Of a stretch of 64,000 nt of DNA, positions 1-64,000 are shown piece by piece. Source of the stretch: Nonlabens ulvanivorans (GTDB lineage Bacteria; Bacteroidota; Bacteroidia; Flavobacteriales; Flavobacteriaceae); contig NZ_JPJI01000005.1 in the NCBI RefSeq assembly GCF_000732625.1, forward strand, positions 1 through 64,000, read 5' to 3'. Position numbers and translations under genes: made by a program. The notes under the pieces are model-generated. The model ran no database searches and was not told the DNA's origin. It saw only the letters and a program-made list of their open reading frames with translations. Numbering within the stretch: position 1 is the first letter of the stretch; each line of letters opens with the position of its first letter.

Positions 1-1953
1 AGGAGAATTAGCTGCTAGATCATTGATACATACTGAAAGTGGAGTAGGAACTCCTGTATCTGGTAGTGGATTAATAATAACCGTTACCGTTACATCAACA
101 TCAGTACAAGTTCCTATGGCTGGAACATTATAAGTGAAATTAAAGGTTCCGTTTCCTAGTGTTGTTAAGTCAATAGAATTTGTTACTGCTGTTCCTGTTG
201 AAGAATTTCCAGTATACCATGTACCGTTTGTATCTTGAGTTCCATCTAGTAAATTGAATAAATCATATGGCGAGTTAGCCGCTACTTCATCTTCACAAAT
301 CTCAAATGGTGTTCCTATATAATTACCAGACTCTGGTGCTGGTAAAATAGTAATAACAATCGATTCTGTATCTGTACAAGAACCGTTATCAATCGTATAA
401 GTATAATTATAAGGACTTCCTGCAACAGTTAAACCAGTTATGTCAATAGGGTTGGTTACTACAGAGTTTGAAGCATCCGTCCATGTTCCTAGGTTGTTAT
501 CTTGTGTTCCATCTAATGAACTAAATAAATCATATGGTGAATTAGTTACTAAATCATTCTCACAAAACTCAGTTGCGATTGCGGTTCCTGCATTAGGATC
601 TTGAAGAACCGTAACTTGAACCGTTGTAGATTCTTCTGGGCATGGATTAGGGCTTAGGTTTTGACTATAAGTAAAATCATACGTACCAGGCATTAATCCA
701 GTAAAGTCAAATGGTGTATTGATAACTGGCGAAGCGCTTGTAGAACCTTGTGTCCATGTACCACCAGCATCTTCATTGTCTAATAATAAAAATAAATCAT
801 AAGCTGTAGGAGCTTGTGACTCACAAAAATTAAGAGGAACGATTGCAGATGCTATTCCTGATGATAAAACATCATTAATAACTATGACTATCGTTGTGTT
901 TTCATCTGGACATGCACCTGGTCCAGGAACAGTGTAGACATAATTATATGTTCCCGCAATTAGAGTACTAATATTAGTTGTTCCTTGATTACCATTTGTA
1001 ATAGTAGTAGGACCAGACCACGTACCTGATGTATCTGGCATACCCGTTAATAGAGGAAATAAATCAAAATCTGAAGCTGGTAAACTATCAACACAATACT
1101 CTATCGTGTCTCCTATACCAGGATTTGCAGGGTCATCAATTTGAACCATTACCTCAACGACATCACTTTCACAAAAGAAATTATCTGCTTGTATGTAATA
1201 TGTTTCACCATCTATTAATGGAGTCGTAAGCTGTAATGCTGGCGGAATAGGATTATTTGCTATATCAACATCACTATACCAATTAAAATTATCTGTAGTT
1301 CCAGGATTCAAATCGGCAACAGTAGGATTGGTATCACTACAAAATTCTTGAGTTAAAGGTGGAGTAGGAGCATTAGGGGAAGGAAATACAGCAGTACTAC
1401 CAGATTCTATCTGTCCTTTACAACCTGTAGCATCTACAAAAACTATAAAATAGTTTGCATTTCCAGATAAAGCGCTCGATGGACTAACCATCATTGTCAA
1501 TGCAAAGTCTGAATAAACTTCAACGCTACCACCAGCAGGTATATTAACCGCAAGAGCAGTGTCTATGTAACTTTGTACGGTAGGCATTTCATTAGAACAA
1601 AAAATAGCATCTAGACTTTGTCCACTAGGATCTACAGTAAAATCAATGACTAATGGTGATCTAGTACCACAAGTACCTGTAGTATCACCAGCATAGTATG
1701 TTCCTTGTCGAACTAGTTGTGTTTGTGGTATTGCACTACCACCAGTAGGATTTAAGAACCAACGTACAGCATTTGGTCCTGATGTTACAAATGCATCTAA
1801 ATCATTAAAGGTAAGTTGAGAAGCATCACAAATCACTTGAGGTGAAATCGGTACTGCTGGGCATTGAGCCTGTATGCTTAAAAAAGGTAGACCTAAAAGT
1901 GCAATGAACAGCAATTTTCTTTTGGTCCAGCTAGTGAGTAAGTTTTTTTTCAT
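1..1953 (-). CDS. Large secreted Ig-like repeat protein, N-terminal part (runs off left edge)
   Basis: Reading leftward from an ATG at 1953 the frame is open for 651 codons to the window edge, so the gene is incomplete at its 3' end. It starts with a signal peptide of about 30 residues (basic MKKNLLTSWTKRK, hydrophobic core, ending AQA/Q). After a unique region of roughly 270 residues come tandem units of about 89 residues, each carrying a Cys-Glu, an S-P-Y-D-L-F segment, LDGTQD-like residues and GTW. The YDLF-like sites lie near 1057, 790, 523 and 259, and a fifth unit begins at the edge. This is the layout of flavobacterial cell-surface or adhesin proteins exported by type IX secretion. The C-terminal sorting domain is expected outside the window, which is an inference. 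The exact ligand or role is unknown. Confidence 0.85.
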   Translation of the reverse strand, partial: MKKNLLTSWTKRKLLFIALLGLPFLSIQAQCPAVPISPQVICDASQLTFNDLDAFVTSGPNAVRWFLNPTGGSAIPQTQLVRQGTYYAGDTTGTCGTRSPLVIDFTVDPSGQSLDAIFCSNEMPTVQSYIDTALAVNIPAGGSVEVYSDFALTMMVSPSSALSGNANYFIVFVDATGCKGQIESGSTAVFPSPNAPTPPLTQEFCSDTNPTVADLNPGTTDNFNWYSDVDIANNPIPPALQLTTPLIDGETYYIQADNFFCESDVVEVMVQIDDPANPGIGDTIEYCVDSLPASDFDLFPLLTGMPDTSGTWSGPTTITNGNQGTTNISTLIAGTYNYVYTVPGPGACPDENTTIVIVINDVLSSGIASAIVPLNFCESQAPTAYDLFLLLDNEDAGGTWTQGSTSASPVINTPFDFTGLMPGTYDFTYSQNLSPNPCPEESTTVQVTVLQDPNAGTAIATEFCENDLVTNSPYDLFSSLDGTQDNNLGTWTDASNSVVTNPIDITGLTVAGSPYNYTYTIDNGSCTDTESIVITILPAPESGNYIGTPFEICEDEVAANSPYDLFNLLDGTQDTNGTWYTGNSSTGTAVTNSIDLTTLGNGTFNFTYNVPAIGTCTDVDVTVTVIINPLPDTGVPTPLSVCINDLAANSP

Positions 1954-1981
1954 AAAAAATAATCATCTATTATTCAACATG

Positions 1982-1989
1982 CAAAAATA
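1982..1989 (-). promoter_or_regulatory. Bacteroidota-type -7 box TATTTTTG
   Basis: Matches the TAnnTTTG consensus of the Bacteroidota housekeeping sigma factor, about 30 nt upstream of the ATG of the surface protein. No clear TTTG -33 element was found. Confidence 0.5.
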
Positions 1990-2190
1990 ACTTGTCTGTA
2001 AACCCTTCAATAGTAAGAGATGTATAGAGTTATTAAAAGTTCATTAACAATCGTTAAATCACCTGTATATCGGTTAATATGGATTATAGCTATTCATTTG
2101 GTCGTCTTTTTCTGAATCAATGAGGCAATTTCCTTAAAGAAAAGATTGTATTTAATTCTGATGCTGTATTTTTATAAGGTAAATTTTATA

Positions 2191-2210
2191 TACGCTTTCG
2201 CGAAAGCGTA
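2191..2210. repeat. Dispersed palindrome, intergenic copy 1
   Basis: Perfect 20-nt palindrome with core GCTTTCGCGAAAGC at 2194-2207. It lies about 60 nt upstream of the membrane protein gene at 2273. The right flank (taattata) is shared with the copy at 15689. Confidence 0.9.
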
Positions 2211-2272
2211 ATTATAAGGTCCATGTTGCAATTACCTTTTAGGGCGTACTATTTTATATCAACTAATTTTAA

Positions 2273-3586
2273 ATGAAGAAAAATCATCTTAAAACATCGT
2301 ATAAAAACTATGCTCCAGTAAGTTGGCAATTAGAATTCTTAATAGCTGGAGGAATTATCTTTTCTCTTTACACCAGTACCGATTATTTTAAGCATTTATT
2401 TCTTTTAAAATATCCAATTTCTAATTTTGATTATGCACAAGTATTGTTGTTTTTTGGCACTTATGTATTAACTAGAGTGTTATTGATTGGTTTTGGTCTT
2501 AATCTGGTTTTAAGAACAGTATGGCTAGCTTACTTTGCTATATCTTACTGGCATCCAGATGATGTGAATTATGATAAATTGAAACTCAATTTTTATCAAA
2601 AGAAAAATCATAAAGAACAGGCAAATGCAAAGGCTCGATTATTAAACCTAGATAAATGGGCTAACCTTAGTTTTAGCATCACAATCATATTCACTTTTAT
2701 AGTATTCAGTTCGATAATTGTCCTTTTATCAATTCAATTCATTTTGGCCGAATTGTTTGGAGCATACTGGTTAATCAATAATGCCGTGTTTAATTACACT
2801 TCCGCCATATTTGTATTATTACTTCAGTTGGGATTATTTGATTTTCTTTTAAGAAAAAAACATCAACGCGGTACTTTTTTTAAAATAGGGGACATGCTGT
2901 ATAAGATCTATTATTATGGTAGTGGTCTTTTCTTTTATAGGCGTGAATTACTTGTACTGCGCACTAATGGTAGGACTTGGTTATTACTGACTTTTGGTAG
3001 TGGTTATTTACTACTAGCGTTATTTATATCTATCAACCAGATTGGAGAGTTTTATCAAGCAGGAACTTTTAATGTGAATCTATTTGATGATCGAGAAACC
3101 TTTGATTCTTCTCAAAACTATATCGTAGATTATAAAATGTACGAAGATCAACTAGCACCCAATGAGGTTTTTTTCAATGGTGGAATACAAAGTCAATATG
3201 TAAAGGATAATTATTTAAAAGTATTTATTGTGCATCATCGTAAGTATGACTGGTATTTAAAGTATGTACAAGACAGTTTGAAATTAAATACCTATCAACA
3301 ACCAAAGTCAAATAGTTTAAGACGACAGTATGTCCAAGAAAGAGGAATATTAGATCAAGTAGCACTCAATAGATTAATTAAAGTAGAGATAGACGACAAA
3401 TTATATACAGATATCAACTGGGACCGTTATCAACACTATAAAACAAAAGAAGAAGGTTATCTTGCTTATATAAAGGTAGATACACTTGATCCAGGGCGAC
3501 ATGTGATTCGTACATATACTAGAAACAGGTTTACAGGTAAAGTGAGACCGTCCTACTGTTTTGTTGTACCTTTTTATTTAGATTAA
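2273..3586 (+). CDS. Polytopic membrane protein of unknown function
   Basis: 437 residues starting at an ATG. Five hydrophobic segments are visible, near residues 18-38, 53-92 (probably two helices), 130-165, 172-192 and 234-256. They are followed by a C-terminal soluble region of about 175 residues rich in Tyr, Asp and Lys. I do not recognise a named domain. Between helices two and three sits a charged loop (KKNHKEQANAK). The next gene, a DUF4251 lipoprotein, follows after 43 nt and may be co-transcribed. A role at the inner membrane is all that can be said. Confidence 0.75.
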   Translation: MKKNHLKTSYKNYAPVSWQLEFLIAGGIIFSLYTSTDYFKHLFLLKYPISNFDYAQVLLFFGTYVLTRVLLIGFGLNLVLRTVWLAYFAISYWHPDDVNYDKLKLNFYQKKNHKEQANAKARLLNLDKWANLSFSITIIFTFIVFSSIIVLLSIQFILAELFGAYWLINNAVFNYTSAIFVLLLQLGLFDFLLRKKHQRGTFFKIGDMLYKIYYYGSGLFFYRRELLVLRTNGRTWLLLTFGSGYLLLALFISINQIGEFYQAGTFNVNLFDDRETFDSSQNYIVDYKMYEDQLAPNEVFFNGGIQSQYVKDNYLKVFIVHHRKYDWYLKYVQDSLKLNTYQQPKSNSLRRQYVQERGILDQVALNRLIKVEIDDKLYTDINWDRYQHYKTKEEGYLAYIKVDTLDPGRHVIRTYTRNRFTGKVRPSYCFVVPFYLD

Positions 3587-3629
3587 CAGAATATGATTTG
3601 ATGATTACGACTAATAATTAAAAATTTAA

Positions 3630-4196
3630 ATGAAACATATAACAGCAGCAATTCTTTTAGTATTAACATTAATAGGTTGTAAGTCAAACCTTAATAGTGC
3701 AGAGGTTGCACAACAAAAACAACAACTCGAGCAGATAGCGGTTAAGATAAAACAAGACGATTTTCAAATTGTGATGAATACAGCGTATCCACTAGCAACT
3801 AATGCTGTTACTAATGTTCTTAACGGTATTTTAATTCCTAACGGCGATAGTGCAAACCGTATCGATTTATCTGATCGAGATGATTATATCGAGTTAGGAA
3901 ACAAATCTGTAAAAGGCGAATTGTCTTATTTTGGAGAACGACGCATATCATCAGGTTATGGAAATCAAGATACCGGAATCGAATTTAATGGCATACCGAC
4001 CAATTATACACAATATATCGATTATAAAAAAGGCTTAGTACGAGTTGAATATCAAATCAGCAATCAGGCAGAATCATTTGACATTACCATTGAAATATTT
4101 ACAAACCGCAAGGCAAATATAAATGTGAGCAGTTCACATCGTTCTAATATTAGATATACTGGTGTAATGGAGCAGATTAAAGAATTACCATTATAG
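3630..4196 (+). CDS. DUF4251 family lipoprotein
   Basis: 188 residues with a short signal peptide and a lipobox (LIGC, Cys17), so it is expected to be lipid-anchored in the cell envelope. The body matches my recollection of DUF4251. It starts with a helix rich in Gln, Glu and Lys, then a segment resembling DDFQIVMNTAYPL. A loop with residues like GDSANRIDLSDRDDY follows, and the rest is beta-rich. Members are common in Bacteroidota and have no assigned function. It lies 43 nt behind a membrane protein gene on the same strand. Confidence 0.8.
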   Translation: MKHITAAILLVLTLIGCKSNLNSAEVAQQKQQLEQIAVKIKQDDFQIVMNTAYPLATNAVTNVLNGILIPNGDSANRIDLSDRDDYIELGNKSVKGELSYFGERRISSGYGNQDTGIEFNGIPTNYTQYIDYKKGLVRVEYQISNQAESFDITIEIFTNRKANINVSSSHRSNIRYTGVMEQIKELPL

Positions 4197-4591
4197 AATG
4201 ATACTATATCAGTATGAATTTATTATCCATAATCATATAAAAGATTTGAAAGCTCTTTTAAAAGAGTAGTATCATTTACAAATATTCTATTTGACATAAT
4301 ATAAATTATAGAACAAAAGGATAGTTTAGTTCATAAGAGCACTTGATCCATTTGACAGCTATAATCTAGTATTATGAAAAGTATTCCTAAAGTATTCTCT
4401 TTATAAGAATAATTGGAACTTGGGATTCATTACTACTTTAATTAAAAATCGCGTATTCGATAAAATGTACGTGATAAAAAATTTTAGACGATTCTCGTGG
4501 ATTGTCACAAAATCATTAATTTAAAAAAAAAATAAAATTCTATGTATATGAGGCCGAGCTAAACATCGAAATTCTATTTTACATAATAATC
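4197..4591. other. AT-rich intergenic region with nested inverted repeats
   Basis: No plausible gene. A 9-nt arm ATGATACTA at 4198-4206 pairs with TAGTATCAT at 4267-4275, and inside it lies the perfect palindrome CTCTTTTAAAAGAG at 4253-4266. Together they could fold as a branched hairpin directly after the DUF4251 stop codon. The rest is AT-rich sequence forming the left border of the accessory block. Confidence 0.4.
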
Positions 4592-7500
4592 TTAATCTTC
4601 AAAAGCACTAAATAATTTTTCTTTAACATTATAAAAGCTTACTAATTTAAATGGCAATTCTTCTTTTTTAAGAAATTCTGTAGCTAATTGTTCTGATGTT
4701 AATATTATTGGAATAACATCAAATTCTTTTAAATCAATATTATATTTTGCTCCAAGTAAATCTTTATTAGCTATTATCCATTCATATCGTTCATTGTGTT
4801 TTTTTATCCATCCTTTTTTTGATTCACTTCCAAATAAGTTATTTACTTCTTCCACTAATTGTTTAATATTTTTTGCAGCTTCTGTATTTTTACACTCAAG
4901 TAAATAGATTTTTTTTGATTCTTTATTAATAACCAAAACGTCTATATCACCAATGTCTTTCGAGTGTTTTAATTGAGATTTGGTGTTTATTTCAACTTCT
5001 TTATCGATTATACTATTTTGAATAGTATCATTAAAATAATGATGTACTTCATTAGTAAAGGCCTCTCCTTTTTTATCTAGATTTTTACCAATTAATTTAT
5101 TTAATTTCCCCTCTGGTTTAGTTCTTAATTTCCCTGAATAAAATAAATAAAGTAAAAATCTTTCTGATTTAATTAATTGTCTAGGTCCTACATAATATTT
5201 ATTTTCCTTTTTTTCTGTATCAAAAACTTTTACAAGAGGTTTTTGATTAAGGGAAAGTCTTCTATTAAATCTCCAAGGAAATACATCATAGGTTTCCATT
5301 CCATCTGGAAGATCCATAATGTGCTTCCTTTTACTGAGCGAAAAATGATTTAATGATGTTATTATTTTTTCTTTACTCAATTCAGGTAACAATTTTTGTA
5401 TTTCATATATTAAATCATCTTCATATAAAATAGAACAACTAGGATCTTTGAAAAAACAAATTCCACTTAGAACTTGACTAAATTGGATTAATTGAGTCAA
5501 GTTAACGCCATATTCGGATATAAATGCTTCTTCTGTTTTTTTAGTAAATATTTCCTTCCCATCATCTTCAGGCAAATCTTTATAATTGTTTTTATAAGTA
5601 TTTATTGCATCACTTACATTTTCACTTGACTTAGACAACCTAAAAGGTTTAAATACCTGTTCTGATAATTTTTTATCTGTTCCAATTCTTCCAGACTTTA
5701 AAACATTTATTTTTATATCATCTAAATCATAATTTATTTGATCGCCAATCATTCCCCAACTAATTATTTGATCCATCTTAGCTAATAAATTATCAATATC
5801 TTCTTGACTTGGCAATAAATTCCCATTTCCAGGACATGCTGCAATATGTTCAATTAAGCATCTAATTGATAATGTAGTTCTATCGATATCTTGAAAACTT
5901 TCATTTAAATCGTCTATTTGCTTTTCCTTACTTATAAAGCAAGCTATCATTGTAGGTGTGTTTAGTATTTTCCTATTTCTATTATAAATTAGAGATTCAT
6001 TCAATCTAATGAAATGTTCTAATAAAAAGTGACTGTCATACTTTTCAATTTCGTTTATTAATTCTGGTAGGAATATTTTAGAAGACATTTTTTTTATGAA
6101 ATTGTTTTTATCTTCAATATCTACCGTTTTATTTGTTATAATTTTATGTTTTATAAGTTTAGGAATAAGTTTATCTAAATTCTTATTTATATTGTATTCT
6201 TGAATGTATCGGACTGAAGAAGTTCCTCTTGGGTCAAGCAGTAAATTATTATTAGTATTTAAAAGATATATCTTCTTTTTATGTGGAATATTTACAACAT
6301 TTTCTATTATTTCATTTATGCTATCTTGAGTTAAGATACCTTTATTTATTTTGTTTTTTGAAAGCATATTAAATCCTTCCAAGATTTTTCTAACCAATAT
6401 TTGTTCTCCTAAATTATCCTCACCATATAAGTACGGCAAAATTTTATGCGGAATAATTATGGTAATTGTAGTACCTGTAACACTAATCTCAAAATCATTT
6501 TCTATTCCCTCTTCCCTATCAAATTTGAATTCAATTTCATGAAACTTTAGTTTTTCTTTAAAATCGAAGTTTATAGTTATCGGTTGATAATCAATATTTT
6601 CCAAAGCAATTGACAAATATTCAGTTATTTGCCAAATCCAATAACTAATTGCATCAAGAAATTCAATATAGATACCTTTAGATTCTATTGGTACTTTAGA
6701 TAAATTATCCAAAGATTCTACCCAAATAGGTTGTTTATAACCTGTTATTACTTTTGTAAGTCTCTTGCCTAAATCAGCTGGAGAATAGTATAGATTTTCC
6801 TGTCCTTTTATTCTGATGCATGGTGTCTTATAAACTCTTCCTTTATCATCTCGACGACTGATTGAATGCGCATCTTCATCCTCATATACTTTTTGTATAA
6901 ATTTCTTAGCATATCCTAATTGTACCCACATCATATCTGGTTGAGCATCATCATTCATATAAAATGAATTATCTAAATCTTTGTACATTGAATACAAATC
7001 GATTTCATCTGTAAAGGAAGAAAATCTAGTTTTTTCAACGAATCGTTTCTTTGCTTGAGAATAATACCAAAAATCAAGAGCTTCGTATTCTCTTGTATTC
7101 ATAATAAGATCAAAATAATAAGCAGGAAAAGCCAAAACTTCTACACTATCATATTTTTTATAAGTTCTATAATACTCTCTTCCCAATCCTGCAAAAATCT
7201 GTATTGATAAAATTTTATCATCTGGGAATTGAGTTTGTAAGCTTTCAATAACTTGATCAATATGTTTTTCTATCCTCGATGCATTCTTATTTTTTCCCTG
7301 AGAACCAAATGGTTTAGTAATATCATAATTACTACCATCATCATATTGCATACTTACATATACAATTTTATCTCTGTCAATTCTGTAGAACTCTTCATAT
7401 ATATCTAAGCCTGAATTATCAATAGGTTTGTATTTTTCTAGCCTAATATAATCTGAGTAGCCAAGATGAACATTAATGTTATTCCAAATTATTGAGGTAT

Positions 7501-8386
7501 AAATAGTTATTAATTCTTTTAAACAGTTTTGAGAAATAGACATTTCAATTATTGCATGTAATAGCGCAATATGAAAGTTTCCTAATGAAATTATTTTGTA
7601 ACCACCATTTACTTTTAATATTGGCTTTCCGATAACAGGATTTTTACTTTCTTCAACGGTTGTTAAATCTTCTTCTTGAATACCCAAAAGGATTAGATTA
7701 ATGATTTCCTTTTCAATTTTATATATCTCACATAATTTCAAAAAATCATCTTCAACAATACTAATTGCATTTATATAATCAATAGCTTCTTCTTTTTTAA
7801 AAACACTAATCTCATTATTTACAATATCTGCTTCTAAATATCTTTCGAGACCAACATCTCTAATTGCTTTGTCAGAAATATTTAACATTAATAAACTTAA
7901 TTGAGTAACTAAGCTTTTGAAAGTGTTTGGTAGCTTGTTTTTAGTGTGAAAAATTGCACCGAGAATATTCGATAATATAAAATCACCTCCTTCAGATATT
8001 CCAGGTAAGATTAAATAATCTCCTCCAAAAAAGGTAATTATTTTTGTAAACGGATTAACTGGAGGATCTTCAAAATGATGGTGTGCATAATAAGTGTTTA
8101 ACACTTTTATCAATTCAATTATATTTGCTGAACCATTATCTTTTTTACCATGTAGCAAGCTTTCTCGCATTAATAATTCGAGGCGAATGTTTTTTCCATG
8201 ATTGTTTGGAAAAAGAAAACTCGAACTAAATACATCAATTAAAAAATTAATATTAAACTTTGATAAAGGATGTGCATTTGTAGGTCTTGGTATTTTTACA
8301 GTGCTAATTTTACCGATACAGCACTTTTTGTATTTCTTACCACTTCCACAAGGGCATTTATCATTTCGTCCAATTTTATTACCCAT
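4592..8386 (-). CDS. SEC-C zinc-motif protein with C-terminal PD-(D/E)XK nuclease-like domain
   Basis: 1264 residues from an ATG. Residues 5-24 form a SEC-C zinc motif with the CPCGSGKKYKKCC signature. A long region without a domain I recognise follows. The C-terminal part carries a restriction-endonuclease-like core: Glu1108 in a KKGEAF helix, Asp1149 in GDIDVLVI, and E1164-x-K1166 in LLECKN. This is the E...D...ExK layout of PD-(D/E)XK nucleases, close to the NERD/Mrr style, and the key residues are intact. The gene is AT-rich and isolated, with two small unrelated genes upstream on the same strand. I infer a nuclease that could act in defence or nucleic acid quality control. The cleavage activity and target are not shown by the sequence. 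Confidence 0.8.
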   Translation of the reverse strand: MGNKIGRNDKCPCGSGKKYKKCCIGKISTVKIPRPTNAHPLSKFNINFLIDVFSSSFLFPNNHGKNIRLELLMRESLLHGKKDNGSANIIELIKVLNTYYAHHHFEDPPVNPFTKIITFFGGDYLILPGISEGGDFILSNILGAIFHTKNKLPNTFKSLVTQLSLLMLNISDKAIRDVGLERYLEADIVNNEISVFKKEEAIDYINAISIVEDDFLKLCEIYKIEKEIINLILLGIQEEDLTTVEESKNPVIGKPILKVNGGYKIISLGNFHIALLHAIIEMSISQNCLKELITIYTSIIWNNINVHLGYSDYIRLEKYKPIDNSGLDIYEEFYRIDRDKIVYVSMQYDDGSNYDITKPFGSQGKNKNASRIEKHIDQVIESLQTQFPDDKILSIQIFAGLGREYYRTYKKYDSVEVLAFPAYYFDLIMNTREYEALDFWYYSQAKKRFVEKTRFSSFTDEIDLYSMYKDLDNSFYMNDDAQPDMMWVQLGYAKKFIQKVYEDEDAHSISRRDDKGRVYKTPCIRIKGQENLYYSPADLGKRLTKVITGYKQPIWVESLDNLSKVPIESKGIYIEFLDAISYWIWQITEYLSIALENIDYQPITINFDFKEKLKFHEIEFKFDREEGIENDFEISVTGTTITIIIPHKILPYLYGEDNLGEQILVRKILEGFNMLSKNKINKGILTQDSINEIIENVVNIPHKKKIYLLNTNNNLLLDPRGTSSVRYIQEYNINKNLDKLIPKLIKHKIITNKTVDIEDKNNFIKKMSSKIFLPELINEIEKYDSHFLLEHFIRLNESLIYNRNRKILNTPTMIACFISKEKQIDDLNESFQDIDRTTLSIRCLIEHIAACPGNGNLLPSQEDIDNLLAKMDQIISWGMIGDQINYDLDDIKINVLKSGRIGTDKKLSEQVFKPFRLSKSSENVSDAINTYKNNYKDLPEDDGKEIFTKKTEEAFISEYGVNLTQLIQFSQVLSGICFFKDPSCSILYEDDLIYEIQKLLPELSKEKIITSLNHFSLSKRKHIMDLPDGMETYDVFPWRFNRRLSLNQKPLVKVFDTEKKENKYYVGPRQLIKSERFLLYLFYSGKLRTKPEGKLNKLIGKNLDKKGEAFTNEVHHYFNDTIQNSIIDKEVEINTKSQLKHSKDIGDIDVLVINKESKKIYLLECKNTEAAKNIKQLVEEVNNLFGSESKKGWIKKHNERYEWIIANKDLLGAKYNIDLKEFDVIPIILTSEQLATEFLKKEELPFKLVSFYNVKEKLFSAFED

Positions 8387-8549
8387 AATAAATTAATAGA
8401 ATATTGAAAAGATTATTTAACAAATAGGGAGATTTTAATTTTACAAATTATTATAGGAATAACTTTGAGTGAAACCGTAAATGTTTGAAAATTAGTGAAC
8501 TTGAAATCATTTCACACACTTAATAGGCTTCTCTCCTAAATCATATGTT

Positions 8550-9197
8550 TCATTTGTAAGGAAAGAAATCCCAATCATAACTATTCTCGCTATTGTTATG
8601 AATTTTTTTAATCTTGTCTAATAATCGAAATCTGTGACCAGCTCCAACAAGGAATACTGCCTTATTAGGTTTATTTATTTTAAAGTTGTTATCAATAAGA
8701 TTAATCCATTGGTTCTCACGTAGGTCATTCCATCTTAACCACTCAGAGTAGAAGTCTGATAACTCCTGATTATTCACCTTATCTATGAAGTGTTTCTCCA
8801 TGGAATTTTTATCTCTAAATATCTTATCACTATCTGGGCTGTTTAAAAAAGGTAAACCTTTCACATATGTCTCATTTAATAGCTTATTATTTGCGTTAGA
8901 GTATACTTTCATTTTCCGATTAATTAAGGAGAACATAGCTTCTAGACGTTTGTCGAATGGATCTTCATTAACATCAATAGGGACTATTTCAATAGGTTTT
9001 TCTTTAATTAATCTTTTAATGACCTCCATTTCTGGAGTAACAATATCAGTTCTCTTCACAAATCGAGATAATTTTTCAGGAGAAATCTCACAAAAAACTA
9101 CCTGAGGATTGATTTTCTCTATAATTTTATATAATTCTTCAGAAGTACAAACTCCTACTTCCGAATGAGCAGTTCCTAAAATAATTAAAGTACTCAT
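8550..9197 (-). CDS. TraB/TIKI-superfamily-like protein
   Basis: 215 residues from the ATG at 9197. A longer frame from a TTG at 9227 is possible but less likely. The N-terminus reads as a beta strand followed by GTAH, then a helix and NPQVVFCEISPE. Near the C-terminus comes AVFLVGAGHR. This paired GTAH / GxGH layout with an early glutamate is typical of the TraB/GumN/TIKI/ChaN-like superfamily, some members of which are metalloproteases. No signal peptide or membrane segment is visible, so a cytoplasmic location is likely. It sits 163 nt upstream of the SEC-C nuclease-like gene on the same strand, but the gap argues against tight coupling. Confidence 0.6.
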   Translation of the reverse strand: MSTLIILGTAHSEVGVCTSEELYKIIEKINPQVVFCEISPEKLSRFVKRTDIVTPEMEVIKRLIKEKPIEIVPIDVNEDPFDKRLEAMFSLINRKMKVYSNANNKLLNETYVKGLPFLNSPDSDKIFRDKNSMEKHFIDKVNNQELSDFYSEWLRWNDLRENQWINLIDNNFKINKPNKAVFLVGAGHRFRLLDKIKKIHNNSENSYDWDFFPYK

Positions 9198-9385
9198 AAT
9201 TCTATTTATTTGACTTAAAGAAGTCAAACGTTAGACCAATTAATGATTTTTTATTTTTTTAATAAAATTACTGACAGATATCAAATAAATACAACAAAAA
9301 GATGTCGCTATGTCATTAAAATATACTTTTCTTATCCATATTACAAATATTAATTTAAGCTTAACTTATTTCTCTCAAAGAAATC

Positions 9386-9967
9386 CTAATTTAAATAGTC
9401 TAATCTTTCAATATTAAAAGATTTATGAATTGCAACAGGAATTAATTCTGCTCCAGTGTGATATGCAGCAATTGTTCTGTGTCGACCATCAGTAATTCTA
9501 ACTTTTTCATCATTATTCGTTAAATAGATAGTAGGTGGATCAATAAATAAACCATTATCCCATCTTTCAATTATATATACAAATCTAAAATCGTTGATAT
9601 CATCTGTAATTAGTTCATATGGATTTAGCTCAATAAAATCAGTTGATTCAATCAATTTTGATAAGTTTAGTTCTATTATAGTGTAATCGCTATCAGGCAA
9701 AAATTTCGGTTCAGAACATTTGGTGTAATTTTTACCAACAGCCCATTTTGGACTAATTTTCATTAAATCTTCCTCGGTCATTTTTTTGACCTTATTATAT
9801 CTATTCTGTTCGTCTTGTTCGAAATCATTCAAGTCAATTTTCATGAATTTGGTGTCTTTATTTGCAATATAATAAAATCGCATTTTAATTCCATTCCACA
9901 CACATTTCATTACTCTCCTATCGTCGTTTCGTATAAAGAGTGTTCCATTAACATCGTATAGAAACAT
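9386..9967 (-). CDS. ParB-like domain protein
   Basis: 193 residues from an ATG. The C-terminal third contains RITDGRHRTIAAYHTG followed by ELIPVAI. This resembles the ParB/sulfiredoxin-fold motif (G-R-H-R-x-x-A-A), in which the basic residues bind nucleotide. The N-terminal part is hydrophilic and I do not recognise it. Later start codons exist (Met20, Met29), so the N-terminus is uncertain. It is too short for a classical chromosome-partition ParB and lacks a visible helix-turn-helix. More likely it is a stand-alone ParB-like enzyme of the kind seen in mobile and defence loci. Third gene of the accessory block. Confidence 0.55.
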   Translation of the reverse strand: MFLYDVNGTLFIRNDDRRVMKCVWNGIKMRFYYIANKDTKFMKIDLNDFEQDEQNRYNKVKKMTEEDLMKISPKWAVGKNYTKCSEPKFLPDSDYTIIELNLSKLIESTDFIELNPYELITDDINDFRFVYIIERWDNGLFIDPPTIYLTNNDEKVRITDGRHRTIAAYHTGAELIPVAIHKSFNIERLDYLN

Positions 9968-10436
9968 TTGTCAAAAAAAAATGAGGATAAAATGAAGAAC
10001 AAGAAGTAACAACTCTCGCTTTTAACCAAAGCTCAAGTTACATAACGCGGTACATTATAGAACAAATTGTAACATTGGTTTTAGACATCAGTAATACCAC
10101 AACTAACTTAACACAGCTTACTTATAAATTTAATATAATGAAGAATATGCCATGATGATGTAAATATTATAGCAACAGGATTCGCACGTGTATAGCATCA
10201 AACGGTTACCAAATAAAAAAGCCACAAACTGTGGCTTTTTAAAAGTTTTAAATAAAAAGTAGATTTTATGGCAATCAACTAGTTGACTTTACTTGACTAT
10301 AAAATTCCCATTATTTCTTATCCAAATAATTGTTTCTTTTTCAATTTAAAGAAAAGAATTTGCATTTTTTTCCGACTCAAATAAAAAAGCGATTTCTACT
10401 TTTTCTCATGGTATAAAGAGTAAAATTAAGCATTAA
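9968..10436. other. Intergenic region at right border of accessory block
   Basis: 469 nt without a gene. It holds one strong terminator hairpin (10216-10240) and a short palindrome TCAACTAGTTGA near 10275-10286. No integrase, tRNA or clear attachment repeat was found. Confidence 0.4.
10216..10240. terminator. Intrinsic terminator, probably bidirectional
   Basis: Stem AAAAAGCCAC / GTGGCTTTTT with loop AAACT and U-runs on both strands. It may serve the nitroreductase gene, whose stop is about 200 nt upstream on the minus strand. Confidence 0.8.
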
Positions 10437-11096
10437 TTAAAGCACCGTAAAAATTTCACTTTCAGGTAATCTTGATTTTGGTGTTTTATCTGTAGTATTG
10501 AAATCAGATTCGGCTCTATATCCTATAGATACAGCTACTAAAGCGGTAAAACCTTTCTCTCTTAACCCGAATTCTTCATCTAATGCCTTTACATCTATAC
10601 CTTCCATTGGAGTAGCATCAATACCTAAACTAGCAACACCTAATAAAAAGCTTCCTATGTTTAAGTAAACTTGTTTTTCCATCCAGTGTTGTTGATCTTT
10701 TAAATCATACTTGTGAATACCTGCAAAAGCTTTAACAGCTCCTAGAAAACCGTTTTTTATGTCTTCATTTGGAAACCTTCCATTTTTATCTTCAGTGTCT
10801 GCAATATGTTGGTAATACTCGTCATCTGCATCCGTTTTAACACAAAATAAAACTACAGCTGAAGCATTAGTAATTTTAGACTCATTAAAATGAAAGAAAC
10901 CTTGTGCACCTTTTGCCATACGTGTTTTTCCTTCTTCAGTTTCAGCAATTATAAAATGCCAAGGTTGAAGATTTACGCTTGATGGACTCATCCTTAGCAA
11001 GTTTTTAACCTCTGACATATCTGATTCAGATATTTTCTTGGTTACATCGTATTCCTTAGTAGTGTATCTCCAGTTTAATATTTCTTTTAAATTCAT
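10437..11096 (-). CDS. nfsB: NfsB-type oxygen-insensitive NAD(P)H nitroreductase
   Basis: 219 residues, the same length as Escherichia coli NfsB, which it resembles throughout. The FMN-contacting N-terminus (RYTTKEYD) is followed by SPSSVNLQPWHF, EEGKTRMAK, EKQVYLNIGSFLLG and a C-terminal KSRLPE. The family is an FMN-dependent homodimer that reduces nitroaromatics and quinones with NAD(P)H. The gene stands alone and is probably monocistronic. The physiological substrate is not evident, and dihydropteridine reductase activity reported for the family is an alternative. Confidence 0.88.
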   Translation of the reverse strand: MNLKEILNWRYTTKEYDVTKKISESDMSEVKNLLRMSPSSVNLQPWHFIIAETEEGKTRMAKGAQGFFHFNESKITNASAVVLFCVKTDADDEYYQHIADTEDKNGRFPNEDIKNGFLGAVKAFAGIHKYDLKDQQHWMEKQVYLNIGSFLLGVASLGIDATPMEGIDVKALDEEFGLREKGFTALVAVSIGYRAESDFNTTDKTPKSRLPESEIFTVL

Positions 11097-11523
11097 CTGT
11101 TATTTTTTAATTGATTAAAATCATACTATCAAAAGTATAGTGACAAAAGTATGTATAGTATACCTTGCACACAATAACGGTCATAAATGGTAGTACCTCT
11201 TTAACAATCATAATACAATACAAAAAACTAATAATCAATGTATTATAATTAAATTAAAATTTTCATAAAAGTCAGATGGCGTATTTTATGTAGTATAAAC
11301 TAAGGATTTTACCTACCATTTTCTGATAGTTACAAACAATGAATCCAACTTCTTTTAATTAATATAATAGTACTGGTTTATCGATTCTTTGTCTATATTT
11401 TGAAGCTATTATCTCTGCTCAACACTTTCTATAATCCCATATTATTGATATACTTTTGAGGATTGATTTTAAATCGATATTAATCGTTATTATAATGATA
11501 TTTCTTATACTCAGATTCTAAAA
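11097..11523. other. Intergenic region without recognisable content
   Basis: 427 nt of AT-rich sequence between two divergently transcribed genes. It presumably holds both promoters, but no convincing TAnnTTTG box, hairpin or repeat was found. Confidence 0.3.
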
Positions 11524-12156
11524 ATGATACCTAAACTTCATTATATATCGCAAGCAGCAACCGCAGCACTTCACCTAGAAAATATTCAAAAAGCCTGTAG
11601 TTCAGGAGCCGAATTAATACAACTGGATCTCGAACACATTTTAGAAAATGAACGATTGACACTAGCCACAGAGGTTCTTAAAATCACCTCTCATTTCCAA
11701 ACTAGATTAATCATCAGGTCCCATTATAAAATTGCTATAGAACTTAAGTTAGATGGTGTCTATCTATTGCCTAGTGACTCCAGCCCTACTCATGTACGCG
11801 AGCAATTGCATAGCTGGCAATCCATTGGTGCCGCAGCACATCATCTGCAAGACTGCGAGGATTTGATAAATAGCGATGTAGATTATATTGTACTAGGTCC
11901 ATTTAAAAATTCAACAAATGATTCTATAAAAGCTTTAGATCTCACAGCATATTCAGTAGTCATAGAAACATTAAAAACAGAGACACCACTACTCGCTTAT
12001 GGCGACATCACAACGGCCGATGTAAATAGCTTACTAGATACAGGTATCTCTGGACTTGTTGTATCAGAAGCCATACAACAAGATTTTAATAGCATTAAAA
12101 CCTTTAATCAACTTCTAGGAGCCTCATCAACCGGTGAGATGCGACATACTTTTTAA
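11524..12156 (+). CDS. TenI/ThiE-like TIM-barrel protein (thiamine phosphate synthase family)
   Basis: 210 residues. The fold signature of the ThiE/TenI family is visible: LHYISQ at the start, GAELIQLDLEH, DGVYLLPSD, DYIVLGPF and an AYGDIT phosphate-binding segment. Two positions differ from catalytic ThiE. The Asn-Asp after the third strand is replaced (LIIRSHY), and the usual GVHLGQ-x-D is GVYLLPSD. It stands alone rather than in a thiamine operon. These points favour a TenI-like protein (thiazole tautomerase or a divergent homologue) over a thiamine phosphate synthase, but no substrate can be assigned. Confidence 0.65.
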   Translation: MIPKLHYISQAATAALHLENIQKACSSGAELIQLDLEHILENERLTLATEVLKITSHFQTRLIIRSHYKIAIELKLDGVYLLPSDSSPTHVREQLHSWQSIGAAAHHLQDCEDLINSDVDYIVLGPFKNSTNDSIKALDLTAYSVVIETLKTETPLLAYGDITTADVNSLLDTGISGLVVSEAIQQDFNSIKTFNQLLGASSTGEMRHTF

Positions 12157-12218
12157 TGCAATAGCTATAGTTCAATTGATATTATGATTTTATTTAACTT
12201 GCGGTAAAACCAAGCTTC

Positions 12219-12824
12219 ATGAAAAAAATTACTTTTATTATAGGAATCATCATACTTTGTGTAGCATGTTCTTCTTCAAAAATGACGACTTCAAAATGGT
12301 TAGCAGACGATTTTAATAATCAACCTACAGATAAAGTACTAATTTATGCCAGTACACCAGATATCGTTTTACAAAAAGAATTTGAAAATGAGACAGCACA
12401 GGTTTTATCAGATCTAGATATTACTACCTTTAAAATGCATGATACCTTTCCTGACGTGACCTATAAAGAAGAGAGAACACAAGAAGAAATTGCCGCTTTT
12501 CTAAAACATTGTAAAGAAAAGCAAATCAACAAAATACTTTTTGCCTCAAAAAAGTCCCAAACTGTAGATACTGTAATGAGTAAATCCTTGCATAATTATA
12601 TGAACGATTTACATGCCTTAAGTATAGAAGGTTATGATGACGATCTAGAGTATGAGACCGATCAAGTTACGACCTATGTTATTGAGGCAGCAGTTTATGA
12701 TATCAACAAAACGTCAAAAGATGCGCCCGTAGCTACTACTAGCATCACTGCCATGAATCCAAAGTCTTTAGACGATATAAAAACTCGTTTACTCAAATCA
12801 ATAAAGCAAATCTTTGAAAAATAA
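12219..12824 (+). CDS. Hypothetical lipoprotein
   Basis: 201 residues with signal peptide and lipobox (CVAC, Cys17), followed by a Ser-rich spacer. The mature part alternates strands and helices. It contains KVLIYASTPD, a segment with an EERTQEEIAAFLKHC helix, INKILFASK, and a C-terminal helix after SLDDIKTRLLKSI. That pattern suggests a small alpha/beta domain, possibly akin to periplasmic DUF4136-like proteins, but I do not recognise the family. It follows the TenI-like gene by 62 nt on the same strand. Confidence 0.7.
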   Translation: MKKITFIIGIIILCVACSSSKMTTSKWLADDFNNQPTDKVLIYASTPDIVLQKEFENETAQVLSDLDITTFKMHDTFPDVTYKEERTQEEIAAFLKHCKEKQINKILFASKKSQTVDTVMSKSLHNYMNDLHALSIEGYDDDLEYETDQVTTYVIEAAVYDINKTSKDAPVATTSITAMNPKSLDDIKTRLLKSIKQIFEK

Positions 12825-12850
12825 TCCTTGATCATTTATAACTGTAAATG

Positions 12851-12937
12851 CTTTTAGGGCGTTTCCCTATTGGGTCAGGCTTTTCACTATATCTTTTGCT
12901 CCATCGCAAAAGGATGCCGTTACAATCCTTAACGCAG
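12851..12937. repeat. Structured interspersed element beginning GGGCGTTTCCC
   Basis: A GC-richer block in an AT-rich gap. It has a short hairpin CCC-TATT-GGG near 12865-12874, a stronger hairpin CTTTTGC/GCAAAAG at 12893-12912, and closing arms GCGTT (12859-12863) / AACGC (12931-12935). The result could be a three-way junction. The layout resembles a sequence that, from memory, recurs between genes in many Bacteroidota genomes. It may be a non-coding RNA or a non-autonomous repeat. The first 12 nt (cttttagggcgt) recur at about 2236-2247, possibly a truncated copy. Confidence 0.5.
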
Positions 12938-12988
12938 CACAAACGTCTTTTTAAACTAACCTATTATCATCATCATTAAAATTAAAAG

Positions 12989-13426
12989 ATGAATTCTTCT
13001 ATCACATCCATAGACGTTAAAGATCTAGATTTAAATCAAGTAGACTTGATACAACAGCACTCTGGTAAGGTGCAATTATTACTTATTTATAATAATGACT
13101 GTCTAGGCTGTACTGGACGTGCCATACCACTCGCCTATGAATTCCAATTACAATATCCAGACATAGAAGTAGCTGCTATACACAGTGACTTTAAAAATCG
13201 CGAAGGCACAAAAGAGAATATTAAAGCTATTTTCACCAGTGGTGAGATCCCATTTCCTATTTACATCGACCAGCATCATCAGGTATATGACCAGTTTAAA
13301 GCAGAAGGTACACCACAATGGTTACTCATCACCGCAACAGGTGAACTTTACCGCTCTATCTTCGGTTCTCAAGATAATGCCAAAAATCGATTGTTTTATG
13401 CGCTAGAAAGTTTAGTAAATGCATAG
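12989..13426 (+). CDS. Thioredoxin-fold protein with CLGC motif
   Basis: 145 residues without a signal peptide. LLLIYNNDCLGC matches the thioredoxin-fold strand and CxxC redox centre. A segment FPIYIDQHHQVYDQF and the cis-proline region GTPQWLLI follow, as in TlpA/AhpC-like redoxins. This suggests a cytoplasmic thiol-disulfide oxidoreductase or peroxiredoxin-like protein. Only one CxxC is present, and the middle insertion (SDFKNREGTKEN) is typical of the redoxin subgroup. The substrate is unknown. The structured repeat at 12851 lies just upstream. Confidence 0.75.
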   Translation: MNSSITSIDVKDLDLNQVDLIQQHSGKVQLLLIYNNDCLGCTGRAIPLAYEFQLQYPDIEVAAIHSDFKNREGTKENIKAIFTSGEIPFPIYIDQHHQVYDQFKAEGTPQWLLITATGELYRSIFGSQDNAKNRLFYALESLVNA

Positions 13427-13448
13427 TTTTAATGTTTTTTATGATTCC

Positions 13449-13466
13449 CTTTTCGCATAAGCGAGA
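13449..13466. repeat. Degenerate copy of the dispersed palindrome
   Basis: Matches the extended palindrome CGCTTTCGCGAAAGCGAG (as at 32673) at 14 of 18 positions (CCTTTTCGCATAAGCGAG). It lies between a thioredoxin-like gene and DUF4494 and is probably a decayed copy. Confidence 0.4.
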
Positions 13467-13573
13467 TTATTGCAATCCATTATTTTAAAAAAATAAATCT
13501 CCTAAACCTCTAGGATTAAACCACCTAAAAATGACCACTTCAAATTGTGAATATCTATTCGGTTTTTTGAAGA

Positions 13574-13601
13574 TTTGAGTTGTTGTGCTAGGGTATATTT
13601 G
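13574..13601 (+). promoter_or_regulatory. Bacteroidota-type promoter for the DUF4494 gene
   Basis: A -33 TTTG at 13574-13577 and a -7 TATATTTG at 13594-13601 are separated by 16 nt. The start codon is 20 nt downstream, giving a short leader. One of the best full matches to the Bacteroidota consensus in the window. Confidence 0.65.
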
Positions 13602-13621
13602 GCACCCTAAAAACAAAAAAG

Positions 13622-14188
13622 ATGAGCGCAACCTGGTACGAATGTAAAGTGAAATATAGAAAATTTGATGAAGCGTCAGGCACACAAAAAATTAAAACAG
13701 AACCGTTTCTAGTAGATGCCATTTCTTATACAGAGGCAGAAAGTAGAATCACTCAAGAAATGGCAGCTTACTTGCCAGAAAGTGAAGAGATTAAAATCAC
13801 TAATATAAAAGTGGCAAATTTTGCCGAAATCCATCCGTTTGAGAATACTGATCGATGGTTTAAATCACGTGTGTCCCTAATCGCGTTTGATGAAGAAAGT
13901 GGTAAAGAACGTAAAACCAACCTGTATCTATTAGTACAGGCAAACGATGTAAAAGAGGCATATGATAATACCGTGAGTACCATGAAGGATACCATGGGAG
14001 AATATACCATACCTGCCATTACAGAATCACCGATTATGGATGTATTTCCATATTTTACGGGTGAAGATGAAGATATGGAACGTTTAAAAGCCTTTGTAGC
14101 TCTTAAAGATTCAGTACCGGCAAATCACGCTATGGATGAAGATCTAGAAATGGCAGATGTTCTCGCTACTGCAGACGAAGAGGAGTAA
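13622..14188 (+). CDS. DUF4494 family protein
   Basis: 188 residues with no signal peptide. It opens with TWYECKVKYRKFDEASG and contains EPFLVDAISYTEAE, ITNIKVANFAEIHPF, RWFKSRVSLIAFDEESGKE and LLVQANDVKEAYDN. This paired two-lobe beta pattern is characteristic of DUF4494, a family common in Bacteroidota with no known function. The C-terminus is strongly acidic (ATADEEE). It has its own promoter and a strong terminator, so it appears monocistronic. Confidence 0.85.
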   Translation: MSATWYECKVKYRKFDEASGTQKIKTEPFLVDAISYTEAESRITQEMAAYLPESEEIKITNIKVANFAEIHPFENTDRWFKSRVSLIAFDEESGKERKTNLYLLVQANDVKEAYDNTVSTMKDTMGEYTIPAITESPIMDVFPYFTGEDEDMERLKAFVALKDSVPANHAMDEDLEMADVLATADEEE

Positions 14189-14206
14189 TATTTTTTATAG
14201 TTTTAT

Positions 14207-14242
14207 AAAAGCCCAACAATCATCGATGATTGTTGGGCTTTT
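14207..14242. terminator. Perfectly symmetrical bidirectional terminator
   Basis: A 36-nt perfect palindrome with arms beginning AAAAGCCCAACAATCAT, giving a long stem with almost no loop and U-runs on both sides. It follows the DUF4494 stop by about 20 nt. Confidence 0.85.
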
Positions 14243-14426
14243 AAGTTTTCTAACCATAAGCTCCTACCCTTTTTCTAGGCTAATGGAGTGCTTAAAGATT
14301 CCATAATCCACTAGATTTCATAAAGATTGTTAAACAGACTTTTATTGATTTATTGATGGTTAATTTTACAACCTGTTAGCTTGATCAAATCATTGACACA
14401 CAGTACAAGATTAAAACAGTACAACT

Positions 14427-15677
14427 ATGAGTATGAAACACTTTATATATGATTATCTAGTAGAGACTGGTATGACTGCAGTGTATGCTAAGTATTTAAA
14501 TATGCTCATTCTTCTTGTAGCTTTACTGGTCATTGCATTTTTAGTGGATTATATCATTAAAAAGATATTTATAAAGCTGTTCACACAGTTTACGGTAAAG
14601 ACCAAGACTAATTTTGACAATTTTTTAGTTTCTAATAAAGTACCTCAAAACATAGCGCATATCATTCCACTTATTTTTGGACTTGAGTTTATTCCTATTG
14701 TTTTTCAGGATTTTCCTTATTTTGAAAATATGGTAGAAAAAGGCTTTAAAGTTTTTGCTATCATATTGACATTATGGATTGTACGCAGTTTATTAAACGC
14801 GCTTAAAGATTATTTTAAAACCTTACCTCGATTAAGAGATAAGCCCATAGACAGCTATATACAGGTGTTTATGATCTTTGCTTGGGCACTGGGATTATTA
14901 TCTGCGTTTGCTATTATAACCAGTGTTGAGTTTATTAAATTCTTTACAACTCTAGGTGCTGCATCTGCTATTATTATTTTAGTCTTTAGAGATACTATTT
15001 TAGGATTTGTGGCTAGTATACAAGTCTCTATTAACGATATGGTGCGTATAGGTGACTGGATCACCTTTGAAAAATATGGTGCAGATGGTGACGTGATAGA
15101 AATTAACTTATCTACGGTGAAGGTTCAAAACTTTGATAAAACTATTACCACGATACCTACTTATGCGTTAATATCAGACTCTTTTAAAAACTGGCGTGGT
15201 ATGGAAGTGTCGGATGGTAGACGTATTAAAAGAGCCTTAAACATTAAATTAGATAGCGTTAGTTATTTGACTAAAGATGAAGTAGATACCTTAAAAAATA
15301 TAAGCTTGATATCGAGTTATCTAGAGACTCGACAATCAGACATAGACAGTTATAATAGTGAGCAAAATATCAATAAAGACATCTTGTTAAATGGCCGCAA
15401 CCTGACTAATATCGGTGTATTTAGAAAGTACCTTGAAACCTATATTGAACAACACAGTGGTGTAAATAAAGACATGATGATCATGGTACGACAGCTCGCT
15501 CCTACTTCTCACGGAATTCCTATAGAAATCTATGCCTTTAGTAGTGATAAGAGATGGAAAAATTATGAATATATCATGGCAGATATATTTGACCACACGA
15601 TTGCAGCTGTTCCTTATTTCAATCTTGAGATTTTTGAGTATCCTAGTAATTCAAGTTTTAAGGATATTAAGGCATAA
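14427..15677 (+). CDS. YbdG-type mechanosensitive channel (MscS superfamily)
   Basis: 416 residues, matching the length of Escherichia coli YbdG. Hydrophobic helices lie at about 22-45, 68-90, 107-128, 142-165 and 172-195. The pore-lining TM3 (TLGAASAIIILVFRDTILGFVAS) leads into the MscS beta domain (VRIGDWITFEKYGADGDVIEINLSTVKV, then a TIPTYALISDSFKNW segment). The extended C-terminal region with GIPIEIYAFSSDKRW is specific to the YbdG subgroup. It is expected in the inner membrane, releasing solutes on hypo-osmotic shock. It stands alone, with a dispersed palindrome 12 nt after its stop. Confidence 0.88.
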   Translation: MSMKHFIYDYLVETGMTAVYAKYLNMLILLVALLVIAFLVDYIIKKIFIKLFTQFTVKTKTNFDNFLVSNKVPQNIAHIIPLIFGLEFIPIVFQDFPYFENMVEKGFKVFAIILTLWIVRSLLNALKDYFKTLPRLRDKPIDSYIQVFMIFAWALGLLSAFAIITSVEFIKFFTTLGAASAIIILVFRDTILGFVASIQVSINDMVRIGDWITFEKYGADGDVIEINLSTVKVQNFDKTITTIPTYALISDSFKNWRGMEVSDGRRIKRALNIKLDSVSYLTKDEVDTLKNISLISSYLETRQSDIDSYNSEQNINKDILLNGRNLTNIGVFRKYLETYIEQHSGVNKDMMIMVRQLAPTSHGIPIEIYAFSSDKRWKNYEYIMADIFDHTIAAVPYFNLEIFEYPSNSSFKDIKA

Positions 15678-15688
15678 CTGGACTATGA

Positions 15689-15712
15689 ATTACGCTTTCG
15701 CGAAAGCGTAAT
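15689..15712. repeat. Dispersed palindrome, intergenic copy 2
   Basis: Perfect 24-nt palindrome around core GCTTTCGCGAAAGC at 15694-15707, 12 nt after the channel gene's stop codon. There is no U-run, so it is not a classical terminator. Confidence 0.9.
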
Positions 15713-15898
15713 TATATTATCACACAGCATTATACCGAGCTATCTTATTTGACTCTATTAGTAAATTGTTGTTTTTTCTTAACTATTTTAACAGAAGTAA
15801 TATATAAATTACAATCTATTGTTAATCATTGTTATGGTATTGTTAATTGAGTCCTAGGTCTTCTATGAGTTCTTTATCTTGAAGTAAAAGGAAAAATT

Positions 15899-16198
15899 AT
15901 GAAGACTGAAGAATCAAAAAACAAAGAAAACTTACCTTATAATCCAGACGTGACTCAGGAAGATTTACAAACCTTACGTAATGATAATGCTAACATTCAT
16001 ACGGATGATCAATCAGATCAGCAATTAATCAATCGAGAAGAAAAAGTAGATTTTACTGGAAAAGATCTTGATATACCAGGACGCACAAGTGCACAAAAAA
16101 ATCATGGCCCTAATGGTCTCAATGATGAGGAAAATAAATTGCATAGTCAGGGATCTGAACGCAAAAACAACCTAGAACGTGACGATGCTGCCCGATAA
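15899..16198 (+). CDS. Small hydrophilic, probably disordered protein
   Basis: 99 residues, almost free of hydrophobic stretches and rich in Asn, Asp, Glu, Lys and Gln. It has segments DIPGRTSAQKNHGPNG and HSQGSERKNNLERDDAAR. I recall similar short proteins in other Bacteroidota, without function. The composition suggests an unstructured stress-type (hydrophilin-like) protein, which is an inference. An ATG start follows an A-rich leader, and a terminator follows 23 nt after the stop. Confidence 0.75.
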   Translation: MKTEESKNKENLPYNPDVTQEDLQTLRNDNANIHTDDQSDQQLINREEKVDFTGKDLDIPGRTSAQKNHGPNGLNDEENKLHSQGSERKNNLERDDAAR

Positions 16199-16220
16199 TG
16201 GTCACAAAAATAATTCATTC

Positions 16221-16247
16221 AAAGCTCTCTACATTAGGAGAGCTTTT
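16221..16247 (+). terminator. Intrinsic terminator
   Basis: Stem AAAGCTCTC / GAGAGCTTT with an 8-nt loop and a T-run. It terminates the small hydrophilic protein gene. Confidence 0.8.
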
Positions 16248-16304
16248 TTAATGGACTATTCAAAAAAGCATTACTTGATATGAACTATAATTACATAGGC
16301 TTAA

Positions 16305-16943
16305 ATGATAATCGTCATAGATTATAAATCTAATGAATTACTATCTTCGAATTCTATTAAAGTCCCTATTCTAGTGAAGCAGATTAAAGCATATCTCGAG
16401 CAAATTGCCTCCATATCTAATGAAGATTGGGAGTTTTTTATGTCAAAATTACAGCGCCGTTTTGTTGCCAAAAAAGAGGTTTTTTTAAAAATAAATCAAA
16501 TAGAGAATCATATTTCATTTATAGAATCTGGTGTGGTACGTTTATACATACCTAAAGAAGATACCGAGAAAGAAATCACTTTTGGTTTTAGTTTTAAAGA
16601 TCAATTTATAAGTGCTTATGATTCTTTCTTAACACAATCTCCGTCGGCATATCAATTACAAGCTTTAACAGACACCACAATTTTAAGCATTACTTATGCA
16701 GATTTACAGTCGGTTTATCAAACCACTCAAATAGGTAATCTTATAGGTCGACTTACTGCAGAACGTCTATTTTTAATAAAATCAAAGAGAGAACAAAATC
16801 TTCTTAATCTTACTGCTGAAGAACGTTACATTAAGCTATTTAAAGAGCGTCCAGAGCTTTTAAAAGATATACCGTTAAAGTATATCAGTTCTTATATAGG
16901 TGTTACCGCACAAGCTTTAAGTAGGATTAGAAAGCGCATTTAA
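16305..16943 (+). CDS. Crp/Fnr-family transcriptional regulator
   Basis: 212 residues as read from the ATG. A GTG at 16374 (protein then starts VKQIKAYLEQIAS) fits the family N-terminus better, so the first 23 residues may not be translated. The cNMP-binding-like beta barrel includes KKEVFLKINQIENHISFIESGVVRLYI and ITFGFSFKDQFISAYDSF. A long dimer helix and a C-terminal helix-turn-helix (LKYISSYIGVTAQALSRIRKRI) follow. The regulator is of the short Bacteroidota type without obvious cAMP-binding residues or Fe-S cysteines. The desaturase gene begins 55 nt downstream and could be its target. Confidence 0.85.
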   Translation: MIIVIDYKSNELLSSNSIKVPILVKQIKAYLEQIASISNEDWEFFMSKLQRRFVAKKEVFLKINQIENHISFIESGVVRLYIPKEDTEKEITFGFSFKDQFISAYDSFLTQSPSAYQLQALTDTTILSITYADLQSVYQTTQIGNLIGRLTAERLFLIKSKREQNLLNLTAEERYIKLFKERPELLKDIPLKYISSYIGVTAQALSRIRKRI

Positions 16944-16980
16944 TTGATTTAGGTTCATTGTTTAGCTTGCTGCCTGAAAT

Positions 16981-16988
16981 TACCTTTG
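16981..16988 (+). promoter_or_regulatory. -7 box TACCTTTG for the desaturase gene
   Basis: TAnnTTTG match 10 nt before the desaturase ATG, implying a very short leader or leaderless transcript. Confidence 0.5.
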
Positions 16989-16998
16989 TAAAAAAAAC

Positions 16999-17727
16999 AT
17001 GACTATTATAATTTTTGTTTTGGTGCTGTGGTATGGCGGTTTGTTTTTTCAATCGTTTTTCCTGCATCGATATGCTGCTCATCAAGTATTTACGATGTCT
17101 AAAACGATGGAGCGCATTACTTTTATCCTTACTTGGATATTTCAAGGCGCTAGTTATTTAAGTGCTTATGGCTATGGGATCATGCACCGCATGCACCATG
17201 CCTATACAGACACTGAAAAAGATCCTCATTCTCCATCACATGACGCAAATTTATTTGCCATGATGTGGAAGACTAAAACCATATATCAAGATATCAATAA
17301 GCAACGTATTGAGGTCGATCAACGTTTTACTAAAGACGTGCCACAGTGGAAAGGCTTTGATCAATTTGCTAGTTCTAGATTCTCTAGACTTTTATGGATT
17401 ACAGGTTATGTATTATTCTTTGCCTTATTTGCAACAGCCTGGTGGCAATGGTTATTATTACCGCTTACTTTTTTGATGGCACCTGTTCATGGTGTGATCA
17501 TCAACTGGTTCGGTCATATATATGGCTATGTAAACTTTAAAATGAAAAATACGAGTAAAAACTTATTCCGATTTGATTTTTTAATGATGGGAGAAGGTTA
17601 TCATAACAATCATCATAAACATGCTAGTAGAGCAAATTTTGGTGTGAAATGGTATGAAATAGACATGACCTACTTAGTCATTAAAGTATTGAACTCAATA
17701 GGTGTTATTAAATTAAAAAGAGCTTAA
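16999..17727 (+). CDS. Membrane fatty acid (acyl-CoA) desaturase
   Basis: 242 residues with the three histidine boxes of the membrane di-iron desaturases: HRYAAH near residue 23, HRMHH near 55 and HNNHH near 198. Two pairs of membrane helices surround them. The enzyme inserts a cis double bond into fatty acyl chains at the cytoplasmic membrane and needs an electron donor. The protein is shorter than eukaryotic delta-9 desaturases because it lacks the N-terminal extension, as is usual in bacteria. It follows a Crp-family regulator, and a strong terminator lies at 17809. A role in membrane fluidity is inferred. Confidence 0.88.
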   Translation: MTIIIFVLVLWYGGLFFQSFFLHRYAAHQVFTMSKTMERITFILTWIFQGASYLSAYGYGIMHRMHHAYTDTEKDPHSPSHDANLFAMMWKTKTIYQDINKQRIEVDQRFTKDVPQWKGFDQFASSRFSRLLWITGYVLFFALFATAWWQWLLLPLTFLMAPVHGVIINWFGHIYGYVNFKMKNTSKNLFRFDFLMMGEGYHNNHHKHASRANFGVKWYEIDMTYLVIKVLNSIGVIKLKRA

Positions 17728-17808
17728 TTTTATTTTATAAGCAACTCCATTTTTAGAGCTAAAACGTATCCTCTATCCTTCATGGTATTCATGAAGTTTA
17801 ATGGTTTA

Positions 17809-17845
17809 AAAAAAGGTTCCTAAGTAATTCTTAGGAACCTTTTTT
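17809..17845. terminator. Strong intrinsic terminator
   Basis: Stem AAAAAAGGTTCCTAAG / CTTAGGAACCTTTTTT with a 5-nt loop, about 80 nt after the desaturase stop. Confidence 0.85.
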
Positions 17846-17985
17846 GTTACCGCTTTATGAGAAGCTGAGCTAATTATGTTATTAAATATCTCACGTAAAT
17901 TAAATGAAGAGTATAATCCTAATCTTTCTGTAAAAGCTTGTGATATAAATGCAATAAGAGTAAATTACTAACTCATTAATAAAAT

Positions 17986-18333
17986 ATGACTTCCTTTACA
18001 GTAATAGCCTTATTCTCTGGCGCCTGTTTCCTTTTTTACGGTTTCAGTTGTCTACTTTCTAACCGTATGGCATTAGAGTTTGAGCGATTTGGTATTCCAC
18101 AATATCGCAATTTGACTGGTATACTTCAAATATTAGGTGGTTTAAGTATCATACTAGGGCTTTATACCATATCGATACTTGGGTTTATGGGTGCTCTAGG
18201 CTTATCCTTACTGATGTTTTTAGGATTTGGAGTACGTTTAAAAATCAAGGATAGTTTTGTGCTATCTGCACCAGCATTTCTGTTTGGTTTATTAAATGCT
18301 TATTTGGCCTACCGCTTTTTCCTTATGCTTTAA
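17986..18333 (+). CDS. DoxX-like small membrane protein
   Basis: 115 residues with four hydrophobic helices, near 3-23, 43-60, 62-82 and 90-112. The RFGIPQYRNLTGILQILGG segment before the second helix and the short loop GFGVRLKIKDS before the last are typical of DoxX-like four-helix membrane proteins. The biochemical function is unknown. It converges tail to tail with a second DoxX-like gene, with only 3 nt between the stops. Confidence 0.75.
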   Translation: MTSFTVIALFSGACFLFYGFSCLLSNRMALEFERFGIPQYRNLTGILQILGGLSIILGLYTISILGFMGALGLSLLMFLGFGVRLKIKDSFVLSAPAFLFGLLNAYLAYRFFLML

Positions 18334-18336
18334 CCT

Positions 18337-18699
18337 TTATATAATAGCAATGATTAAACACATTGCTAAAAATATAGCTGCAGGAATAGATTTAAACATT
18401 GGATCCTTAATTCTGATATGCATAGATATAGAACCCGATAACAATAAAGCAAGACCTATTGCAGCAATATTTTCTAAGTTAGGATACCATATAGAAGCTA
18501 TTAAGAGTAACGATAGAGTTACTTTAAAAAAGCCAACAGCATAGCACATCCATGCTGGTAAACCATAAACCCTAAATTCTTCAATCATATTTTGTGCATT
18601 TCCACCGCGCCATTTGGTGGCTTTATTAAATTGTAATAACCATACATTTAATAAACTAATTGCTACTACAGCCTTAAGGGCGATGATAAAATATTCCAT
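18337..18699 (-). CDS. DoxX-like small membrane protein (second copy, convergent)
   Basis: 120 residues, four hydrophobic helices. The sequence EEFRVYGLPAWMCYAVGFFKVTLSLLL plays the same role as the corresponding segment of the neighbouring gene, and MHIRIKDP matches its RLKIKDS loop. The two proteins are therefore likely distant paralogues, now facing each other. A dispersed palindrome lies only 14 nt upstream of the ATG, in the expected promoter or leader. Function unknown. Confidence 0.72.
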   Translation of the reverse strand: MEYFIIALKAVVAISLLNVWLLQFNKATKWRGGNAQNMIEEFRVYGLPAWMCYAVGFFKVTLSLLLIASIWYPNLENIAAIGLALLLSGSISMHIRIKDPMFKSIPAAIFLAMCLIIAII

Positions 18700-18712
18700 G
18701 TTTTTTTTATTA

Positions 18713-18728
18713 TGCTTTCGCGAAAGCA
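18713..18728. repeat. Dispersed palindrome, intergenic copy 3
   Basis: 16-nt perfect palindrome TGCTTTCGCGAAAGCA (core 18714-18727) located in the leader of the minus-strand DoxX-like gene. Confidence 0.9.
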
Positions 18729-18797
18729 GATTTAAATACTCTCTTTATATTTTTAATAAATTTAAAGGAACATGTATGAATTTATGTTAAAATCAAT

Positions 18798-19136
18798 CTA
18801 AGAATCAAAACAAACTCTTTTTTTAAGAATATCTATTAATACTGAAGATCCATATTTATAGATGTCGGGAATATGTAGAATTGTAATCTTAATAAAGAAT
18901 TGATTCCCAAATTTCTTTTGTAAAGAGATCTGATGTTTGGTCTCCATAACATATACTTTATGGGATTTTTCCATCATATCTTTTGTAACTAGGTTCGTTC
19001 CTAACTTTTTACAAGTCACATCATTTGTGCCTGCAGATTCAAAGGACATTTGTCTATATTGAGAACTGAAAAAGTCTTCGGTGGTTTTTGATCGATCCTT
19101 ATTTGCAGAACATATGAATAAATATTGAAGCGCGAT
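18798..19136 (-). CDS. Low-molecular-weight protein-tyrosine-phosphatase-like protein, start codon lost or non-canonical
   Basis: The frame encodes the whole phosphatase-like fold. The P-loop is LFICSANKDRS (Cys9-X5-Arg15). FESAGTND, a KLGTN segment, VYVMETKH and the general-acid loop IPDIYKY follow, ending near KKRVCFDS. With the first residue taken as the codon at 19136-19134 the protein is 112 residues, the expected size. However, that codon is ATC where ATG is expected. No ATG, GTG or TTG lies in frame between the upstream TGA (19178-19176) and the P-loop. The first in-frame ATG (19049) would delete the catalytic loop. Either a start-loss mutation or a rare initiation codon is implied. 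Confidence 0.65.
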   Translation of the reverse strand: MALQYLFICSANKDRSKTTEDFFSSQYRQMSFESAGTNDVTCKKLGTNLVTKDMMEKSHKVYVMETKHQISLQKKFGNQFFIKITILHIPDIYKYGSSVLIDILKKRVCFDS

Positions 19137-19219
19137 AGTGTAATATCTTTTATGAATTACTAATTTATGTAAATCTCATTTATTCATAGCACTTAATAGT
19201 ATATGATAAGTTTAAAGAA

Positions 19220-19227
19220 TAATTTTG
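19220..19227 (+). promoter_or_regulatory. -7 box TAATTTTG for the zinc-ribbon gene
   Basis: TAnnTTTG match 22 nt before the ATG at 19250. Confidence 0.5.
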
Positions 19228-19249
19228 CATACTTAAAATCCTATTGAAT

Positions 19250-19555
19250 ATGATTAATGATATACCATGCATAAAATGTGACACACCTATCACTGTAGAC
19301 ACAGAGCTCTATTTAAAAGGTCAAACATTTACTTGTTCAAAATGTGACACTATTCTAGGAATAAATGAGCCTACTGATGTCGATGCTCAAAAGCTTAAAG
19401 AATTGAAACTATTTACTAAAAGTAAAAAAGTTAATGAAACAACAATTCCGTGTCCTGACTGCGGTACGATAATAAGCTTTAAAACAAAGGATTTAACAGC
19501 AGGAAAAGCTATGACTTGTGCAGCATGTAATGCGAGCGTATCTCTACAAGGTTAA
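19250..19555 (+). CDS. Small protein with two zinc ribbons
   Basis: 101 residues from the ATG at 19250. A TTG two codons upstream is possible but less likely. Four CxxC pairs are visible: CIKC near residue 7, CSKC near 30, CPDC near 68 and CAAC near 93. They form two consecutive treble-clef or ribbon-like zinc sites joined by a Lys-rich linker. There is no signal peptide or membrane segment. The partner (protein or nucleic acid) cannot be told from the sequence. It ends at a symmetrical terminator shared with the convergent DUF6503 gene. Confidence 0.75.
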   Translation: MINDIPCIKCDTPITVDTELYLKGQTFTCSKCDTILGINEPTDVDAQKLKELKLFTKSKKVNETTIPCPDCGTIISFKTKDLTAGKAMTCAACNASVSLQG

Positions 19556-19566
19556 AATTTTGATAT

Positions 19567-19598
19567 AAAAAAAGCCTGTCATGAGACAGGCTTTTTTT
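19567..19598. terminator. Bidirectional terminator between convergent genes
   Basis: Stem AAAAAAAGCCTGTC / GACAGGCTTTTTTT with a 4-nt loop. Serves the zinc-ribbon gene and the DUF6503 lipoprotein gene. Confidence 0.9.
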
Positions 19599-19612
19599 AT
19601 ATCAAATAATTT

Positions 19613-20440
19613 TTACTCACCAGGCATAGCAACCTCTCCAGCACCATCAGGTTGTGCATAGAATGAATCTTCTTTATTAACAAACTGGATATTTTTTATA
19701 GTAGCCAGACCTATTTGATTGGTATAACCATCTTGTGTATTCCAATTATGAAAAGACCAATTAGTAGCAAACGGCACACCGTCAACCATAGTTAACTCGT
19801 TATATTTTGCAGCATGTGGTTCTTTTTCTGCAGCCTCAACTCCTTTACCATAACTAACGATGTAAGCAACTCCTGCAAGAACATTAGTTTCTGGGTTTTT
19901 GTAAACCTCGTACCAGTCCTCAGAGGTATCACCTACTCCATTTTCAAAAGATAATCGAGCTGTCGGAAAAGTTGTATTGCCCCATGTCATTGCTTTTTCA
20001 TCTTGCCAAATCGTACCGCCATCATTTAATTTATATGGCATAGAAAAGAAATATGGCCAAGTGAAGATGTGAAATCTAGTCATTGGGTTAGTTAAATCAG
20101 CTTCATTACTAGCAAATACGTTATCACCATCAAAAACAATTACACTACCATCGTTTTTCACCATATGTATCATTGAACCGTCAGTTTCCTGAGTAATTAC
20201 ACCTTCAAAGATTGTATTACCACCAAATGCTACACTAAAGTCATATTGTACTGCATCCTTATCTAAAAAAGCATCTTTTTTGTGTGCCATTTCAATCGCT
20301 GCTGTAAACTCACTAATAGGCTCTAAATCAATTACATCAGTAACTTTGGTCGTTTCTTTTGTTATCTCAATTTCTTTTTGTGCTTCCTTACAACTCGTAA
20401 TAGCTATGGCTAAGACCCATATCAGTAAGATTTTTTTCAT
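19613..20440 (-). CDS. DUF6503 family lipoprotein
   Basis: 275 residues with a signal peptide and lipobox (ITSC, Cys17). The mature domain is beta-rich, of the LolA/LppX-like type. It includes a VQYDFSVAFGGNTIFEG strand pair, a GSVIVFDGDNVFAS hairpin, FTWPYFFSMPYKLNDGGT and EVYKNPETNVLAGVAYIV. I place it in DUF6503 by this pattern, and related genes lie at 45380 and 60036. The family is thought to bind lipid-like ligands by analogy only. It is probably monocistronic, with a shared terminator downstream. Confidence 0.75.
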   Translation of the reverse strand: MKKILLIWVLAIAITSCKEAQKEIEITKETTKVTDVIDLEPISEFTAAIEMAHKKDAFLDKDAVQYDFSVAFGGNTIFEGVITQETDGSMIHMVKNDGSVIVFDGDNVFASNEADLTNPMTRFHIFTWPYFFSMPYKLNDGGTIWQDEKAMTWGNTTFPTARLSFENGVGDTSEDWYEVYKNPETNVLAGVAYIVSYGKGVEAAEKEPHAAKYNELTMVDGVPFATNWSFHNWNTQDGYTNQIGLATIKNIQFVNKEDSFYAQPDGAGEVAMPGE

Positions 20441-20565
20441 AATTATATTTTATTTTTTTTGGAAATACAAATTTCAATATTAATTATCATTTGAGTTGTG
20501 ATGTGCTGTTAAACTTATCTCAAGCTTTATCTCTAATTACCGATGATTCTAGAAAATAGATCATA

Positions 20566-20595
20566 AAAAAGCCCATCACTATGGATGGGCTTTTT
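20566..20595 (-). terminator. Terminator of downstream cold-shock gene
   Basis: Stem AAAAAGCCCATC / GATGGGCTTTTT with a short loop. Almost identical to the hairpin at 20940, as expected if gene and terminator were duplicated together. Confidence 0.85.
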
Positions 20596-20618
20596 CTAAA
20601 ACTTTAAAAATATATGTC

Positions 20619-20810
20619 CTATAGAACTTTAACGTTCACGGCATTTAATCCTTTGTTTCCTTCTTTAAGATCAAATTCCACTTCGTCACCTTCACGGATC
20701 TCATCGATTAATCCTGAAATGTGTACAAAATGATCTTTGTCTACTCCTTCTTCAGTGATGAATCCAAATCCTTTGGTGTCGTTGAAAAATTTTACTATTC
20801 CTTTACTCAT
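20619..20810 (-). CDS. Cold-shock domain protein (copy 2 of tandem pair)
   Basis: 63 residues, a single cold-shock OB fold with RNP1-like KGFGFI and RNP2-like HFVHIS motifs. It binds single-stranded RNA or DNA in the cytoplasm and acts as an RNA chaperone. It differs from the neighbouring copy at only two positions (Ile5 for Thr, Asp11 for Glu). A leader of about 130 nt precedes the start, as is common for cold-induced transcripts. The gene has its own terminator. Confidence 0.93.
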   Translation of the reverse strand: MSKGIVKFFNDTKGFGFITEEGVDKDHFVHISGLIDEIREGDEVEFDLKEGNKGLNAVNVKVL

Positions 20811-20939
20811 TGTAATGTAATTAAATTTATTATACTATTTAGTTAGCAAAGCACGTGCCATCTTTTAAACAAACTATTATATTCAAATCTCTACGCTTAT
20901 GAATACCACTCATCACCAATTCACAAAAAATAGCGCATA

Positions 20940-20968
20940 AAAAAGCCCATCATATGGATGGGCTTTTT
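20940..20968 (-). terminator. Terminator between the two cold-shock genes
   Basis: Stem AAAAAGCCCATC / GATGGGCTTTTT with loop ATATG. It should separate transcription of the two copies. Confidence 0.85.
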
Positions 20969-20989
20969 CTTAAACTTTGAATATATGTC

Positions 20990-21181
20990 TTAAAGAACTT
21001 TTACGTTCACTGCATTTAATCCTTTGTTACCTTCTTTAAGGTCAAATTCAACCTCGTCACCTTCACGGATCTCGTCGATTAATCCTGAAATGTGTACGAA
21101 GTGATCTTTGTCTACTCCTTCTTCAGTGATAAAACCAAATCCTTTAGTCTCGTTGAAAAATTTTACTGTTCCTTTACTCAT
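20990..21181 (-). CDS. Cold-shock domain protein (copy 1 of tandem pair)
   Basis: 63 residues with KGFGFI and HFVHIS nucleic-acid-binding motifs. It is 61 of 63 identical to the next gene, and the nucleotide sequence is also highly conserved. A -7 box TATCTTTG lies 33 nt upstream of the ATG. It is transcribed away from the DbpA-type helicase gene end at 21352 on the same strand, so the helicase and the two cold-shock genes form a same-direction group that may respond to cold. Confidence 0.93.
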   Translation of the reverse strand: MSKGTVKFFNETKGFGFITEEGVDKDHFVHISGLIDEIREGDEVEFDLKEGNKGLNAVNVKVL

Positions 21182-21213
21182 CTTAATGTAATTAAATTAT
21201 ATAATGTAAGTTG

Positions 21214-21221
21214 CAAAGATA
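21214..21221 (-). promoter_or_regulatory. -7 box TATCTTTG for cold-shock gene copy 1
   Basis: TAnnTTTG match on the minus strand, 33 nt upstream of the start codon. Confidence 0.6.
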
Positions 21222-21351
21222 GAGCCATTAAACTGCTAATCGGCTTTATTTTTTGATATATCTTCATTTATTGAGGCTTAACAAGCCTTTCAAGCTTATA
21301 AAACTAATATATCACGACTAAAAGCCATTCTTTTTCAAGCAATTAGATTAA

Positions 21352-22662
21352 CTAAAGTTTATAAATGCGCACCTTTTTCTTTTTAAGCCGCGTATTATTA
21401 GTCTTTTCAATCACATCATAAAGTTTTTTCTTAGGTACGGCTACAAAAGCACAATCCTGTTTCAACTCTATAACTCCTAACTCATTTTTATTTAATCCAC
21501 CTTGTTTAAAGAATAACCCAGCGATATCACCTTTAGAAATTTTATCCTTACGACCACCAGAAATAAATACGGTAGCCCATTCTGTTTGTAAAGAACTTTT
21601 AATAGCATCTGGTACCAGAACGTCTTCTGTTGTTATAAATTCCGGCACGGTTTCTTTATTCCACTGCAATACATATGCAGTTCCAGAGGCATTCATTCGT
21701 GCTGTTCTACCATTTCTATGCGTAAACTCTTCTGCCTTTAGAGGCAATTGATAGTGTATGATATATTTCAATTCTGGAATATCTAATCCACGTGCTGCAA
21801 GATCTGTTGCAATGATAATTTGATGAGTACCGTTTCTAAATTTTATCAGCGCACGTTCACGCTCTTGTTGCTCCATACCACCATAGAAAAGTCCATGTTC
21901 AATATCGTGAGTACTTAAGTATTCGCTAACAAAATTGATCGTATCCTTAAAATTACAAAATATGATACCTGGTTGGTTTCCTATATGGTGTAATAATTCT
22001 ACTAACGTTTTTAATTTATCCTTATCTGGAGAGCTCACTTTTTTAATAGCCAACTCTTTAACACCTGTAGCGGTATAATCTATTACCTTAGGATTTTTAA
22101 CTCTTGCAAAATCTGGTATACGTATGTTTTGAGTAGCACTAGTTAGAATTCGCTTTTTAACATTGACTAGGATACTCATGATATCACTCATTTCACGTTC
22201 AAACCCTATTTCTAGAGACTTATCAAATTCATCAAGTACAATTGTTTTAAGATCATCAATTGAGAAACTTTCACGATCTAGATGATCTAGCACACGACCT
22301 GGAGTACCTATTAATATAGTTGGTGTATGGGCAAGTTCTATTTTATCTTTTGATATAGGACGTCCACCATATACTGCGTTTGCCTTAAAACCAGTTCCCA
22401 TATCACGTATCACTTGCTCAATTTGAATAGCTAGTTCTCTCGACGGAACTATGATAAGAAGCTGTACCTCTTTAATTTGTGGTTTTAATAAATCAATGAC
22501 GGGTAATAGAAAAGCGAGCGTTTTTCCGGTACCTGTAGGTGACAGTAAAATAGTATTAGGATAGGCAGGTATGGTTAGTATGGCCTGTTCTTGCATAGGA
22601 TTCAGTGTTGTGATTCCTAATTTTGCAAGTATTTGTTCTTGATTCTTTATAGTTGTTGACAT
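21352..22662 (-). CDS. DEAD-box RNA helicase with DbpA-type RNA-binding domain
   Basis: 436 residues. The helicase motifs are complete: Walker A SPTGTGKT (41-48), PSRELA, TPGR, motif II at 144-147, SAT at 175-177, then ATDLAARGLDI and HRNGRTAR. The C-terminal 70 residues (KGDIAGLFFKQGGLNKNELG) look like the DbpA RNA-binding domain that targets 23S rRNA in ribosome assembly. Motif II reads DEFD instead of DEAD, keeping the two catalytic acidic residues. A role in ribosome biogenesis or cold adaptation is inferred from family and neighbours. A -7 box lies just upstream of the ATG. Confidence 0.9.
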   Translation of the reverse strand: MSTTIKNQEQILAKLGITTLNPMQEQAILTIPAYPNTILLSPTGTGKTLAFLLPVIDLLKPQIKEVQLLIIVPSRELAIQIEQVIRDMGTGFKANAVYGGRPISKDKIELAHTPTILIGTPGRVLDHLDRESFSIDDLKTIVLDEFDKSLEIGFEREMSDIMSILVNVKKRILTSATQNIRIPDFARVKNPKVIDYTATGVKELAIKKVSSPDKDKLKTLVELLHHIGNQPGIIFCNFKDTINFVSEYLSTHDIEHGLFYGGMEQQERERALIKFRNGTHQIIIATDLAARGLDIPELKYIIHYQLPLKAEEFTHRNGRTARMNASGTAYVLQWNKETVPEFITTEDVLVPDAIKSSLQTEWATVFISGGRKDKISKGDIAGLFFKQGGLNKNELGVIELKQDCAFVAVPKKKLYDVIEKTNNTRLKKKKVRIYKL

Positions 22663-22666
22663 AGTG

Positions 22667-22674
22667 CAAAAGTA
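22667..22674 (-). promoter_or_regulatory. -7 box TACTTTTG for helicase gene
   Basis: TAnnTTTG match ending 4 nt before the ATG, implying a leaderless or nearly leaderless transcript. Confidence 0.5.
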
Positions 22675-22752
22675 GTCGTTTCTTATAATGTGATGCCTTA
22701 AGAATGATCATAAGTGAGTTTGATGATATACTTGCTCAGTAAATAGGTATTC

Positions 22753-22768
22753 CGCTTTCGCGAAAGCG
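22753..22768. repeat. Dispersed palindrome, intergenic copy 4
   Basis: CGCTTTCGCGAAAGCG (core 22754-22767) between the helicase start and the metallo-hydrolase stop, 49 nt after that stop. Confidence 0.9.
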
Positions 22769-22816
22769 AGGTTAAAGACGGATATTATGCAATGTAATGT
22801 TCAATAAATAGAACCT

Positions 22817-23950
22817 CTACTTCCACCACTGCCCATAAGCTGATGCAGTATCATCGAGATGTATCACATCACCAATTTGAGGTGTGATAACAGGTAGATT
22901 TAACAATTCACCAGCAGTAGTAACACGATTCACTGGATCTCGCCAATCATGTAAAGCTAGTTTGAATCCTGCCCAGTGAATAGGCATTATTGCGCGAGCA
23001 TTAAGATCCTTACCAGCTTGAGCTGTTTCCTCTGGCATCATGTGAATATCAGACCACAACTCGTTGTACTGACCGCATTCCATTAAAGCTAGATCAAATG
23101 GACCATATTGATTCCCAATAGCTTTAAAATGATCGCTATAACCACTATCACCACTAAAGAATAACTTTTCAGTCTCATTTTGTATCACCCAACTACTCCA
23201 TAAAGTACTTTGCTCTGCTCCTATCTTTCTACCAGAAAAATGTTGTGCTGGTGTACACGCTAGTTGTATATCACCTAGTGTCACCTCTTGCCACCAGTCT
23301 AGTTCTGTAATAGCACTGGACTCTATTCCCCATGCTTCTAAATGAACGCCTACACCTAATGGGACATAATAATGAGAAACTTTATCTTTTAAAGCTATAA
23401 TAGAATCATAATCAAGGTGATCGTAATGATCGTGAGATATAATAACGGCATCAATAGACGGTAAATCTTCAATTTCAATAGGTAATTCACTATTAAAACG
23501 ATTTGCACCTAACCATGGATGTGGAGCTGCCACTTTACCAAACATAGGATCTATGAGAATGCTTTTATCATTCATTTTTAAATAAAAAGCAGAATGACCA
23601 AACCATATCAATTGTGTAGAATCCTGCTCTTTTAATATCTTTTTATTGACTTTTTGTACCTGAAGATCATGTGATGGTGATCCATTAGGAACCTTAGTAG
23701 TAAGGAACTTATAAGCGATACCTAAAGTTTTACTTAACCCTAAATCAGGTGGTACACTAGCATCAATGTTTCTAAACTTATGATCAGAATAGTTTGATGA
23801 TGATTGATATAAACGTTGTCTATCTTCATTTACATCACCTCCAAAAGTGGGATAGAAATTGACAAATACAAAATATACTACAACAAGTAAAATAATGATG
23901 CTAAGGATGGTCCAAATCATGCGTCGTAGTATTTTTTTAAATGTCTTCAA
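22817..23950 (-). CDS. Membrane-anchored metallo-beta-lactamase-fold hydrolase, NAPE-PLD-like
   Basis: 377 residues from a TTG that gives a basic, well-formed signal anchor (residues 12-32). An ATG at 23920 is the alternative start. The metal-binding motif HDHYDHLD is at 173-180, followed by downstream ligands in AQHFSGR, SGDSGYSDHF and PIHWAGF. The order resembles N-acylphosphatidylethanolamine phospholipase D and UlaG-like hydrolases. It probably acts on a phospholipid or related ester at the periplasmic face. Start and stop nearly abut the PepSY gene (4 nt), so it is the third gene of a GT9-PepSY-hydrolase operon. Confidence 0.82.
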   Translation of the reverse strand: MKTFKKILRRMIWTILSIIILLVVVYFVFVNFYPTFGGDVNEDRQRLYQSSSNYSDHKFRNIDASVPPDLGLSKTLGIAYKFLTTKVPNGSPSHDLQVQKVNKKILKEQDSTQLIWFGHSAFYLKMNDKSILIDPMFGKVAAPHPWLGANRFNSELPIEIEDLPSIDAVIISHDHYDHLDYDSIIALKDKVSHYYVPLGVGVHLEAWGIESSAITELDWWQEVTLGDIQLACTPAQHFSGRKIGAEQSTLWSSWVIQNETEKLFFSGDSGYSDHFKAIGNQYGPFDLALMECGQYNELWSDIHMMPEETAQAGKDLNARAIMPIHWAGFKLALHDWRDPVNRVTTAGELLNLPVITPQIGDVIHLDDTASAYGQWWK

Positions 23951-23954
23951 TTCT

Positions 23955-24470
23955 TTAAATAAATAACAAAACTAAGGCTAGCACTATACCAGCTGCCGTA
24001 TAATACATTCCTTTTTTGAATATAGAAGTACCAGGCATAAACATCCAGAAACTGGATAATACAAAGAATAATAATCCTAGACCAAATGTGATATTTAAAA
24101 AGAATAAAGGTTGACTAGATTTTGCTTTGTGTAAGTGAGTCATTTTATCCAAAACATATGGTAATTCCATTTTTGTATAATTTACAGCACCAGTTGCTTT
24201 GTTATAATCTCCATTTTTAAAGGTCAATACATCGCCATTCACTTTTTCTATCTTTAATCGCTTATCACCTATAGCCTGTCCTAAAGCTTTCTCATTGAGT
24301 TGTGCATTAATTGTTTTTGTATAGGAAACCTCGCGTTTCATTACATCACTATCACGGAAAATTAAAACAATACCACTTATTGCATAAATAGCCATTATTC
24401 CTGCAAGGAAAAACCCTAAATAGCGGTGAAATATTCTCATTTTAAGCGATGTAGCACTTGGTCTTGCCAT
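23955..24470 (-). CDS. PepSY-associated transmembrane protein
   Basis: 171 residues. Three hydrophobic helices are visible, near 16-36, 125-143 and 152-171. They surround a periplasmic PepSY-like loop (GDKRLKIEKVNGDVLTFKNGDYNKATG). The HRYLGFFLAGIMAIYAISGIV start with its conserved histidine is typical of PepSY-associated membrane helices, which in some relatives carry haem or work with iron reductases. No reductase domain is fused here. It lies 18 nt after the glycosyltransferase gene in an operon. Confidence 0.75.
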   Translation of the reverse strand: MARPSATSLKMRIFHRYLGFFLAGIMAIYAISGIVLIFRDSDVMKREVSYTKTINAQLNEKALGQAIGDKRLKIEKVNGDVLTFKNGDYNKATGAVNYTKMELPYVLDKMTHLHKAKSSQPLFFLNITFGLGLLFFVLSSFWMFMPGTSIFKKGMYYTAAGIVLALVLLFI

Positions 24471-24488
24471 AATATATAAAGTTTAAAT

Positions 24489-25535
24489 TTATTTAATAAC
24501 GCCATCTACGGCTTTAATTATTTCATCATAGGTTAAGTCTCCTGTAAATAAGGAAAAACTCTTTCCGTTAAAAGGTTCGTATACGTGACGATTAGTTCTA
24601 GAAAACAATCCTACAACAGGTGCTCCAGATGCGCTTGCAAGATGCATGATTCCACAATCGGCACCTATCCACACATCAGTATGAGAAATGAAAGCTGCAA
24701 TTTCTCTTATATCCTTACTGTAATAAGATGGCGCTGTAAAATTGATTTGTGAAACATTTTCATAAGGCAACACCTCTACAATGTGATAATCTGGATACTC
24801 TAATTGTAATCTTTTATAAAACGGTATCCACCACTCTGGTTGATAACATTTATCTCCAGTAGCAAATGTGAAAATTGAAATGACCTTCTTTGAATCATCA
24901 ACTATTTCTCGTAGTCTTTTTAGTCCACTTTGTAATTCCTTATTACTAAGTTTTAAACTTAGGTTAGGTACTGGTAAATTATCATTAATAAAACCTAATC
25001 TTGTCATATAAGCTCTGAAGGCATAGACTTGTTCTTTTGCGATATGACGTCCATCCTCGAACTGTTGAGTAAAGTCTTGTCCTTCTTCTCCAAAGACTTT
25101 ATACTTAGCTCTAGCCATTTGTGTATATAATCGACCAGAAGAAGAGCCTATCACAGCGTTAATAGCAAAATCATATTTGTATTTGCGAACTGATGTTGCT
25201 CCTTCAATATAATCTTTAAGATTCTTAAATGGCTTCTTAGGAAGTCTAGTGATATGATCAACTGCTTCATAATTTTCAAAGATTATAGGTCCTAGAAACC
25301 CTTGAACAATTAGGTCAATTTTTACATTAGGAAAAGTACGTATGACTTCTTGTACTAAAGGTGTTATTAAAATAAGATTGCCCAATCTATGATTAGTGCG
25401 CACGATTAACACTCTTTTTACTTCTTTAAGGTCTTTTAAATCGCCAGGCATCGGTTCATGATTGCTCCCTAACTTTCTCGTTAGAGATTTCATGATTTTC
25501 CTACGATAATTATTGACTTTTTTAGAAGACGCCAT
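24489..25535 (-). CDS. Glycosyltransferase family 9 (heptosyltransferase-like)
   Basis: 348 residues with two Rossmann-like halves, as in GT-B enzymes. The N-terminal domain starts RVLIVRTNHRLGNLILITP. The C-terminal half has VISIFTFATGD and a donor-binding stretch WIGADCGIMHLASASGAPVVGLF, the ADP-heptose:LPS heptosyltransferase signature (D-S/C-G-x-x-H-L-A). It likely acts at the inner membrane in lipopolysaccharide or another surface glycan. The N-terminal 30 residues are basic. First gene of the operon running to 22817. Confidence 0.87.
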   Translation of the reverse strand: MASSKKVNNYRRKIMKSLTRKLGSNHEPMPGDLKDLKEVKRVLIVRTNHRLGNLILITPLVQEVIRTFPNVKIDLIVQGFLGPIIFENYEAVDHITRLPKKPFKNLKDYIEGATSVRKYKYDFAINAVIGSSSGRLYTQMARAKYKVFGEEGQDFTQQFEDGRHIAKEQVYAFRAYMTRLGFINDNLPVPNLSLKLSNKELQSGLKRLREIVDDSKKVISIFTFATGDKCYQPEWWIPFYKRLQLEYPDYHIVEVLPYENVSQINFTAPSYYSKDIREIAAFISHTDVWIGADCGIMHLASASGAPVVGLFSRTNRHVYEPFNGKSFSLFTGDLTYDEIIKAVDGVIK

Positions 25536-25556
25536 TGTTTTATTTCAAACGAATGG

Positions 25557-25564
25557 CAAAAGTA
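25557..25564 (-). promoter_or_regulatory. -7 box TACTTTTG for GT9 operon
   Basis: TAnnTTTG match 21 nt upstream of the glycosyltransferase ATG. Confidence 0.55.
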
Positions 25565-25628
25565 AGCAACAGCAACCAAAGTGTTTAATTAAATATTTTA
25601 TTTTAATCTGTGAGGTTTTTAACGATCT

Positions 25629-25644
25629 CGCTTTCGCGAAAGCG
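25629..25644. repeat. Dispersed palindrome, intergenic copy 5
   Basis: CGCTTTCGCGAAAGCG (core 25630-25643), in the divergent gap between the GT9 operon and the histidine kinase gene. Confidence 0.9.
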
Positions 25645-25772
25645 CAATTATCATGATCTATATAACATTAACTATAATAATGATAAGTAATAACATATAG
25701 TCTTTAAAAAAGTGATTTTCAGAGTATATATCAATGATAATACTCTTAATTTGCAGTTATAATTTGACAACA

Positions 25773-26981
25773 ATGATAGCTCCACCTATTCCTAAAGATG
25801 AGATTCAAAGACAGGCTGCTGTAGAAAAGTATAAATTACTAGATACCATGCCCGAGGAAAACTATGATAATATCACTTCTATTATTTCTAGTATTTGTGA
25901 GGCTCCTATTTCATTGATTACTCTAGTGGATAAAGACAGGAATTTTTTAAAATCAAGACAAGGTGTTGATTTAAGTGAATCACCACGAGATATTTCTTTT
26001 TGTGGGCATGCTATTGTAAGTGAGGAAGATATAATGATTGTGCCTGATGCTAGAGAAGATGAACGATTTAAAGACAATCCATTAGTAGAAGGTTTAAAGG
26101 CTATATTTTATGCAGGTGTACCTCTTGTAGATGTAAACGGTTATAAATTAGGGACTTTATGCGTTTATGATCATAAGCCACGAGTATTAACTGGTCATCA
26201 AATTAGTGCTCTTAAAGCAATGGCTAAACAGGTGATGTCTCTCTTTGAAGAACGATTTAAAACTTTTGAATTAGATAGATTAGGCAACATATTAAAGGAG
26301 CGAAATGATGAGTTAAAAGATTTTGCAGGTATTGTGTCACACGACTTAAAAGCACCGTTGTCTAATATCCTTATGATATCAGATTTACTTAAAGAAGATT
26401 CAACTAGCCTATCCTCACAATCGATAGAGTATCTAGGTATTCTTAAAGATAGTACTAAAAGTATGAGCCGTTATATAGACGGCATGTTGCAATTTTATCG
26501 CAGTGAAGAATTGGTTACTGAGAACTATGATAATGTAAGTTACGTGGATTTAATTGAAGATGTTATTTCTATGACTGTAATGGATGATAGTGTAGAGGTT
26601 ATTTACATACCAGAAACAGACACAACGCTGGTAACTAATGAAATAGCACTTCAACAAATTCTAATTAATTTATTTACTAATGCTGTAAAATATAGCGATA
26701 AATCAAAAACAGCTATAGACGTTGTTCTGATAAATCATTCTAATGAATATGAATTACATATTAAAGATAACGGAATGGGTATTGCGCCAGATAGAATACA
26801 ATCAATTTTTAAGTTATTCTATATAGCCACTCAAGAGGATAAGAACGGTAAACCAGGGACAGGAATTGGTCTGGCTACCGTTGCTAGACTTTTAGAACAC
26901 ATGAATGGTAGAATTGAAGTAAGCTCAGAATTAGGAAAATGGACTGAATTTAAAATTTTTCTTCCTAAAAAAGAGGTATAA
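25773..26981 (+). CDS. GAF-domain sensor histidine kinase
   Basis: 402 residues from the ATG at 25773; an upstream ATG at 25734 would add 13 hydrophobic residues. Residues 1-165 form a GAF domain with the common PISLITLVDKDRNFLKS, SFCGHAI and FYAGVPL patterns. The phosphoacceptor His190 lies in SHDLKAPLSNI. An ATPase domain follows with N box LINLFTNAVKYS (about 298-309), DNGMGIAPD and GTGIGLATV. There is no membrane segment, so it is a cytoplasmic sensor. No response regulator is adjacent, making it an orphan. The ligand of the GAF domain is unknown. Confidence 0.9.
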   Translation: MIAPPIPKDEIQRQAAVEKYKLLDTMPEENYDNITSIISSICEAPISLITLVDKDRNFLKSRQGVDLSESPRDISFCGHAIVSEEDIMIVPDAREDERFKDNPLVEGLKAIFYAGVPLVDVNGYKLGTLCVYDHKPRVLTGHQISALKAMAKQVMSLFEERFKTFELDRLGNILKERNDELKDFAGIVSHDLKAPLSNILMISDLLKEDSTSLSSQSIEYLGILKDSTKSMSRYIDGMLQFYRSEELVTENYDNVSYVDLIEDVISMTVMDDSVEVIYIPETDTTLVTNEIALQQILINLFTNAVKYSDKSKTAIDVVLINHSNEYELHIKDNGMGIAPDRIQSIFKLFYIATQEDKNGKPGTGIGLATVARLLEHMNGRIEVSSELGKWTEFKIFLPKKEV

Positions 26982-26984
26982 AAA

Positions 26985-27011
26985 AAACGTTGAAATAAAA
27001 TTTCAACGTTT
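26985..27011. terminator. Bidirectional terminator
   Basis: Stem AAACGTTGAAAT / ATTTCAACGTTT with a 3-nt loop, between the convergent histidine kinase and PepSY-like genes. Confidence 0.8.
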
Positions 27012-27031
27012 CTAAATTTTAAATTATAAAC

Positions 27032-27457
27032 TTAGACTTTAGTACCGTCTTTTCGGTACATGACGTCCATATTTTTTCCTTCCTGTTTGAATTCAATATC
27101 ATAGAATTCACCTTGTGTTGCGCTAATGACGTGTTCTGCCTCAGTGATTTTCTTATCGGGATATTCTTTTTCAATTGCATCTTGAATGGCTTTAGGAATC
27201 TCAGATTTCTTAATTGAATTTTCAGTTTCCCTCCATGTACCATCGGCATGAAAATCGGCACGATAACTTTCACCATCTTTTTTAAAATGAGCTTCCCAAT
27301 AACCATGATCATCTAGTTCAAAATCTGGGTCATTTTCTCCAGGATATTTAGCTTGAAAAGCATTGAGAACCACTTGAGGCACTTTGTCCGACTGCTCCTG
27401 ACAACTAGCCGTAGTGTAGATAAATAATATTAAAAAAGATAGTATGGTAATTCTCAT
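27032..27457 (-). CDS. PepSY-like (BLIP-like repeat) exported protein
   Basis: 141 residues with a signal peptide ending in TASC (Cys19), so it may be a lipoprotein. Two PepSY-like repeats are visible. The first is VPQVVLNAFQAKYPG...YWEAHFKKDGESYRADF and the second IPKAIQDAIEKEYPDKKITEAE...FYDIEFKQEGKNMDV. This is the Bacteroidota PepSY-like family, often periplasmic, with possible protease-inhibitor-like folding. Its role is unknown. It may relate to the adjacent kinase only by chance, since the genes converge. Confidence 0.8.
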   Translation of the reverse strand: MRITILSFLILFIYTTASCQEQSDKVPQVVLNAFQAKYPGENDPDFELDDHGYWEAHFKKDGESYRADFHADGTWRETENSIKKSEIPKAIQDAIEKEYPDKKITEAEHVISATQGEFYDIEFKQEGKNMDVMYRKDGTKV

Positions 27458-27539
27458 GTTCTTAATTTTCTAACAATGTACTACACTTAAAGTAATACAT
27501 GTCTTAAGACTATAATAATTACTGTTACGGATTGTTAAA

Positions 27540-28427
27540 TCAACGTACTTTACGAGAATTTATAAAATATACACCTGTTAACATTATTGCTGCTGCAATC
27601 ATAGATTGTACTGTAATGCTTTCATTGAGAAAATACCAACCCAGTAACAAAGCGATAATTGGATTAACATAAGATGATGTAGCTACCTTTTCTGTACTCA
27701 CTACTTTAAGTAAATAGTTAAAAGCGGTAAATGCCGCAATGCTACCAAATAAAATTAAACAGACTATAGCAATTTGTGTATTCAATTGCCAGCTCAATGG
27801 TTCTGACCAACTTTCATCAAACGCCCAACTTCCTATGGCTAGTATAACTCCTGCACTCAACATTTGATATCCAGTTGTCATAAAAAAATTAGATGGAGTA
27901 TCAGCTTTTGCCACAAATAAGCTACCAGCACTCCAACTTATGATACAACTCATAATCATGAGAATTCCTATCCAACTATCTTCTTGCATCTGTAAATCTT
28001 TCTGACTTACCAATAAATACATTCCAAAAAGACCAAGAAGAACGCCTATTATAGATTTAATTTTTAATGATTTGCGTTGTACAAATCGCATCATTAATAA
28101 CAAGACTAACGGTTGTAATGAAGCTAATAAAGAAGCAAAACCACTATCAACATATTTTAACGCCCATACAAAAACACCATTTCCATAGGCTAGAAATAAA
28201 AACCCAGCTAAGACAGTATTGAGAAATTGTTTTTTAGTGATGGTAAGTTTTTTACCCGACAAAACTGCAATAACAAATATAATAGCACTTGCTGTGCTAA
28301 ATCTTATGGAAGCAAGCATAAATGGTGGCAGTTCTGTTACCGCCATTTTATTCCATAAATATGTAGAACCCCAAAAAACGTAAACTGCAAAAAAAGAAAG
28401 GATGATTAATACTGGTTTCTTTTCCAT
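27540..28427 (-). CDS. EamA-family (DMT) membrane transporter
   Basis: 295 residues with ten hydrophobic helices in two EamA halves. The first begins ILSFFAVYVFWGSTYLWNK and ends near GMYLLVSQKDL. The second runs from WIGILMIMSCIISWSAGS to LTGVYFINSRKVR. Members export amino acids or other small metabolites in the drug/metabolite transporter superfamily. The substrate cannot be read from the sequence. Its ATG overlaps the stop of the upstream SDR gene by one base (TAATG), so the two are translationally coupled. Confidence 0.88.
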   Translation of the reverse strand: MEKKPVLIILSFFAVYVFWGSTYLWNKMAVTELPPFMLASIRFSTASAIIFVIAVLSGKKLTITKKQFLNTVLAGFLFLAYGNGVFVWALKYVDSGFASLLASLQPLVLLLMMRFVQRKSLKIKSIIGVLLGLFGMYLLVSQKDLQMQEDSWIGILMIMSCIISWSAGSLFVAKADTPSNFFMTTGYQMLSAGVILAIGSWAFDESWSEPLSWQLNTQIAIVCLILFGSIAAFTAFNYLLKVVSTEKVATSSYVNPIIALLLGWYFLNESITVQSMIAAAIMLTGVYFINSRKVR

Positions 28428-29974
28428 TACCAGCTTATAGGTCTGTAATCTTTTAAAAACTTACCACACCAATGCTTTCCAGTATTGATACCGTCAAATA
28501 AAGGATCTAAAACTCGTGCCGCACCATCTACAATATCTAATGGTGGCTGAAAATCGTGTAATTCTTGTTTTCGTTTTGAAAGCTCGGCCGGATCTTCATC
28601 TGTGACCCATCCGGTATCAACAGCATTCATGTATATGCCATCCTTAGCTAGTGTTCCCGCAGCAGTATGGGTAAGCATATTAAGGGCTGCTTTTGCCATA
28701 TTAGTATGTGGATGACGATCTTCTTTAAAAAAGGTATGAAACTTACCTTCCATGGCGCTAACATTGATAATATGTTTTTTACCCGTATTTTCTTTTTTCA
28801 TCAACTCAGCAAGACGATTACAAAGTACAAATGGAGCCACAGAATTTACTAACTGTACCTCAATCATCTCAGTTGTTTCAATTTCCCCTAATTTTAGTCT
28901 CCAGCTGTTGGTTTTCCTCAAATCTACCTGTTGTAAATCTGCATCCAGTTCACCTTCGGGAAAAACTTCTGGAGCACTAAGGGCTTTGTCAAAACTATAA
29001 GGAATTTGAGAAAGTTGAGCACTAGCTCTTAATCCTATTCCAGGTTCTGGACCATGCCATGTTACAGGCATGTTCTTATTTGATGAAGCTGCTGGTGAAA
29101 GTGCTTTAATCTCTGCAAGGCAATCTTGATGATCCTTAAGTAACTCTTGAGCATAAGGTGGTAACTCACTGTAGTCTAAGTTTTCATTTGGCATTAAATG
29201 CGCATAAAAACCGGATGGCCTACGTACTGTTTGTGCTGCATTATTAATGAGAATATCTAGCTTTTCATAGCGTTGTTCTATGAAATTACAAAAGATTTCT
29301 ACACTAGGAATATGTCTTAAATCTAAACCATGAATTTTCAAATTATGTGCCCAATCATTATAATCGGGTTCTTTTGAAAAACGTATAGCACTATCTGCAG
29401 GGAAACGTGTTGTAGCAATTACGGTAGCGCCACCACGCAGTAACATTAAGGATATATGATATCCTATTTTCAATCTTGAACCTGTAATTAGAGCTACCTG
29501 ACCTTTAACGTCTGCAGTTTGAAAGCGCTTTGCGTAATTGAAATCACCACAGTCTGTGCACATCTGGTCATAAAAATGATGCAACTTTGTGAACATCGTT
29601 TTACAGACGTAACAGTTTCTAGGAGTACTTAATTCTCCTGGTTCTTGTTGTTCAAGCTGTTGTTGCAGTAAGATTTGTGGAGCAACAAAGACACTAGCTT
29701 CACGAGCACTACGTATTCCAGTTTCTTTACGAGCGTGTTTATCTCTAGTTGCTCTTTTGCGTTTTGCAGCTTTTACAGCATCCTTTTTTCTTCTTTTATA
29801 TTCGTCACGACTAGGTCTAGAGAGCATTCCAGCTTGTTTAATAAGCTCTATACGCGTCTCCATAGGAATTTCAAATATCTCATCAGTATCTGTATTCAAT
29901 CTATTAAGTATATCAATACACTGTTGTATCTCTTCTGGAGATAAAGATTGTTGAGATGATTTAAATTCTGCCAT
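28427..29974 (-). CDS. SDR-family oxidoreductase with N-terminal basic region and zinc-binding cysteines
   Basis: 515 residues, about twice the usual SDR length. Residues 1-110 are highly charged, with an [19 protein letters not shown] stretch. Residues 120-145 carry two CxxC pairs (CYVC, CTDC), a likely zinc site. The Rossmann domain then starts [16 protein letters not shown], with [12 protein letters not shown]. The catalytic region keeps Ser (NVSAMEG) and Lys, but the Tyr of YxxxK is replaced: the segment reads HTNMAK, with Thr at the Tyr position. The enzyme may be inactive as a classical dehydrogenase or use another mechanism. Cofactor and substrate are unknown. It overlaps the EamA gene. 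Confidence 0.82.
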
Positions 29975-29991
29975 GGCCCTAACTATTAAAA

Positions 29992-29999
29992 CAAAAATA
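29992..29999 (-). promoter_or_regulatory. -7 box TATTTTTG for SDR-EamA operon
   Basis: TAnnTTTG match 17 nt upstream of the SDR ATG. Confidence 0.5.
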
Positions 30000-30010
30000 C
30001 AAGGATATAA

Positions 30011-30466
30011 TTATGCTTGATCTTGGTCTTGATCTTTTTTAGATTTGCGATAAAGGTAATTACTAAAGATATTACGTTTACCAAATCTATAACGGTTGTC
30101 TGCGTTTACTAACTTACGGAAAACAGGCTTTTGAACACCAAAATATTCATAAGTTGATCCATCAGTAAAGGTTACCTCTAGTACTTGACCTTTATGATCA
30201 AAGTCTTCAATACCTGTGTTAGTTATTGTTTCTGTATAAGCCTCTAGGTTTGCTTCCTTAGTTTCTGGAGCAATACTTACTAGAAAATGATAACCATCAA
30301 TAATCTGACGACTCATAACCTCTGCTTCTTCCTTCTTATCATCACCATCCTGAAATTTATCTGGATGCCATTCTTTTACAAGATTGCGATAACTCTTCTT
30401 AAGTTCTTTAAGATCAATATTCTTTTCAACACTGAACATCTTCTTGTACTGATTAATACGCTTCAT
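30011..30466 (-). CDS. J-domain plus KTSC-domain protein
   Basis: 151 residues. The first 65 form a J domain with the HPD tripeptide (EWHPDKF), which in the family stimulates Hsp70 ATPase activity. The C-terminal 60 (VLEVTFTDGSTYEYFGVQKPVFRKLVNADN) match the KTSC domain, found in small phage and bacterial proteins and in some lysyl-tRNA synthetase fusions. The combination suggests a cytoplasmic co-chaperone with a small binding module. The C-terminus is Lys, Asp and Gln rich. No DnaK gene is nearby. Confidence 0.85.
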   Translation of the reverse strand: MKRINQYKKMFSVEKNIDLKELKKSYRNLVKEWHPDKFQDGDDKKEEAEVMSRQIIDGYHFLVSIAPETKEANLEAYTETITNTGIEDFDHKGQVLEVTFTDGSTYEYFGVQKPVFRKLVNADNRYRFGKRNIFSNYLYRKSKKDQDQDQA

Positions 30467-30487
30467 TTTCTACTTTTTTATAGCGCG

Positions 30488-30495
30488 CAAAAGTA
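30488..30495 (-). promoter_or_regulatory. -7 box TACTTTTG for J/KTSC gene
   Basis: TAnnTTTG match 21 nt upstream of the ATG. Confidence 0.55.
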
Positions 30496-30528
30496 GTCTA
30501 TTCTTTAACGATATTTACGTTAAATATG

Positions 30529-31557
30529 CTAGCCTTGATTTTTATTTTCAAGTTCGTTAGGATCTAACTGTAATTTTTTAGGTTTAATCACAAATGGCGT
30601 AAACCAATCCCATGTCACACCAACTGTAAAGCGAGGAAAATTATCTACAAAACGGTAATTATAGTTATCTCTTCCAAAAGAGAATTTTGTAAAAAAGCCT
30701 AAATCATTATCCCATGGATATAAAATTCCAGTAGTAACTGATCGATACGGGACACTGGAAGGATGAGAACCTATGGTATAATCAAACTGCTGACTTAATG
30801 TAAAACGCATTTTTTTAAGATGGGAAGTAAACTCATATCCTAGCTCAAACTTATGTCTACCGTAAATGTCAATATCCTGTGGATTATAACCACCAAAATC
30901 AATTAAGCCCATAAATTTATCATGATACAATTGATAGGTAGCCGTCATAGAATGTATTTTTTGGGGAATATTGTCTTCGTTAAACGTATTTAATCTATAA
31001 TTAAAACTAAAACGAGTCAAGTTAGTAGAGAAATTACCTGTACTCCTATTAAGTAGCGCTGCAAGATCAGTATCATCAGTAATACGATCATAAATTGCAA
31101 TACTTTCTTCAGAATTATCTTCAAACTCAGTACTGAAAGCACTGCCTGCTTGCCCATTACTGAAATGACCTGACTCTATAGCTGCCGTTAGGAAGTTATC
31201 ATCATCAGTTTTAATAATACGTTGCCATCCTATAAGAACTTTATAACTAGGTGTTTTAACTGGTTTAGATTCTTCATTATAGATTCTAAAATGAGGCTGA
31301 AAAGATAAGTAAACTGCATCACCGCTAGTAATTGTATCTTGATTTAAAGAACGACGCATATCATTATAGAAACCATAGTAAACCACAGGAGTTGCCTCTA
31401 AAAGAATTTGTTCATATGGATTATTACCTAATCCTATAGACGCTTCTGGTCTTACTGATATTGGATAATAATCTTTAAATCCTTTTAATTGATCTGTTTG
31501 CGCGTTTGAAACACTCACAAATAATAGTAATGATAATAACTTCACAAACTGATTCAT
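30529..31557 (-). CDS. Outer-membrane beta-barrel protein with an OMPLA-like motif
   Basis: 342 residues from the ATG at 31557, with a signal peptide ending SNA/Q (about 19 residues). The rest alternates hydrophobic and polar residues as in a beta-barrel and ends with a Lys/Asn-rich tail. The segment ESGHFSNGQ (His131, Ser133) recalls the H-x-S-N-G-R/Q active site of outer-membrane phospholipase A, but the rest of that family's signature is not obvious. I therefore call it a barrel with possible phospholipase activity. It lies 28 nt downstream of lpxD and is probably co-transcribed with it. Confidence 0.65.
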   Translation of the reverse strand: MNQFVKLLSLLLFVSVSNAQTDQLKGFKDYYPISVRPEASIGLGNNPYEQILLEATPVVYYGFYNDMRRSLNQDTITSGDAVYLSFQPHFRIYNEESKPVKTPSYKVLIGWQRIIKTDDDNFLTAAIESGHFSNGQAGSAFSTEFEDNSEESIAIYDRITDDTDLAALLNRSTGNFSTNLTRFSFNYRLNTFNEDNIPQKIHSMTATYQLYHDKFMGLIDFGGYNPQDIDIYGRHKFELGYEFTSHLKKMRFTLSQQFDYTIGSHPSSVPYRSVTTGILYPWDNDLGFFTKFSFGRDNYNYRFVDNFPRFTVGVTWDWFTPFVIKPKKLQLDPNELENKNQG

Positions 31558-31585
31558 GATCAAATAGTAATATTAAAAAACATTT

Positions 31586-32575
31586 TTATTTAGCAAGCTT
31601 GCGCAGTGCAACCCATTGCTTAAGCATCTCTCGAGAGTCCGTTGCTGGATAGCCCAGTACTGTTTTACCAGCAGCTACATTATTCATAACGCCACTACCA
31701 GCACCTACCGTTGCTCCTGACTCAATAGTTGTATGATCTTTTATAGATGCACTACCACCTATAATTACGCCATCACCTAAGGTTACAGATCCAGCAAGAC
31801 CACTATGACCTGCCATGATACAACATCTTCCTAATATACAATTATGTGCAATTTGTACTAGATTATCAATTTTACAACCATCACCTATTATAGTTGAATT
31901 AAACTTAGCTCTATCGACACAAGAATTAGCACCTATCTCCACGCCATTACCTATTACAACATTTCCTATGTGAGGTATTTTAATAAGTCCACGACCATCA
32001 TCTGATGGACGATATCCAAAACCATCTGCACCTATACTCACGTTATTATGAAATATACATTGAGCACCTATTTGAGAACGTTCTCTAATCACCGTTCCAG
32101 ACCAGGCAACTGTTTGTGGACCAATAGTAGAGTCATCAAACACGCTTACATTATGATATAATTTCACTCCATCGCCCAAGGTTACATTTTTACCTACATA
32201 GCAATGCGCACCTATTTGGACACCTTTTCCTATAGTTGCCGTTTCGTGTACCACTGCTGTAGGATGAATATCTGTTTCAAAAACAGGTGTTGGTGGTAAA
32301 AAAGCTTCTAACATGTTAGCCATAGCTAGATCTGCGTTTTTTACTTTTATTAAAACGCGATTATCACCTGGCGCTAGTTCAATATTTTCACTAATGATTG
32401 CAATTGATGCCTTAGAATCTGCCCAGAATTTTGCATACTTCTTATTTCCTATAAAGGTTAAGTCAGATTTTGTAGCTTTTCTTATTTCTTCTATTCCTGT
32501 GATTTCTTGAGTGGTAGATCCTATAAGGGTACCTTCTAAAACGTCACAAATTTGTTGGGCAGTAAATGAATTCAT
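31586..32575 (-). CDS. lpxD: UDP-3-O-acylglucosamine N-acyltransferase LpxD
   Basis: 329 residues. An N-terminal uridine-binding domain (residues 1-100) is followed by a left-handed beta-helix of hexapeptide repeats. It has the LpxD signatures GADGFGYRP (182-190) and catalytic His244 in QIAHNCILG. The enzyme adds the second acyl chain in lipid A synthesis at the cytoplasmic side. It is not in an lpxC/fabZ cluster here, so a second copy elsewhere is possible. The barrel gene follows closely, which may link it to outer-membrane lipid homeostasis. Confidence 0.92.
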   Translation of the reverse strand: MNSFTAQQICDVLEGTLIGSTTQEITGIEEIRKATKSDLTFIGNKKYAKFWADSKASIAIISENIELAPGDNRVLIKVKNADLAMANMLEAFLPPTPVFETDIHPTAVVHETATIGKGVQIGAHCYVGKNVTLGDGVKLYHNVSVFDDSTIGPQTVAWSGTVIRERSQIGAQCIFHNNVSIGADGFGYRPSDDGRGLIKIPHIGNVVIGNGVEIGANSCVDRAKFNSTIIGDGCKIDNLVQIAHNCILGRCCIMAGHSGLAGSVTLGDGVIIGGSASIKDHTTIESGATVGAGSGVMNNVAAGKTVLGYPATDSREMLKQWVALRKLAK

Positions 32576-32624
32576 TAAAATATATAAAGATGAATGGTAA
32601 AACTAACTCTTAACAGGCATAAAA

Positions 32625-32655
32625 AAAAACTCAGCACCATAGATGCTGAGTTTTT
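32625..32655 (-). terminator. Terminator of the alcohol dehydrogenase gene
   Basis: Stem AAAAACTCAGCA / TGCTGAGTTTTT with a 7-nt loop and a U-run on the minus strand. It lies between the dehydrogenase stop and lpxD. Confidence 0.85.
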
Positions 32656-32672
32656 AAGAGCTTTAATGAATA

Positions 32673-32688
32673 CGCTTTCGCGAAAGCG
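32673..32688. repeat. Dispersed palindrome, intergenic copy 6
   Basis: CGCTTTCGCGAAAGCG (core 32674-32687), 5 nt after the alcohol dehydrogenase stop and before its terminator, so it would be transcribed in the 3' end of that message. Confidence 0.9.
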
Positions 32689-32693
32689 AGATA

Positions 32694-33737
32694 CTACAAC
32701 GTCTCCATATCAATTACAAAACGATACTTAACATCGTTTTTCTGAACGCGTTCAAAGGCATTATTAATATCTTGCATGTCAATCATTTCAATATCTGATG
32801 TGATATTATGTTCACCACAGAAATCTAACATCTCTTGCGTTTCTTTAATACCACCTATTAATGATCCAGCTAATTTTTTTCTTCTTAAAATAAGATTTGC
32901 ACCGTGCACATTCTCTAAAGGTTCAATAGCTCCTACTAAACACATGGTACAATCTCTTTTAAGCAAGGCTAGATAAGGATTAACGTCATGGCCTACCGGT
33001 ATCGTGTTAAGAATAAAATCAAAAGAATCATTGTGTTCTTTCATTTGACTTTCATCTTTTGAAATAATTACTTGATCTGCTCCTAGTCTTTTAGCATCCT
33101 TTGCTTTTTCTTCACTAGTGGTAATCATCACTGTTTCTGCTCCCATTGCAGCAGCAAATTTGATTCCCATGTGACCTAGACCACCAAGGCCAATAATACC
33201 TACTTTATCACCTTTTTTAACATTCCAGTGTTTTAATGGTGAATAGGTTGTTATACCAGCGCATAAAAGTGGTGCAACTGCTTTAGTATCAAGATTAGTC
33301 GGTACTTTAAGAACAAATTCCTCTCTTACCACTATAAGCTTAGAATATCCTCCTAGTGTATGACCTCCTAAATGTGGATCTTTACTATTATAAGTACTGG
33401 TAGAACCATTCTCACACCACATTTCTTGATCTTCCTTACAAGCACTACATTCCTGACAAGAGTCAACCATACAGCCTACTCCTACTAAGTCTCCTACTTT
33501 ATGATTAGAAACATTGCTTCCCACAGCTGTCACTTTACCTATTATCTCATGTCCTGGTACGATAGGATATTTTGCATTTCCCCAATCATTAAGCTTTGCG
33601 TGTATATCACTATGACATACACCACAATACATGATGTCTATGGAAACATCGTTATCTAATAAATCACGGCGGTTAATATTAACTTCTTTTAAAGGCGCAT
33701 CGTTTGCAGATGCTGCATATGCTTTTACTTCTTTCAT
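32694..33737 (-). CDS. Zinc-dependent NAD(P) alcohol dehydrogenase, YahK/cinnamyl type
   Basis: 347 residues from the ATG at 33737; a TTG seven codons upstream is unlikely. Catalytic zinc ligands lie in CGVCHSD (Cys41), GHE (His63) and LLCAG. The four structural zinc cysteines are at 94, 97, 100 and 108. The Rossmann motif GLGGLG is present. The overall pattern matches medium-chain dehydrogenases of the YahK/AdhA/cinnamyl-alcohol group, which reduce aldehydes with NADPH. It is probably monocistronic, ending at a palindrome and terminator. Confidence 0.9.
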   Translation of the reverse strand: MKEVKAYAASANDAPLKEVNINRRDLLDNDVSIDIMYCGVCHSDIHAKLNDWGNAKYPIVPGHEIIGKVTAVGSNVSNHKVGDLVGVGCMVDSCQECSACKEDQEMWCENGSTSTYNSKDPHLGGHTLGGYSKLIVVREEFVLKVPTNLDTKAVAPLLCAGITTYSPLKHWNVKKGDKVGIIGLGGLGHMGIKFAAAMGAETVMITTSEEKAKDAKRLGADQVIISKDESQMKEHNDSFDFILNTIPVGHDVNPYLALLKRDCTMCLVGAIEPLENVHGANLILRRKKLAGSLIGGIKETQEMLDFCGEHNITSDIEMIDMQDINNAFERVQKNDVKYRFVIDMETL

Positions 33738-33889
33738 AGTTATTAATTGTAGATACAAAATTTATAAAAATTATTGATTGATGGTACTAGAGAAATCATA
33801 AAGTGTTTAATTTTAAATAGAAATACTTAACGCCATTTTAAATTAGTATTGAAATGACAAACAGTATCTTTACTATAAGATTAAAAACC

Positions 33890-34804
33890 ATGAATAAATT
33901 TCTCTACATCGCTATTGCTTTAATTATAACTTCTTGTAATTCTAAAACATCAAGCACCAATACAGATCATAGTACTGATAACAATCGTCTAGAATCACTA
34001 GAAGATCTTACCTTAACACAAGACTTTAAAGACTATTGGTACAGTGGTAAGGCAGAAATTTCTAGTTATGAACTCTCACAATCTAGATATGGAGAAATGC
34101 GTGATGGTAAATCTGTGATGATTTTTGTTACTGAACCATTCAATACAGTAGATGAAGTTAAGGCTGATAATCCATCAGATGATAATCGTCCTGTTATGAA
34201 ACTAAATGTAACTAGAAATTTTAATACAGGTATCTATCCTTATTCTATTATGAGTAGCACCTTTTTACCATTAGATAAGAAGGATAATGCGATTAAAATA
34301 TCTTCTAGTATTCAAGAATGGTGTGGACATACATACATGCAATTAAATCAATACGATAAGGTGTATGATGTAAGTTTGTTTTCTTATTTCCAGTCTGAAC
34401 AAGAAGATTATTTTGAAGTCGAGCATGTCATGACTGAAAATCAAATTCCTGTGCAATTAAGGATAGACCCTACTTCAATGCCTACAGGCGATTTAAAATT
34501 AATTCCTAGTCTTGAGTATTTAAGATTAAAGCATGTCGAGACTAAACCTTATGAAGCAACTGCAAGTTTTAGAGAGATTGAGGATGGTTATTTATACAGT
34601 GTTAGGTACAAAGACTTAGATCGTATTATTGCTTTTAAAACTCAAAAAGAGGCTCCTTATAAAATCCTTTCTTGGATGGAGCGTTATAATGATAATGGTC
34701 AACCTGCCGTTTCTACAGGTACGTTAATTAAAACATTAAATACACCATACTGGTCGCAAAAAGGTAGTGAGTATCAAGTTTTAAGAGATAGTTTACAATT
34801 ATGA
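33890..34804 (+). CDS. Hypothetical lipoprotein
   Basis: 304 residues from the ATG at 33890. The signal peptide has a lipobox (ITSC, Cys16), followed by a Ser/Thr/Asn-rich tether. The mature part is beta-rich, with EDLTLTQDFKDYWYSGKAEI, YPYSIMSSTFLPLDK, IQEWCGHTYMQLN and ILSWMERYND. Similar lipoproteins are known in flavobacteria, and I know of no function for them. Its stop overlaps the start of the small MscS-like gene by four bases (ATGA), so the two are coupled. Confidence 0.78.
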   Translation: MNKFLYIAIALIITSCNSKTSSTNTDHSTDNNRLESLEDLTLTQDFKDYWYSGKAEISSYELSQSRYGEMRDGKSVMIFVTEPFNTVDEVKADNPSDDNRPVMKLNVTRNFNTGIYPYSIMSSTFLPLDKKDNAIKISSSIQEWCGHTYMQLNQYDKVYDVSLFSYFQSEQEDYFEVEHVMTENQIPVQLRIDPTSMPTGDLKLIPSLEYLRLKHVETKPYEATASFREIEDGYLYSVRYKDLDRIIAFKTQKEAPYKILSWMERYNDNGQPAVSTGTLIKTLNTPYWSQKGSEYQVLRDSLQL

Positions 34805-35355
34805 TCGATTTCTTAACCAGGACTGAAGTCATATTCACAATTGTTATCCTAATACTAACAATAGGTGTACACCGATTTGTGACATGGAGTGCTGCAAAAC
34901 TTTCAAAAGATCTTAATCGATCAAAATTAAGACGTCAGTATATCAATAGATATGTAGGTTACTTACTATGGACGTTATCAACCATTGCAATTATTTTTGT
35001 TTGGGGAATTTCTAAAGACGGTTTCTGGACAGCACTGGCATCTACGTTTGCAGTAATAGGTGTTGCGTTGTTTGCAAACTGGAGTATTTTAAGCAACCTA
35101 ACCTCTAGTTTTATACTATATTTTGCCTTTCCATTTAAAATAGGTGATCGTATTAGAATACATGATAAAGATTTACCGGTAACTGCTGTTATAGAAGATA
35201 TTAAAGGCTTTTATACCGTACTTAAAACTAATGATGGCGAGACCATCACCTACCCTAATAACCTACTAATGCAAAAAGGTGTTAGCATTCTAGGAAATAA
35301 AAAAGAGTCTGTTTTTGATATTAACCATGTAGATGCTGATCCTACAGCAAGATAA
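34801..35355 (+). CDS. Small MscS-like mechanosensitive channel
   Basis: 184 residues, a minimal MscS-type protein. It has three membrane helices (about 10-27, 50-67, 75-98). The third has the small-residue pattern (LASTFAVIGVALFANWSILSN) and is followed by a beta domain with FPFKIGDRIRI and TITYPNNLL. It lacks the extended C-terminal vestibule of full MscS. It overlaps the lipoprotein gene by four bases. The stop (TAA) is followed in the same frame by the start-less open frame at 35356. Confidence 0.82.
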   Translation: MIDFLTRTEVIFTIVILILTIGVHRFVTWSAAKLSKDLNRSKLRRQYINRYVGYLLWTLSTIAIIFVWGISKDGFWTALASTFAVIGVALFANWSILSNLTSSFILYFAFPFKIGDRIRIHDKDLPVTAVIEDIKGFYTVLKTNDGETITYPNNLLMQKGVSILGNKKESVFDINHVDADPTAR

Positions 35356-35889
35356 ACGCACTGTGATGGATTATGTTTTCAACATTGCAGGTACGTAGCA
35401 ATTGCTAGTGCTTTATTTTATATCATATATAGCAATTTCTTTAAGGATTGTTCTAAAAATCAATGGATTTCAAACGAAACAATAGATACATTTGATTTAT
35501 TAACTCAAAGAAAAGAATTACAACAATACCTTACTAATCTGTTCTATGAAGACAATAATAAAAACAGAAGTGCTGTAATAGCTTTTGATGATGATTATGT
35601 ACAATATGCCATCTATTCAAGAAGGGATATCAAGTCACGTCCTATTTATTGCGAGGCTTCAAGTGGTGATTTTAATAAAACAGTTATCAGAACTATAGAA
35701 CCCAATTATTCTCTATTATTAAAAAACGGTTTCTCAAAAGAGCTAGAATATAAATCTAACTACTCTAAGGAATACGATCGAAATCAAATTACAACCGTCG
35801 AAATAACTGAAGAACTATTCAGAATCATGGAAAAAGTATATCATATTGATTTTTCTACATCTAAAATTATAGAAGTCACGCACTTTTAG
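35356..35889 (+). pseudogene. Open frame without a start codon; probable frameshifted gene
   Basis: A frame of 177 codons is open from just after the MscS-like stop to a TAG at 35887-35889. It encodes a plausible protein: a membrane helix (YVAIASALFYIIYSNFF), then a soluble part with NQWISNETIDTFDLL, SAVIAFDDDYVQYAIYS and RSVIRTIEP-like strands. There is no in-frame ATG, GTG or TTG until 35827. An ATG at 35366 opens the neighbouring frame for ten codons (MDYVFNIAGT) and then hits a stop. A one-base deletion, or an equivalent shift, near 35390-35400 would join the two. The family is not recognised. Assembly error is possible. Confidence 0.55.
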
Positions 35890-35892
35890 TCA

Positions 35893-37137
35893 TTATACAA
35901 AAATTCCATTCTCGATATTACTAATTACCGCTTGCGCTGCAGCCTTACCATTCAGCATTGCTGCATTTAATGATCCATTGCTTAATTGATCACCAGCTAA
36001 GAAGATGTTTTGAGTAAGTTGAGTTTCAGTAGGGCTCATAGCATATTGAATGCTATCAAAAGTTGGCAATGCCTTTTTAATTTCCATCATTTGAATCAAA
36101 TCGCCAGCTTTAATATGAGCCTGCTCTATAAGTTCTTTACGCACACGTTCTTCTAGTTGATCTTTAGTGAGATCATGTTTTGCCACAACGCTTACACTAA
36201 TCACCTTTGGATGATTTTCAAAAACATCATTTAGAAAATGAAAGTTATTACTTAAACAATCATCACCAGCAATTAAACCGATGATAGGCTGGTCAAAACC
36301 ATGATCATCTGTATCAAAATATAAAGTCTGAACACTGTGCCATGGATTATTTGACTTAGGTAAATTGGGCACTAAAACATCTGCAGGAGTAGCTATAATA
36401 GTATAATCACTCTTAAGATTGTCGCCGTTAACTAGTTGAATTGTATCTGCAACAACTTCTTTAACGGTGGTGTTTAATCGGATTTGTCCATCTAATTGAT
36501 GAGCCATTTGTTCAGGTATTGCTTTGATTCCAGCAGCAGGAATAGTTGCGTTTCCTTCACTGAACATTTTAAAGACAAACTCAAACATACGACTACTCGT
36601 TTGCAGTTGAGTTTCTAGAAAAATACCGGTATAAAAAGGCTTAAAAAAGCTTTTGATCATCTTTTCAGAAAAACCATAATCTTGAAGATATTGAAGAGTA
36701 GTTTTTTCTGGGCTTTTAAAAATATCTATTAGATTCTTCTGTTTTAGCTTTCGCGAAAGCGTGTATACCTTCCATTTATCACTGACACTACCTACTCCAG
36801 CAACAATCGTTTTCCACGCATATTTCATATCACGTTGCGCATCACCTATTACGTGCTTTTTACCATCGATATAAATGACAGACGCAGGACTAAATTTTAC
36901 TAAGTCTAAAGCATCTAAATTAAGGAACTCTTGCGCTGCTGGATAATGATCTAATAATACCTGAAAACCATGATCAAGCTTCATTGCGCCATTGATAGTT
37001 GTGTTTACTCGACCACCAATTGTAGCAGCCTGTTCTAATACTTGAGCATTATAACCAGCTTTTTTTAATGTAAGAGCCGCAGCTAGTCCACTTACACCAG
37101 CACCTATTATATGAATCTTTACGTCTTTATGAGCCAT
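35893..37137 (-). CDS. FAD-dependent oxidoreductase (phytoene desaturase/amine oxidase family)
   Basis: 414 residues from the ATG at 37137. The N-terminal dinucleotide-binding motif is GAGVSGLAAALTL, then EQAATIGGRVNTT, which is the GG-R motif of the amine oxidase/phytoene desaturase superfamily. The C-terminal FAD segment reads NIFLAGDQLSNGSLNAAMLNG. Substrates in the family include carotenoid precursors and amines; nothing here decides which. It carries a palindrome copy in frame (TLSRKLK). Its stop lies 3 nt from the stop of the convergent broken frame. Confidence 0.83.
   Translation of the reverse strand: MAHKDVKIHIIGAGVSGLAAALTLKKAGYNAQVLEQAATIGGRVNTTINGAMKLDHGFQVLLDHYPAAQEFLNLDALDLVKFSPASVIYIDGKKHVIGDAQRDMKYAWKTIVAGVGSVSDKWKVYTLSRKLKQKNLIDIFKSPEKTTLQYLQDYGFSEKMIKSFFKPFYTGIFLETQLQTSSRMFEFVFKMFSEGNATIPAAGIKAIPEQMAHQLDGQIRLNTTVKEVVADTIQLVNGDNLKSDYTIIATPADVLVPNLPKSNNPWHSVQTLYFDTDDHGFDQPIIGLIAGDDCLSNNFHFLNDVFENHPKVISVSVVAKHDLTKDQLEERVRKELIEQAHIKAGDLIQMMEIKKALPTFDSIQYAMSPTETQLTQNIFLAGDQLSNGSLNAAMLNGKAAAQAVISNIENGIFV
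36747..36760. repeat. Dispersed palindrome inside FAD oxidoreductase gene
   Basis: Exact GCTTTCGCGAAAGC core. On the minus strand it is read in the frame Leu-Ser-Arg-Lys-Leu, unlike the Ala-Phe-Ala-Lys-Ala frame of other genic copies. Confidence 0.85.
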
Positions 37138-37155
37138 CAATATTTATTAAGAATA

Positions 37156-37163
37156 CAAAGATA
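37156..37163 (-). promoter_or_regulatory. -7 box TATCTTTG for FAD oxidoreductase gene
   Basis: TAnnTTTG match 18 nt upstream of the ATG at 37137. Confidence 0.55.
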
Positions 37164-37259
37164 ATAGCGCGACATCATCTACTTCCATTTTAACAAATAT
37201 TTTACCAACAAATACATGCTTTTACAATCATGATAAGCAGTAAAAAAATCGCTAGAGCT

Positions 37260-37267
37260 TATCTTTG
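37260..37267 (+). promoter_or_regulatory. -7 box TATCTTTG for DUF3817 gene
   Basis: TAnnTTTG match 18 nt upstream of the ATG at 37286. Confidence 0.55.
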
Positions 37268-37285
37268 CATTTATAATTCACTGCT

Positions 37286-37576
37286 ATGAACAAGTTTTTC
37301 AAATATCTAGCCATTACAGAAGGTTATTCTTTTTTATTAATCCTTTTTGTAACCATGCCGTTGAAGTATCTAGCAGCAATGCCTATGCCTAACAAGATTA
37401 TAGGAATGGCACATGGTGTCCTTTTTCTTTCTTACATAGTCGTAGCGATATTAGTAGCTCAATTAAACAAATGGAGCTTTAAAACTTTACTTATTGTTTT
37501 AGCGATGTCTGTTGTACCATTTGGAACTTTCTGGATGGAAGAAAAATACTTGAACGATAATCAAGTAAAAGCTTAA
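37286..37576 (+). CDS. DUF3817 family membrane protein
   Basis: 96 residues with three hydrophobic helices, near 10-30, 39-60 and 65-85. The start KYLAITEGYSFLLILFVTMPLKYL and the following MAHGVLFLSYIVV match DUF3817, a small integral membrane family of unknown function. In some bacteria the domain is fused to transporters. It is tail to tail with the thioesterase gene, overlapping by four bases. Confidence 0.82.
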   Translation: MNKFFKYLAITEGYSFLLILFVTMPLKYLAAMPMPNKIIGMAHGVLFLSYIVVAILVAQLNKWSFKTLLIVLAMSVVPFGTFWMEEKYLNDNQVKA

Positions 37577-37971
37577 AAGCCTTTCTTTTTCATTCGATCA
37601 GATTGATATTCAACTTCGGTCTTTCCATGTGCGAGAGGTTTACCATCTTCATCAAGATTTACTAAGATGATGTTTTCAATAGTAATGATTGTTTCATAAG
37701 TCATCTTATTACGCACCTCGCATTTAAGATCTATAGATGATCTACCGAATTTGTTAACCTCTAGTCCTATTTCAACAATATCTCCAGGTTTTGCACTGGC
37801 TCTAAAGTTGATCTCACTCATGTATTTAGTTACCACCTTTTGATTCTCTATTTGGATTATAGCATAAAGCGCTGCTTCCTCATCAATCCATTCTAGCAAT
37901 CGGCCACCAAACAAGGTGCCATTAGGATTTAAATCTTCGGGTTTGATCCATTTTCTAGTGTGAAAATTCAT
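37573..37971 (-). CDS. Acyl-CoA thioesterase, hotdog fold
   Basis: 132 residues. The hotdog core is visible: NPNGTLFGGRLLEWIDEEAALYAI is the helix containing the Asp/Glu catalytic positions, followed by KYMSEINFRASAKPGDIVEIG and strands to the end. This matches the YciA/BACH-type acyl-CoA hydrolases, which release free CoA from fatty acyl-CoA in the cytoplasm. Chain-length preference cannot be read. It probably has its own promoter. Confidence 0.87.
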   Translation of the reverse strand: MNFHTRKWIKPEDLNPNGTLFGGRLLEWIDEEAALYAIIQIENQKVVTKYMSEINFRASAKPGDIVEIGLEVNKFGRSSIDLKCEVRNKMTYETIITIENIILVNLDEDGKPLAHGKTEVEYQSDRMKKKGF

Positions 37972-38130
37972 AATATTTATTTTATTATAAAGATAATAGA
38001 ATCATGGTTGCGGCCGAGTAAAAGTAGATACTCAAAATCAATAATTAAATAAGAAAAACTGACTATAAACGTAATCTATTATCTATTTAAAAGATTGTAT
38101 CATCATTTTAAATATCACTCAATTTCCACT

Positions 38131-38138
38131 TACCTTTG
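38131..38138 (+). promoter_or_regulatory. -7 box TACCTTTG for TrmH-family gene
   Basis: TAnnTTTG match 5 nt upstream of the ATG at 38144, implying a very short leader. Confidence 0.5.
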
Positions 38139-38143
38139 CTTTA

Positions 38144-38959
38144 ATGAAACACATTACCAGTCCACACAACGCCATCATCCGTCATGCAGAATTATTGCAA
38201 CGCAAGAGTAAAGCACGTAAAAAAGAAGGCCTATTTCTTATTGAAGGACAACGCGAGATCATGCTAGGTGATCATGGTGGTTTTGAGTTACAGCAATTAT
38301 TAGTCTGTGGATCTATTCTTTTAAATACAGAAGATTTTGAAGCTAGTGATGTCTACCACAAAATAAATATCAATAGTAATCCAGAAGTTATATCAGTTAC
38401 TCAAGAAGTGTATGAGAAACTTGCATACAGGACAGGAACAGAAGGTGTTATCGCTTTCGCAAAAGCAAAATCTCAACAACTACAAGATTTAAAATTATCT
38501 AAGAATCCTTTAATCCTTATAGCAGAATCACCTGAAAAACCTGGGAATTTAGGTGCAATTTTAAGAACTGCAGATGCTGCAAAAGTAGATGCCGTTATCA
38601 TCGCAAATCCAGTAGCAGATCTTTTTAATCCTAACGTAGTACGTTCTAGCGTAGGTTGTGTGTTTACCGTTCCTACTGCAACAGGTACAACTAGCGAAGT
38701 AGTGGATTTCTTAAAGTCCAAAAACATCAACTTATATGCAGCTACATTACAATCTAGTGAACGCTATGATGTCATGGATTATACTACCGGAAGCGCCATT
38801 GCACTAGGAACTGAGGCAACCGGATTATCTCAAGAAATACGAGACGCTGCCTTGAAAAACATAATTATCCCCATGAGTGGTGCTATAGATTCTATGAATC
38901 TTTCAGTAAGTGCAGCAATATTAATATTTGAGGCAAAAAGGCAACGAGATTTTAAATAA
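38144..38959 (+). CDS. TrmH-family (SpoU) 2'-O-ribose RNA methyltransferase
   Basis: 271 residues. The N-terminal substrate-binding domain (KHITSPHNAIIRHAELLQRKSKAR, residues 1-100) is followed by the SPOUT knot. Its motif 1 contains ESPEKPGNLGAILRTADAAK, motif 2 IALGTEATGLS and motif 3 IPMSGAIDSMNLSVSAAI, which together bind S-adenosylmethionine. The target is a ribose in rRNA or tRNA; the sequence does not say which. A near copy of the dispersed palindrome is embedded in frame at 38453. Confidence 0.9.
   Translation: MKHITSPHNAIIRHAELLQRKSKARKKEGLFLIEGQREIMLGDHGGFELQQLLVCGSILLNTEDFEASDVYHKININSNPEVISVTQEVYEKLAYRTGTEGVIAFAKAKSQQLQDLKLSKNPLILIAESPEKPGNLGAILRTADAAKVDAVIIANPVADLFNPNVVRSSVGCVFTVPTATGTTSEVVDFLKSKNINLYAATLQSSERYDVMDYTTGSAIALGTEATGLSQEIRDAALKNIIIPMSGAIDSMNLSVSAAILIFEAKRQRDFK
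38453..38466. repeat. Imperfect palindrome copy inside TrmH-family gene
   Basis: GCTTTCGCAAAAGC differs by one base from the core. It encodes Ala-Phe-Ala-Lys-Ala, at the link between the two domains. Confidence 0.7.
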
Positions 38960-38980
38960 TCAAAGCTTCTTATTTACCAT

Positions 38981-38988
38981 TACATTTG
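38981..38988 (+). promoter_or_regulatory. -7 box TACATTTG for M48 protease gene
   Basis: TAnnTTTG match 14 nt upstream of the ATG. Confidence 0.5.
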
Positions 38989-39002
38989 TGAAAAATTAAC
39001 CT

Positions 39003-40238
39003 ATGGACGCTATTTCATTGTTCTATCTTATTATAGGAATACTTGTTTTTGATTTTATATTAGATCAATTATTAGGTTATCTTAATTATACATGGTATTC
39101 TAAAGATGTTCCCCAAGAATTGAATGACGTCTATGATGCCGATGAGTATGCTAAATCACAAGAGTATAAAAAGACCAATTATCGATTCAGTCTATTAAGC
39201 AGCAGTATTTCCTTTATTGCAATTCTGATTTTTTTATTTTATGATGGATTTGCTATTATCGACACATGGGCACGCACTTTAGTAAATCACGATATACTAG
39301 TTGGCTTATTATTTTTTACAGTCATTGCGGCCGCTGGTGAAATCATCTCACTACCTTTTTCCTACTACTCTACTTTTGTAATTGAAGAAAAATTTGGTTT
39401 TAATAAAACAACGATAAAGACTTTTATCATCGATAAAATCAAAGGTTGGTTGCTTACCGCAATTCTAGGCGGTGGAATATTGTCTCTCGTAATTGTATGT
39501 TATGATTGGGCTGGAGCAAATTTCTGGTGGTATGTATGGATTTTGATTTTTGCGATCTCTCTATTGATGAATATGTTCTATGCGCGCTGGTTTGTTCCAC
39601 TTTTTAATAAACAAACACCTCTAGAAGAAGGAACTTTAAAAACGTCAATTGGAAATTATGCACAAGGTGTAGGTTTTCAACTCGATAAGATTTTTGTGAT
39701 AGATGGTAGTAAAAGATCTACTAAGGCTAATGCGTACTTCAGTGGTTTTGGAAGTGAGAAACGTGTAACACTTTATGACACATTAATTTCTAAATTAACT
39801 GAAGAAGAAATAGTTGCCGTACTAGCTCACGAGGTTGGGCATTATAAACGTAAACATATCATTTATAACTTGATAGCAAGTACTATTACGACAGGTTTTA
39901 CACTATGGTTGTTTTCATTATTTGTCGATAGCGCAACACTTTCAGAGGCTCTAGGTGTGGCCATACCTTCTTTCCATGTCGGTTTAGTGGCATTTGGACT
40001 GCTTTACTCGCCTATTTCTACGATTACTGGAATAGTGATGAGTTCGCTTTCGCGAAAATTTGAATATGAAGCCGATGCTTTTGCAAAAGATACTTATAAA
40101 GGAGAACCGCTCATCGATGCACTTAAAAAATTGAATAAAACCAGTTTAAGCAATCTTACACCGCATCCAGCTTATGTCTTCTTCAACTACTCGCATCCTA
40201 CACTATATCAAAGAATGATGGCGATGAGAGAAAATTAG
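39003..40238 (+). CDS. M48-family membrane zinc protease (Ste24/CAAX-protease-like)
   Basis: 411 residues with several membrane helices in the first 200 residues, as in Ste24. The zinc motif HEVGH is at 276-280 (LAHEVGHYKRKH), and the third ligand Glu lies in FEYEADAFAKD about 75 residues later. Ste24-like NAYFSGFG precedes the motif. In bacteria these enzymes degrade damaged membrane proteins. Full length matches the family. A half-degenerate palindrome copy lies inside at 40046 (SLSRKF). Confidence 0.9.
   Translation: MDAISLFYLIIGILVFDFILDQLLGYLNYTWYSKDVPQELNDVYDADEYAKSQEYKKTNYRFSLLSSSISFIAILIFLFYDGFAIIDTWARTLVNHDILVGLLFFTVIAAAGEIISLPFSYYSTFVIEEKFGFNKTTIKTFIIDKIKGWLLTAILGGGILSLVIVCYDWAGANFWWYVWILIFAISLLMNMFYARWFVPLFNKQTPLEEGTLKTSIGNYAQGVGFQLDKIFVIDGSKRSTKANAYFSGFGSEKRVTLYDTLISKLTEEEIVAVLAHEVGHYKRKHIIYNLIASTITTGFTLWLFSLFVDSATLSEALGVAIPSFHVGLVAFGLLYSPISTITGIVMSSLSRKFEYEADAFAKDTYKGEPLIDALKKLNKTSLSNLTPHPAYVFFNYSHPTLYQRMMAMREN
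40046..40059. repeat. Half-degenerate palindrome copy inside M48 protease gene
   Basis: GCTTTCGCGAAAAT keeps 12 of 14 core bases. It is read in the Leu-Ser-Arg-Lys frame. Confidence 0.55.
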
Positions 40239-40378
40239 ACAATTGTATCCATCAATGAAATTCAATTAATTGCCAAGATGCAAAATTTCATTCCAATCAG
40301 AAAATTTATTTGAAATAACCATTAATTTCAAATTAAAGTTAGCCCATTAGTTCGAGTTCAAATTCAAGTTCAAATCCC

Positions 40379-40386
40379 TATTTTTG
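40379..40386 (+). promoter_or_regulatory. -7 box TATTTTTG for the udk operon
   Basis: TAnnTTTG match 18 nt upstream of the udk ATG. Confidence 0.6.
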
Positions 40387-40404
40387 CACAAATAAAAAAA
40401 TCAA

Positions 40405-41022
40405 ATGCTTATACTAGGAATAGCTGGTGGAACTGGAAGTGGAAAAACCACAGTCGTAGACCAAATGGTCCATACCTATCCAGATCATGAAGTAAATGTA
40501 ATCTCTCAAGACTCCTATTATAAAGACACTTCCCATTTGAGTTATGAAGAACGTGTGAAAATCAACTTTGATCATCCAGGAAGTATCGACTTTGAATTAT
40601 TAGAGAAACACCTGCTTGAACTTAAAGAAGGTAAAACAATTGATCAACCAGTTTATTCTTTTGTCGAGCACAACCGTACTGGTGAAGTGGTTAAAACAGC
40701 ACCTTCTAAAGTGGTAATCGTTGAAGGGATTTTAATACTTACCCAACCACGCATTAGAGATCTATTTGATATTAAAGTCTACATTGATTGTGATAGTGAT
40801 GAACGATTGATACGCAGGTTGAAAAGAGATATCGCAGATCGCGGTCGTGATCTCACAGAAGTTCTAGAACGTTACCAAAACACATTAAAACCGATGCATC
40901 AGCAATTTATTGAGCCTACTAAGGCCTATGCAGATGTGATTATACCTACTAATCGATTTAATACAGTAGGTGTTCAAATCTTAAGAGGTATAATCGACCA
41001 ACGATTGGCTGAATTTTCTTAA
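40405..41022 (+). CDS. udk: Uridine kinase
   Basis: 205 residues. The Walker A motif GGTGSGKTT is at residues 8-16, followed by SQDSYYKD, INFDHPGSIDF and the phosphate-lid region YIDCDSDERLIRRLKRDIADRGRD. These are specific to uridine/cytidine kinase, which makes UMP or CMP in pyrimidine salvage. It is the first gene of an operon with ftsB-like, mutA, mutB and a membrane protein. Confidence 0.93.
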   Translation: MLILGIAGGTGSGKTTVVDQMVHTYPDHEVNVISQDSYYKDTSHLSYEERVKINFDHPGSIDFELLEKHLLELKEGKTIDQPVYSFVEHNRTGEVVKTAPSKVVIVEGILILTQPRIRDLFDIKVYIDCDSDERLIRRLKRDIADRGRDLTEVLERYQNTLKPMHQQFIEPTKAYADVIIPTNRFNTVGVQILRGIIDQRLAEFS

Positions 41023-41032
41023 ATTTCACATA

Positions 41033-41368
41033 ATGAAGTGGAATCAGTTAAAACAGAATAAATATTGGAAAGTTTTTACTAATAAGTACGTACTTATCAG
41101 TATCATATTTGTGATATGGATTTTGTTCTTAGATGCAAACGCTTGGCTTATTTCCCATAGAGAACTGGACCAACAAATCGTAGAAAAAGAACAAAATGTT
41201 GATTTCTATAAACGAGGTATCCAGAAGGATCAAAATAGAATTAAGGCATTAAAAGATAGCGCTGGCATTGAAAAATTTGCTCGTGAACGCTATTTAATGA
41301 AAAGAGAAAATGAAGAAGTGTTTATCATACAACACGCAGATTCCCTAAAAAAAGACACAAATGAGTAA
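41033..41368 (+). CDS. FtsB/DivIC-family septum formation protein
   Basis: 111 residues: a short cytoplasmic basic start, one membrane helix (about 21-40) and a periplasmic coiled coil (ELDQQIVEKEQNVDFYKRGI), ending with FARERYLMKRENEEVFII, the DivIC/FtsB end motif. It belongs to the FtsB-FtsL-FtsQ complex of the divisome. Lying 10 nt after udk and overlapping mutA by 8 nt, it is within the operon, as is common in Bacteroidota. Confidence 0.85.
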   Translation: MKWNQLKQNKYWKVFTNKYVLISIIFVIWILFLDANAWLISHRELDQQIVEKEQNVDFYKRGIQKDQNRIKALKDSAGIEKFARERYLMKRENEEVFIIQHADSLKKDTNE

Positions 41369-42743
41369 TCGATTGTTTGAAGGTTTTGAACCTGTCTCAG
41401 AAACGGCCTGGAAACAAAAAATCCAGATGGACCTTAAAGGTGCAGATTATAACGAGACACTAGTCACTAAAACAAATACTGGAATCGATATTAAACCGAT
41501 ATATCACAGTGACAGTGCTCCACAATTAAATATTCCTGCTCGTGCCACAGATAACTGGTTTATTTCTCAAAGAATCTATGCTGGTAATGCTACGGCAGCA
41601 AACAAGAAAGCAAAAGACGTATTAAATCGTGGTAGTGAAGGTGTACTTTTTGTTATCCCTAATAAAGAAATTGACCCAACGGTTTTACTTAAAGGATTAC
41701 CAGAATATGGAATTCAAATCCATCCACAATTTATGGACTTGGATTACATAAAACAGGTACATGATATCAATCCTAAAGCTTACGTACATATTGATATTAT
41801 CAATCAATTAGCAAGTGATGGAAACTGGTTTAATGATTCAAAAAAGGATCATTACAACTATGCTGAGTTCATTAAATCATTCTCAGCATACTTTTCTCAG
41901 TTTACAGTAAACACGAGTTTATATCAAAATGCTGGTGCTACTACCACTCAAGAATTAGGCTATTATGCAGCACATTTAAACGAGTATTTAAATCACTATT
42001 GCGATACCAGTAAAGAGCATGATGCAGGTGTTTATGAAGCTTTCGCGAAAGCAGAAAAAAGAATCAACATAGACACTTCCATAGGTAATAATTACTTTAT
42101 GGAAATTGCAAAATATAGAGCATATCGGTTAATAACCAAAGCTATAGGCAATCTCTATAGTATAGACTTAAAATGCTATATCACAGCGAGTCCAAGTCTC
42201 CGAAATAAATCTTTACTTGACTATAATGTCAACTTATTACGCACCACGACAGAATGTATGAGTGCCGTCTTAGGAGGCGCAGATACCTTATATAATTTAT
42301 CTTATGACGCCTTCTTTAATAAAGAAAATGAGTTTGGAGATCGTATAGCTCGCAACCAACTACGCATCTTAAAAGATGAAGCTTATTTAGAAAAAATAAA
42401 TAATGCAGCAGATGGTTCTTACTATATCGATACACTAACAAAACAACTTACAGAAAAAGCCTTAGATCTTTTTAAAATGATAGAAAATGGCGGTGGTTTT
42501 GTACAATCGTTATTTGATGGCACGATACAACGCAAAATAAAAGAAAGTGCGGCACAAGAATTAAGTGACTTAGGCAATGGTAAAAAAATTCTCGTTGGTG
42601 TCAATAAATATCCAAATGCAGATTTGCCACTACAAAAGGAGTATGAATTATACCCATTTGTAAAAGCAAATCCTCGTAAGACTCTTATAGCTCCTATTGT
42701 TCCTACTCGACTAGCCGAGTCTATTGAAAAAGCACAGTTGTAA
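41361..42743 (+). CDS. mutA: Methylmalonyl-CoA mutase small (beta) subunit
   Basis: 460 residues, homologous to the TIM-barrel of the large subunit but divergent, as expected for the non-catalytic small subunit. It opens [30 protein letters not shown] and has a truncated C-terminus without a complete cobalamin motif. It starts 8 nt before the ftsB-like stop and ends with TAATG overlapping mutB, so the three are coupled. A dispersed palindrome is embedded in frame at 42039 as EAFAKAE. Confidence 0.9.
42039..42052. repeat. Dispersed palindrome inside mutA
   Basis: Exact core, read Glu-Ala-Phe-Ala-Lys-Ala-Glu in a probable helix. The gene is otherwise intact. Confidence 0.9.
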
Positions 42744-44869
42744 TGAAAAGAAAAGATATATCTCAAGTAAAAGCCGATTTTAATTTTGCTTCTTCTCAAA
42801 AAGCTGATTTACCAGTTTATGAAACATCTGAAGGAATTGATATCAAAAAGTACTATTCTAAAGAAGATACTGAACATTTAGAACATTTAAATTTTGTAGC
42901 TGGACTTGCACCTAATTTACGTGGTCCTTATTCTACAATGTATGTGCGTCGTCCATGGACCGTTCGCCAATATGCTGGTTTCTCAAGTGCTACAGAGTCT
43001 AATTCCTTTTACAGACGCAATCTCGCTGCTGGACAGAAAGGACTTTCTGTCGCCTTTGACCTTGCAACACATCGTGGTTATGATAGTGATCATGAGCGTG
43101 TCGTTGGTGATGTAGGAAAGGCTGGTGTTGCAATCGATAGTGTTGAAGACATGAAAGTGCTTTTTGATGGAATACCATTAGATAAAATGTCTGTTTCTAT
43201 GACCATGAATGGTGCTGTGTTACCCATCATGGCATTTTACATCGTTGCTGCTATGGAGCAAGGCGTAGATCCTGCTTTATTAAGCGGAACAATACAAAAT
43301 GACATCTTAAAGGAATTTATGGTGCGCAACACCTATATCTATCCGCCATCGCCTAGTATGCAGATTATATCTGACATTTTTGAATACACGAGCAAAAACA
43401 TGCCTAAATTCAACTCGATTTCTATATCGGGTTATCACATGTATGAAGCTGGTGCAACTAGTGATATAGAACTTGCCTACACGCTAGCAGATGGATTGGA
43501 ATACGTACGTAAAGGTCTTGCCGCCGGAATGGATATCGACACCTTTGCTCCTAGACTATCGTTTTTCTGGGCCATAGGAATGAATCACTTTATGGAAATA
43601 GCCAAAATGCGTGCTGCACGCATGTTATGGGCTAAAATGATTCAACAGTTTAATCCTAAAAACCCTAAGTCTCTAGCTTTAAGAACACATTGCCAGACAT
43701 CTGGTTGGTCGCTTACAGAACAAGATCCTTTTAATAACGTGGCACGTACGACTATTGAAGCTGCTGCGGCCGCCTTTGGTGGTACACAAAGTCTACATAC
43801 CAACGCACTAGATGAAGCTATTGCTTTGCCTACAGACTTCAGCGCACGCATAGCTCGTAATACGCAGTTGTTCTTACAAGAAGAAACTGGAATTACTAAA
43901 ACGGTAGATCCTTGGGCTGGTTCTTATTACGTCGAGTCTCTAACTAACGATATCGCTCATAAAGCCTGGGAACTTATAGAAGAGGTAGAAGAACTAGGCG
44001 GAATGACCAAGGCGATTGAAGCCGGAATTCCTAAAATGCGTATTGAAGAAGCTGCTGCCAAGAAGCAAGCGCGCATAGATAGCGGTATAGACACCATCGT
44101 AGGCGTTAATAAATACCCAAGTCCAGATGAAGATCTGATTGATACGCTAGAAGTTGATAATGCTGCCGTGCGCATTGAACAAGTCAATCGTTTAAAAGAG
44201 ATAAGAGCTTCTCGAAATACCGAAAAGGTTCAGAAAGCGCTTGAAAACCTTACAGATTGTGCAAGAAGCAAGAATGGCAACTTACTAGAACTCGCTGTTA
44301 TAGCTGCTCAAGAACGTGCTACTCTCGGTGAAATATCAGATGCTTTGGAGAGCGTTTATGGAAGATATCGTGCACAAATAAAAAGTGTTCAAGGTGTTTA
44401 TAAAAAAGAGATTATGAATGATCCTGCTTTCGCGAAAGCGCAACAACTAGCTGACCAATTTGCTCAAAAAGAAGGTCGCCGCCCTAGAATCATGATTGCC
44501 AAAATGGGACAAGATGGACATGATCGTGGAGCAAAAGTAGTCGCTACTGGTTATGCTGATGTAGGCTTTGATGTGGACATAGGTCCACTGTTTCAAACAC
44601 CAGCCGAAGCTGCAAAACAGGCTGTAGAAAACGATGTGCATGTATTAGGCGTAAGCTCTTTAGCTGCAGGACATAAAACCCTTGTTCCTCAAGTAATGGA
44701 AGAGCTCAAAAAATATGGGCGTGAAGACATAATGATCGTCGTTGGTGGTGTGATTCCACGCAAAGATTACCAGTATTTATTTGACGCTGGAGTAGCTGCT
44801 GTCTTTGGTCCTGGTACTAAAATCAGTGATGCAGCAATTGATATTTTAGGGTTGTTGATGGAGGATTAA
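42743..44869 (+). CDS. mutB: Methylmalonyl-CoA mutase large (catalytic) subunit
   Basis: 708 residues. The TIM-barrel contains [24 protein letters not shown] and [31 protein letters not shown]. The B12 domain has DGHDRGAK at 591-598 (His593 is the lower cobalt ligand), then [13 protein letters not shown]. It interconverts succinyl-CoA and methylmalonyl-CoA, linking propionate or branched-chain amino acid metabolism with the citric acid cycle, and needs coenzyme B12. A palindrome copy lies at 44426, in the linker before the B12 domain (PAFAKAQ). Confidence 0.95.
44426..44439. repeat. Dispersed palindrome inside mutB
   Basis: Exact core, in frame as Pro-Ala-Phe-Ala-Lys-Ala-Gln in the linker between the barrel and the B12 domain. 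Confidence 0.9.
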
Positions 44870-44870
44870 A

Positions 44871-45383
44871 TTGAAAGGACTTGGAACCATTATTACGATA
44901 TGGGATAAAATAGTAGTGCTTCTTTATCTATTATCTGGTTTGTTACTTTTTGTAACATATTATTATGCTCTTTTGCCTATTGCGGTCATTCACAAATTAT
45001 TTGTTGCATTTGGTATCGGATGGTCATTTATGCTTTATGGATTATTTTACAAAAAATTAAAACAACCTTTTATTGTAACAAGCTTTATTGTATTTTCTAT
45101 AATTCAAATTATTATTTATGTAAGTTTCAAAAATGAATCCATCTTTTTTGATAGAATTGGAGGAACATATTTAAGTACACTCTTGTTCTTACCAGCCATG
45201 TTAATTTCTTATCATTTGTTTAATCTATTAAATCGATTCATATATAAAGATGATTTAATCATTACTGGACCTGGTAATCGTTTGGGACAGCCTCAAAACG
45301 GAAGAAAAATTAGAACTTTAGATTTTGTGTTTTCCTTTGCAGGAGCGTTATTGTTCCTTTTTGGCGTTACTATTTTATTTTAA
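44871..45383 (+). CDS. Hypothetical membrane protein
   Basis: 170 residues from a TTG at 44871, one base after the mutB stop. A GGAGG ribosome-binding sequence lies 6 nt before it, unusually good for this phylum, and it decides the start. Four hydrophobic helices are visible, near 13-34, 42-60, 66-86 and 103-122, with a final one at 150-169. I do not recognise the family. It is the last gene of the udk operon and may simply be carried along. Confidence 0.68.
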   Translation: MKGLGTIITIWDKIVVLLYLLSGLLLFVTYYYALLPIAVIHKLFVAFGIGWSFMLYGLFYKKLKQPFIVTSFIVFSIIQIIIYVSFKNESIFFDRIGGTYLSTLLFLPAMLISYHLFNLLNRFIYKDDLIITGPGNRLGQPQNGRKIRTLDFVFSFAGALLFLFGVTILF

Positions 45384-46105
45384 TTCGTTATCACATCAGT
45401 CCCTAAGAACTTATCATCTTTATTATAATACCATTGGCGCACTTTAGGCATATTGATTCCGCTGGTTTCATAATTTTCAGTTAGAATAATGTATTCACCA
45501 CTAGTTCTATCGATATCACCTTTTTGATCACGCTTGAAAAACTGATATATTTCCATTTTATAGGTCGTAGGGTCAAAATAAAAGTACCACACGTCGCTAC
45601 CTACATTTTCATCATACATCACCTCAAGGACTAGGTATTCTTTACCTTTAAAGCTTTTACGTTCCACTTGATTTGTTATAAAAGTTCCTGGATCTTCTAG
45701 CTTCATAGGTAAGCCGTAGAGATAAGTGTAATAGTTTTGCATAAATAATGCTCGTTCTTCATCTTTAAAAGTGGTTTCTAGTTGAGCCATCGGTTTCTTC
45801 TCATCTATCTTGAGTACGGTAGCATCACCTTTTTCTACTACATATGAGGTTGTAATACTATCACGGTTGACCACTAATGCAAATCGCTCAGCTGGTAGGT
45901 TTATATCAATATTACTTACACGATCAGGATTCCCAGGAGTAGTCATAGTTACTTGAAAATAATCTTGAAACGTTAGCCAGTTCCCATCAGGATCATGATG
46001 TTGAATCGCCTTATCTAGCAATTGTTGTCCTGTTAATTCTTGAGCTTGTAAGATAAACGTGTTTAGAAAAAGAAATAAGTAAAAAAATCGCATAGTCTGA
46101 ATCAT
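45380..46105 (-). CDS. DUF6503-like exported protein
   Basis: 241 residues, signal peptide ending QAQ. A second ATG at 46093 gives a slightly shorter leader. The mature part is LolA/LppX-like beta-rich. It contains GNWLTFQDYFQVTMTTPG, ALFMQNYYTYLYGLPMKLED, VWYFYFDPTTYKMEIYQFF and a final MPKVRQWYYNKDDKFLG. The YLYGLPMKLEDPG segment is shared with DUF6503-type proteins. Function unknown. It overlaps the convergent membrane protein gene by four bases. Confidence 0.7.
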   Translation of the reverse strand: MIQTMRFFYLFLFLNTFILQAQELTGQQLLDKAIQHHDPDGNWLTFQDYFQVTMTTPGNPDRVSNIDINLPAERFALVVNRDSITTSYVVEKGDATVLKIDEKKPMAQLETTFKDEERALFMQNYYTYLYGLPMKLEDPGTFITNQVERKSFKGKEYLVLEVMYDENVGSDVWYFYFDPTTYKMEIYQFFKRDQKGDIDRTSGEYIILTENYETSGINMPKVRQWYYNKDDKFLGTDVITN

Positions 46106-46152
46106 TTTAGAAAGCCTAAATTAGAATATTAATTCTATTCAGATATTAAAAT

Positions 46153-46350
46153 ATGCTACTCATTCATTCACCCGTTGGTCCACTAGCTATTATAATTGCT
46201 AGTATCATCATTTTAGGATCTGCTATAACTCTCTTTACCTTTGGTTATTTAAAGCGTGAATCAAACAAAAATCTTTCTACCATTTGCTATTATCTAGCAT
46301 CGGGATATTTGTTCATGATACTAATAGCATATTACTTTACCGTGATTTAA
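46153..46350 (+). CDS. Small two-helix membrane protein
   Basis: 65 residues with helices at about 10-31 and 45-64, separated by a basic loop (LKRESNKN). It sits in the only open space between two minus-strand genes and overlaps the next one's end by four bases. The composition and clean start support a real gene, but there is no known family. Low to moderate certainty. Confidence 0.55.
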   Translation: MLLIHSPVGPLAIIIASIIILGSAITLFTFGYLKRESNKNLSTICYYLASGYLFMILIAYYFTVI

Positions 46351-47114
46351 TTTTTTCTCGCTAATCTTCTAGCGAGACGTTTTTTATAAATCTTTAAACG
46401 GATACGCTGTACTCCACCACGTTGATCTTCAGGTATCGCCTCTATTCTATCGATATCTCTTTTTAATCGGTCGATACTTGCTATATTATCACTAATTCTT
46501 ATTCCTATCGCAACATTAAAGTAATTACCGCTATTAAAAGCATTACTTAAAGCTGGTGCTGTCGCTATTTTATAATCTACCATTTCAAAGCTAGGACTAG
46601 CAAATACAGATATCGCTGGAGTAAACTCATATTCAATACTCGTTGTAAACCTGAATAGAGTTCCACTATCTCTAAATTTTGCGCCGCCTTGAGCTGTTGT
46701 TTGACGATTCTTATTCTGGCTGTATCCTATACCGATATCTCCAGTAACATGCCATAAATCTGTAAAGCGGTAATCATATCCTGCAAACAGGTATGCGTTA
46801 AATTTTGTAGCTCTATCATAATTACCAACGATATCCACATCGTTAACTTTCATAAAATCATTAGATAATGCTGCACCGATATAAAGACCTTTATAAAGAT
46901 ATGCCTGTGTACGAATACCAAAGCCTAAACCACCGCTTAATCCATTGCCTATATAATTATCACCCATAGGCGTACCTCGCTGTATAAAAAGATCAGTCAC
47001 ATTTCTTCTTAACCGACTACTTTCTGGATCAGATATTGAATCTGTTTGTGCAAACATGCTATTAGAAAGCAATAGAGTTATTGCAATAATTAAGAATCTA
47101 AAATTGAACGACAT
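46347..47114 (-). CDS. Outer-membrane beta-barrel protein
   Basis: 255 residues from the ATG at 47114; an upstream ATG at 47129 is possible. The signal peptide ends MFAQ. The sequence alternates polar and hydrophobic residues, with GLGFGIRTQAYLYKGLYIGAAL, YLFAGYDYRF, IGYSQNKNRQ and FRFTTSIEYEFTPAISVFAS, as in small eight-stranded barrels. A basic C-terminal coil (RLKIYKKRLARRLARKN) follows. It overlaps the end of the upstream lipoprotein gene, suggesting coupling. Confidence 0.75.
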   Translation of the reverse strand: MSFNFRFLIIAITLLLSNSMFAQTDSISDPESSRLRRNVTDLFIQRGTPMGDNYIGNGLSGGLGFGIRTQAYLYKGLYIGAALSNDFMKVNDVDIVGNYDRATKFNAYLFAGYDYRFTDLWHVTGDIGIGYSQNKNRQTTAQGGAKFRDSGTLFRFTTSIEYEFTPAISVFASPSFEMVDYKIATAPALSNAFNSGNYFNVAIGIRISDNIASIDRLKRDIDRIEAIPEDQRGGVQRIRLKIYKKRLARRLARKN

Positions 47115-47793
47115 AATTCTCTGTTGCATTAGTAACCATAAATTGCTCTGTAATTAAAGAACCTGTAGCATCTTCATATTCAACCGTCATTATAGAAGGA
47201 TAAACCGTTTCAATATCGATAAATGTATCGCTAGACGACTGATTAAAAGGTAAAAACTCTCGATCTTCACATACAACCTCAGTTGTAATTCCTTCTTCTG
47301 TAAACTGGGAACAGTTTAATGATTCAAAAAATATTGAAGCATTAAAAACCTCTGTCACAGCAGTTGTGTTTGTAAAACTTAAGTTGACCACGGCCGACTG
47401 TTTCAATGTTTGAGTTGGAATATTATAATCTAACGTACCGGCATAATTTCCATTACTAATACTTATGTTACGTCTAGGATAATCTGTAGATGTAAGACTA
47501 AAACTGGTTTGCTCATCTGTATTAACAAGCATTAAAAAAGAAACATCACCATTAGAATCAGTAATACCAGAACCTAGAATAAAATCCTCATCTGCAGGAC
47601 TAAATTTAGTAAAGCCGCTGGATTGAAAATCATAAGAATAAAATCCGCTATACACAACGACTTCTACATTCTCAACAGGATTATTAGCACCATCTACAAC
47701 AGTTGTAGAAAATAATGCTCTTTTATTATTATCAATTCTGGCTTCGCAAGAAATTAATAATACTATAAGGCTTAAGCATATTAAATATTTCAT
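47098..47793 (-). CDS. Lipoprotein with a carboxypeptidase-regulatory-like Ig fold
   Basis: 231 residues, lipobox LISC (Cys16). The first domain resembles a transthyretin-like/CarboxypepD_reg beta sandwich: LFSTTVVDGANNPVENVEVVVYS and SGITDSNGDVSFLML. The second half is also beta-rich and contains two cysteines (NCSQF, VVCED) that may form a disulfide. The barrel gene at 46347 overlaps its 3' end, so the pair may act together at the outer membrane. No specific function is known. Confidence 0.72.
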   Translation of the reverse strand: MKYLICLSLIVLLISCEARIDNNKRALFSTTVVDGANNPVENVEVVVYSGFYSYDFQSSGFTKFSPADEDFILGSGITDSNGDVSFLMLVNTDEQTSFSLTSTDYPRRNISISNGNYAGTLDYNIPTQTLKQSAVVNLSFTNTTAVTEVFNASIFFESLNCSQFTEEGITTEVVCEDREFLPFNQSSSDTFIDIETVYPSIMTVEYEDATGSLITEQFMVTNATENYVVQF

Positions 47794-47845
47794 ATTTCCT
47801 ATTTTACAATAGATGCAAAGTAATTATAATAGTTGCGTAACAGCT

Positions 47846-47888
47846 ATAAAAAAAGGCCACAAATTCTAGTTTATAGAACTTGTGGCCT
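47846..47888 (-). terminator. Terminator of the ferredoxin gene
   Basis: Stem AAGGCCACAA / TTGTGGCCTT extended by further pairing, with a U-run on the minus strand. Confidence 0.75.
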
Positions 47889-47909
47889 TAATTATATCAA
47901 ATAATAAAT

Positions 47910-49395
<1,486 letters not shown>

Positions 49396-49466
49396 TCATT
49401 TATTGATTTTCTAACGTGCTTTGGGTTGATAATTTGCATTTTTGTAAATATCGTAAACTCTCAATT

Positions 49467-50525
49467 ATGAAAATCCATAATTTTTCGGCAGGACCATGTA
49501 TTCTACCACAAGACGTATTTCAACAAGCTTCAAAAGCGGTTTTAGACTTTAACGGCCTTAGTATTCTTGAGATATCGCATCGTAGTAAAGACTTTGTTGC
49601 TGTTATGGAAAAGGCTCAATCACTGGCATTAGAGCACTTAGGCCTTACTAATAAAGGCTATAAAGCACTCTTTTTAGGTGGTGGAGCAAGTATGCAGTTT
49701 TTAATGACTGCTTATAACTTATTAGAGAAAAAGGCAGCTTATTTAAATACAGGAACTTGGTCAGATAAAGCTATTAAAGAAGCTAAAGCTTTTGGTGATA
49801 TTATAGAAGTAGCTTCTTCTAAAGATGCTAATTATAATTTTATACCTAAGGATTATCAGGTGCCAACTGATGCAGATTATTTTCATATCACTAGCAATAA
49901 TACCATCTTTGGCACACAATTAAAAACAGTTCCTCAAGTTAATATTCCGCTAGTTTGTGATATGAGTAGTGACATCTTCTCTCGTCAGTTGGATTTTACG
50001 AAATTTGATTTGATTTATGCAGGAGCTCAAAAGAATATGGGACCAGCTGGTGCTACATTAGTAATAGTTAAAGAGGATCTTTTAGGAAAAGTGACACGTC
50101 ACATTCCTTCTATGTTAAACTATCAAACACATATCAGTAAAGATTCTATGTTTAACACGCCACCTGTATTTCCTATTTATGTAAGCATGTTAACCTTAGA
50201 ATGGTTGAAAAATAATGGAGGAATTGATGCCATAGAAAAAGCTAACAATGAAAAAGCAGCATTAATTTATGGTGAAATAGATCGTAATGAACTATTCCAA
50301 GGATTTGCAGCTGTAGAAGATCGTTCTAATATGAATGCTACTTTCTCTCTAAAAGATGAGGCTCATAAAGAAGCATTTGATAACTTATGGAATGCAGCAA
50401 ACATAAGCGGCCTTAACGGTCATAGATCTGTAGGCGGTTATAGAGCGAGTATGTACAATGCATTACCTTTAGAAAGTGTTCAAGTGCTAGTAGATGTAAT
50501 GAAAGAATTAGAAAAAAAGGCATAA
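49467..50525 (+). CDS. serC: Phosphoserine aminotransferase
   Basis: 352 residues from the ATG at 49467; the frame is open further upstream but lacks family features. The pattern [32 protein letters not shown] and the PLP lysine in GAQKN (Lys189) match SerC, which makes phosphoserine from 3-phosphohydroxypyruvate in serine synthesis (and related vitamin B6 steps). Next to serA, with about 140 nt between. Confidence 0.95.
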
Positions 50526-50664
50526 GCAGTACAGATTTTATAGATGCGTAAAGGGAGATTTACTGATAAATTTTTATCACGAATCTCATAGAAATAAAGA
50601 GTAGTATAAAACCTAATTAAAAACTACAGTTATTGATTAACTGACAATAGACAATACAATTAAG

Positions 50665-51624
50665 ATGAGCAAAAAAGTATTAGCAAACGATGGAGTTTCA
50701 CAAAGCGGAATAGACAAGTTAACAGCAGCTGGTTATGAGGTAATTACTACTAACGTAGCACAAGATCAACTAGAAAGTTATATCAATAAACATGAAATTG
50801 CAGTATTGTTAGTGCGATCAGCAACGACAGCTCGCAAAGAACTTATAGATAACTGCCCTAACCTTAAGATTATAGGTCGTGGCGGTGTAGGAATGGATAA
50901 CATCGATGTAGAATATGCACGTGAGAAAGGCTTAAAGGTTATCAATACACCAGCTGCAAGTAGCGCCAGTGTGGCTGAGTTAGTTTTTGCTCACCTTTAT
51001 GGTGGTGTCCGTTTCCTTTACGACAGTAACCGCAATATGCCTCTAGAAGGAGATACGAATTTTAAAGGATTGAAAAAACAATATGCAAAAGGTTCTGAAC
51101 TACGTGGTAGAACTCTCGGTATTATAGGAATAGGTCGTATAGGTCAAGAAGTTGCTAAAATTGCTGCTGGTGTAGGAATGAAAGTTGTGGCTCATGATTC
51201 TTATGCAGACACTGCTCCTACCGTTTCTTGGGAATTATTTGACGGACAAACCGTTTCTGTAGAGATTCCATTAGTTAGTAAAGAAGAATTGCTAGCACAA
51301 TCAGACTTTGTCACTTTACATGTTCCTGCTCAAAAAGATTACGTAATTAGCGAGCTAGAATTTAATCAAATGAAAAAAGGCGCTGCTATTATAAATGCAG
51401 CTCGTGGTGGTGTTATAGATGAGGTGGCACTTGTAAACGCATTGGAATCTGAGCATATTTCATTTGCCGCTCTAGATACTTTTGAAAAAGAACCACAACC
51501 AGAAATGGTCTTACTTATGAATTCTAATCTATCTTTAAGTCCGCACATCGGTGCTGCGACTAATGAAGCTCAAGACCGTATAGGAACTGAACTTGCAGAT
51601 CAGATTATTGAGATATTAGGATAA
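50665..51624 (+). CDS. serA: D-3-phosphoglycerate dehydrogenase, short form
   Basis: 319 residues, no C-terminal ACT domain, so not regulated by serine binding in the usual way. The NAD-binding motif GIIGIGRIGQEVAK is present, with the catalytic Arg in NAARGGVIDE and His in SPHIGAATNE. It oxidises 3-phosphoglycerate to phosphohydroxypyruvate, feeding SerC. Forms a serC-serA pair on the same strand. The short form is usual in Bacteroidota. Confidence 0.92.
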   Translation: MSKKVLANDGVSQSGIDKLTAAGYEVITTNVAQDQLESYINKHEIAVLLVRSATTARKELIDNCPNLKIIGRGGVGMDNIDVEYAREKGLKVINTPAASSASVAELVFAHLYGGVRFLYDSNRNMPLEGDTNFKGLKKQYAKGSELRGRTLGIIGIGRIGQEVAKIAAGVGMKVVAHDSYADTAPTVSWELFDGQTVSVEIPLVSKEELLAQSDFVTLHVPAQKDYVISELEFNQMKKGAAIINAARGGVIDEVALVNALESEHISFAALDTFEKEPQPEMVLLMNSNLSLSPHIGAATNEAQDRIGTELADQIIEILG

Positions 51625-51641
51625 ATAATTTCAAAACTGTG

Positions 51642-51669
51642 AAAAGTCGTGAATTGTTTCTCGGCTTTT
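51642..51669 (+). terminator. Weak intrinsic terminator
   Basis: Stem AAAAGTCG / CGGCTTTT with a G-U pair and a 12-nt loop after serA. Confidence 0.55.
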
Positions 51670-51682
51670 TTATGGTATATAA

Positions 51683-51704
51683 TTACGCTTTCGCGAAAGC
51701 GTAA
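51683..51704. repeat. Dispersed palindrome, intergenic copy 7
   Basis: 22-nt perfect palindrome around core 51687-51700, between the serA terminator and the DUF1456 gene. Confidence 0.9.
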
Positions 51705-51746
51705 CAACAACACACTATTGCTATCTTTACAATCCAATAACGATAC

Positions 51747-52244
51747 ATGGACAATAATGACATTTTAAGACGCTTGCGATTTATACTCAATTTGAGTGAC
51801 GATGCAATGATCGATACCTATGCTAAAGGTGGCGCACCAGTAACACGTGCTGAAGTAAGCGACTGGCTTAAAAAGGAAGAAGATGTAGATTTTAAAGAAG
51901 TTGTAGACGTTAATTTAGCGACCTTTCTTAATGGTGTGATTGTTAATTATCGTGGTAAAAAAGATGGCGTTACTCCTGAAGCAGAAATGGTTCTGGACAA
52001 CAATACGATTCTGCGTAAACTTAAAATTGCTTTTAACTTTAAGTCTGATGAATTAATTTATATCTGGAAAAAGGCAGATGTCGAAATAAGTGAAACAGAA
52101 TTAAGTGCTTTCTTTAGAAAAAAAACACATGCTAAGTATAAATACTTAAATGATCAATACTTACGTAAGTTTTTAAAAGGCTTTCAAATTCAGCGTAAAA
52201 CACAACGTGAAAAAGAGGAGAAACGGAACTCTTACAAAAAGTAA
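51747..52244 (+). CDS. DUF1456 family protein (YehS-like)
   Basis: 165 residues containing two similar units. The first is DNNDILRRLRFILNLSDDAMIDTY...TRAEVSDWLKKEED and the second DNNTILRKLKIAFNFKSDELIYIW...SETELSAFFRKKTH. This two-repeat helical layout is DUF1456, the Escherichia coli YehS family, of unknown function. The C-terminus is basic. Terminator at 52250. Confidence 0.85.
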   Translation: MDNNDILRRLRFILNLSDDAMIDTYAKGGAPVTRAEVSDWLKKEEDVDFKEVVDVNLATFLNGVIVNYRGKKDGVTPEAEMVLDNNTILRKLKIAFNFKSDELIYIWKKADVEISETELSAFFRKKTHAKYKYLNDQYLRKFLKGFQIQRKTQREKEEKRNSYKK

Positions 52245-52249
52245 TATAT

Positions 52250-52285
52250 AAAAAAAGCCTCATCGTTAATGATGAGGCTTTTTTT
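52250..52285. terminator. Bidirectional terminator
   Basis: Stem AAAAAAAGCCTCATC / GATGAGGCTTTTTTT with a 6-nt loop, between the convergent DUF1456 and cytochrome c biogenesis genes. Confidence 0.9.
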
Positions 52286-52306
52286 ATGCATAGTTTCATT
52301 CAAGGA

Positions 52307-55300
52307 TTATTCTTCTCGATCCTTCTTTTTAAAGACTTTCTTTTCTTTTATATAAGCTGGTATACCGATGGCAGCAACAAATATTAAGAAGTATCCAACA
52401 TATTTTAAAGACAAGACTTGATCTCCACTAGCATAACTATGTAAGCCAGATAAGTAGAAATTCACACCGAAATAAGTCATTAAAATCGATAGAAAAGCAA
52501 GGATAGACCACAAATTAAATGTCCACCTACTTTTTAGTCCTGGTACTAATCTTAAGTGGAGTACAATGGCATAAACAAAGATGCTAATAAGCGCCCAAGT
52601 CTCTTTAGGATCCCAGCCCCAGTAACGTCCCCAACTTTCATTTGCCCACATACCACCTAAAAAGTTACCTATGGTGAGCATTATTAATCCTATGGTAATG
52701 GCTGCTTCATTGATATAAGTAAGTTGCTTAATATTTAAATCCATGCGCTTTTTATTCTTATCATTTGAAAAAATCATAAGTATAAAAGTGATAATTCCTA
52801 AAATCATTCCTAAAGCAAATGGTCCATAACTAGCCACAATAACAGCAACATGTATCATCAACCAATAACTATCTAGGACTGGTTGTATGTTTGCCACATC
52901 TGGATCTAACCAGTTTAAATGTGCAACCCATAATACTATAGCTACCACAAAAGCTGCCGCCGCCATCGTTAATTCGCTCTTACGACCTAGTAGCAAACCG
53001 AATAGCATGATTGCCCAAGCTACATACAGCAAAGACTCATATGCATCAGACCATGGTGCGTGACCACTGATATACCATCTAGTAATTAAACCTGCCATGT
53101 GAACGACAAACAATCCAATAATCACTACTTTATGAAATTGAATAGCGTATCGTAATTCTTTCAACGGTTTCTTCATTAAAATTTCAGAAACCAGTAGAAT
53201 GATTAAGAAAACGCCAAACCATGCATACCACATGTAAAGGTTTCTAAAAACATCATATTTGTTATAGAGGATTTCAGCTTTAATTTTATTCTCGCTAGGC
53301 ATCACCTCGCCTCCATATGCTTTTTGAAAACGATTAAGACTTGCTAATACTTGATCTGCCTCGGTATAATCTCCTTTTACCTTTCCATATCTCAATGTTT
53401 GAAGATATGCTGGTATAAACTGTTTAGTTAGTACAGAGTCAGTAGATTTAAATCCTGCATCATTCAATTCTGGATAAGAATACCATTTATTAATAGGATC
53501 ATTAGGTTTAGGGAATATTCTAATCATAGAACTAGAAACCACCTGATCTAGTATTCCTAGGTTTGAGTTAACATCGATAAAATCTTTTTGAAAAGCATTT
53601 TTGCGATCCGACTGATTTGCTTCATCTAGATATGGTGCAAGTTTGAAAGCTATAAACTCACCGTCTGGAGATCTAAAAAAGTCCATCCCAGCAGCATATT
53701 TTCTAGAACGATCTATACCTAAAATATCTCTGATAGAATCATTTCCTCTTTTTAATCTAATCAATGGAACCTCATACCATAGGTTACCAAACTGCATCAT
53801 ACTTAACAAAGTCTGTTCTGGCGAAAGACGTACAACACTATCTCCTACCGTTGCTTCATAATAATCACGCTCTGATATCTTACGCAATAATTCAGAAGCT
53901 AGTGTACTAATAGGCTTCATACGACCATTATCCTGTATAATCACTTCACCAAACTTATCTGCCTGTTCTTGCGGTATCATATTAGCAACAATGATGCTAT
54001 CCAACCTAGATACTGGCGTTTGTCTTAATTTAGTGTTTGTAGCCGTTACCTCTTGATGTTCTCCAGGAGCGTGATCGTGACCTTCATGTCCATCTTGGGC
54101 AAAGCTAAAAGTAGACATCAATAAGATGAGAACAGCGGTGATATTCAATTTGGCTTTTCTTTTATTAACACGTTTTATCAATCGTCCTAATTCACCAAAT
54201 CGAGTATTAGGATCAAATAATAGGGCTAGTAATCCTAGATATAAAAGATAATAACCAGCATAAGTCACGGTCTTACCCCAAAAATCATAATTAACAGATA
54301 AGTGAGTTCCTAGTTCGTCAGGATCAAATCCTGCTTGAAAAAATCGATATCCTTCTTTATCTAAAACGTTGTTCATATAAATACGTTGTGAGGTACTCCC
54401 ATTATCGTCGTTTACTAAAACTTTACTCTCAAAAGCGGCATATGCCTTCTCGGTACCAGGATGCTTATCTGCTATAAAATCCTCAAGAGTGATAGAAAAT
54501 GGAAGTTCACGCATGATAGAACCATACTTAATGTAAAGATTCACTCCATTAACTTCAACATCTACATAATCAGACACTATACCTTTTCCACCTAGCATTT
54601 CTATTCTCTTACTATCACCACCAGATGTTACCGTTGCCTTTATCCCATAAGCCTTTGCCGCAGTAGGCTCAGGTGATTTAATAATACCAACGTTACCAGC
54701 TGTAATCGGTTCTGGAATCACAAACTGCATATTCCCTAAAGTATATAGAGATCTTAAATTTAAAGTCTGAATACTATCTTTAAAAACTTCGCCTTGCATC
54801 TGATCTGCCATACGCATGAACTGACCTTCAAAAGGTGTTTGAATAGTATAACCATTCCAGTTTTCTACAATATTGACAATGTCCTCTGCTGCTGCTAGTT
54901 CTGGATCTAAATTAACTCCAAAAAGTGTATTGTGTATTAAAGCCTTTTCACCATCTTTCAATAGGTGATCATGACGTGTTCCTTGTCCGGCTTCTACGAT
55001 TTTAAGATAACGTTCTTTTCCATCTTCACTAGGTATTAAACCTTCTACAGCATCAAAAATCAATGTGTCGATTGTTATGGAAATGTCTTTATCATAAAAC
55101 TCTTCATTTAAAGAGTAATCATAATCGTATGGTGTGATTAACATCTTATCCTTTATCTCACGCTGCATTTCTTGCCCATCTGGACTCATTCCTTGCATGA
55201 TCACACTCATATAAGTTTCATCAGAATAAAAAGCCTCTTCTGTATTTCCTTCACGTATCAACATCATTCCTTCAAAAGAAATATAACGAGTAATACCAGC

Positions 55301-55579
55301 TCCTATAATGATAAGTATCCATGATAAATGTAAAGTTAGCGTCGCCCACTTTTTCCACTGTAATAATTGATAACGCTTTATATTCCCTATAAAATTGAGT
55401 ACCAATAAGAACATCATTGCACTAAACCACCATGCGTTATAAATCCACTTTTTTGAAGTAGGTGTGTCATAAATATGTTCTATCCATGTACCTACCGCCA
55501 TGCTCAACGCAAATGCAAATAATAAAAAAGTCATGGTTCTAGTAGAGAAGAGTAACTTGACAATCCAGTGGTCTTTCAT
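52307..55579 (-). CDS. Fused cytochrome c biogenesis protein CcsBA (ResBC)
   Basis: 1090 residues. The N-terminal part is ResB/CcsB-like, with helices near 15-35, 50-65 and 75-100, then a long periplasmic region ending at a further helix near 455-475. A second hydrophobic segment with His-rich EGHDHAPGEHQ follows, then a periplasmic region. The C-terminal CcsA-like half has several helices and the WWD haem-handling motif (WGRYWGWDPKETWAL, about 984-998) flanked by conserved histidines. It moves haem across the membrane and ligates it to apocytochrome c in system II maturation. The fusion is typical of Bacteroidota. Confidence 0.93.
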   Translation of the reverse strand: MKDHWIVKLLFSTRTMTFLLFAFALSMAVGTWIEHIYDTPTSKKWIYNAWWFSAMMFLLVLNFIGNIKRYQLLQWKKWATLTLHLSWILIIIGAGITRYISFEGMMLIREGNTEEAFYSDETYMSVIMQGMSPDGQEMQREIKDKMLITPYDYDYSLNEEFYDKDISITIDTLIFDAVEGLIPSEDGKERYLKIVEAGQGTRHDHLLKDGEKALIHNTLFGVNLDPELAAAEDIVNIVENWNGYTIQTPFEGQFMRMADQMQGEVFKDSIQTLNLRSLYTLGNMQFVIPEPITAGNVGIIKSPEPTAAKAYGIKATVTSGGDSKRIEMLGGKGIVSDYVDVEVNGVNLYIKYGSIMRELPFSITLEDFIADKHPGTEKAYAAFESKVLVNDDNGSTSQRIYMNNVLDKEGYRFFQAGFDPDELGTHLSVNYDFWGKTVTYAGYYLLYLGLLALLFDPNTRFGELGRLIKRVNKRKAKLNITAVLILLMSTFSFAQDGHEGHDHAPGEHQEVTATNTKLRQTPVSRLDSIIVANMIPQEQADKFGEVIIQDNGRMKPISTLASELLRKISERDYYEATVGDSVVRLSPEQTLLSMMQFGNLWYEVPLIRLKRGNDSIRDILGIDRSRKYAAGMDFFRSPDGEFIAFKLAPYLDEANQSDRKNAFQKDFIDVNSNLGILDQVVSSSMIRIFPKPNDPINKWYSYPELNDAGFKSTDSVLTKQFIPAYLQTLRYGKVKGDYTEADQVLASLNRFQKAYGGEVMPSENKIKAEILYNKYDVFRNLYMWYAWFGVFLIILLVSEILMKKPLKELRYAIQFHKVVIIGLFVVHMAGLITRWYISGHAPWSDAYESLLYVAWAIMLFGLLLGRKSELTMAAAAFVVAIVLWVAHLNWLDPDVANIQPVLDSYWLMIHVAVIVASYGPFALGMILGIITFILMIFSNDKNKKRMDLNIKQLTYINEAAITIGLIMLTIGNFLGGMWANESWGRYWGWDPKETWALISIFVYAIVLHLRLVPGLKSRWTFNLWSILAFLSILMTYFGVNFYLSGLHSYASGDQVLSLKYVGYFLIFVAAIGIPAYIKEKKVFKKKDREE

Positions 55580-55598
55580 AGCGCTGTTTTACAGTTTG

Positions 55599-55606
55599 CA
55601 AAGATA
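55599..55606 (-). promoter_or_regulatory. -7 box TATCTTTG for CcsBA gene
   Basis: TAnnTTTG match 19 nt upstream of the ATG at 55579. Confidence 0.6.
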
Positions 55607-55665
55607 CTTTACAAAACCCGTTTCACCTAGCTTGTAGGTCGTTCCACAGTTTGTATTTTTACAAC

Positions 55666-56463
55666 ATGATGGAGATAATTGTAATCGGTACTGGTAACCT
55701 AGGTTTAAATCTATGTAAGGCTATTGAAAATCAATATGTTAATAATGATTCCGCTTTCGCGAAAGCAAAAAACACGAACGTTAAAAATACCCTAAAATTA
55801 GTAGGTTACTACAACACGAGCGCTACGTGTATAGATACTCTAAAGGCACCACTACTCTACTCTATCAAGGCTCTTCCTAAAGCAGATCTGGTTATTATCG
55901 CAACACCAGATGATCACATCGTTAATGTAAGTACTACCATTAACAGTAACGCCATTATAGCTCACACCAGTGGTAGCGTTGCAATGCAGGCTGTATCTAA
56001 CCATGTTAATCACGGTGTTTTTTATATACCACAAAGTTTCAGTAAGTCTAGAGAAATGAACTTTAAAGAATTGCCTATCTGTGTCGAGTTTAATAACAAT
56101 ATTGCTCAAGAAGGATTGGAGAAATTAGGCAATCAGTTGTCTAGCAAGCTTACATATCTTAATTCACAACAACGTGGACGTTTACACATCGCTGCCGTTT
56201 ATATGAATAACTTTGTCAACCACTGTTATACAAAAGCCGATGAAATTTTAAATGAAGCTAATATTGATGCTTCTTTACTATATCCTTTAATGAATGAAAC
56301 GCTTGCAAAAGCACAAGAAATAAGCCCATATGAGGCGCAAACAGGTCCTGCAAGGCGTAACGATGTGCAAACCATTGCGAGACATCTTGAGGCTATAAAA
56401 TCTAATGATCGCAATATGTATGACGCGATTACACAATCAATTAAAAACACCTATGGCAATTAG
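55666..56463 (+). CDS. Rossmann-like and DUF2520 domain protein
   Basis: 265 residues from the first ATG of an ATG pair at 55666/55669. The dinucleotide motif IIVIGTGNLGLNLCKAI leads a Rossmann domain with LVIIATPDDHI and AHTSGSVAM. The helical C-terminal half (AVYMNNFVNHCYTKADEIL, TGPARRNDVQTIARHLE) matches DUF2520. It resembles NADP-dependent imine/ketopantoate-type reductases, but the substrate is unknown. First gene of an operon, overlapping kdsC by 11 nt. Palindrome copy in frame near residue 30 (SAFAKAK). Confidence 0.85.
   Translation: MMEIIVIGTGNLGLNLCKAIENQYVNNDSAFAKAKNTNVKNTLKLVGYYNTSATCIDTLKAPLLYSIKALPKADLVIIATPDDHIVNVSTTINSNAIIAHTSGSVAMQAVSNHVNHGVFYIPQSFSKSREMNFKELPICVEFNNNIAQEGLEKLGNQLSSKLTYLNSQQRGRLHIAAVYMNNFVNHCYTKADEILNEANIDASLLYPLMNETLAKAQEISPYEAQTGPARRNDVQTIARHLEAIKSNDRNMYDAITQSIKNTYGN
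55753..55766. repeat. Dispersed palindrome inside DUF2520 gene
   Basis: Exact core, read Ser-Ala-Phe-Ala-Lys-Ala-Lys, in a loop region after the first Rossmann helix. Confidence 0.9.
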
Positions 56464-56986
56464 TTATAAAGAATTATTACACGAGATTACAACCTTCTTC
56501 TTTGATGTAGATGGCGTACTTACCGATGGTAGAATGTTAATATCAGAAAGTGGCGAGTTATTAAGAACGATGAATGCCAAAGATGGTTATGCTATTAAAA
56601 CTGCACTACAGCAAGGTTTTAATGTTTGTATTATTACTGGTGGTCGTAATAATGGAGTAAAGTCTAGGTTAGAAGGTCTAGGCGTTAAAGATGTATTTCT
56701 AGATGCGCATGATAAAATGAAATACCTTCATCAATATGCTGCTGCACATGATTTAAAACCCGAACAAATGCTTTACATGGGTGATGATATGCCAGATGTC
56801 GAGGCTATCGAGTTTGTAGGCCTAGGAACTTGCCCACAAGATGCTATAGCCGAAGTTAAAGCTGTAAGCGATTATATCTCACACAAGCATGGTGGTGATG
56901 GTTGTGTGCGTGATGTCATAGAGCAGGTTCTCAAAGTACAAGGAAAATGGCATGTGGCTGGTGGAAAGAATATTCAATCATCTTAA
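56453..56986 (+). CDS. kdsC: 3-deoxy-D-manno-octulosonate-8-phosphate phosphatase (KdsC-like HAD)
   Basis: 177 residues from the ATG at 56453, starting within the DUF2520 gene's end. The HAD motif I DVDGVLTDG holds Asp18 and Asp20, motif II is ITGG, and motif III/IV is MGDDMPD. Short size and lack of a cap match KdsC, which removes phosphate from KDO-8-P in lipopolysaccharide inner-core synthesis. The start is fixed by the overlap and by motif position. Confidence 0.9.
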   Translation: MAISYKELLHEITTFFFDVDGVLTDGRMLISESGELLRTMNAKDGYAIKTALQQGFNVCIITGGRNNGVKSRLEGLGVKDVFLDAHDKMKYLHQYAAAHDLKPEQMLYMGDDMPDVEAIEFVGLGTCPQDAIAEVKAVSDYISHKHGGDGCVRDVIEQVLKVQGKWHVAGGKNIQSS

Positions 56987-57013
56987 ATAGATTATACATT
57001 TTCTACTATTATA

Positions 57014-57931
57014 ATGACAATGCTTACATTTCTTAAATTAATTCGCTGGCCTAATGTTTTGATGACCATACTTGCACAATTGGTCATCGTTTATGCAATT
57101 TTAAATCCGTCTGGTGTTGATCTCGCTTTAAACTGGTGGCAACTTACATTACTTATTCTATCGACCGCATTATTAACCGCTGGTGGTAATGTTATTAATG
57201 ATATACAAGATGTTGAAATCGACAAAGTCAATAAACCTGAAAAAGTTCTAGTAGGCAAAGTAATTAGCGAGAATAATGCGTTTACCATCTATGGTGTTTT
57301 AACGATTATAGCGGTTATTGCTGGTTTTGTTCTTTCAAACAGTCTTGACAAACCTATCATGGCCACTGTTTTTGTTTTTATAGCCTTTGTACTTTATATC
57401 TATGCTACCACCTTAAAAGGTATGTTGCTGATAGGGAATCTATTGATTTCATTATTAGTAGGGTTAGTAATTATGATTACTGGAATCTTTGAATTATATC
57501 CAGTGATAACACCGGTAAATCAAGGTGCGCAACAAGTCATGTTAAAGATATTATTTGATTTTGCCACTGGTGCATTTTTAATAAATCTAGCTCGTGAATG
57601 GGTAAAAGATTGCGAAGACATTAATGGAGATCATTCTGGTGGAAGAAATACGCTAGCCATTGCTATAGGCAGAATAAGAGCTGCACGAGTTGTAAGTATT
57701 TTTCTATTAGGCGTGATAGCCTTATTTGTGTGGTACATCTATAATTACCTTTATCAAAATCAAATAGCACTATTCTACTTTGTATTTATCATTATTGCAC
57801 CACTTATGTATGTGATGTTAAGGCTATGGAGTTCTGAAAAAACAGCTCAATTCACATTGTTGAGTATGATTCTTAAAATCGTATTATTTGCCGGAATATG
57901 CTCTATGGCAGTCATCTCCCTAACTGTATAA
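57014..57931 (+). CDS. UbiA-family prenyltransferase
   Basis: 305 residues with about nine membrane helices. The first Asp-rich motif is NDIQDVEID (62-70), and the second is near VKDCEDINGD, which bind the Mg-diphosphate of a prenyl donor. A GRNTLAIAIG segment follows. It resembles geranylgeranylglycerol-phosphate geranylgeranyltransferase and protohaem or menaquinone prenyltransferases; I cannot decide. Start 27 nt after kdsC in an operon. Confidence 0.85.
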   Translation: MTMLTFLKLIRWPNVLMTILAQLVIVYAILNPSGVDLALNWWQLTLLILSTALLTAGGNVINDIQDVEIDKVNKPEKVLVGKVISENNAFTIYGVLTIIAVIAGFVLSNSLDKPIMATVFVFIAFVLYIYATTLKGMLLIGNLLISLLVGLVIMITGIFELYPVITPVNQGAQQVMLKILFDFATGAFLINLAREWVKDCEDINGDHSGGRNTLAIAIGRIRAARVVSIFLLGVIALFVWYIYNYLYQNQIALFYFVFIIIAPLMYVMLRLWSSEKTAQFTLLSMILKIVLFAGICSMAVISLTV

Positions 57932-57933
57932 CT

Positions 57934-58515
57934 ATGCTTCAAGAAAAATTTAAGAATACCGAAATCATTCTAGCGTCGCAATCACCTAGAAGACAAGAGC
58001 TTTTAAAAGGACTTGACATTAATTTCAAGATTGAAACCAGACCAGTAAATGAAGTATATTCTAATGATTTAAAAGGTGCACAAATCACTGATTACCTATC
58101 AGTTCTTAAAGCTGATGCCTTCATAAATGATTTAAAGGATGATCAACTATTAATTACAAGTGATACTATCGTTTGGTTCAATGATGCACCGCTGGAAAAA
58201 CCTAAAAATGATCAGCATGCTATCGACATGATTACTTCAATGAGTGGTCAAGTTCATGAAGTTTATACCTCAGTTTGTTTTACCTCTACTACTCAACAAA
58301 CCGTAATTAACGATTGTACTAAAGTGCATTTTGCAAATTTAACTGCTGCAGAGATTGAATATTACGTAAAAACATACCGACCAATGGATAAAGCCGGTGC
58401 ATACGGTATTCAGGACTGGTTAGGCTATGCAGCGGTTACCAGGCTTGAAGGCTGCTATTACAATGTAATGGGATTACCATTGCCTAAGGTATATGGGTTT
58501 TTAAAGAGTTTATAA
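57934..58515 (+). CDS. maf: Maf-family nucleoside triphosphate pyrophosphatase
   Basis: 193 residues from the ATG at 57934, two bases after the UbiA stop. The family signature ASQSPRRQELL occurs near residue 14, with SDTIVW, EKPKNDQHAI, GQVHEVYTSVCF and DKAGAYGIQ. It hydrolyses non-canonical or pyrimidine nucleoside triphosphates (dTTP, UTP) and helps avoid misincorporation. Part of the same operon. Confidence 0.92.
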   Translation: MLQEKFKNTEIILASQSPRRQELLKGLDINFKIETRPVNEVYSNDLKGAQITDYLSVLKADAFINDLKDDQLLITSDTIVWFNDAPLEKPKNDQHAIDMITSMSGQVHEVYTSVCFTSTTQQTVINDCTKVHFANLTAAEIEYYVKTYRPMDKAGAYGIQDWLGYAAVTRLEGCYYNVMGLPLPKVYGFLKSL

Positions 58516-58516
58516 A

Positions 58517-58726
58517 ATGAAAAAAGTCATTCTATTAATCATCATTCTATCCATTGCGTTGGGCACACTTTTTTACTTCTCACGTATTTCCTTTCAAATA
58601 GATGCCTTTAAATTAAAATTATGGGCCAGTGAGGTATTATTTTTTCTAGTAGTAGGAGCTATTAGTGGCTTTATCTCGTTAAGGCATGGCAAACGATGGA
58701 GCCGGAAAAAAGATGAAAGTCAATAA
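58517..58726 (+). CDS. Small membrane protein
   Basis: 69 residues, two hydrophobic helices (about 3-20 and 37-55), with a basic C-terminus (RHGKRWSRKKDE). It starts one base after the maf stop, so it is an operon member. I do not recognise the family. Confidence 0.65.
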   Translation: MKKVILLIIILSIALGTLFYFSRISFQIDAFKLKLWASEVLFFLVVGAISGFISLRHGKRWSRKKDESQ

Positions 58727-58753
58727 TTATTTACACAAACTTGATGTGATTAC

Positions 58754-58767
58754 GCTTTCGCGAAAGC
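58754..58767. repeat. Dispersed palindrome, intergenic copy 8
   Basis: Core GCTTTCGCGAAAGC between the small membrane protein gene and the SDR gene; 41 nt before the CTAAAC operator. Confidence 0.9.
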
Positions 58768-58807
58768 AAACTTAAACTTTCTAAAAAGTTAAAATGCTAT
58801 ACGATTA

Positions 58808-58823
58808 CTAAACGATTGTTTAG
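58808..58823. promoter_or_regulatory. Palindromic operator CTAAAC-GATT-GTTTAG
   Basis: Perfect 6-nt arms around a 4-nt centre, 26 nt upstream of the SDR ATG. This symmetric form resembles operators bound by TetR-family repressors (TAAAC/GTTTA). No regulator gene is adjacent, so a distant one would have to act. The role is an inference. Confidence 0.6.
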
Positions 58824-58849
58824 TTTTATAGTTCATAAATACAAGAATT

Positions 58850-59584
58850 ATGAAACTAAAAAACAAATCCATTATTGTAACAGGCTCCTCCAAAGGAATA
58901 GGAAAGGAAATTGCTCTTCTACTCGCTCAAAACGGTGCAGAATTAGTCGTGAACTATCATTCAAATAAGGATGCCGCGGATCGGACAATTACAGAAATCC
59001 TTAACTTAGGTGGTGAAGCCATTGCTGTTCAAGCAGATGTAAGTGTTAAAGAAGATTTTACTAGATTATTTGACACTGCGATAAAGGCTTATGGTAAAGT
59101 AGACGTTCTTATTAATAATGCTGGTATTATGATTAACAAGCATGTTAAAGATTATACAGATGATGATTTTCAAGCTATTATAAATGTCAACCTTAAAGGT
59201 GTTTTTAACGGGCTAAAAGAAGCTGATGAAAAGTTAGCAGATCACGGAAACATCATTAATTTCTCTTCGAGCACTGTAAAAATGATGTTGCCTACTTATG
59301 GGTTATACTCTGCCTCTAAAGCAGCTGTAGAGCAACTAACTAGAGTGTTTTCAAAAGAAATAGGTCGTGGAATTTCAGTAAACTCCATTGCGCCAGGTCC
59401 TACAGAAACGGAACTTTTTTTAGAGGGAAAATCAGAAGAATTTATAGAAAAACTAAAAGGTATGTCTGCATTTGACAGAATCGCAGACCCTATAGACATC
59501 GCAAAGGTGGTATTATTTCTCGCTAGTGATGATTCAAAATGGATATCTGGACAGGTCATACTAGCAAACGGAGCTGTCGTTTAA
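58850..59584 (+). CDS. Short-chain dehydrogenase/reductase
   Basis: 244 residues, classical SDR. It has TGSSKGIG for cofactor binding, NNAG, and the catalytic Ser in INFSSS and Tyr-x-x-x-Lys in YSASK, followed by SIAPGPTETELF. It resembles FabG-type and related NADP-dependent reductases; the substrate is unknown. A palindromic operator lies just upstream. The DoxX and DUF6503 genes follow in the same direction and may be co-regulated. Confidence 0.9.
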   Translation: MKLKNKSIIVTGSSKGIGKEIALLLAQNGAELVVNYHSNKDAADRTITEILNLGGEAIAVQADVSVKEDFTRLFDTAIKAYGKVDVLINNAGIMINKHVKDYTDDDFQAIINVNLKGVFNGLKEADEKLADHGNIINFSSSTVKMMLPTYGLYSASKAAVEQLTRVFSKEIGRGISVNSIAPGPTETELFLEGKSEEFIEKLKGMSAFDRIADPIDIAKVVLFLASDDSKWISGQVILANGAVV

Positions 59585-59604
59585 TAATCAATAAAATTAT
59601 AATT

Positions 59605-60008
59605 ATGAAAGATAAAACCTTACCTATCTATTAATACGTCTTATTATAGGTATAAGTATGCTGGGTCATGGATTAGTACGTTTACCTAAGATTGTAGCAT
59701 TTAGCAACGGTATGGTGGCAAAATTCAGTGAATCTATGATCCCATCCTTTTTAGTAGAACCCTTTGGTTATGTTCTGACAATAGCAGAATTTTTACTAGG
59801 TGTTTTATTAGTGCTCGGATTGTTTACTAGACAAGCACTAACCGGTAGCATCATTACGATGATGTTATTAGTCTTAGGAAGCACGATGGTTGAAAACTGG
59901 ACTGTGATTAACTCACAACTTATTCATGCAGCCGTTTTTGCATTTCTTTTATGGCACACCAATTATAATAATTGGTCGCTAGACACCATAATTAAAAATA
60001 AAAAGTAA
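59605..60008 (+). pseudogene. DoxX-family gene with an apparent 1-nt frameshift near its 5' end
   Basis: The open frame from ATG 59658 encodes 116 residues of a DoxX protein (MLGHGLVRLPKI, FLLGVLLVLGLFTR, three further helices), but the first half-helix is missing. Directly upstream, ATG 59605 reads MKDKTLPI before hitting a stop. The neighbouring frame then continues LLIRLIIGIS straight into MLGHG. Joined, these give the usual DoxX N-terminus. One lost base near 59628-59631 explains this. Either a decayed gene, translation from 59658 only, or a sequence error. DoxX proteins are small membrane proteins linked to thiol redox stress in some bacteria. Confidence 0.75.
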
Positions 60009-60035
60009 ACTTCTCTAACTTATATTAAGAATAAA

Positions 60036-60878
60036 ATGAAAAAACTATTAGCCATAGCTTTTATCGCCAGTTTGATAACTACCAGCTGCAAAGAACAGAT
60101 GGAAACTAATGTTTCTACAAACGATCAGAAACCTGACTTAGAAACAGATGCTCAATTTGCAAATCAAGCTCATCAATTAGTTTATGATATGGTGCAAAAT
60201 GTGGGCAACTATAATCAACTGTTAGAAAAACAAAACGTTATTTACACTTATACTTACCAAACGCCTGATGGTAAGACAGACCAGTCAACAGAAATGTATC
60301 AATTTGAAGGCGAGCTTTCTTATGGTGCCTATCAAAAACATGAACGTACTTTCCCTGATTTAACTGGAACTATTGTACAAGGATATGATGGAACCAACTA
60401 CTGGCTCAATCATAACAACCATAACATTCTAGATGAACAAAAATTAAAAAGAGTTGCTTTTAATAGGCCTACAAATTATTACTGGTTCACCATGATGCCT
60501 AAATTATTAGATCCTGGTGTAAATTATGATTATATAAAGGAAGAGTCTATAGGTGATAATACCTATGATATCATAAAAGTATCATTTGAATCAACAGATA
60601 ATTCACCTAAGGATATTTATCAATTGTATATCAATCGCGATACAAAATTAGTTGACCAATTTTTGTTTACCGTTGCAGACTTCAATAAAATGGAACCTTC
60701 ATTAATGCAAATGGAATATGAAAATATTGATGGATTATTAATACCTACAAAACGAAAATATAAAGCATCCGACTGGCAAGCAACGGTAACAGATGCTCCT
60801 TGGATATATGTTAATTGGACAGATATAAAATTCAATAATGATATAAACAACCAAGACTTTCAGAACAAAGCCATCTAG
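60036..60878 (+). CDS. DUF6503 family lipoprotein
   Basis: 280 residues. The signal peptide has a lipobox (TTSC, Cys18). The mature domain shows the same beta-rich pattern as the lipoprotein at 19613: VIYTYTYQTPDGK, GTIVQGYDGTNYWLN, NYYWFTMMPKLLDPG and IYQLYINRDTKLVDQFLF. Likely binds a hydrophobic ligand in the periplasm, by fold analogy only. Follows the DoxX gene by 27 nt. Confidence 0.75.
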   Translation: MKKLLAIAFIASLITTSCKEQMETNVSTNDQKPDLETDAQFANQAHQLVYDMVQNVGNYNQLLEKQNVIYTYTYQTPDGKTDQSTEMYQFEGELSYGAYQKHERTFPDLTGTIVQGYDGTNYWLNHNNHNILDEQKLKRVAFNRPTNYYWFTMMPKLLDPGVNYDYIKEESIGDNTYDIIKVSFESTDNSPKDIYQLYINRDTKLVDQFLFTVADFNKMEPSLMQMEYENIDGLLIPTKRKYKASDWQATVTDAPWIYVNWTDIKFNNDINNQDFQNKAI

Positions 60879-60895
60879 TTCAAATCTTTATAAAC

Positions 60896-60927
60896 AAAAA
60901 AATCCACCTATCGGTGGATTTTTTTTC
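60896..60927. terminator. Bidirectional terminator
   Basis: Stem AATCCACC / GGTGGATT extended by A/T runs, with a 4-nt loop, between the convergent DUF6503 and ndk genes. Confidence 0.9.
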
Positions 60928-60966
60928 TAGAGACCAGCCCTAGATAATATGATAAATGTCTTCTAA

Positions 60967-61386
60967 TTAAAACATCTCACGACCAGAGAAATGGAACGCG
61001 CCTTCTATAGCAGCATTCTCATCGCTATCACTACCGTGAACAGCATTTTCTCCCATACTAGTTGCATATAACTGACGGATTGTACCTTCTGCAGCATCTG
61101 CTGGGTTAGTAGCACCTATAAGCGTACGGAAATCTGCAACTGCGTTTTCTTTTTCAAGAATAGCAGCAACGATAGGTCCGCGAGTCATAAATTCAACTAA
61201 CTCACCAAAGAACGGACGCTCGTTATGCACAGCATAAAAAGACTCAGCATCTGCCTTAGTCATTTGAGTTTTCTTCAACGCTACGATTCTAAAACCGCTT
61301 GCTGTGATTTTTTCAAGTATAGCACCGATGTGTCCGTTTTCAACGCCATCAGGCTTAATCATTGTAAATGTTCTATTAGTTGCCAT
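60967..61386 (-). CDS. ndk: Nucleoside diphosphate kinase
   Basis: 139 residues, normal length. The N-terminus [10 protein letters not shown] is the nucleotide-binding start, and the catalytic His lies in NAVHGSDS with the downstream [11 protein letters not shown]. It balances NTP pools by transferring phosphate from ATP. The -7 box TACTTTTG lies 22 nt upstream. Appears monocistronic. Confidence 0.96.
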
Positions 61387-61408
61387 CTTTATTTTTTTAA
61401 ATAGGCTG

Positions 61409-61416
61409 CAAAAGTA
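61409..61416 (-). promoter_or_regulatory. -7 box TACTTTTG for ndk
   Basis: TAnnTTTG match 22 nt upstream of the ATG at 61386. Confidence 0.6.
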
Positions 61417-61504
61417 CTGATTTTTAATGGTTGCACATAAAATTAAAATAGTTAATTAAAACAGTTCTTTTTTGTTGTAATCAAGGTGGTTAAGAGGAAC
61501 GGTC

Positions 61505-61520
61505 AATGATAATTATCATT
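61505..61520. promoter_or_regulatory. 16-nt palindrome AATGATAATTATCATT
   Basis: Perfect palindrome in the ndk upstream region, reminiscent of half of a Fur-type box (TGATAAT/ATTATCA) but lacking the central base. The function is speculative. Confidence 0.3.
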
Positions 61521-61541
61521 AACCATTGCTAACAAAACAGA

Positions 61542-61570
61542 AAAGCACAAATCTCTAAATTTGTGTTTTT
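61542..61570. terminator. Terminator of right-edge surface protein gene
   Basis: Stem CACAAAT / ATTTGTG with a 6-nt loop, flanked by A/T runs on both sides. It lies just after the stop at 61593 on the minus strand. Confidence 0.65.
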
Positions 61571-61592
61571 CAAATACTATGTAAAAAGCAAA

Positions 61593-64000
61593 CTACTGTA
61601 CCACCAATTTCTCTACCTTTTGCCCTACTTCACTTTTAATAGTCACAAAATATATTCCTGAGTTTAGATTTTCTAAAGAAATGCGCTGCGAGCTTTCATT
61701 ACCAGTAAAGTTTGTCTGTGATATCGTTCTACCATTTAAGTCAACGATGGTAGCGCTTTTGATTCCTAAATCTGCTGTGATATTTACAAAACTGTTAGCA
61801 GGATTAGGATATAGCTGTATGCTAGAATCTGTTACTTCTACTATACTCGCCGTACTCATAACCGTTACGGTTTCTGTATTTGTAACAATCGGAGCGTTAA
61901 AATCAAAGAATATTTCGGCCGTATTATCAAAAGTATCTCCTACAGTTAATGTGTTCAAGGTTTTAATTTTAAATAACACATAACCATCATTAGTCGCATT
62001 ATTAAAGTCAAGGTTGATGTCTTCATGGATGAACTCCACCACATTTCCTTCTCTGATTCTTGTGTAATAATCATGACTGCCACCTAGCGGAATCAATGTC
62101 GTGATATCAAATTGATTTAAATTGATTTCATCTTTTACAACAACGTTAATCGCGCTAGCTGTTCCTGTATTTTCAAAACGAATTATATAATGTACATACT
62201 CACCTACGTCTACTGGATCTATCGTTTCTCCTTCCAGACAGGTTTTATCATTAGGGTCATAACTATTGACTACCGTTTGGTCAAAAACCATCACATTATC
62301 TGCTGGCATTGCGTCTGTTCCTGTTCCTGTAACTGTTCCTGTATAGGTTATAATATCGCCACCATTTAATGGATTTACCGTTGCGGTTGGAGTATTTAAG
62401 GTCATTGTAAATTCATACTCTTCCATTTGGAATGGCTGTAGATTACTAAACGACCAACTCAATTGATTGCTTGGTGTATTTCCAGCGTTAGGATTAGTAG
62501 ACAGCAAAGTCATAAAATCTTCTTCATAGTCTAGCGTTACCGTTCCACTAGAAGTCACATTTCCTTTATTCTTTATTACCACTTTGTAATCTGTATCAAA
62601 ACCTGGTCTTGCTTGTTCTAATGGAACTACTATAACTTCTAGATCTTCTATTGTTCCGTTTGCGGTAACACAAAAGTCTTGTGTAAATGGACTAGCTTGG
62701 GTTGGGAAATCTACGACTACGTTAGGTGGTGAGAAGTTCCAGTAGGTTGGATTTTCTGGGTTTGGAGTGATGGTATGTTGACCATCTGAGACAGGAATTA
62801 TATAATCACCATCTGCATTAGTGGAAATAAAACCTGAAACATTGCCATCTGTAGCATTTAAAACCAAGTTTGTAAATGACGGGTCCATAAGATCGCATCC
62901 ATCGTTGTTCTCATCAAATATTAATGCACCACTAATTTCACTTGTTACTCCACCGGCTCCAAATGAACAATAACTATTAACCACGACATTGTTTAAGTTT
63001 TGACTTTGCAATTCATTAATCACTTTATTGTAATCAGAGATATTATCTCTAACACATATATATAATAATGTTGTATTATTATTAATTTCAAAATCATCCA
63101 ATCTAGTGTTTTGCATATATAGTCTTTGTAATTGACCATTTATTGTTACATCCACACCTGCAAAAATATCTAAATTTTGAATAGAGAGTTCTCTCAAACC
63201 AAAACTACCGTTTATTTCAATATCATATAATCCACTAATTTGATCAAAATTCAAAGAAAAGAAATTATTCTCTTTAACCTTTAGTATATTAACTTCACTA
63301 TTTGAATTCATCAAATTATTTAACGACGTATTATTTTCAATAATTAATCTAGAAATTCTATAATTGGAAATATCCAAGGTTGTTAAACCTGTATTAGAAA
63401 GAATATTCAAATCGCCATAATTACCTTCAACATCAATATTCGTGAGATTTGAATTCCCCATAATAGTAACATCAGGATATGCAGTCGATGCCACGGGATC
63501 TAATGTTAAACTGGTTAATGAAGTGTTTTGTAATGTCAATTCTCCAATATATTTATTGCTTAATGATGATATAGAAGTGATTGGGCAATCAGTTATATTT
63601 AGTTGACTAATAACAGAGGTTGGTCCAGTAAAATTAAGTGTTGATAATGGGCAATTTCGAATATTGATACCGAAAATTGTAGCCGTTTGAGGGAAATTAA
63701 TTGAGGTAAATTGAGGTTCATCTTGTATAGTGATATACCTCAAATCTGTAAGGTTTCCTGCATCTAAACTTATTATTTGATTTCTAATCAAATCAATTCG
63801 ATACAAATCTGATAAAGTTGAAACTGGTATTGTAGTTATTACTGTATCTGTTAGCTGGATTCCGGTCAGCCTAACAAATGACTCGATCCCTTGTAAATTA
63901 GTAATTCCATGAGTATTATTAATATTTAAAGCTTTCACTTGCCACGCCTCACTAAGTTCAATTTCGCCATCATTATTCAAATCGACATCTTGATCTAGTG
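61593..64000 (-). CDS. Leucine-rich-repeat surface protein with type IX secretion sorting domain (5' end off window)
   Basis: The frame enters the window open at 64000, so the N-terminus is missing. The first visible residues (DVDLNNDGEIELSE) form an EF-hand-like calcium loop. LRR units with N and L at regular spacing follow to about residue 330. A CarboxypepD_reg-like/SdrD-like B domain comes next (SGALIFDENNDGCDL), then beta sandwiches in the DUF11 style (CLEGETIDPVDVGEYVHYII). The final 75 residues (IQLYPNPANSFVNIT, then SGIYFVTIKSE) are the Por_Secre_tail sorting signal for type IX secretion. A secreted or surface-attached protein. Confidence 0.88.
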   Translation of the reverse strand, partial: LDQDVDLNNDGEIELSEAWQVKALNINNTHGITNLQGIESFVRLTGIQLTDTVITTIPVSTLSDLYRIDLIRNQIISLDAGNLTDLRYITIQDEPQFTSINFPQTATIFGINIRNCPLSTLNFTGPTSVISQLNITDCPITSISSLSNKYIGELTLQNTSLTSLTLDPVASTAYPDVTIMGNSNLTNIDVEGNYGDLNILSNTGLTTLDISNYRISRLIIENNTSLNNLMNSNSEVNILKVKENNFFSLNFDQISGLYDIEINGSFGLRELSIQNLDIFAGVDVTINGQLQRLYMQNTRLDDFEINNNTTLLYICVRDNISDYNKVINELQSQNLNNVVVNSYCSFGAGGVTSEISGALIFDENNDGCDLMDPSFTNLVLNATDGNVSGFISTNADGDYIIPVSDGQHTITPNPENPTYWNFSPPNVVVDFPTQASPFTQDFCVTANGTIEDLEVIVVPLEQARPGFDTDYKVVIKNKGNVTSSGTVTLDYEEDFMTLLSTNPNAGNTPSNQLSWSFSNLQPFQMEEYEFTMTLNTPTATVNPLNGGDIITYTGTVTGTGTDAMPADNVMVFDQTVVNSYDPNDKTCLEGETIDPVDVGEYVHYIIRFENTGTASAINVVVKDEINLNQFDITTLIPLGGSHDYYTRIREGNVVEFIHEDINLDFNNATNDGYVLFKIKTLNTLTVGDTFDNTAEIFFDFNAPIVTNTETVTVMSTASIVEVTDSSIQLYPNPANSFVNITADLGIKSATIVDLNGRTISQTNFTGNESSQRISLENLNSGIYFVTIKSEVGQKVEKLVVQ

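Follow-up and report, generated by a model that had tools for sequence, protein, structure and literature searches.

Sites of an iterated palindrome in the window

The window analysed here, a 64-kb stretch of a Nonlabens genome (the host), carries 13 exact copies of the 14-mer palindrome GCTTTCGCGAAAGC, all at the coordinates given in the original prediction, and two near-sites, with one mismatch at 38453 and two at 40046.

2194..2207: exact 14-mer, intergenic, in a palindrome at 2191-2210
15694..15707: exact 14-mer, intergenic, in a 26 nt palindrome at 15688-15713
18714..18727: exact 14-mer, intergenic, 16 nt palindrome
22754..22767: exact 14-mer, intergenic, 16 nt palindrome
25630..25643: exact 14-mer, intergenic, 16 nt palindrome
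32674..32687: exact 14-mer, intergenic; BBFL7 has it exactly, N. ulvanivorans with 1 nt deleted
36747..36760: exact 14-mer in ORF 35893-37140 (minus strand), where it encodes LSRK; N. ulvanivorans has it exactly, BBFL7 with one mismatch
38453..38466: near-site with a single mismatch (G>A at position 9); N. ulvanivorans shares this variant, and BBFL7 and N. tegetincola have the exact 14-mer
40046..40059: near-site with two mismatches, without one of the terminal GCs; identical letters in BBFL7 and N. ulvanivorans, different in N. tegetincola
42039..42052: exact 14-mer in the P0002 frame, encoding AFAKA; 10 of the 11 genus loci have it exactly
44426..44439: exact 14-mer in the P0001 frame, encoding AFAKA; 9 of the 11 genus loci have it exactly and the other 2 with one mismatch
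48343..48356: exact 14-mer at the 5' end of ORF 48298-49395 (plus strand), AFAKA; exact in all 5 aligning loci (of 11 genus loci)
51687..51700: exact 14-mer, intergenic, in a 22 nt palindrome at 51683-51704; exact in BBFL7, the sole aligning locus
55753..55766: exact 14-mer in ORF 55651-56463 (plus strand), AFAKA
58754..58767: exact 14-mer, intergenic, 14 nt palindrome

As had been predicted, eight copies are intergenic and five lie within open reading frames; four of these five share the A-F-A-K-A (AFAKA) frame. By reading of their sequences, P0001 is a putative methylmalonyl-CoA mutase and P0002 its putative small subunit. The perfect palindrome spans 14-26 nt over the 13 copies, with a wider consensus of ATTAC-GCTTTCGCGAAAGC-GTAAT. 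The intergenic copies had been described as often perfect over 18-24 nt; their lengths are 14, 16, 16, 16, 16, 20, 22 and 26 nt, so this description suits just two of the eight. In 100 dinucleotide shuffles of the window, with up to two mismatches permitted, the mean number of matches was 0.05 and the maximum 1.

The internal TCGCGA is not iterated alone (of its 16 occurrences in the window, 13 fall inside exact copies). The half-site GCGAAAGC is a stable DNA mini-hairpin, and we considered whether this was the iterated unit; we rejected the idea, as the half-site has no iteration of its own (28 occurrences in the window, 26 from both strands of the 13 copies and 2 in near-sites). Folded as DNA, the 14-mer is weak (z -0.21) and the 24-nt consensus reaches -8.2 kcal/mol (z -2.78). 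We likewise rejected a Rho-independent terminator, a hairpin followed by a U-run that would be expected where genes converge. The reported lack of U-runs holds on a larger scale: a T5 lies no more than 12 nt away, in either direction, at 4 of 157 sites versus 6% of random places, and convergent spacers are site-poor (3 sites in 11.1 kb, with 47 in 43.9 kb of co-directional and 19 in 20.6 kb of divergent spacers).

Abundance and taxonomic range

Copies extend well beyond the window: the host genome has 566 exact copies in 3.21 Mb (~176 per Mb), versus 0 for a reversed control, and 108 one-mismatch copies. The original observation was right and understated, and neither of the outcomes that it had named as refuting it occurred; the even spacing, genus-wide conservation and transferred islands described below were absent from it. 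In 873 kb of the host, the classes with 0, 1, 2, 3 and 4 mismatches number 157, 29, 12, 28 and 153, with 0, 0.2, 1.4, 17.8 and 164 expected; enrichment is therefore graded, the first three classes being far over expectation, the fourth slightly over and the last in line with it. Copies are not confined to spacers, with 71 of 122 in called reading frames.

All 23 Nonlabens genomes examined have 288-857 copies, the genus assignment resting on named relatives. Among 393 sampled genomes from other genera of the family, two are comparable (408 and 857 copies), 74 have 1-19, and 317 have none; outside the family, no genome examined had more than one copy. Two Nonlabens phages (71 kb combined) lack the site. 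A single 32-nt query of plasmid and phage collections returned 4 and 2 records, none convincing (best E 0.2, two Weissella plasmids). Viral contigs gave at least 120 matching stretches, mostly single copies among the matches listed and by our estimate near chance. A few AT-rich viral contigs have several copies among the matches listed, one of them with transposase and baseplate hits. Our literature search found no earlier description of this palindrome.

Spacing along the genome

Host sites lie ~5 kb apart on average, at a density of one per 4-6 kb that is nearly uniform (15-20 per 100 kb across 600 kb). Only 3 of 152 gaps in 873 kb are <2 kb, versus 46 expected from an exponential distribution or 48.5 from a placement null (300 runs, lowest count 37), and none is <1 kb. 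The regularity is strong for host and BBFL7 sites, where gaps below 2 kb are nearly excluded and those >12 kb are few. It is looser elsewhere, with coefficients of variation (CV) of 0.92 in G397, 0.82 in G190 and 0.69 in G206; the genus genome G397 has site pairs 223 and 270 bp apart, and avoidance of close pairs is therefore not absolute. Close pairs are few in G206 as well.

Redundancy-driven decay would place one-mismatch sites close to exact sites, and we observe the opposite: the mean distance to an exact site is 3239 bp for 21 one-mismatch sites in the host (1743 bp for random places) and 2784 bp for 17 in G206 (1643 bp for random places), with no clear difference from random places for the 6 in G190. 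None of the 15 host sites with a single mismatch at palindrome position 5 comes closer than 2 kb to an exact site. We also asked whether long gaps are islands. The 19.7 kb gap on C4 has ordinary genes in the five ORFs scanned, plus two one-mismatch sites, and is therefore no obvious island.

Conservation between species

When two species with 87% identity are compared, 98 of the 107 sites that align are exact in each, versus 26% for random 14-mers. The same holds for coding sites in the AFAKA frame whose peptide is identical (36 of 39, versus 40% of background windows). Site variants show position-specific tolerance. Of 19 sites absent from one of the two species, 13 differ by a single base; for 8 of the 19, a partner in the opposite species lies no more than 4.5 kb away, where 1.5 are expected (p=0.004, at a threshold picked after looking; p=0.034 in a median-distance version).

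The suggestion that the palindrome is a protein-binding site stands as a class, on the strength of its conservation, position-specific tolerance and several-kb spacing, and the palindrome itself is a candidate site. The putative factor probably contacts both half-sites symmetrically. We infer that selection maintains the palindrome, that the candidate factor works on several-kb stretches of DNA, and that one site per stretch suffices.

Transferred islands

Transferred islands have a similar site density in hosts otherwise nearly site-free. Ten site-bearing ORFs were scanned in such motif-poor genomes: five are RND, outer-membrane efflux or P-type ATPase genes, and the others encode a Fur-like regulator, a histidine kinase, a mannosyltransferase-like protein, a histidine-biosynthesis enzyme (G351) and an NmrA-like protein (G350). 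The palindrome may also be useful as a barcode: where a motif-poor genome holds motif-dense islands, metal-resistance islands included, this DNA probably derives from motif-rich donors. Clusters with a recurring 933-bp pair had raised the suspicion of a conjugative element using the site; the scanned ORFs gave other families, and 20 ORFs scanned in the G076 region, a minority of that region's ORFs, had no conjugation-family match.

The ratio of one-mismatch to exact sites is 26:71 on islands and 49:314 in Nonlabens (p=0.003, with L033 and L035 excluded, related islands non-independent and the Nonlabens total pooling related genomes), an excess that fits decay after transfer. The ratio is 6:40 in G190 and 17:53 in G206; as G206 is itself motif-rich, the contrast between islands and Nonlabens is not clean.

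A possible self-DNA signal and its alternatives

The strength of the site implies a putative, probably important DNA-reading protein in this marine genus, perhaps one that reads a genome-wide signal for self-DNA recognition. Our tentative reading, held with somewhat less than even confidence, is that GCTTTCGCGAAAGC is a genome-wide recognition site for a sequence-specific factor and acts as a self-DNA uptake or recombination signal; we regard this as the most likely explanation and chromosome organisation as its main rival. The factor would recognise the palindrome as a mark of self-DNA, in the manner of the DUS of Neisseriaceae and the USS of Pasteurellaceae, and site-bearing fragments would be preferred for uptake or recombination. 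DUS and USS systems are marked by natural competence, a preference for site-bearing DNA in uptake and a dedicated DNA receptor, such as ComP in Neisseria. A new site would be favoured chiefly where the local stretch lacked one, so that gaps would fill and spacing would become even.

Several observations support the uptake model: genus-wide abundance with sharp limits, even spacing, graded enrichment, conservation, opposite losses of neighbouring sites, Nonlabens phages without the site, and a different iterated motif at one locus of another genus. The palindrome shares with DUS (PMC3630211) and USS (PMC7811141) hundreds of copies and a lineage-level signal, the marking of transferred islands (compare PMC7371117), graded mismatch classes and a relatively even distribution. 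Graded classes are described for uptake sequences, and likewise for other overrepresented oligomers, in PMC1939737, and PMC7811141 reports a relatively even USS distribution, expected from uptake drive. According to PMC7965970, the flavobacterium Riemerella columbina prefers its own DNA for uptake. Flavobacterium johnsoniae is reported to be non-competent in conditions where R. columbina is competent, which counts against the uptake model.

The Nonlabens site also differs from DUS and USS in being palindromic, with few close pairs, and sparse in convergent spacers. We know of no uptake sequence that is a perfect palindrome. According to PMC7811141, USS are spaced ~1 kb apart on average, implying about five times the density seen in Nonlabens, have 230 pairs within 100 bp (0 of 152 host gaps are even <1 kb), and form overlapping pairs at gene ends, whereas the palindrome is scarce in convergent spacers. 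Close or overlapping pairs, some of them acting as terminators, are a mark of uptake sequences that we do not find in the host (no host gap <1 kb, T5 near 4 of 157 sites). Close-pair avoidance in the host fits a spacing constraint better than uptake drive alone.

In the main rival, which we consider rather unlikely, a nucleoid-associated protein would sit on the palindrome every ~5 kb, bridging or insulating loops, and pairs closer than ~2 kb would be useless or harmful. The highly regular spacing of host and BBFL7 sites, near-uniform density, remoteness of all 15 position-5 variants from exact sites, and conservation between species argue for it; the looser spacing in G397, G190 and G206 and the similar site density of islands in hosts almost without sites argue against it. 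The sites of parS, Noc and MatP are dimer-bound palindromes of comparable length, with tens of copies in restricted regions. The host has 566 copies, and half-site spacing differs from that of parS and Noc.

Chi is a frequent conserved oligomer, found every few kb, that is asymmetric and oriented. A Chi-type recombination or repair signal, read by a helicase-nuclease at broken ends with the palindrome functioning from both sides, is improbable; one conserved, overrepresented site per several kb and its lack in the two Nonlabens phages agree with it, but Chi is read in a single orientation, the Nonlabens site is a perfect palindrome, and even spacing without close pairs would be unexpected.

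Still less probable is a by-product like HIP1 of cyanobacteria, in which an orphan methyltransferase target steers mismatch repair towards the palindrome. HIP1 and alternate HIPs (PMC4390886) are perfect, genome-wide iterated, lineage-limited palindromes, and the HIP1 model described there is of the same kind; the Nonlabens palindrome, GC-rich at its ends and centre, is extremely overrepresented (157 copies in 873 kb where 0.0 are expected). HIP1 is 8 nt long (14-16 nt for the Nonlabens core), and PMC4390886 gives HIPs 1000-2000 copies per Mb, a density well above the host's. HIP1 belongs to another phylum, and Nonlabens has no genus-wide C5 methylase: PF00145 is matched in 14 of 23 genus genomes and in none of the other 9, all site-rich, and the host's only match lies on a site-free 14 kb contig beside a restriction enzyme. 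These counts disfavour a C5 methylase by-product, and the internal TCGCGA, not iterated alone, argues against the HIP1-like reading.

REP, RIP and other mobile palindromes are inserted as a unit and are largely extragenic. A mobile or selfish palindrome of this or the MITE kind is compatible with many scattered copies and occurrence in islands, and the original prediction had named RIP/REP-like elements and mobile palindromes; the reading is rejected as extremely improbable, given copies that sit in frame at identical codons of conserved genes genus-wide (5 of 13 window copies are in reading frames, 4 in the AFAKA frame; 71 of 122 in a larger set), single-base differences at 13 of 19 absences, a common flank that amounts to a symmetric ATTAC/GTAAT preference, and even spacing.

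The even spacing makes the reasons for highly iterated motifs in bacteria directly testable. Extending the self-DNA reading, and with a little less confidence than we give it, we propose that Flavobacteriaceae may practise self-DNA recognition with genus-level dialects, in which a putative reader protein would use the 14-16 nt palindrome, about one per 5 kb, in Nonlabens and two further genera, and different motifs, such as TTTCCGAAGAAA, elsewhere. If true, this would to our knowledge be a signal without precedent in Bacteroidota and the first of its type to be palindromic; it would also identify the donors of transferred islands. At one locus in Arcticiflavibacter we found TTTCCGAAGAAA as a different iterated motif, with five exact copies in 21 kb, as would be expected of dialects.

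Site counts and distribution

The original prediction placed 13 exact copies of the 14-mer palindrome GCTTTCGCGAAAGC in the window, and every one lies where it put them, eight intergenic and five within open frames as it had also proposed; four of these five encode A-F-A-K-A (here the AFAKA frame). Shuffled windows had a mean of 0.05 matches (100 dinucleotide shuffles). The copies are not restricted to the window: the 3.21-Mb host genome, in 45 contigs, has 566 exact and 108 one-mismatch sites (674 in all), while the reversed-letter control is absent from it. Other features of the window are:

2194-15694: the one long gap free of sites
4592-8386: an ORF of 1264 aa within that gap, whose sole Pfam match is the SEC-C motif
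38453: a site with one mismatch
40046: a site with two mismatches

We gathered 54 named loci with the window protein P0002, which from our reading we take to be the small subunit of methylmalonyl-CoA mutase. All 11 Nonlabens loci (including that of strain BBFL7, not titled Nonlabens yet the closest relative of the host) carry two to six copies; the remaining 43 carry none. All 23 Nonlabens genomes examined, less complete ones included, have 288-857 copies each. Matches occurred in 80 of 397 family genomes, namely four Nonlabens, two motif-rich genomes outside that genus (G190, with 408 copies, and G206, with 857) and 74 motif-poor genomes with 1-19 copies; the other 317 had none. Beyond the family, exactly one copy was found in 4 of the 206 order-sample and 6 of the 179 phylum-sample genomes, and zero in the others. 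A tree of one gene (P0001) sets G190 and G206 outside the Nonlabens clade, adjoining the motif-poor G144, although G190 is a long branch of uncertain placement. This topology requires at least two changes in motif history (three as drawn), and therefore the motif was gained repeatedly, transferred, or lost several times.

Spacing and placement relative to genes

Site positions were analysed in about 27% of the host genome, and in the remainder sites were only counted. The 157 sites in 873 kb leave 152 gaps, which average 5.5 kb (CV 0.50). No gap is under 1 kb, where the exponential expectation is 25, and simulations that placed sites at random but preserved their coding/intergenic split gave 48.5 gaps under 2 kb, never fewer than 37 in 300 runs.

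Gaps under 2 kb between exact sites
Genome: observed/gaps; expected
Host: 3/152; 46 (exponential)
BBFL7: 4/110; 34
G190: 5/38; 11.4
G206: 12/52; 18.6
G397 (another Nonlabens; one contig, among the matches listed): 16/93; 33.2

The CV is 0.92 in G397, and that of G190, taken alone, is indistinguishable from random (19% of simulations were equally low). Even spacing is thus strong in the lineage of the host and a tendency elsewhere.

Coding sequence, as called by a crude longest-ORF caller, holds 71 of 122 sites though it makes up 91% of the DNA, with the coding sites split 44/13/14 among reading frames. Convergent spacers have 3 sites in 11.1 kb, co-directional spacers 47 in 43.9 kb and divergent spacers 19 in 20.6 kb; co-directional sites are skewed toward the upstream stop codon (13, 16, 12, 4 and 2 in successive fifths). 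The scarcity in convergent spacers, together with the absence of T-run enrichment near sites, argues against terminators, as the original prediction had held in calling the copies not classical terminators.

Conservation and tolerated variants

Identity between the host and BBFL7 is 86.9% across 400 kb, and 26% of random background 14-mers are the same in both. Over 600 kb, 107 of 109 host sites align to BBFL7 and 98 are exact in both species; a further 9 are exact in the host only and 10 in BBFL7 only, with 13 of these 19 differing by a single base in the other species. Where coding windows have identical peptides, the DNA is unchanged at 36 of 39 sites in the AFAKA frame, compared with 40% of background 14-mers. 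Of the 11 Nonlabens loci, 9 carry an exact copy at the place corresponding to 44426 and 10 at that corresponding to 42039. Host-only and BBFL7-only sites tend to adjoin, 8 of the 19 having an opposite partner within 4.5 kb where 1.5 are expected (p=0.004 for this threshold, picked after the pairs were seen; p=0.034 in a median-distance version). The window has one such opposite-loss pair, 36747 and 38453, excluded from this test.

We folded 68 one-mismatch sites from samples of four genomes about the symmetry axis; these are not independent, since the host and BBFL7 share some by descent. Mismatches fall mostly at position 5 (30 sites) and position 6 (16), and rarely at positions 3, 4 and 7 (1, 0 and 3). 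In G206 the commonest positions are instead 6, 1 and 2. No exact site falls within 2 kb of any of the 15 position-5 variants in the host, although just 34% of the sample is that far from one. Of the one-mismatch sites, 12 of 29 fall in gaps over 9 kb, which make up 20% of the DNA (p=0.007). One-mismatch variants therefore probably still act. On host contig C32, BBFL7 has the same variant at 6 of 12 position-5 variants and an exact site at 4. In G206 and G190, many two-mismatch sites (10 of 15 and 8 of 14, 18 of 29 together) deviate solely at one arm's terminal GC, which suggests a reader tolerance slightly unlike that in Nonlabens. To judge from sequence, this pattern looks like that of a symmetric protein accepting one weak half-site.

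A second motif

In Arcticiflavibacter luteus (locus L089, 789-18742) we found TTTCCGAAGAAA as five exact and three one-mismatch copies in 21 kb, on both strands. Among 239 sampled family genomes, both-strand counts against a control were 185 vs 8 in G063, 136 vs 5 in G076 and 122 vs 5 in G039; counts are raised across several genera (these three, G012, G007 and G027). A scan of 20 kb of G039 found a single exact copy and a near one; no 12-mer was clearly iterated there. This single 21 kb locus suggests TTTCCGAAGAAA as a putative dialect of, at most, Arcticiflavibacter.

Possible function

Together, the conservation, the pattern of variants and the even spacing suggest that selection maintains the site for a local benefit, which one copy per several kb largely provides. 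We tentatively put forward a signal for self-DNA uptake or recombination as the candidate role. First, the mismatch classes of the palindrome are graded, as has been described for uptake sequences and likewise for other frequent oligomers (PMC1939737, in part). Second, its layout is relatively even, as uptake drive predicts (PMC7811141, in part). Third, there is the hint of a dialect in Arcticiflavibacter. We also count in favour the preference of Riemerella columbina for its own DNA in uptake (PMC7965970, in part); transformation genes of R. anatipestifer are treated in PMC8459023 (in part). Against uptake stand three features: the site is palindromic, its density is lower and close pairs are lacking; Haemophilus influenzae 86-028NP has 230 pairs of uptake sequences (USS) within 100 bp (PMC7811141, in part). 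The main rival reading, somewhat less likely, is that the palindrome organises the chromosome; a Chi-like repair signal is improbable.

The closest systems in behaviour are the dialects of neisserial uptake sequences (DUS; PMC3630211, in part), including their use as an island finder (PMC7371117, in part). By description the closest is the cyanobacterial palindrome HIP1 (PMC4390886, in part). We do not count evenness of spacing as a difference between HIP1 and GCTTTCGCGAAAGC. A later study of HIP1 reportedly addresses selection and periodicity. The HIP model in its C5-methylase version does not fit, a PF00145 match being absent from 9 of the 23 Nonlabens genomes. In the literature searched (main texts, mostly of non-subscription papers) we found no earlier description of GCTTTCGCGAAAGC and no occurrence of the 14-mer.

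Islands and phages

Copy positions were examined in part of the 74 motif-poor genomes. In G076 a single contig has all 16 copies, in a stretch of 78 kb. Two clusters occur both in G287 (7 and 11 of its 19 copies) and in G051 (12 and 4 of its 17), and some of their spacings recur in G076; copies are also clustered in G087, G215, G201, G078, G337 and G012. Copies in G144 (9), G329 (6) and G042 (6) are mostly scattered, at numbers we estimate to be above chance, and may be relics of a lost system; for G144 this fits its tree position, as G144 and G329 form one motif-poor genus next to G206 and G190.

Five of ten genes scanned beneath sites in motif-poor genomes encode RND efflux, outer-membrane efflux or P-type ATPase proteins, and the others are ordinary. 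Of nine copies of one efflux gene, with 66-100% identical DNA (three >92%), 6 retain the exact site at one place and 7 at another. Beside copper/heavy-metal efflux genes, the G076 region (contig C3, loci L307-L311, about 27-117 kb) has genes for an M15 peptidase, a Fic protein and a multicopper oxidase as well as an MmeI-like restriction gene. It also includes a row of small genes, most of those scanned being without a clear family. One-mismatch sites are relatively commoner in island sets than in Nonlabens (p=0.003), though the data are non-independent and the ratio in G206 resembles that of islands. On the simplest view, the islands would have matured within motif-rich hosts and later moved.

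No site was found in two Nonlabens phages (71 kb) or in host contig C8 (L247, 14236 bases), which carries defence-type genes: a reverse transcriptase, an MvaI/BcnI-type restriction enzyme adjoining a C5 methylase, and a Wadjet-like pair of DUF3584 and DUF7281. Some phages do seem to carry the palindrome: the 38-kb IMG/VR contig 3300039191_000362 (L111, L128, L133) has three copies among the matches listed. The same contig has matches to a phage transposase and a baseplate hub.
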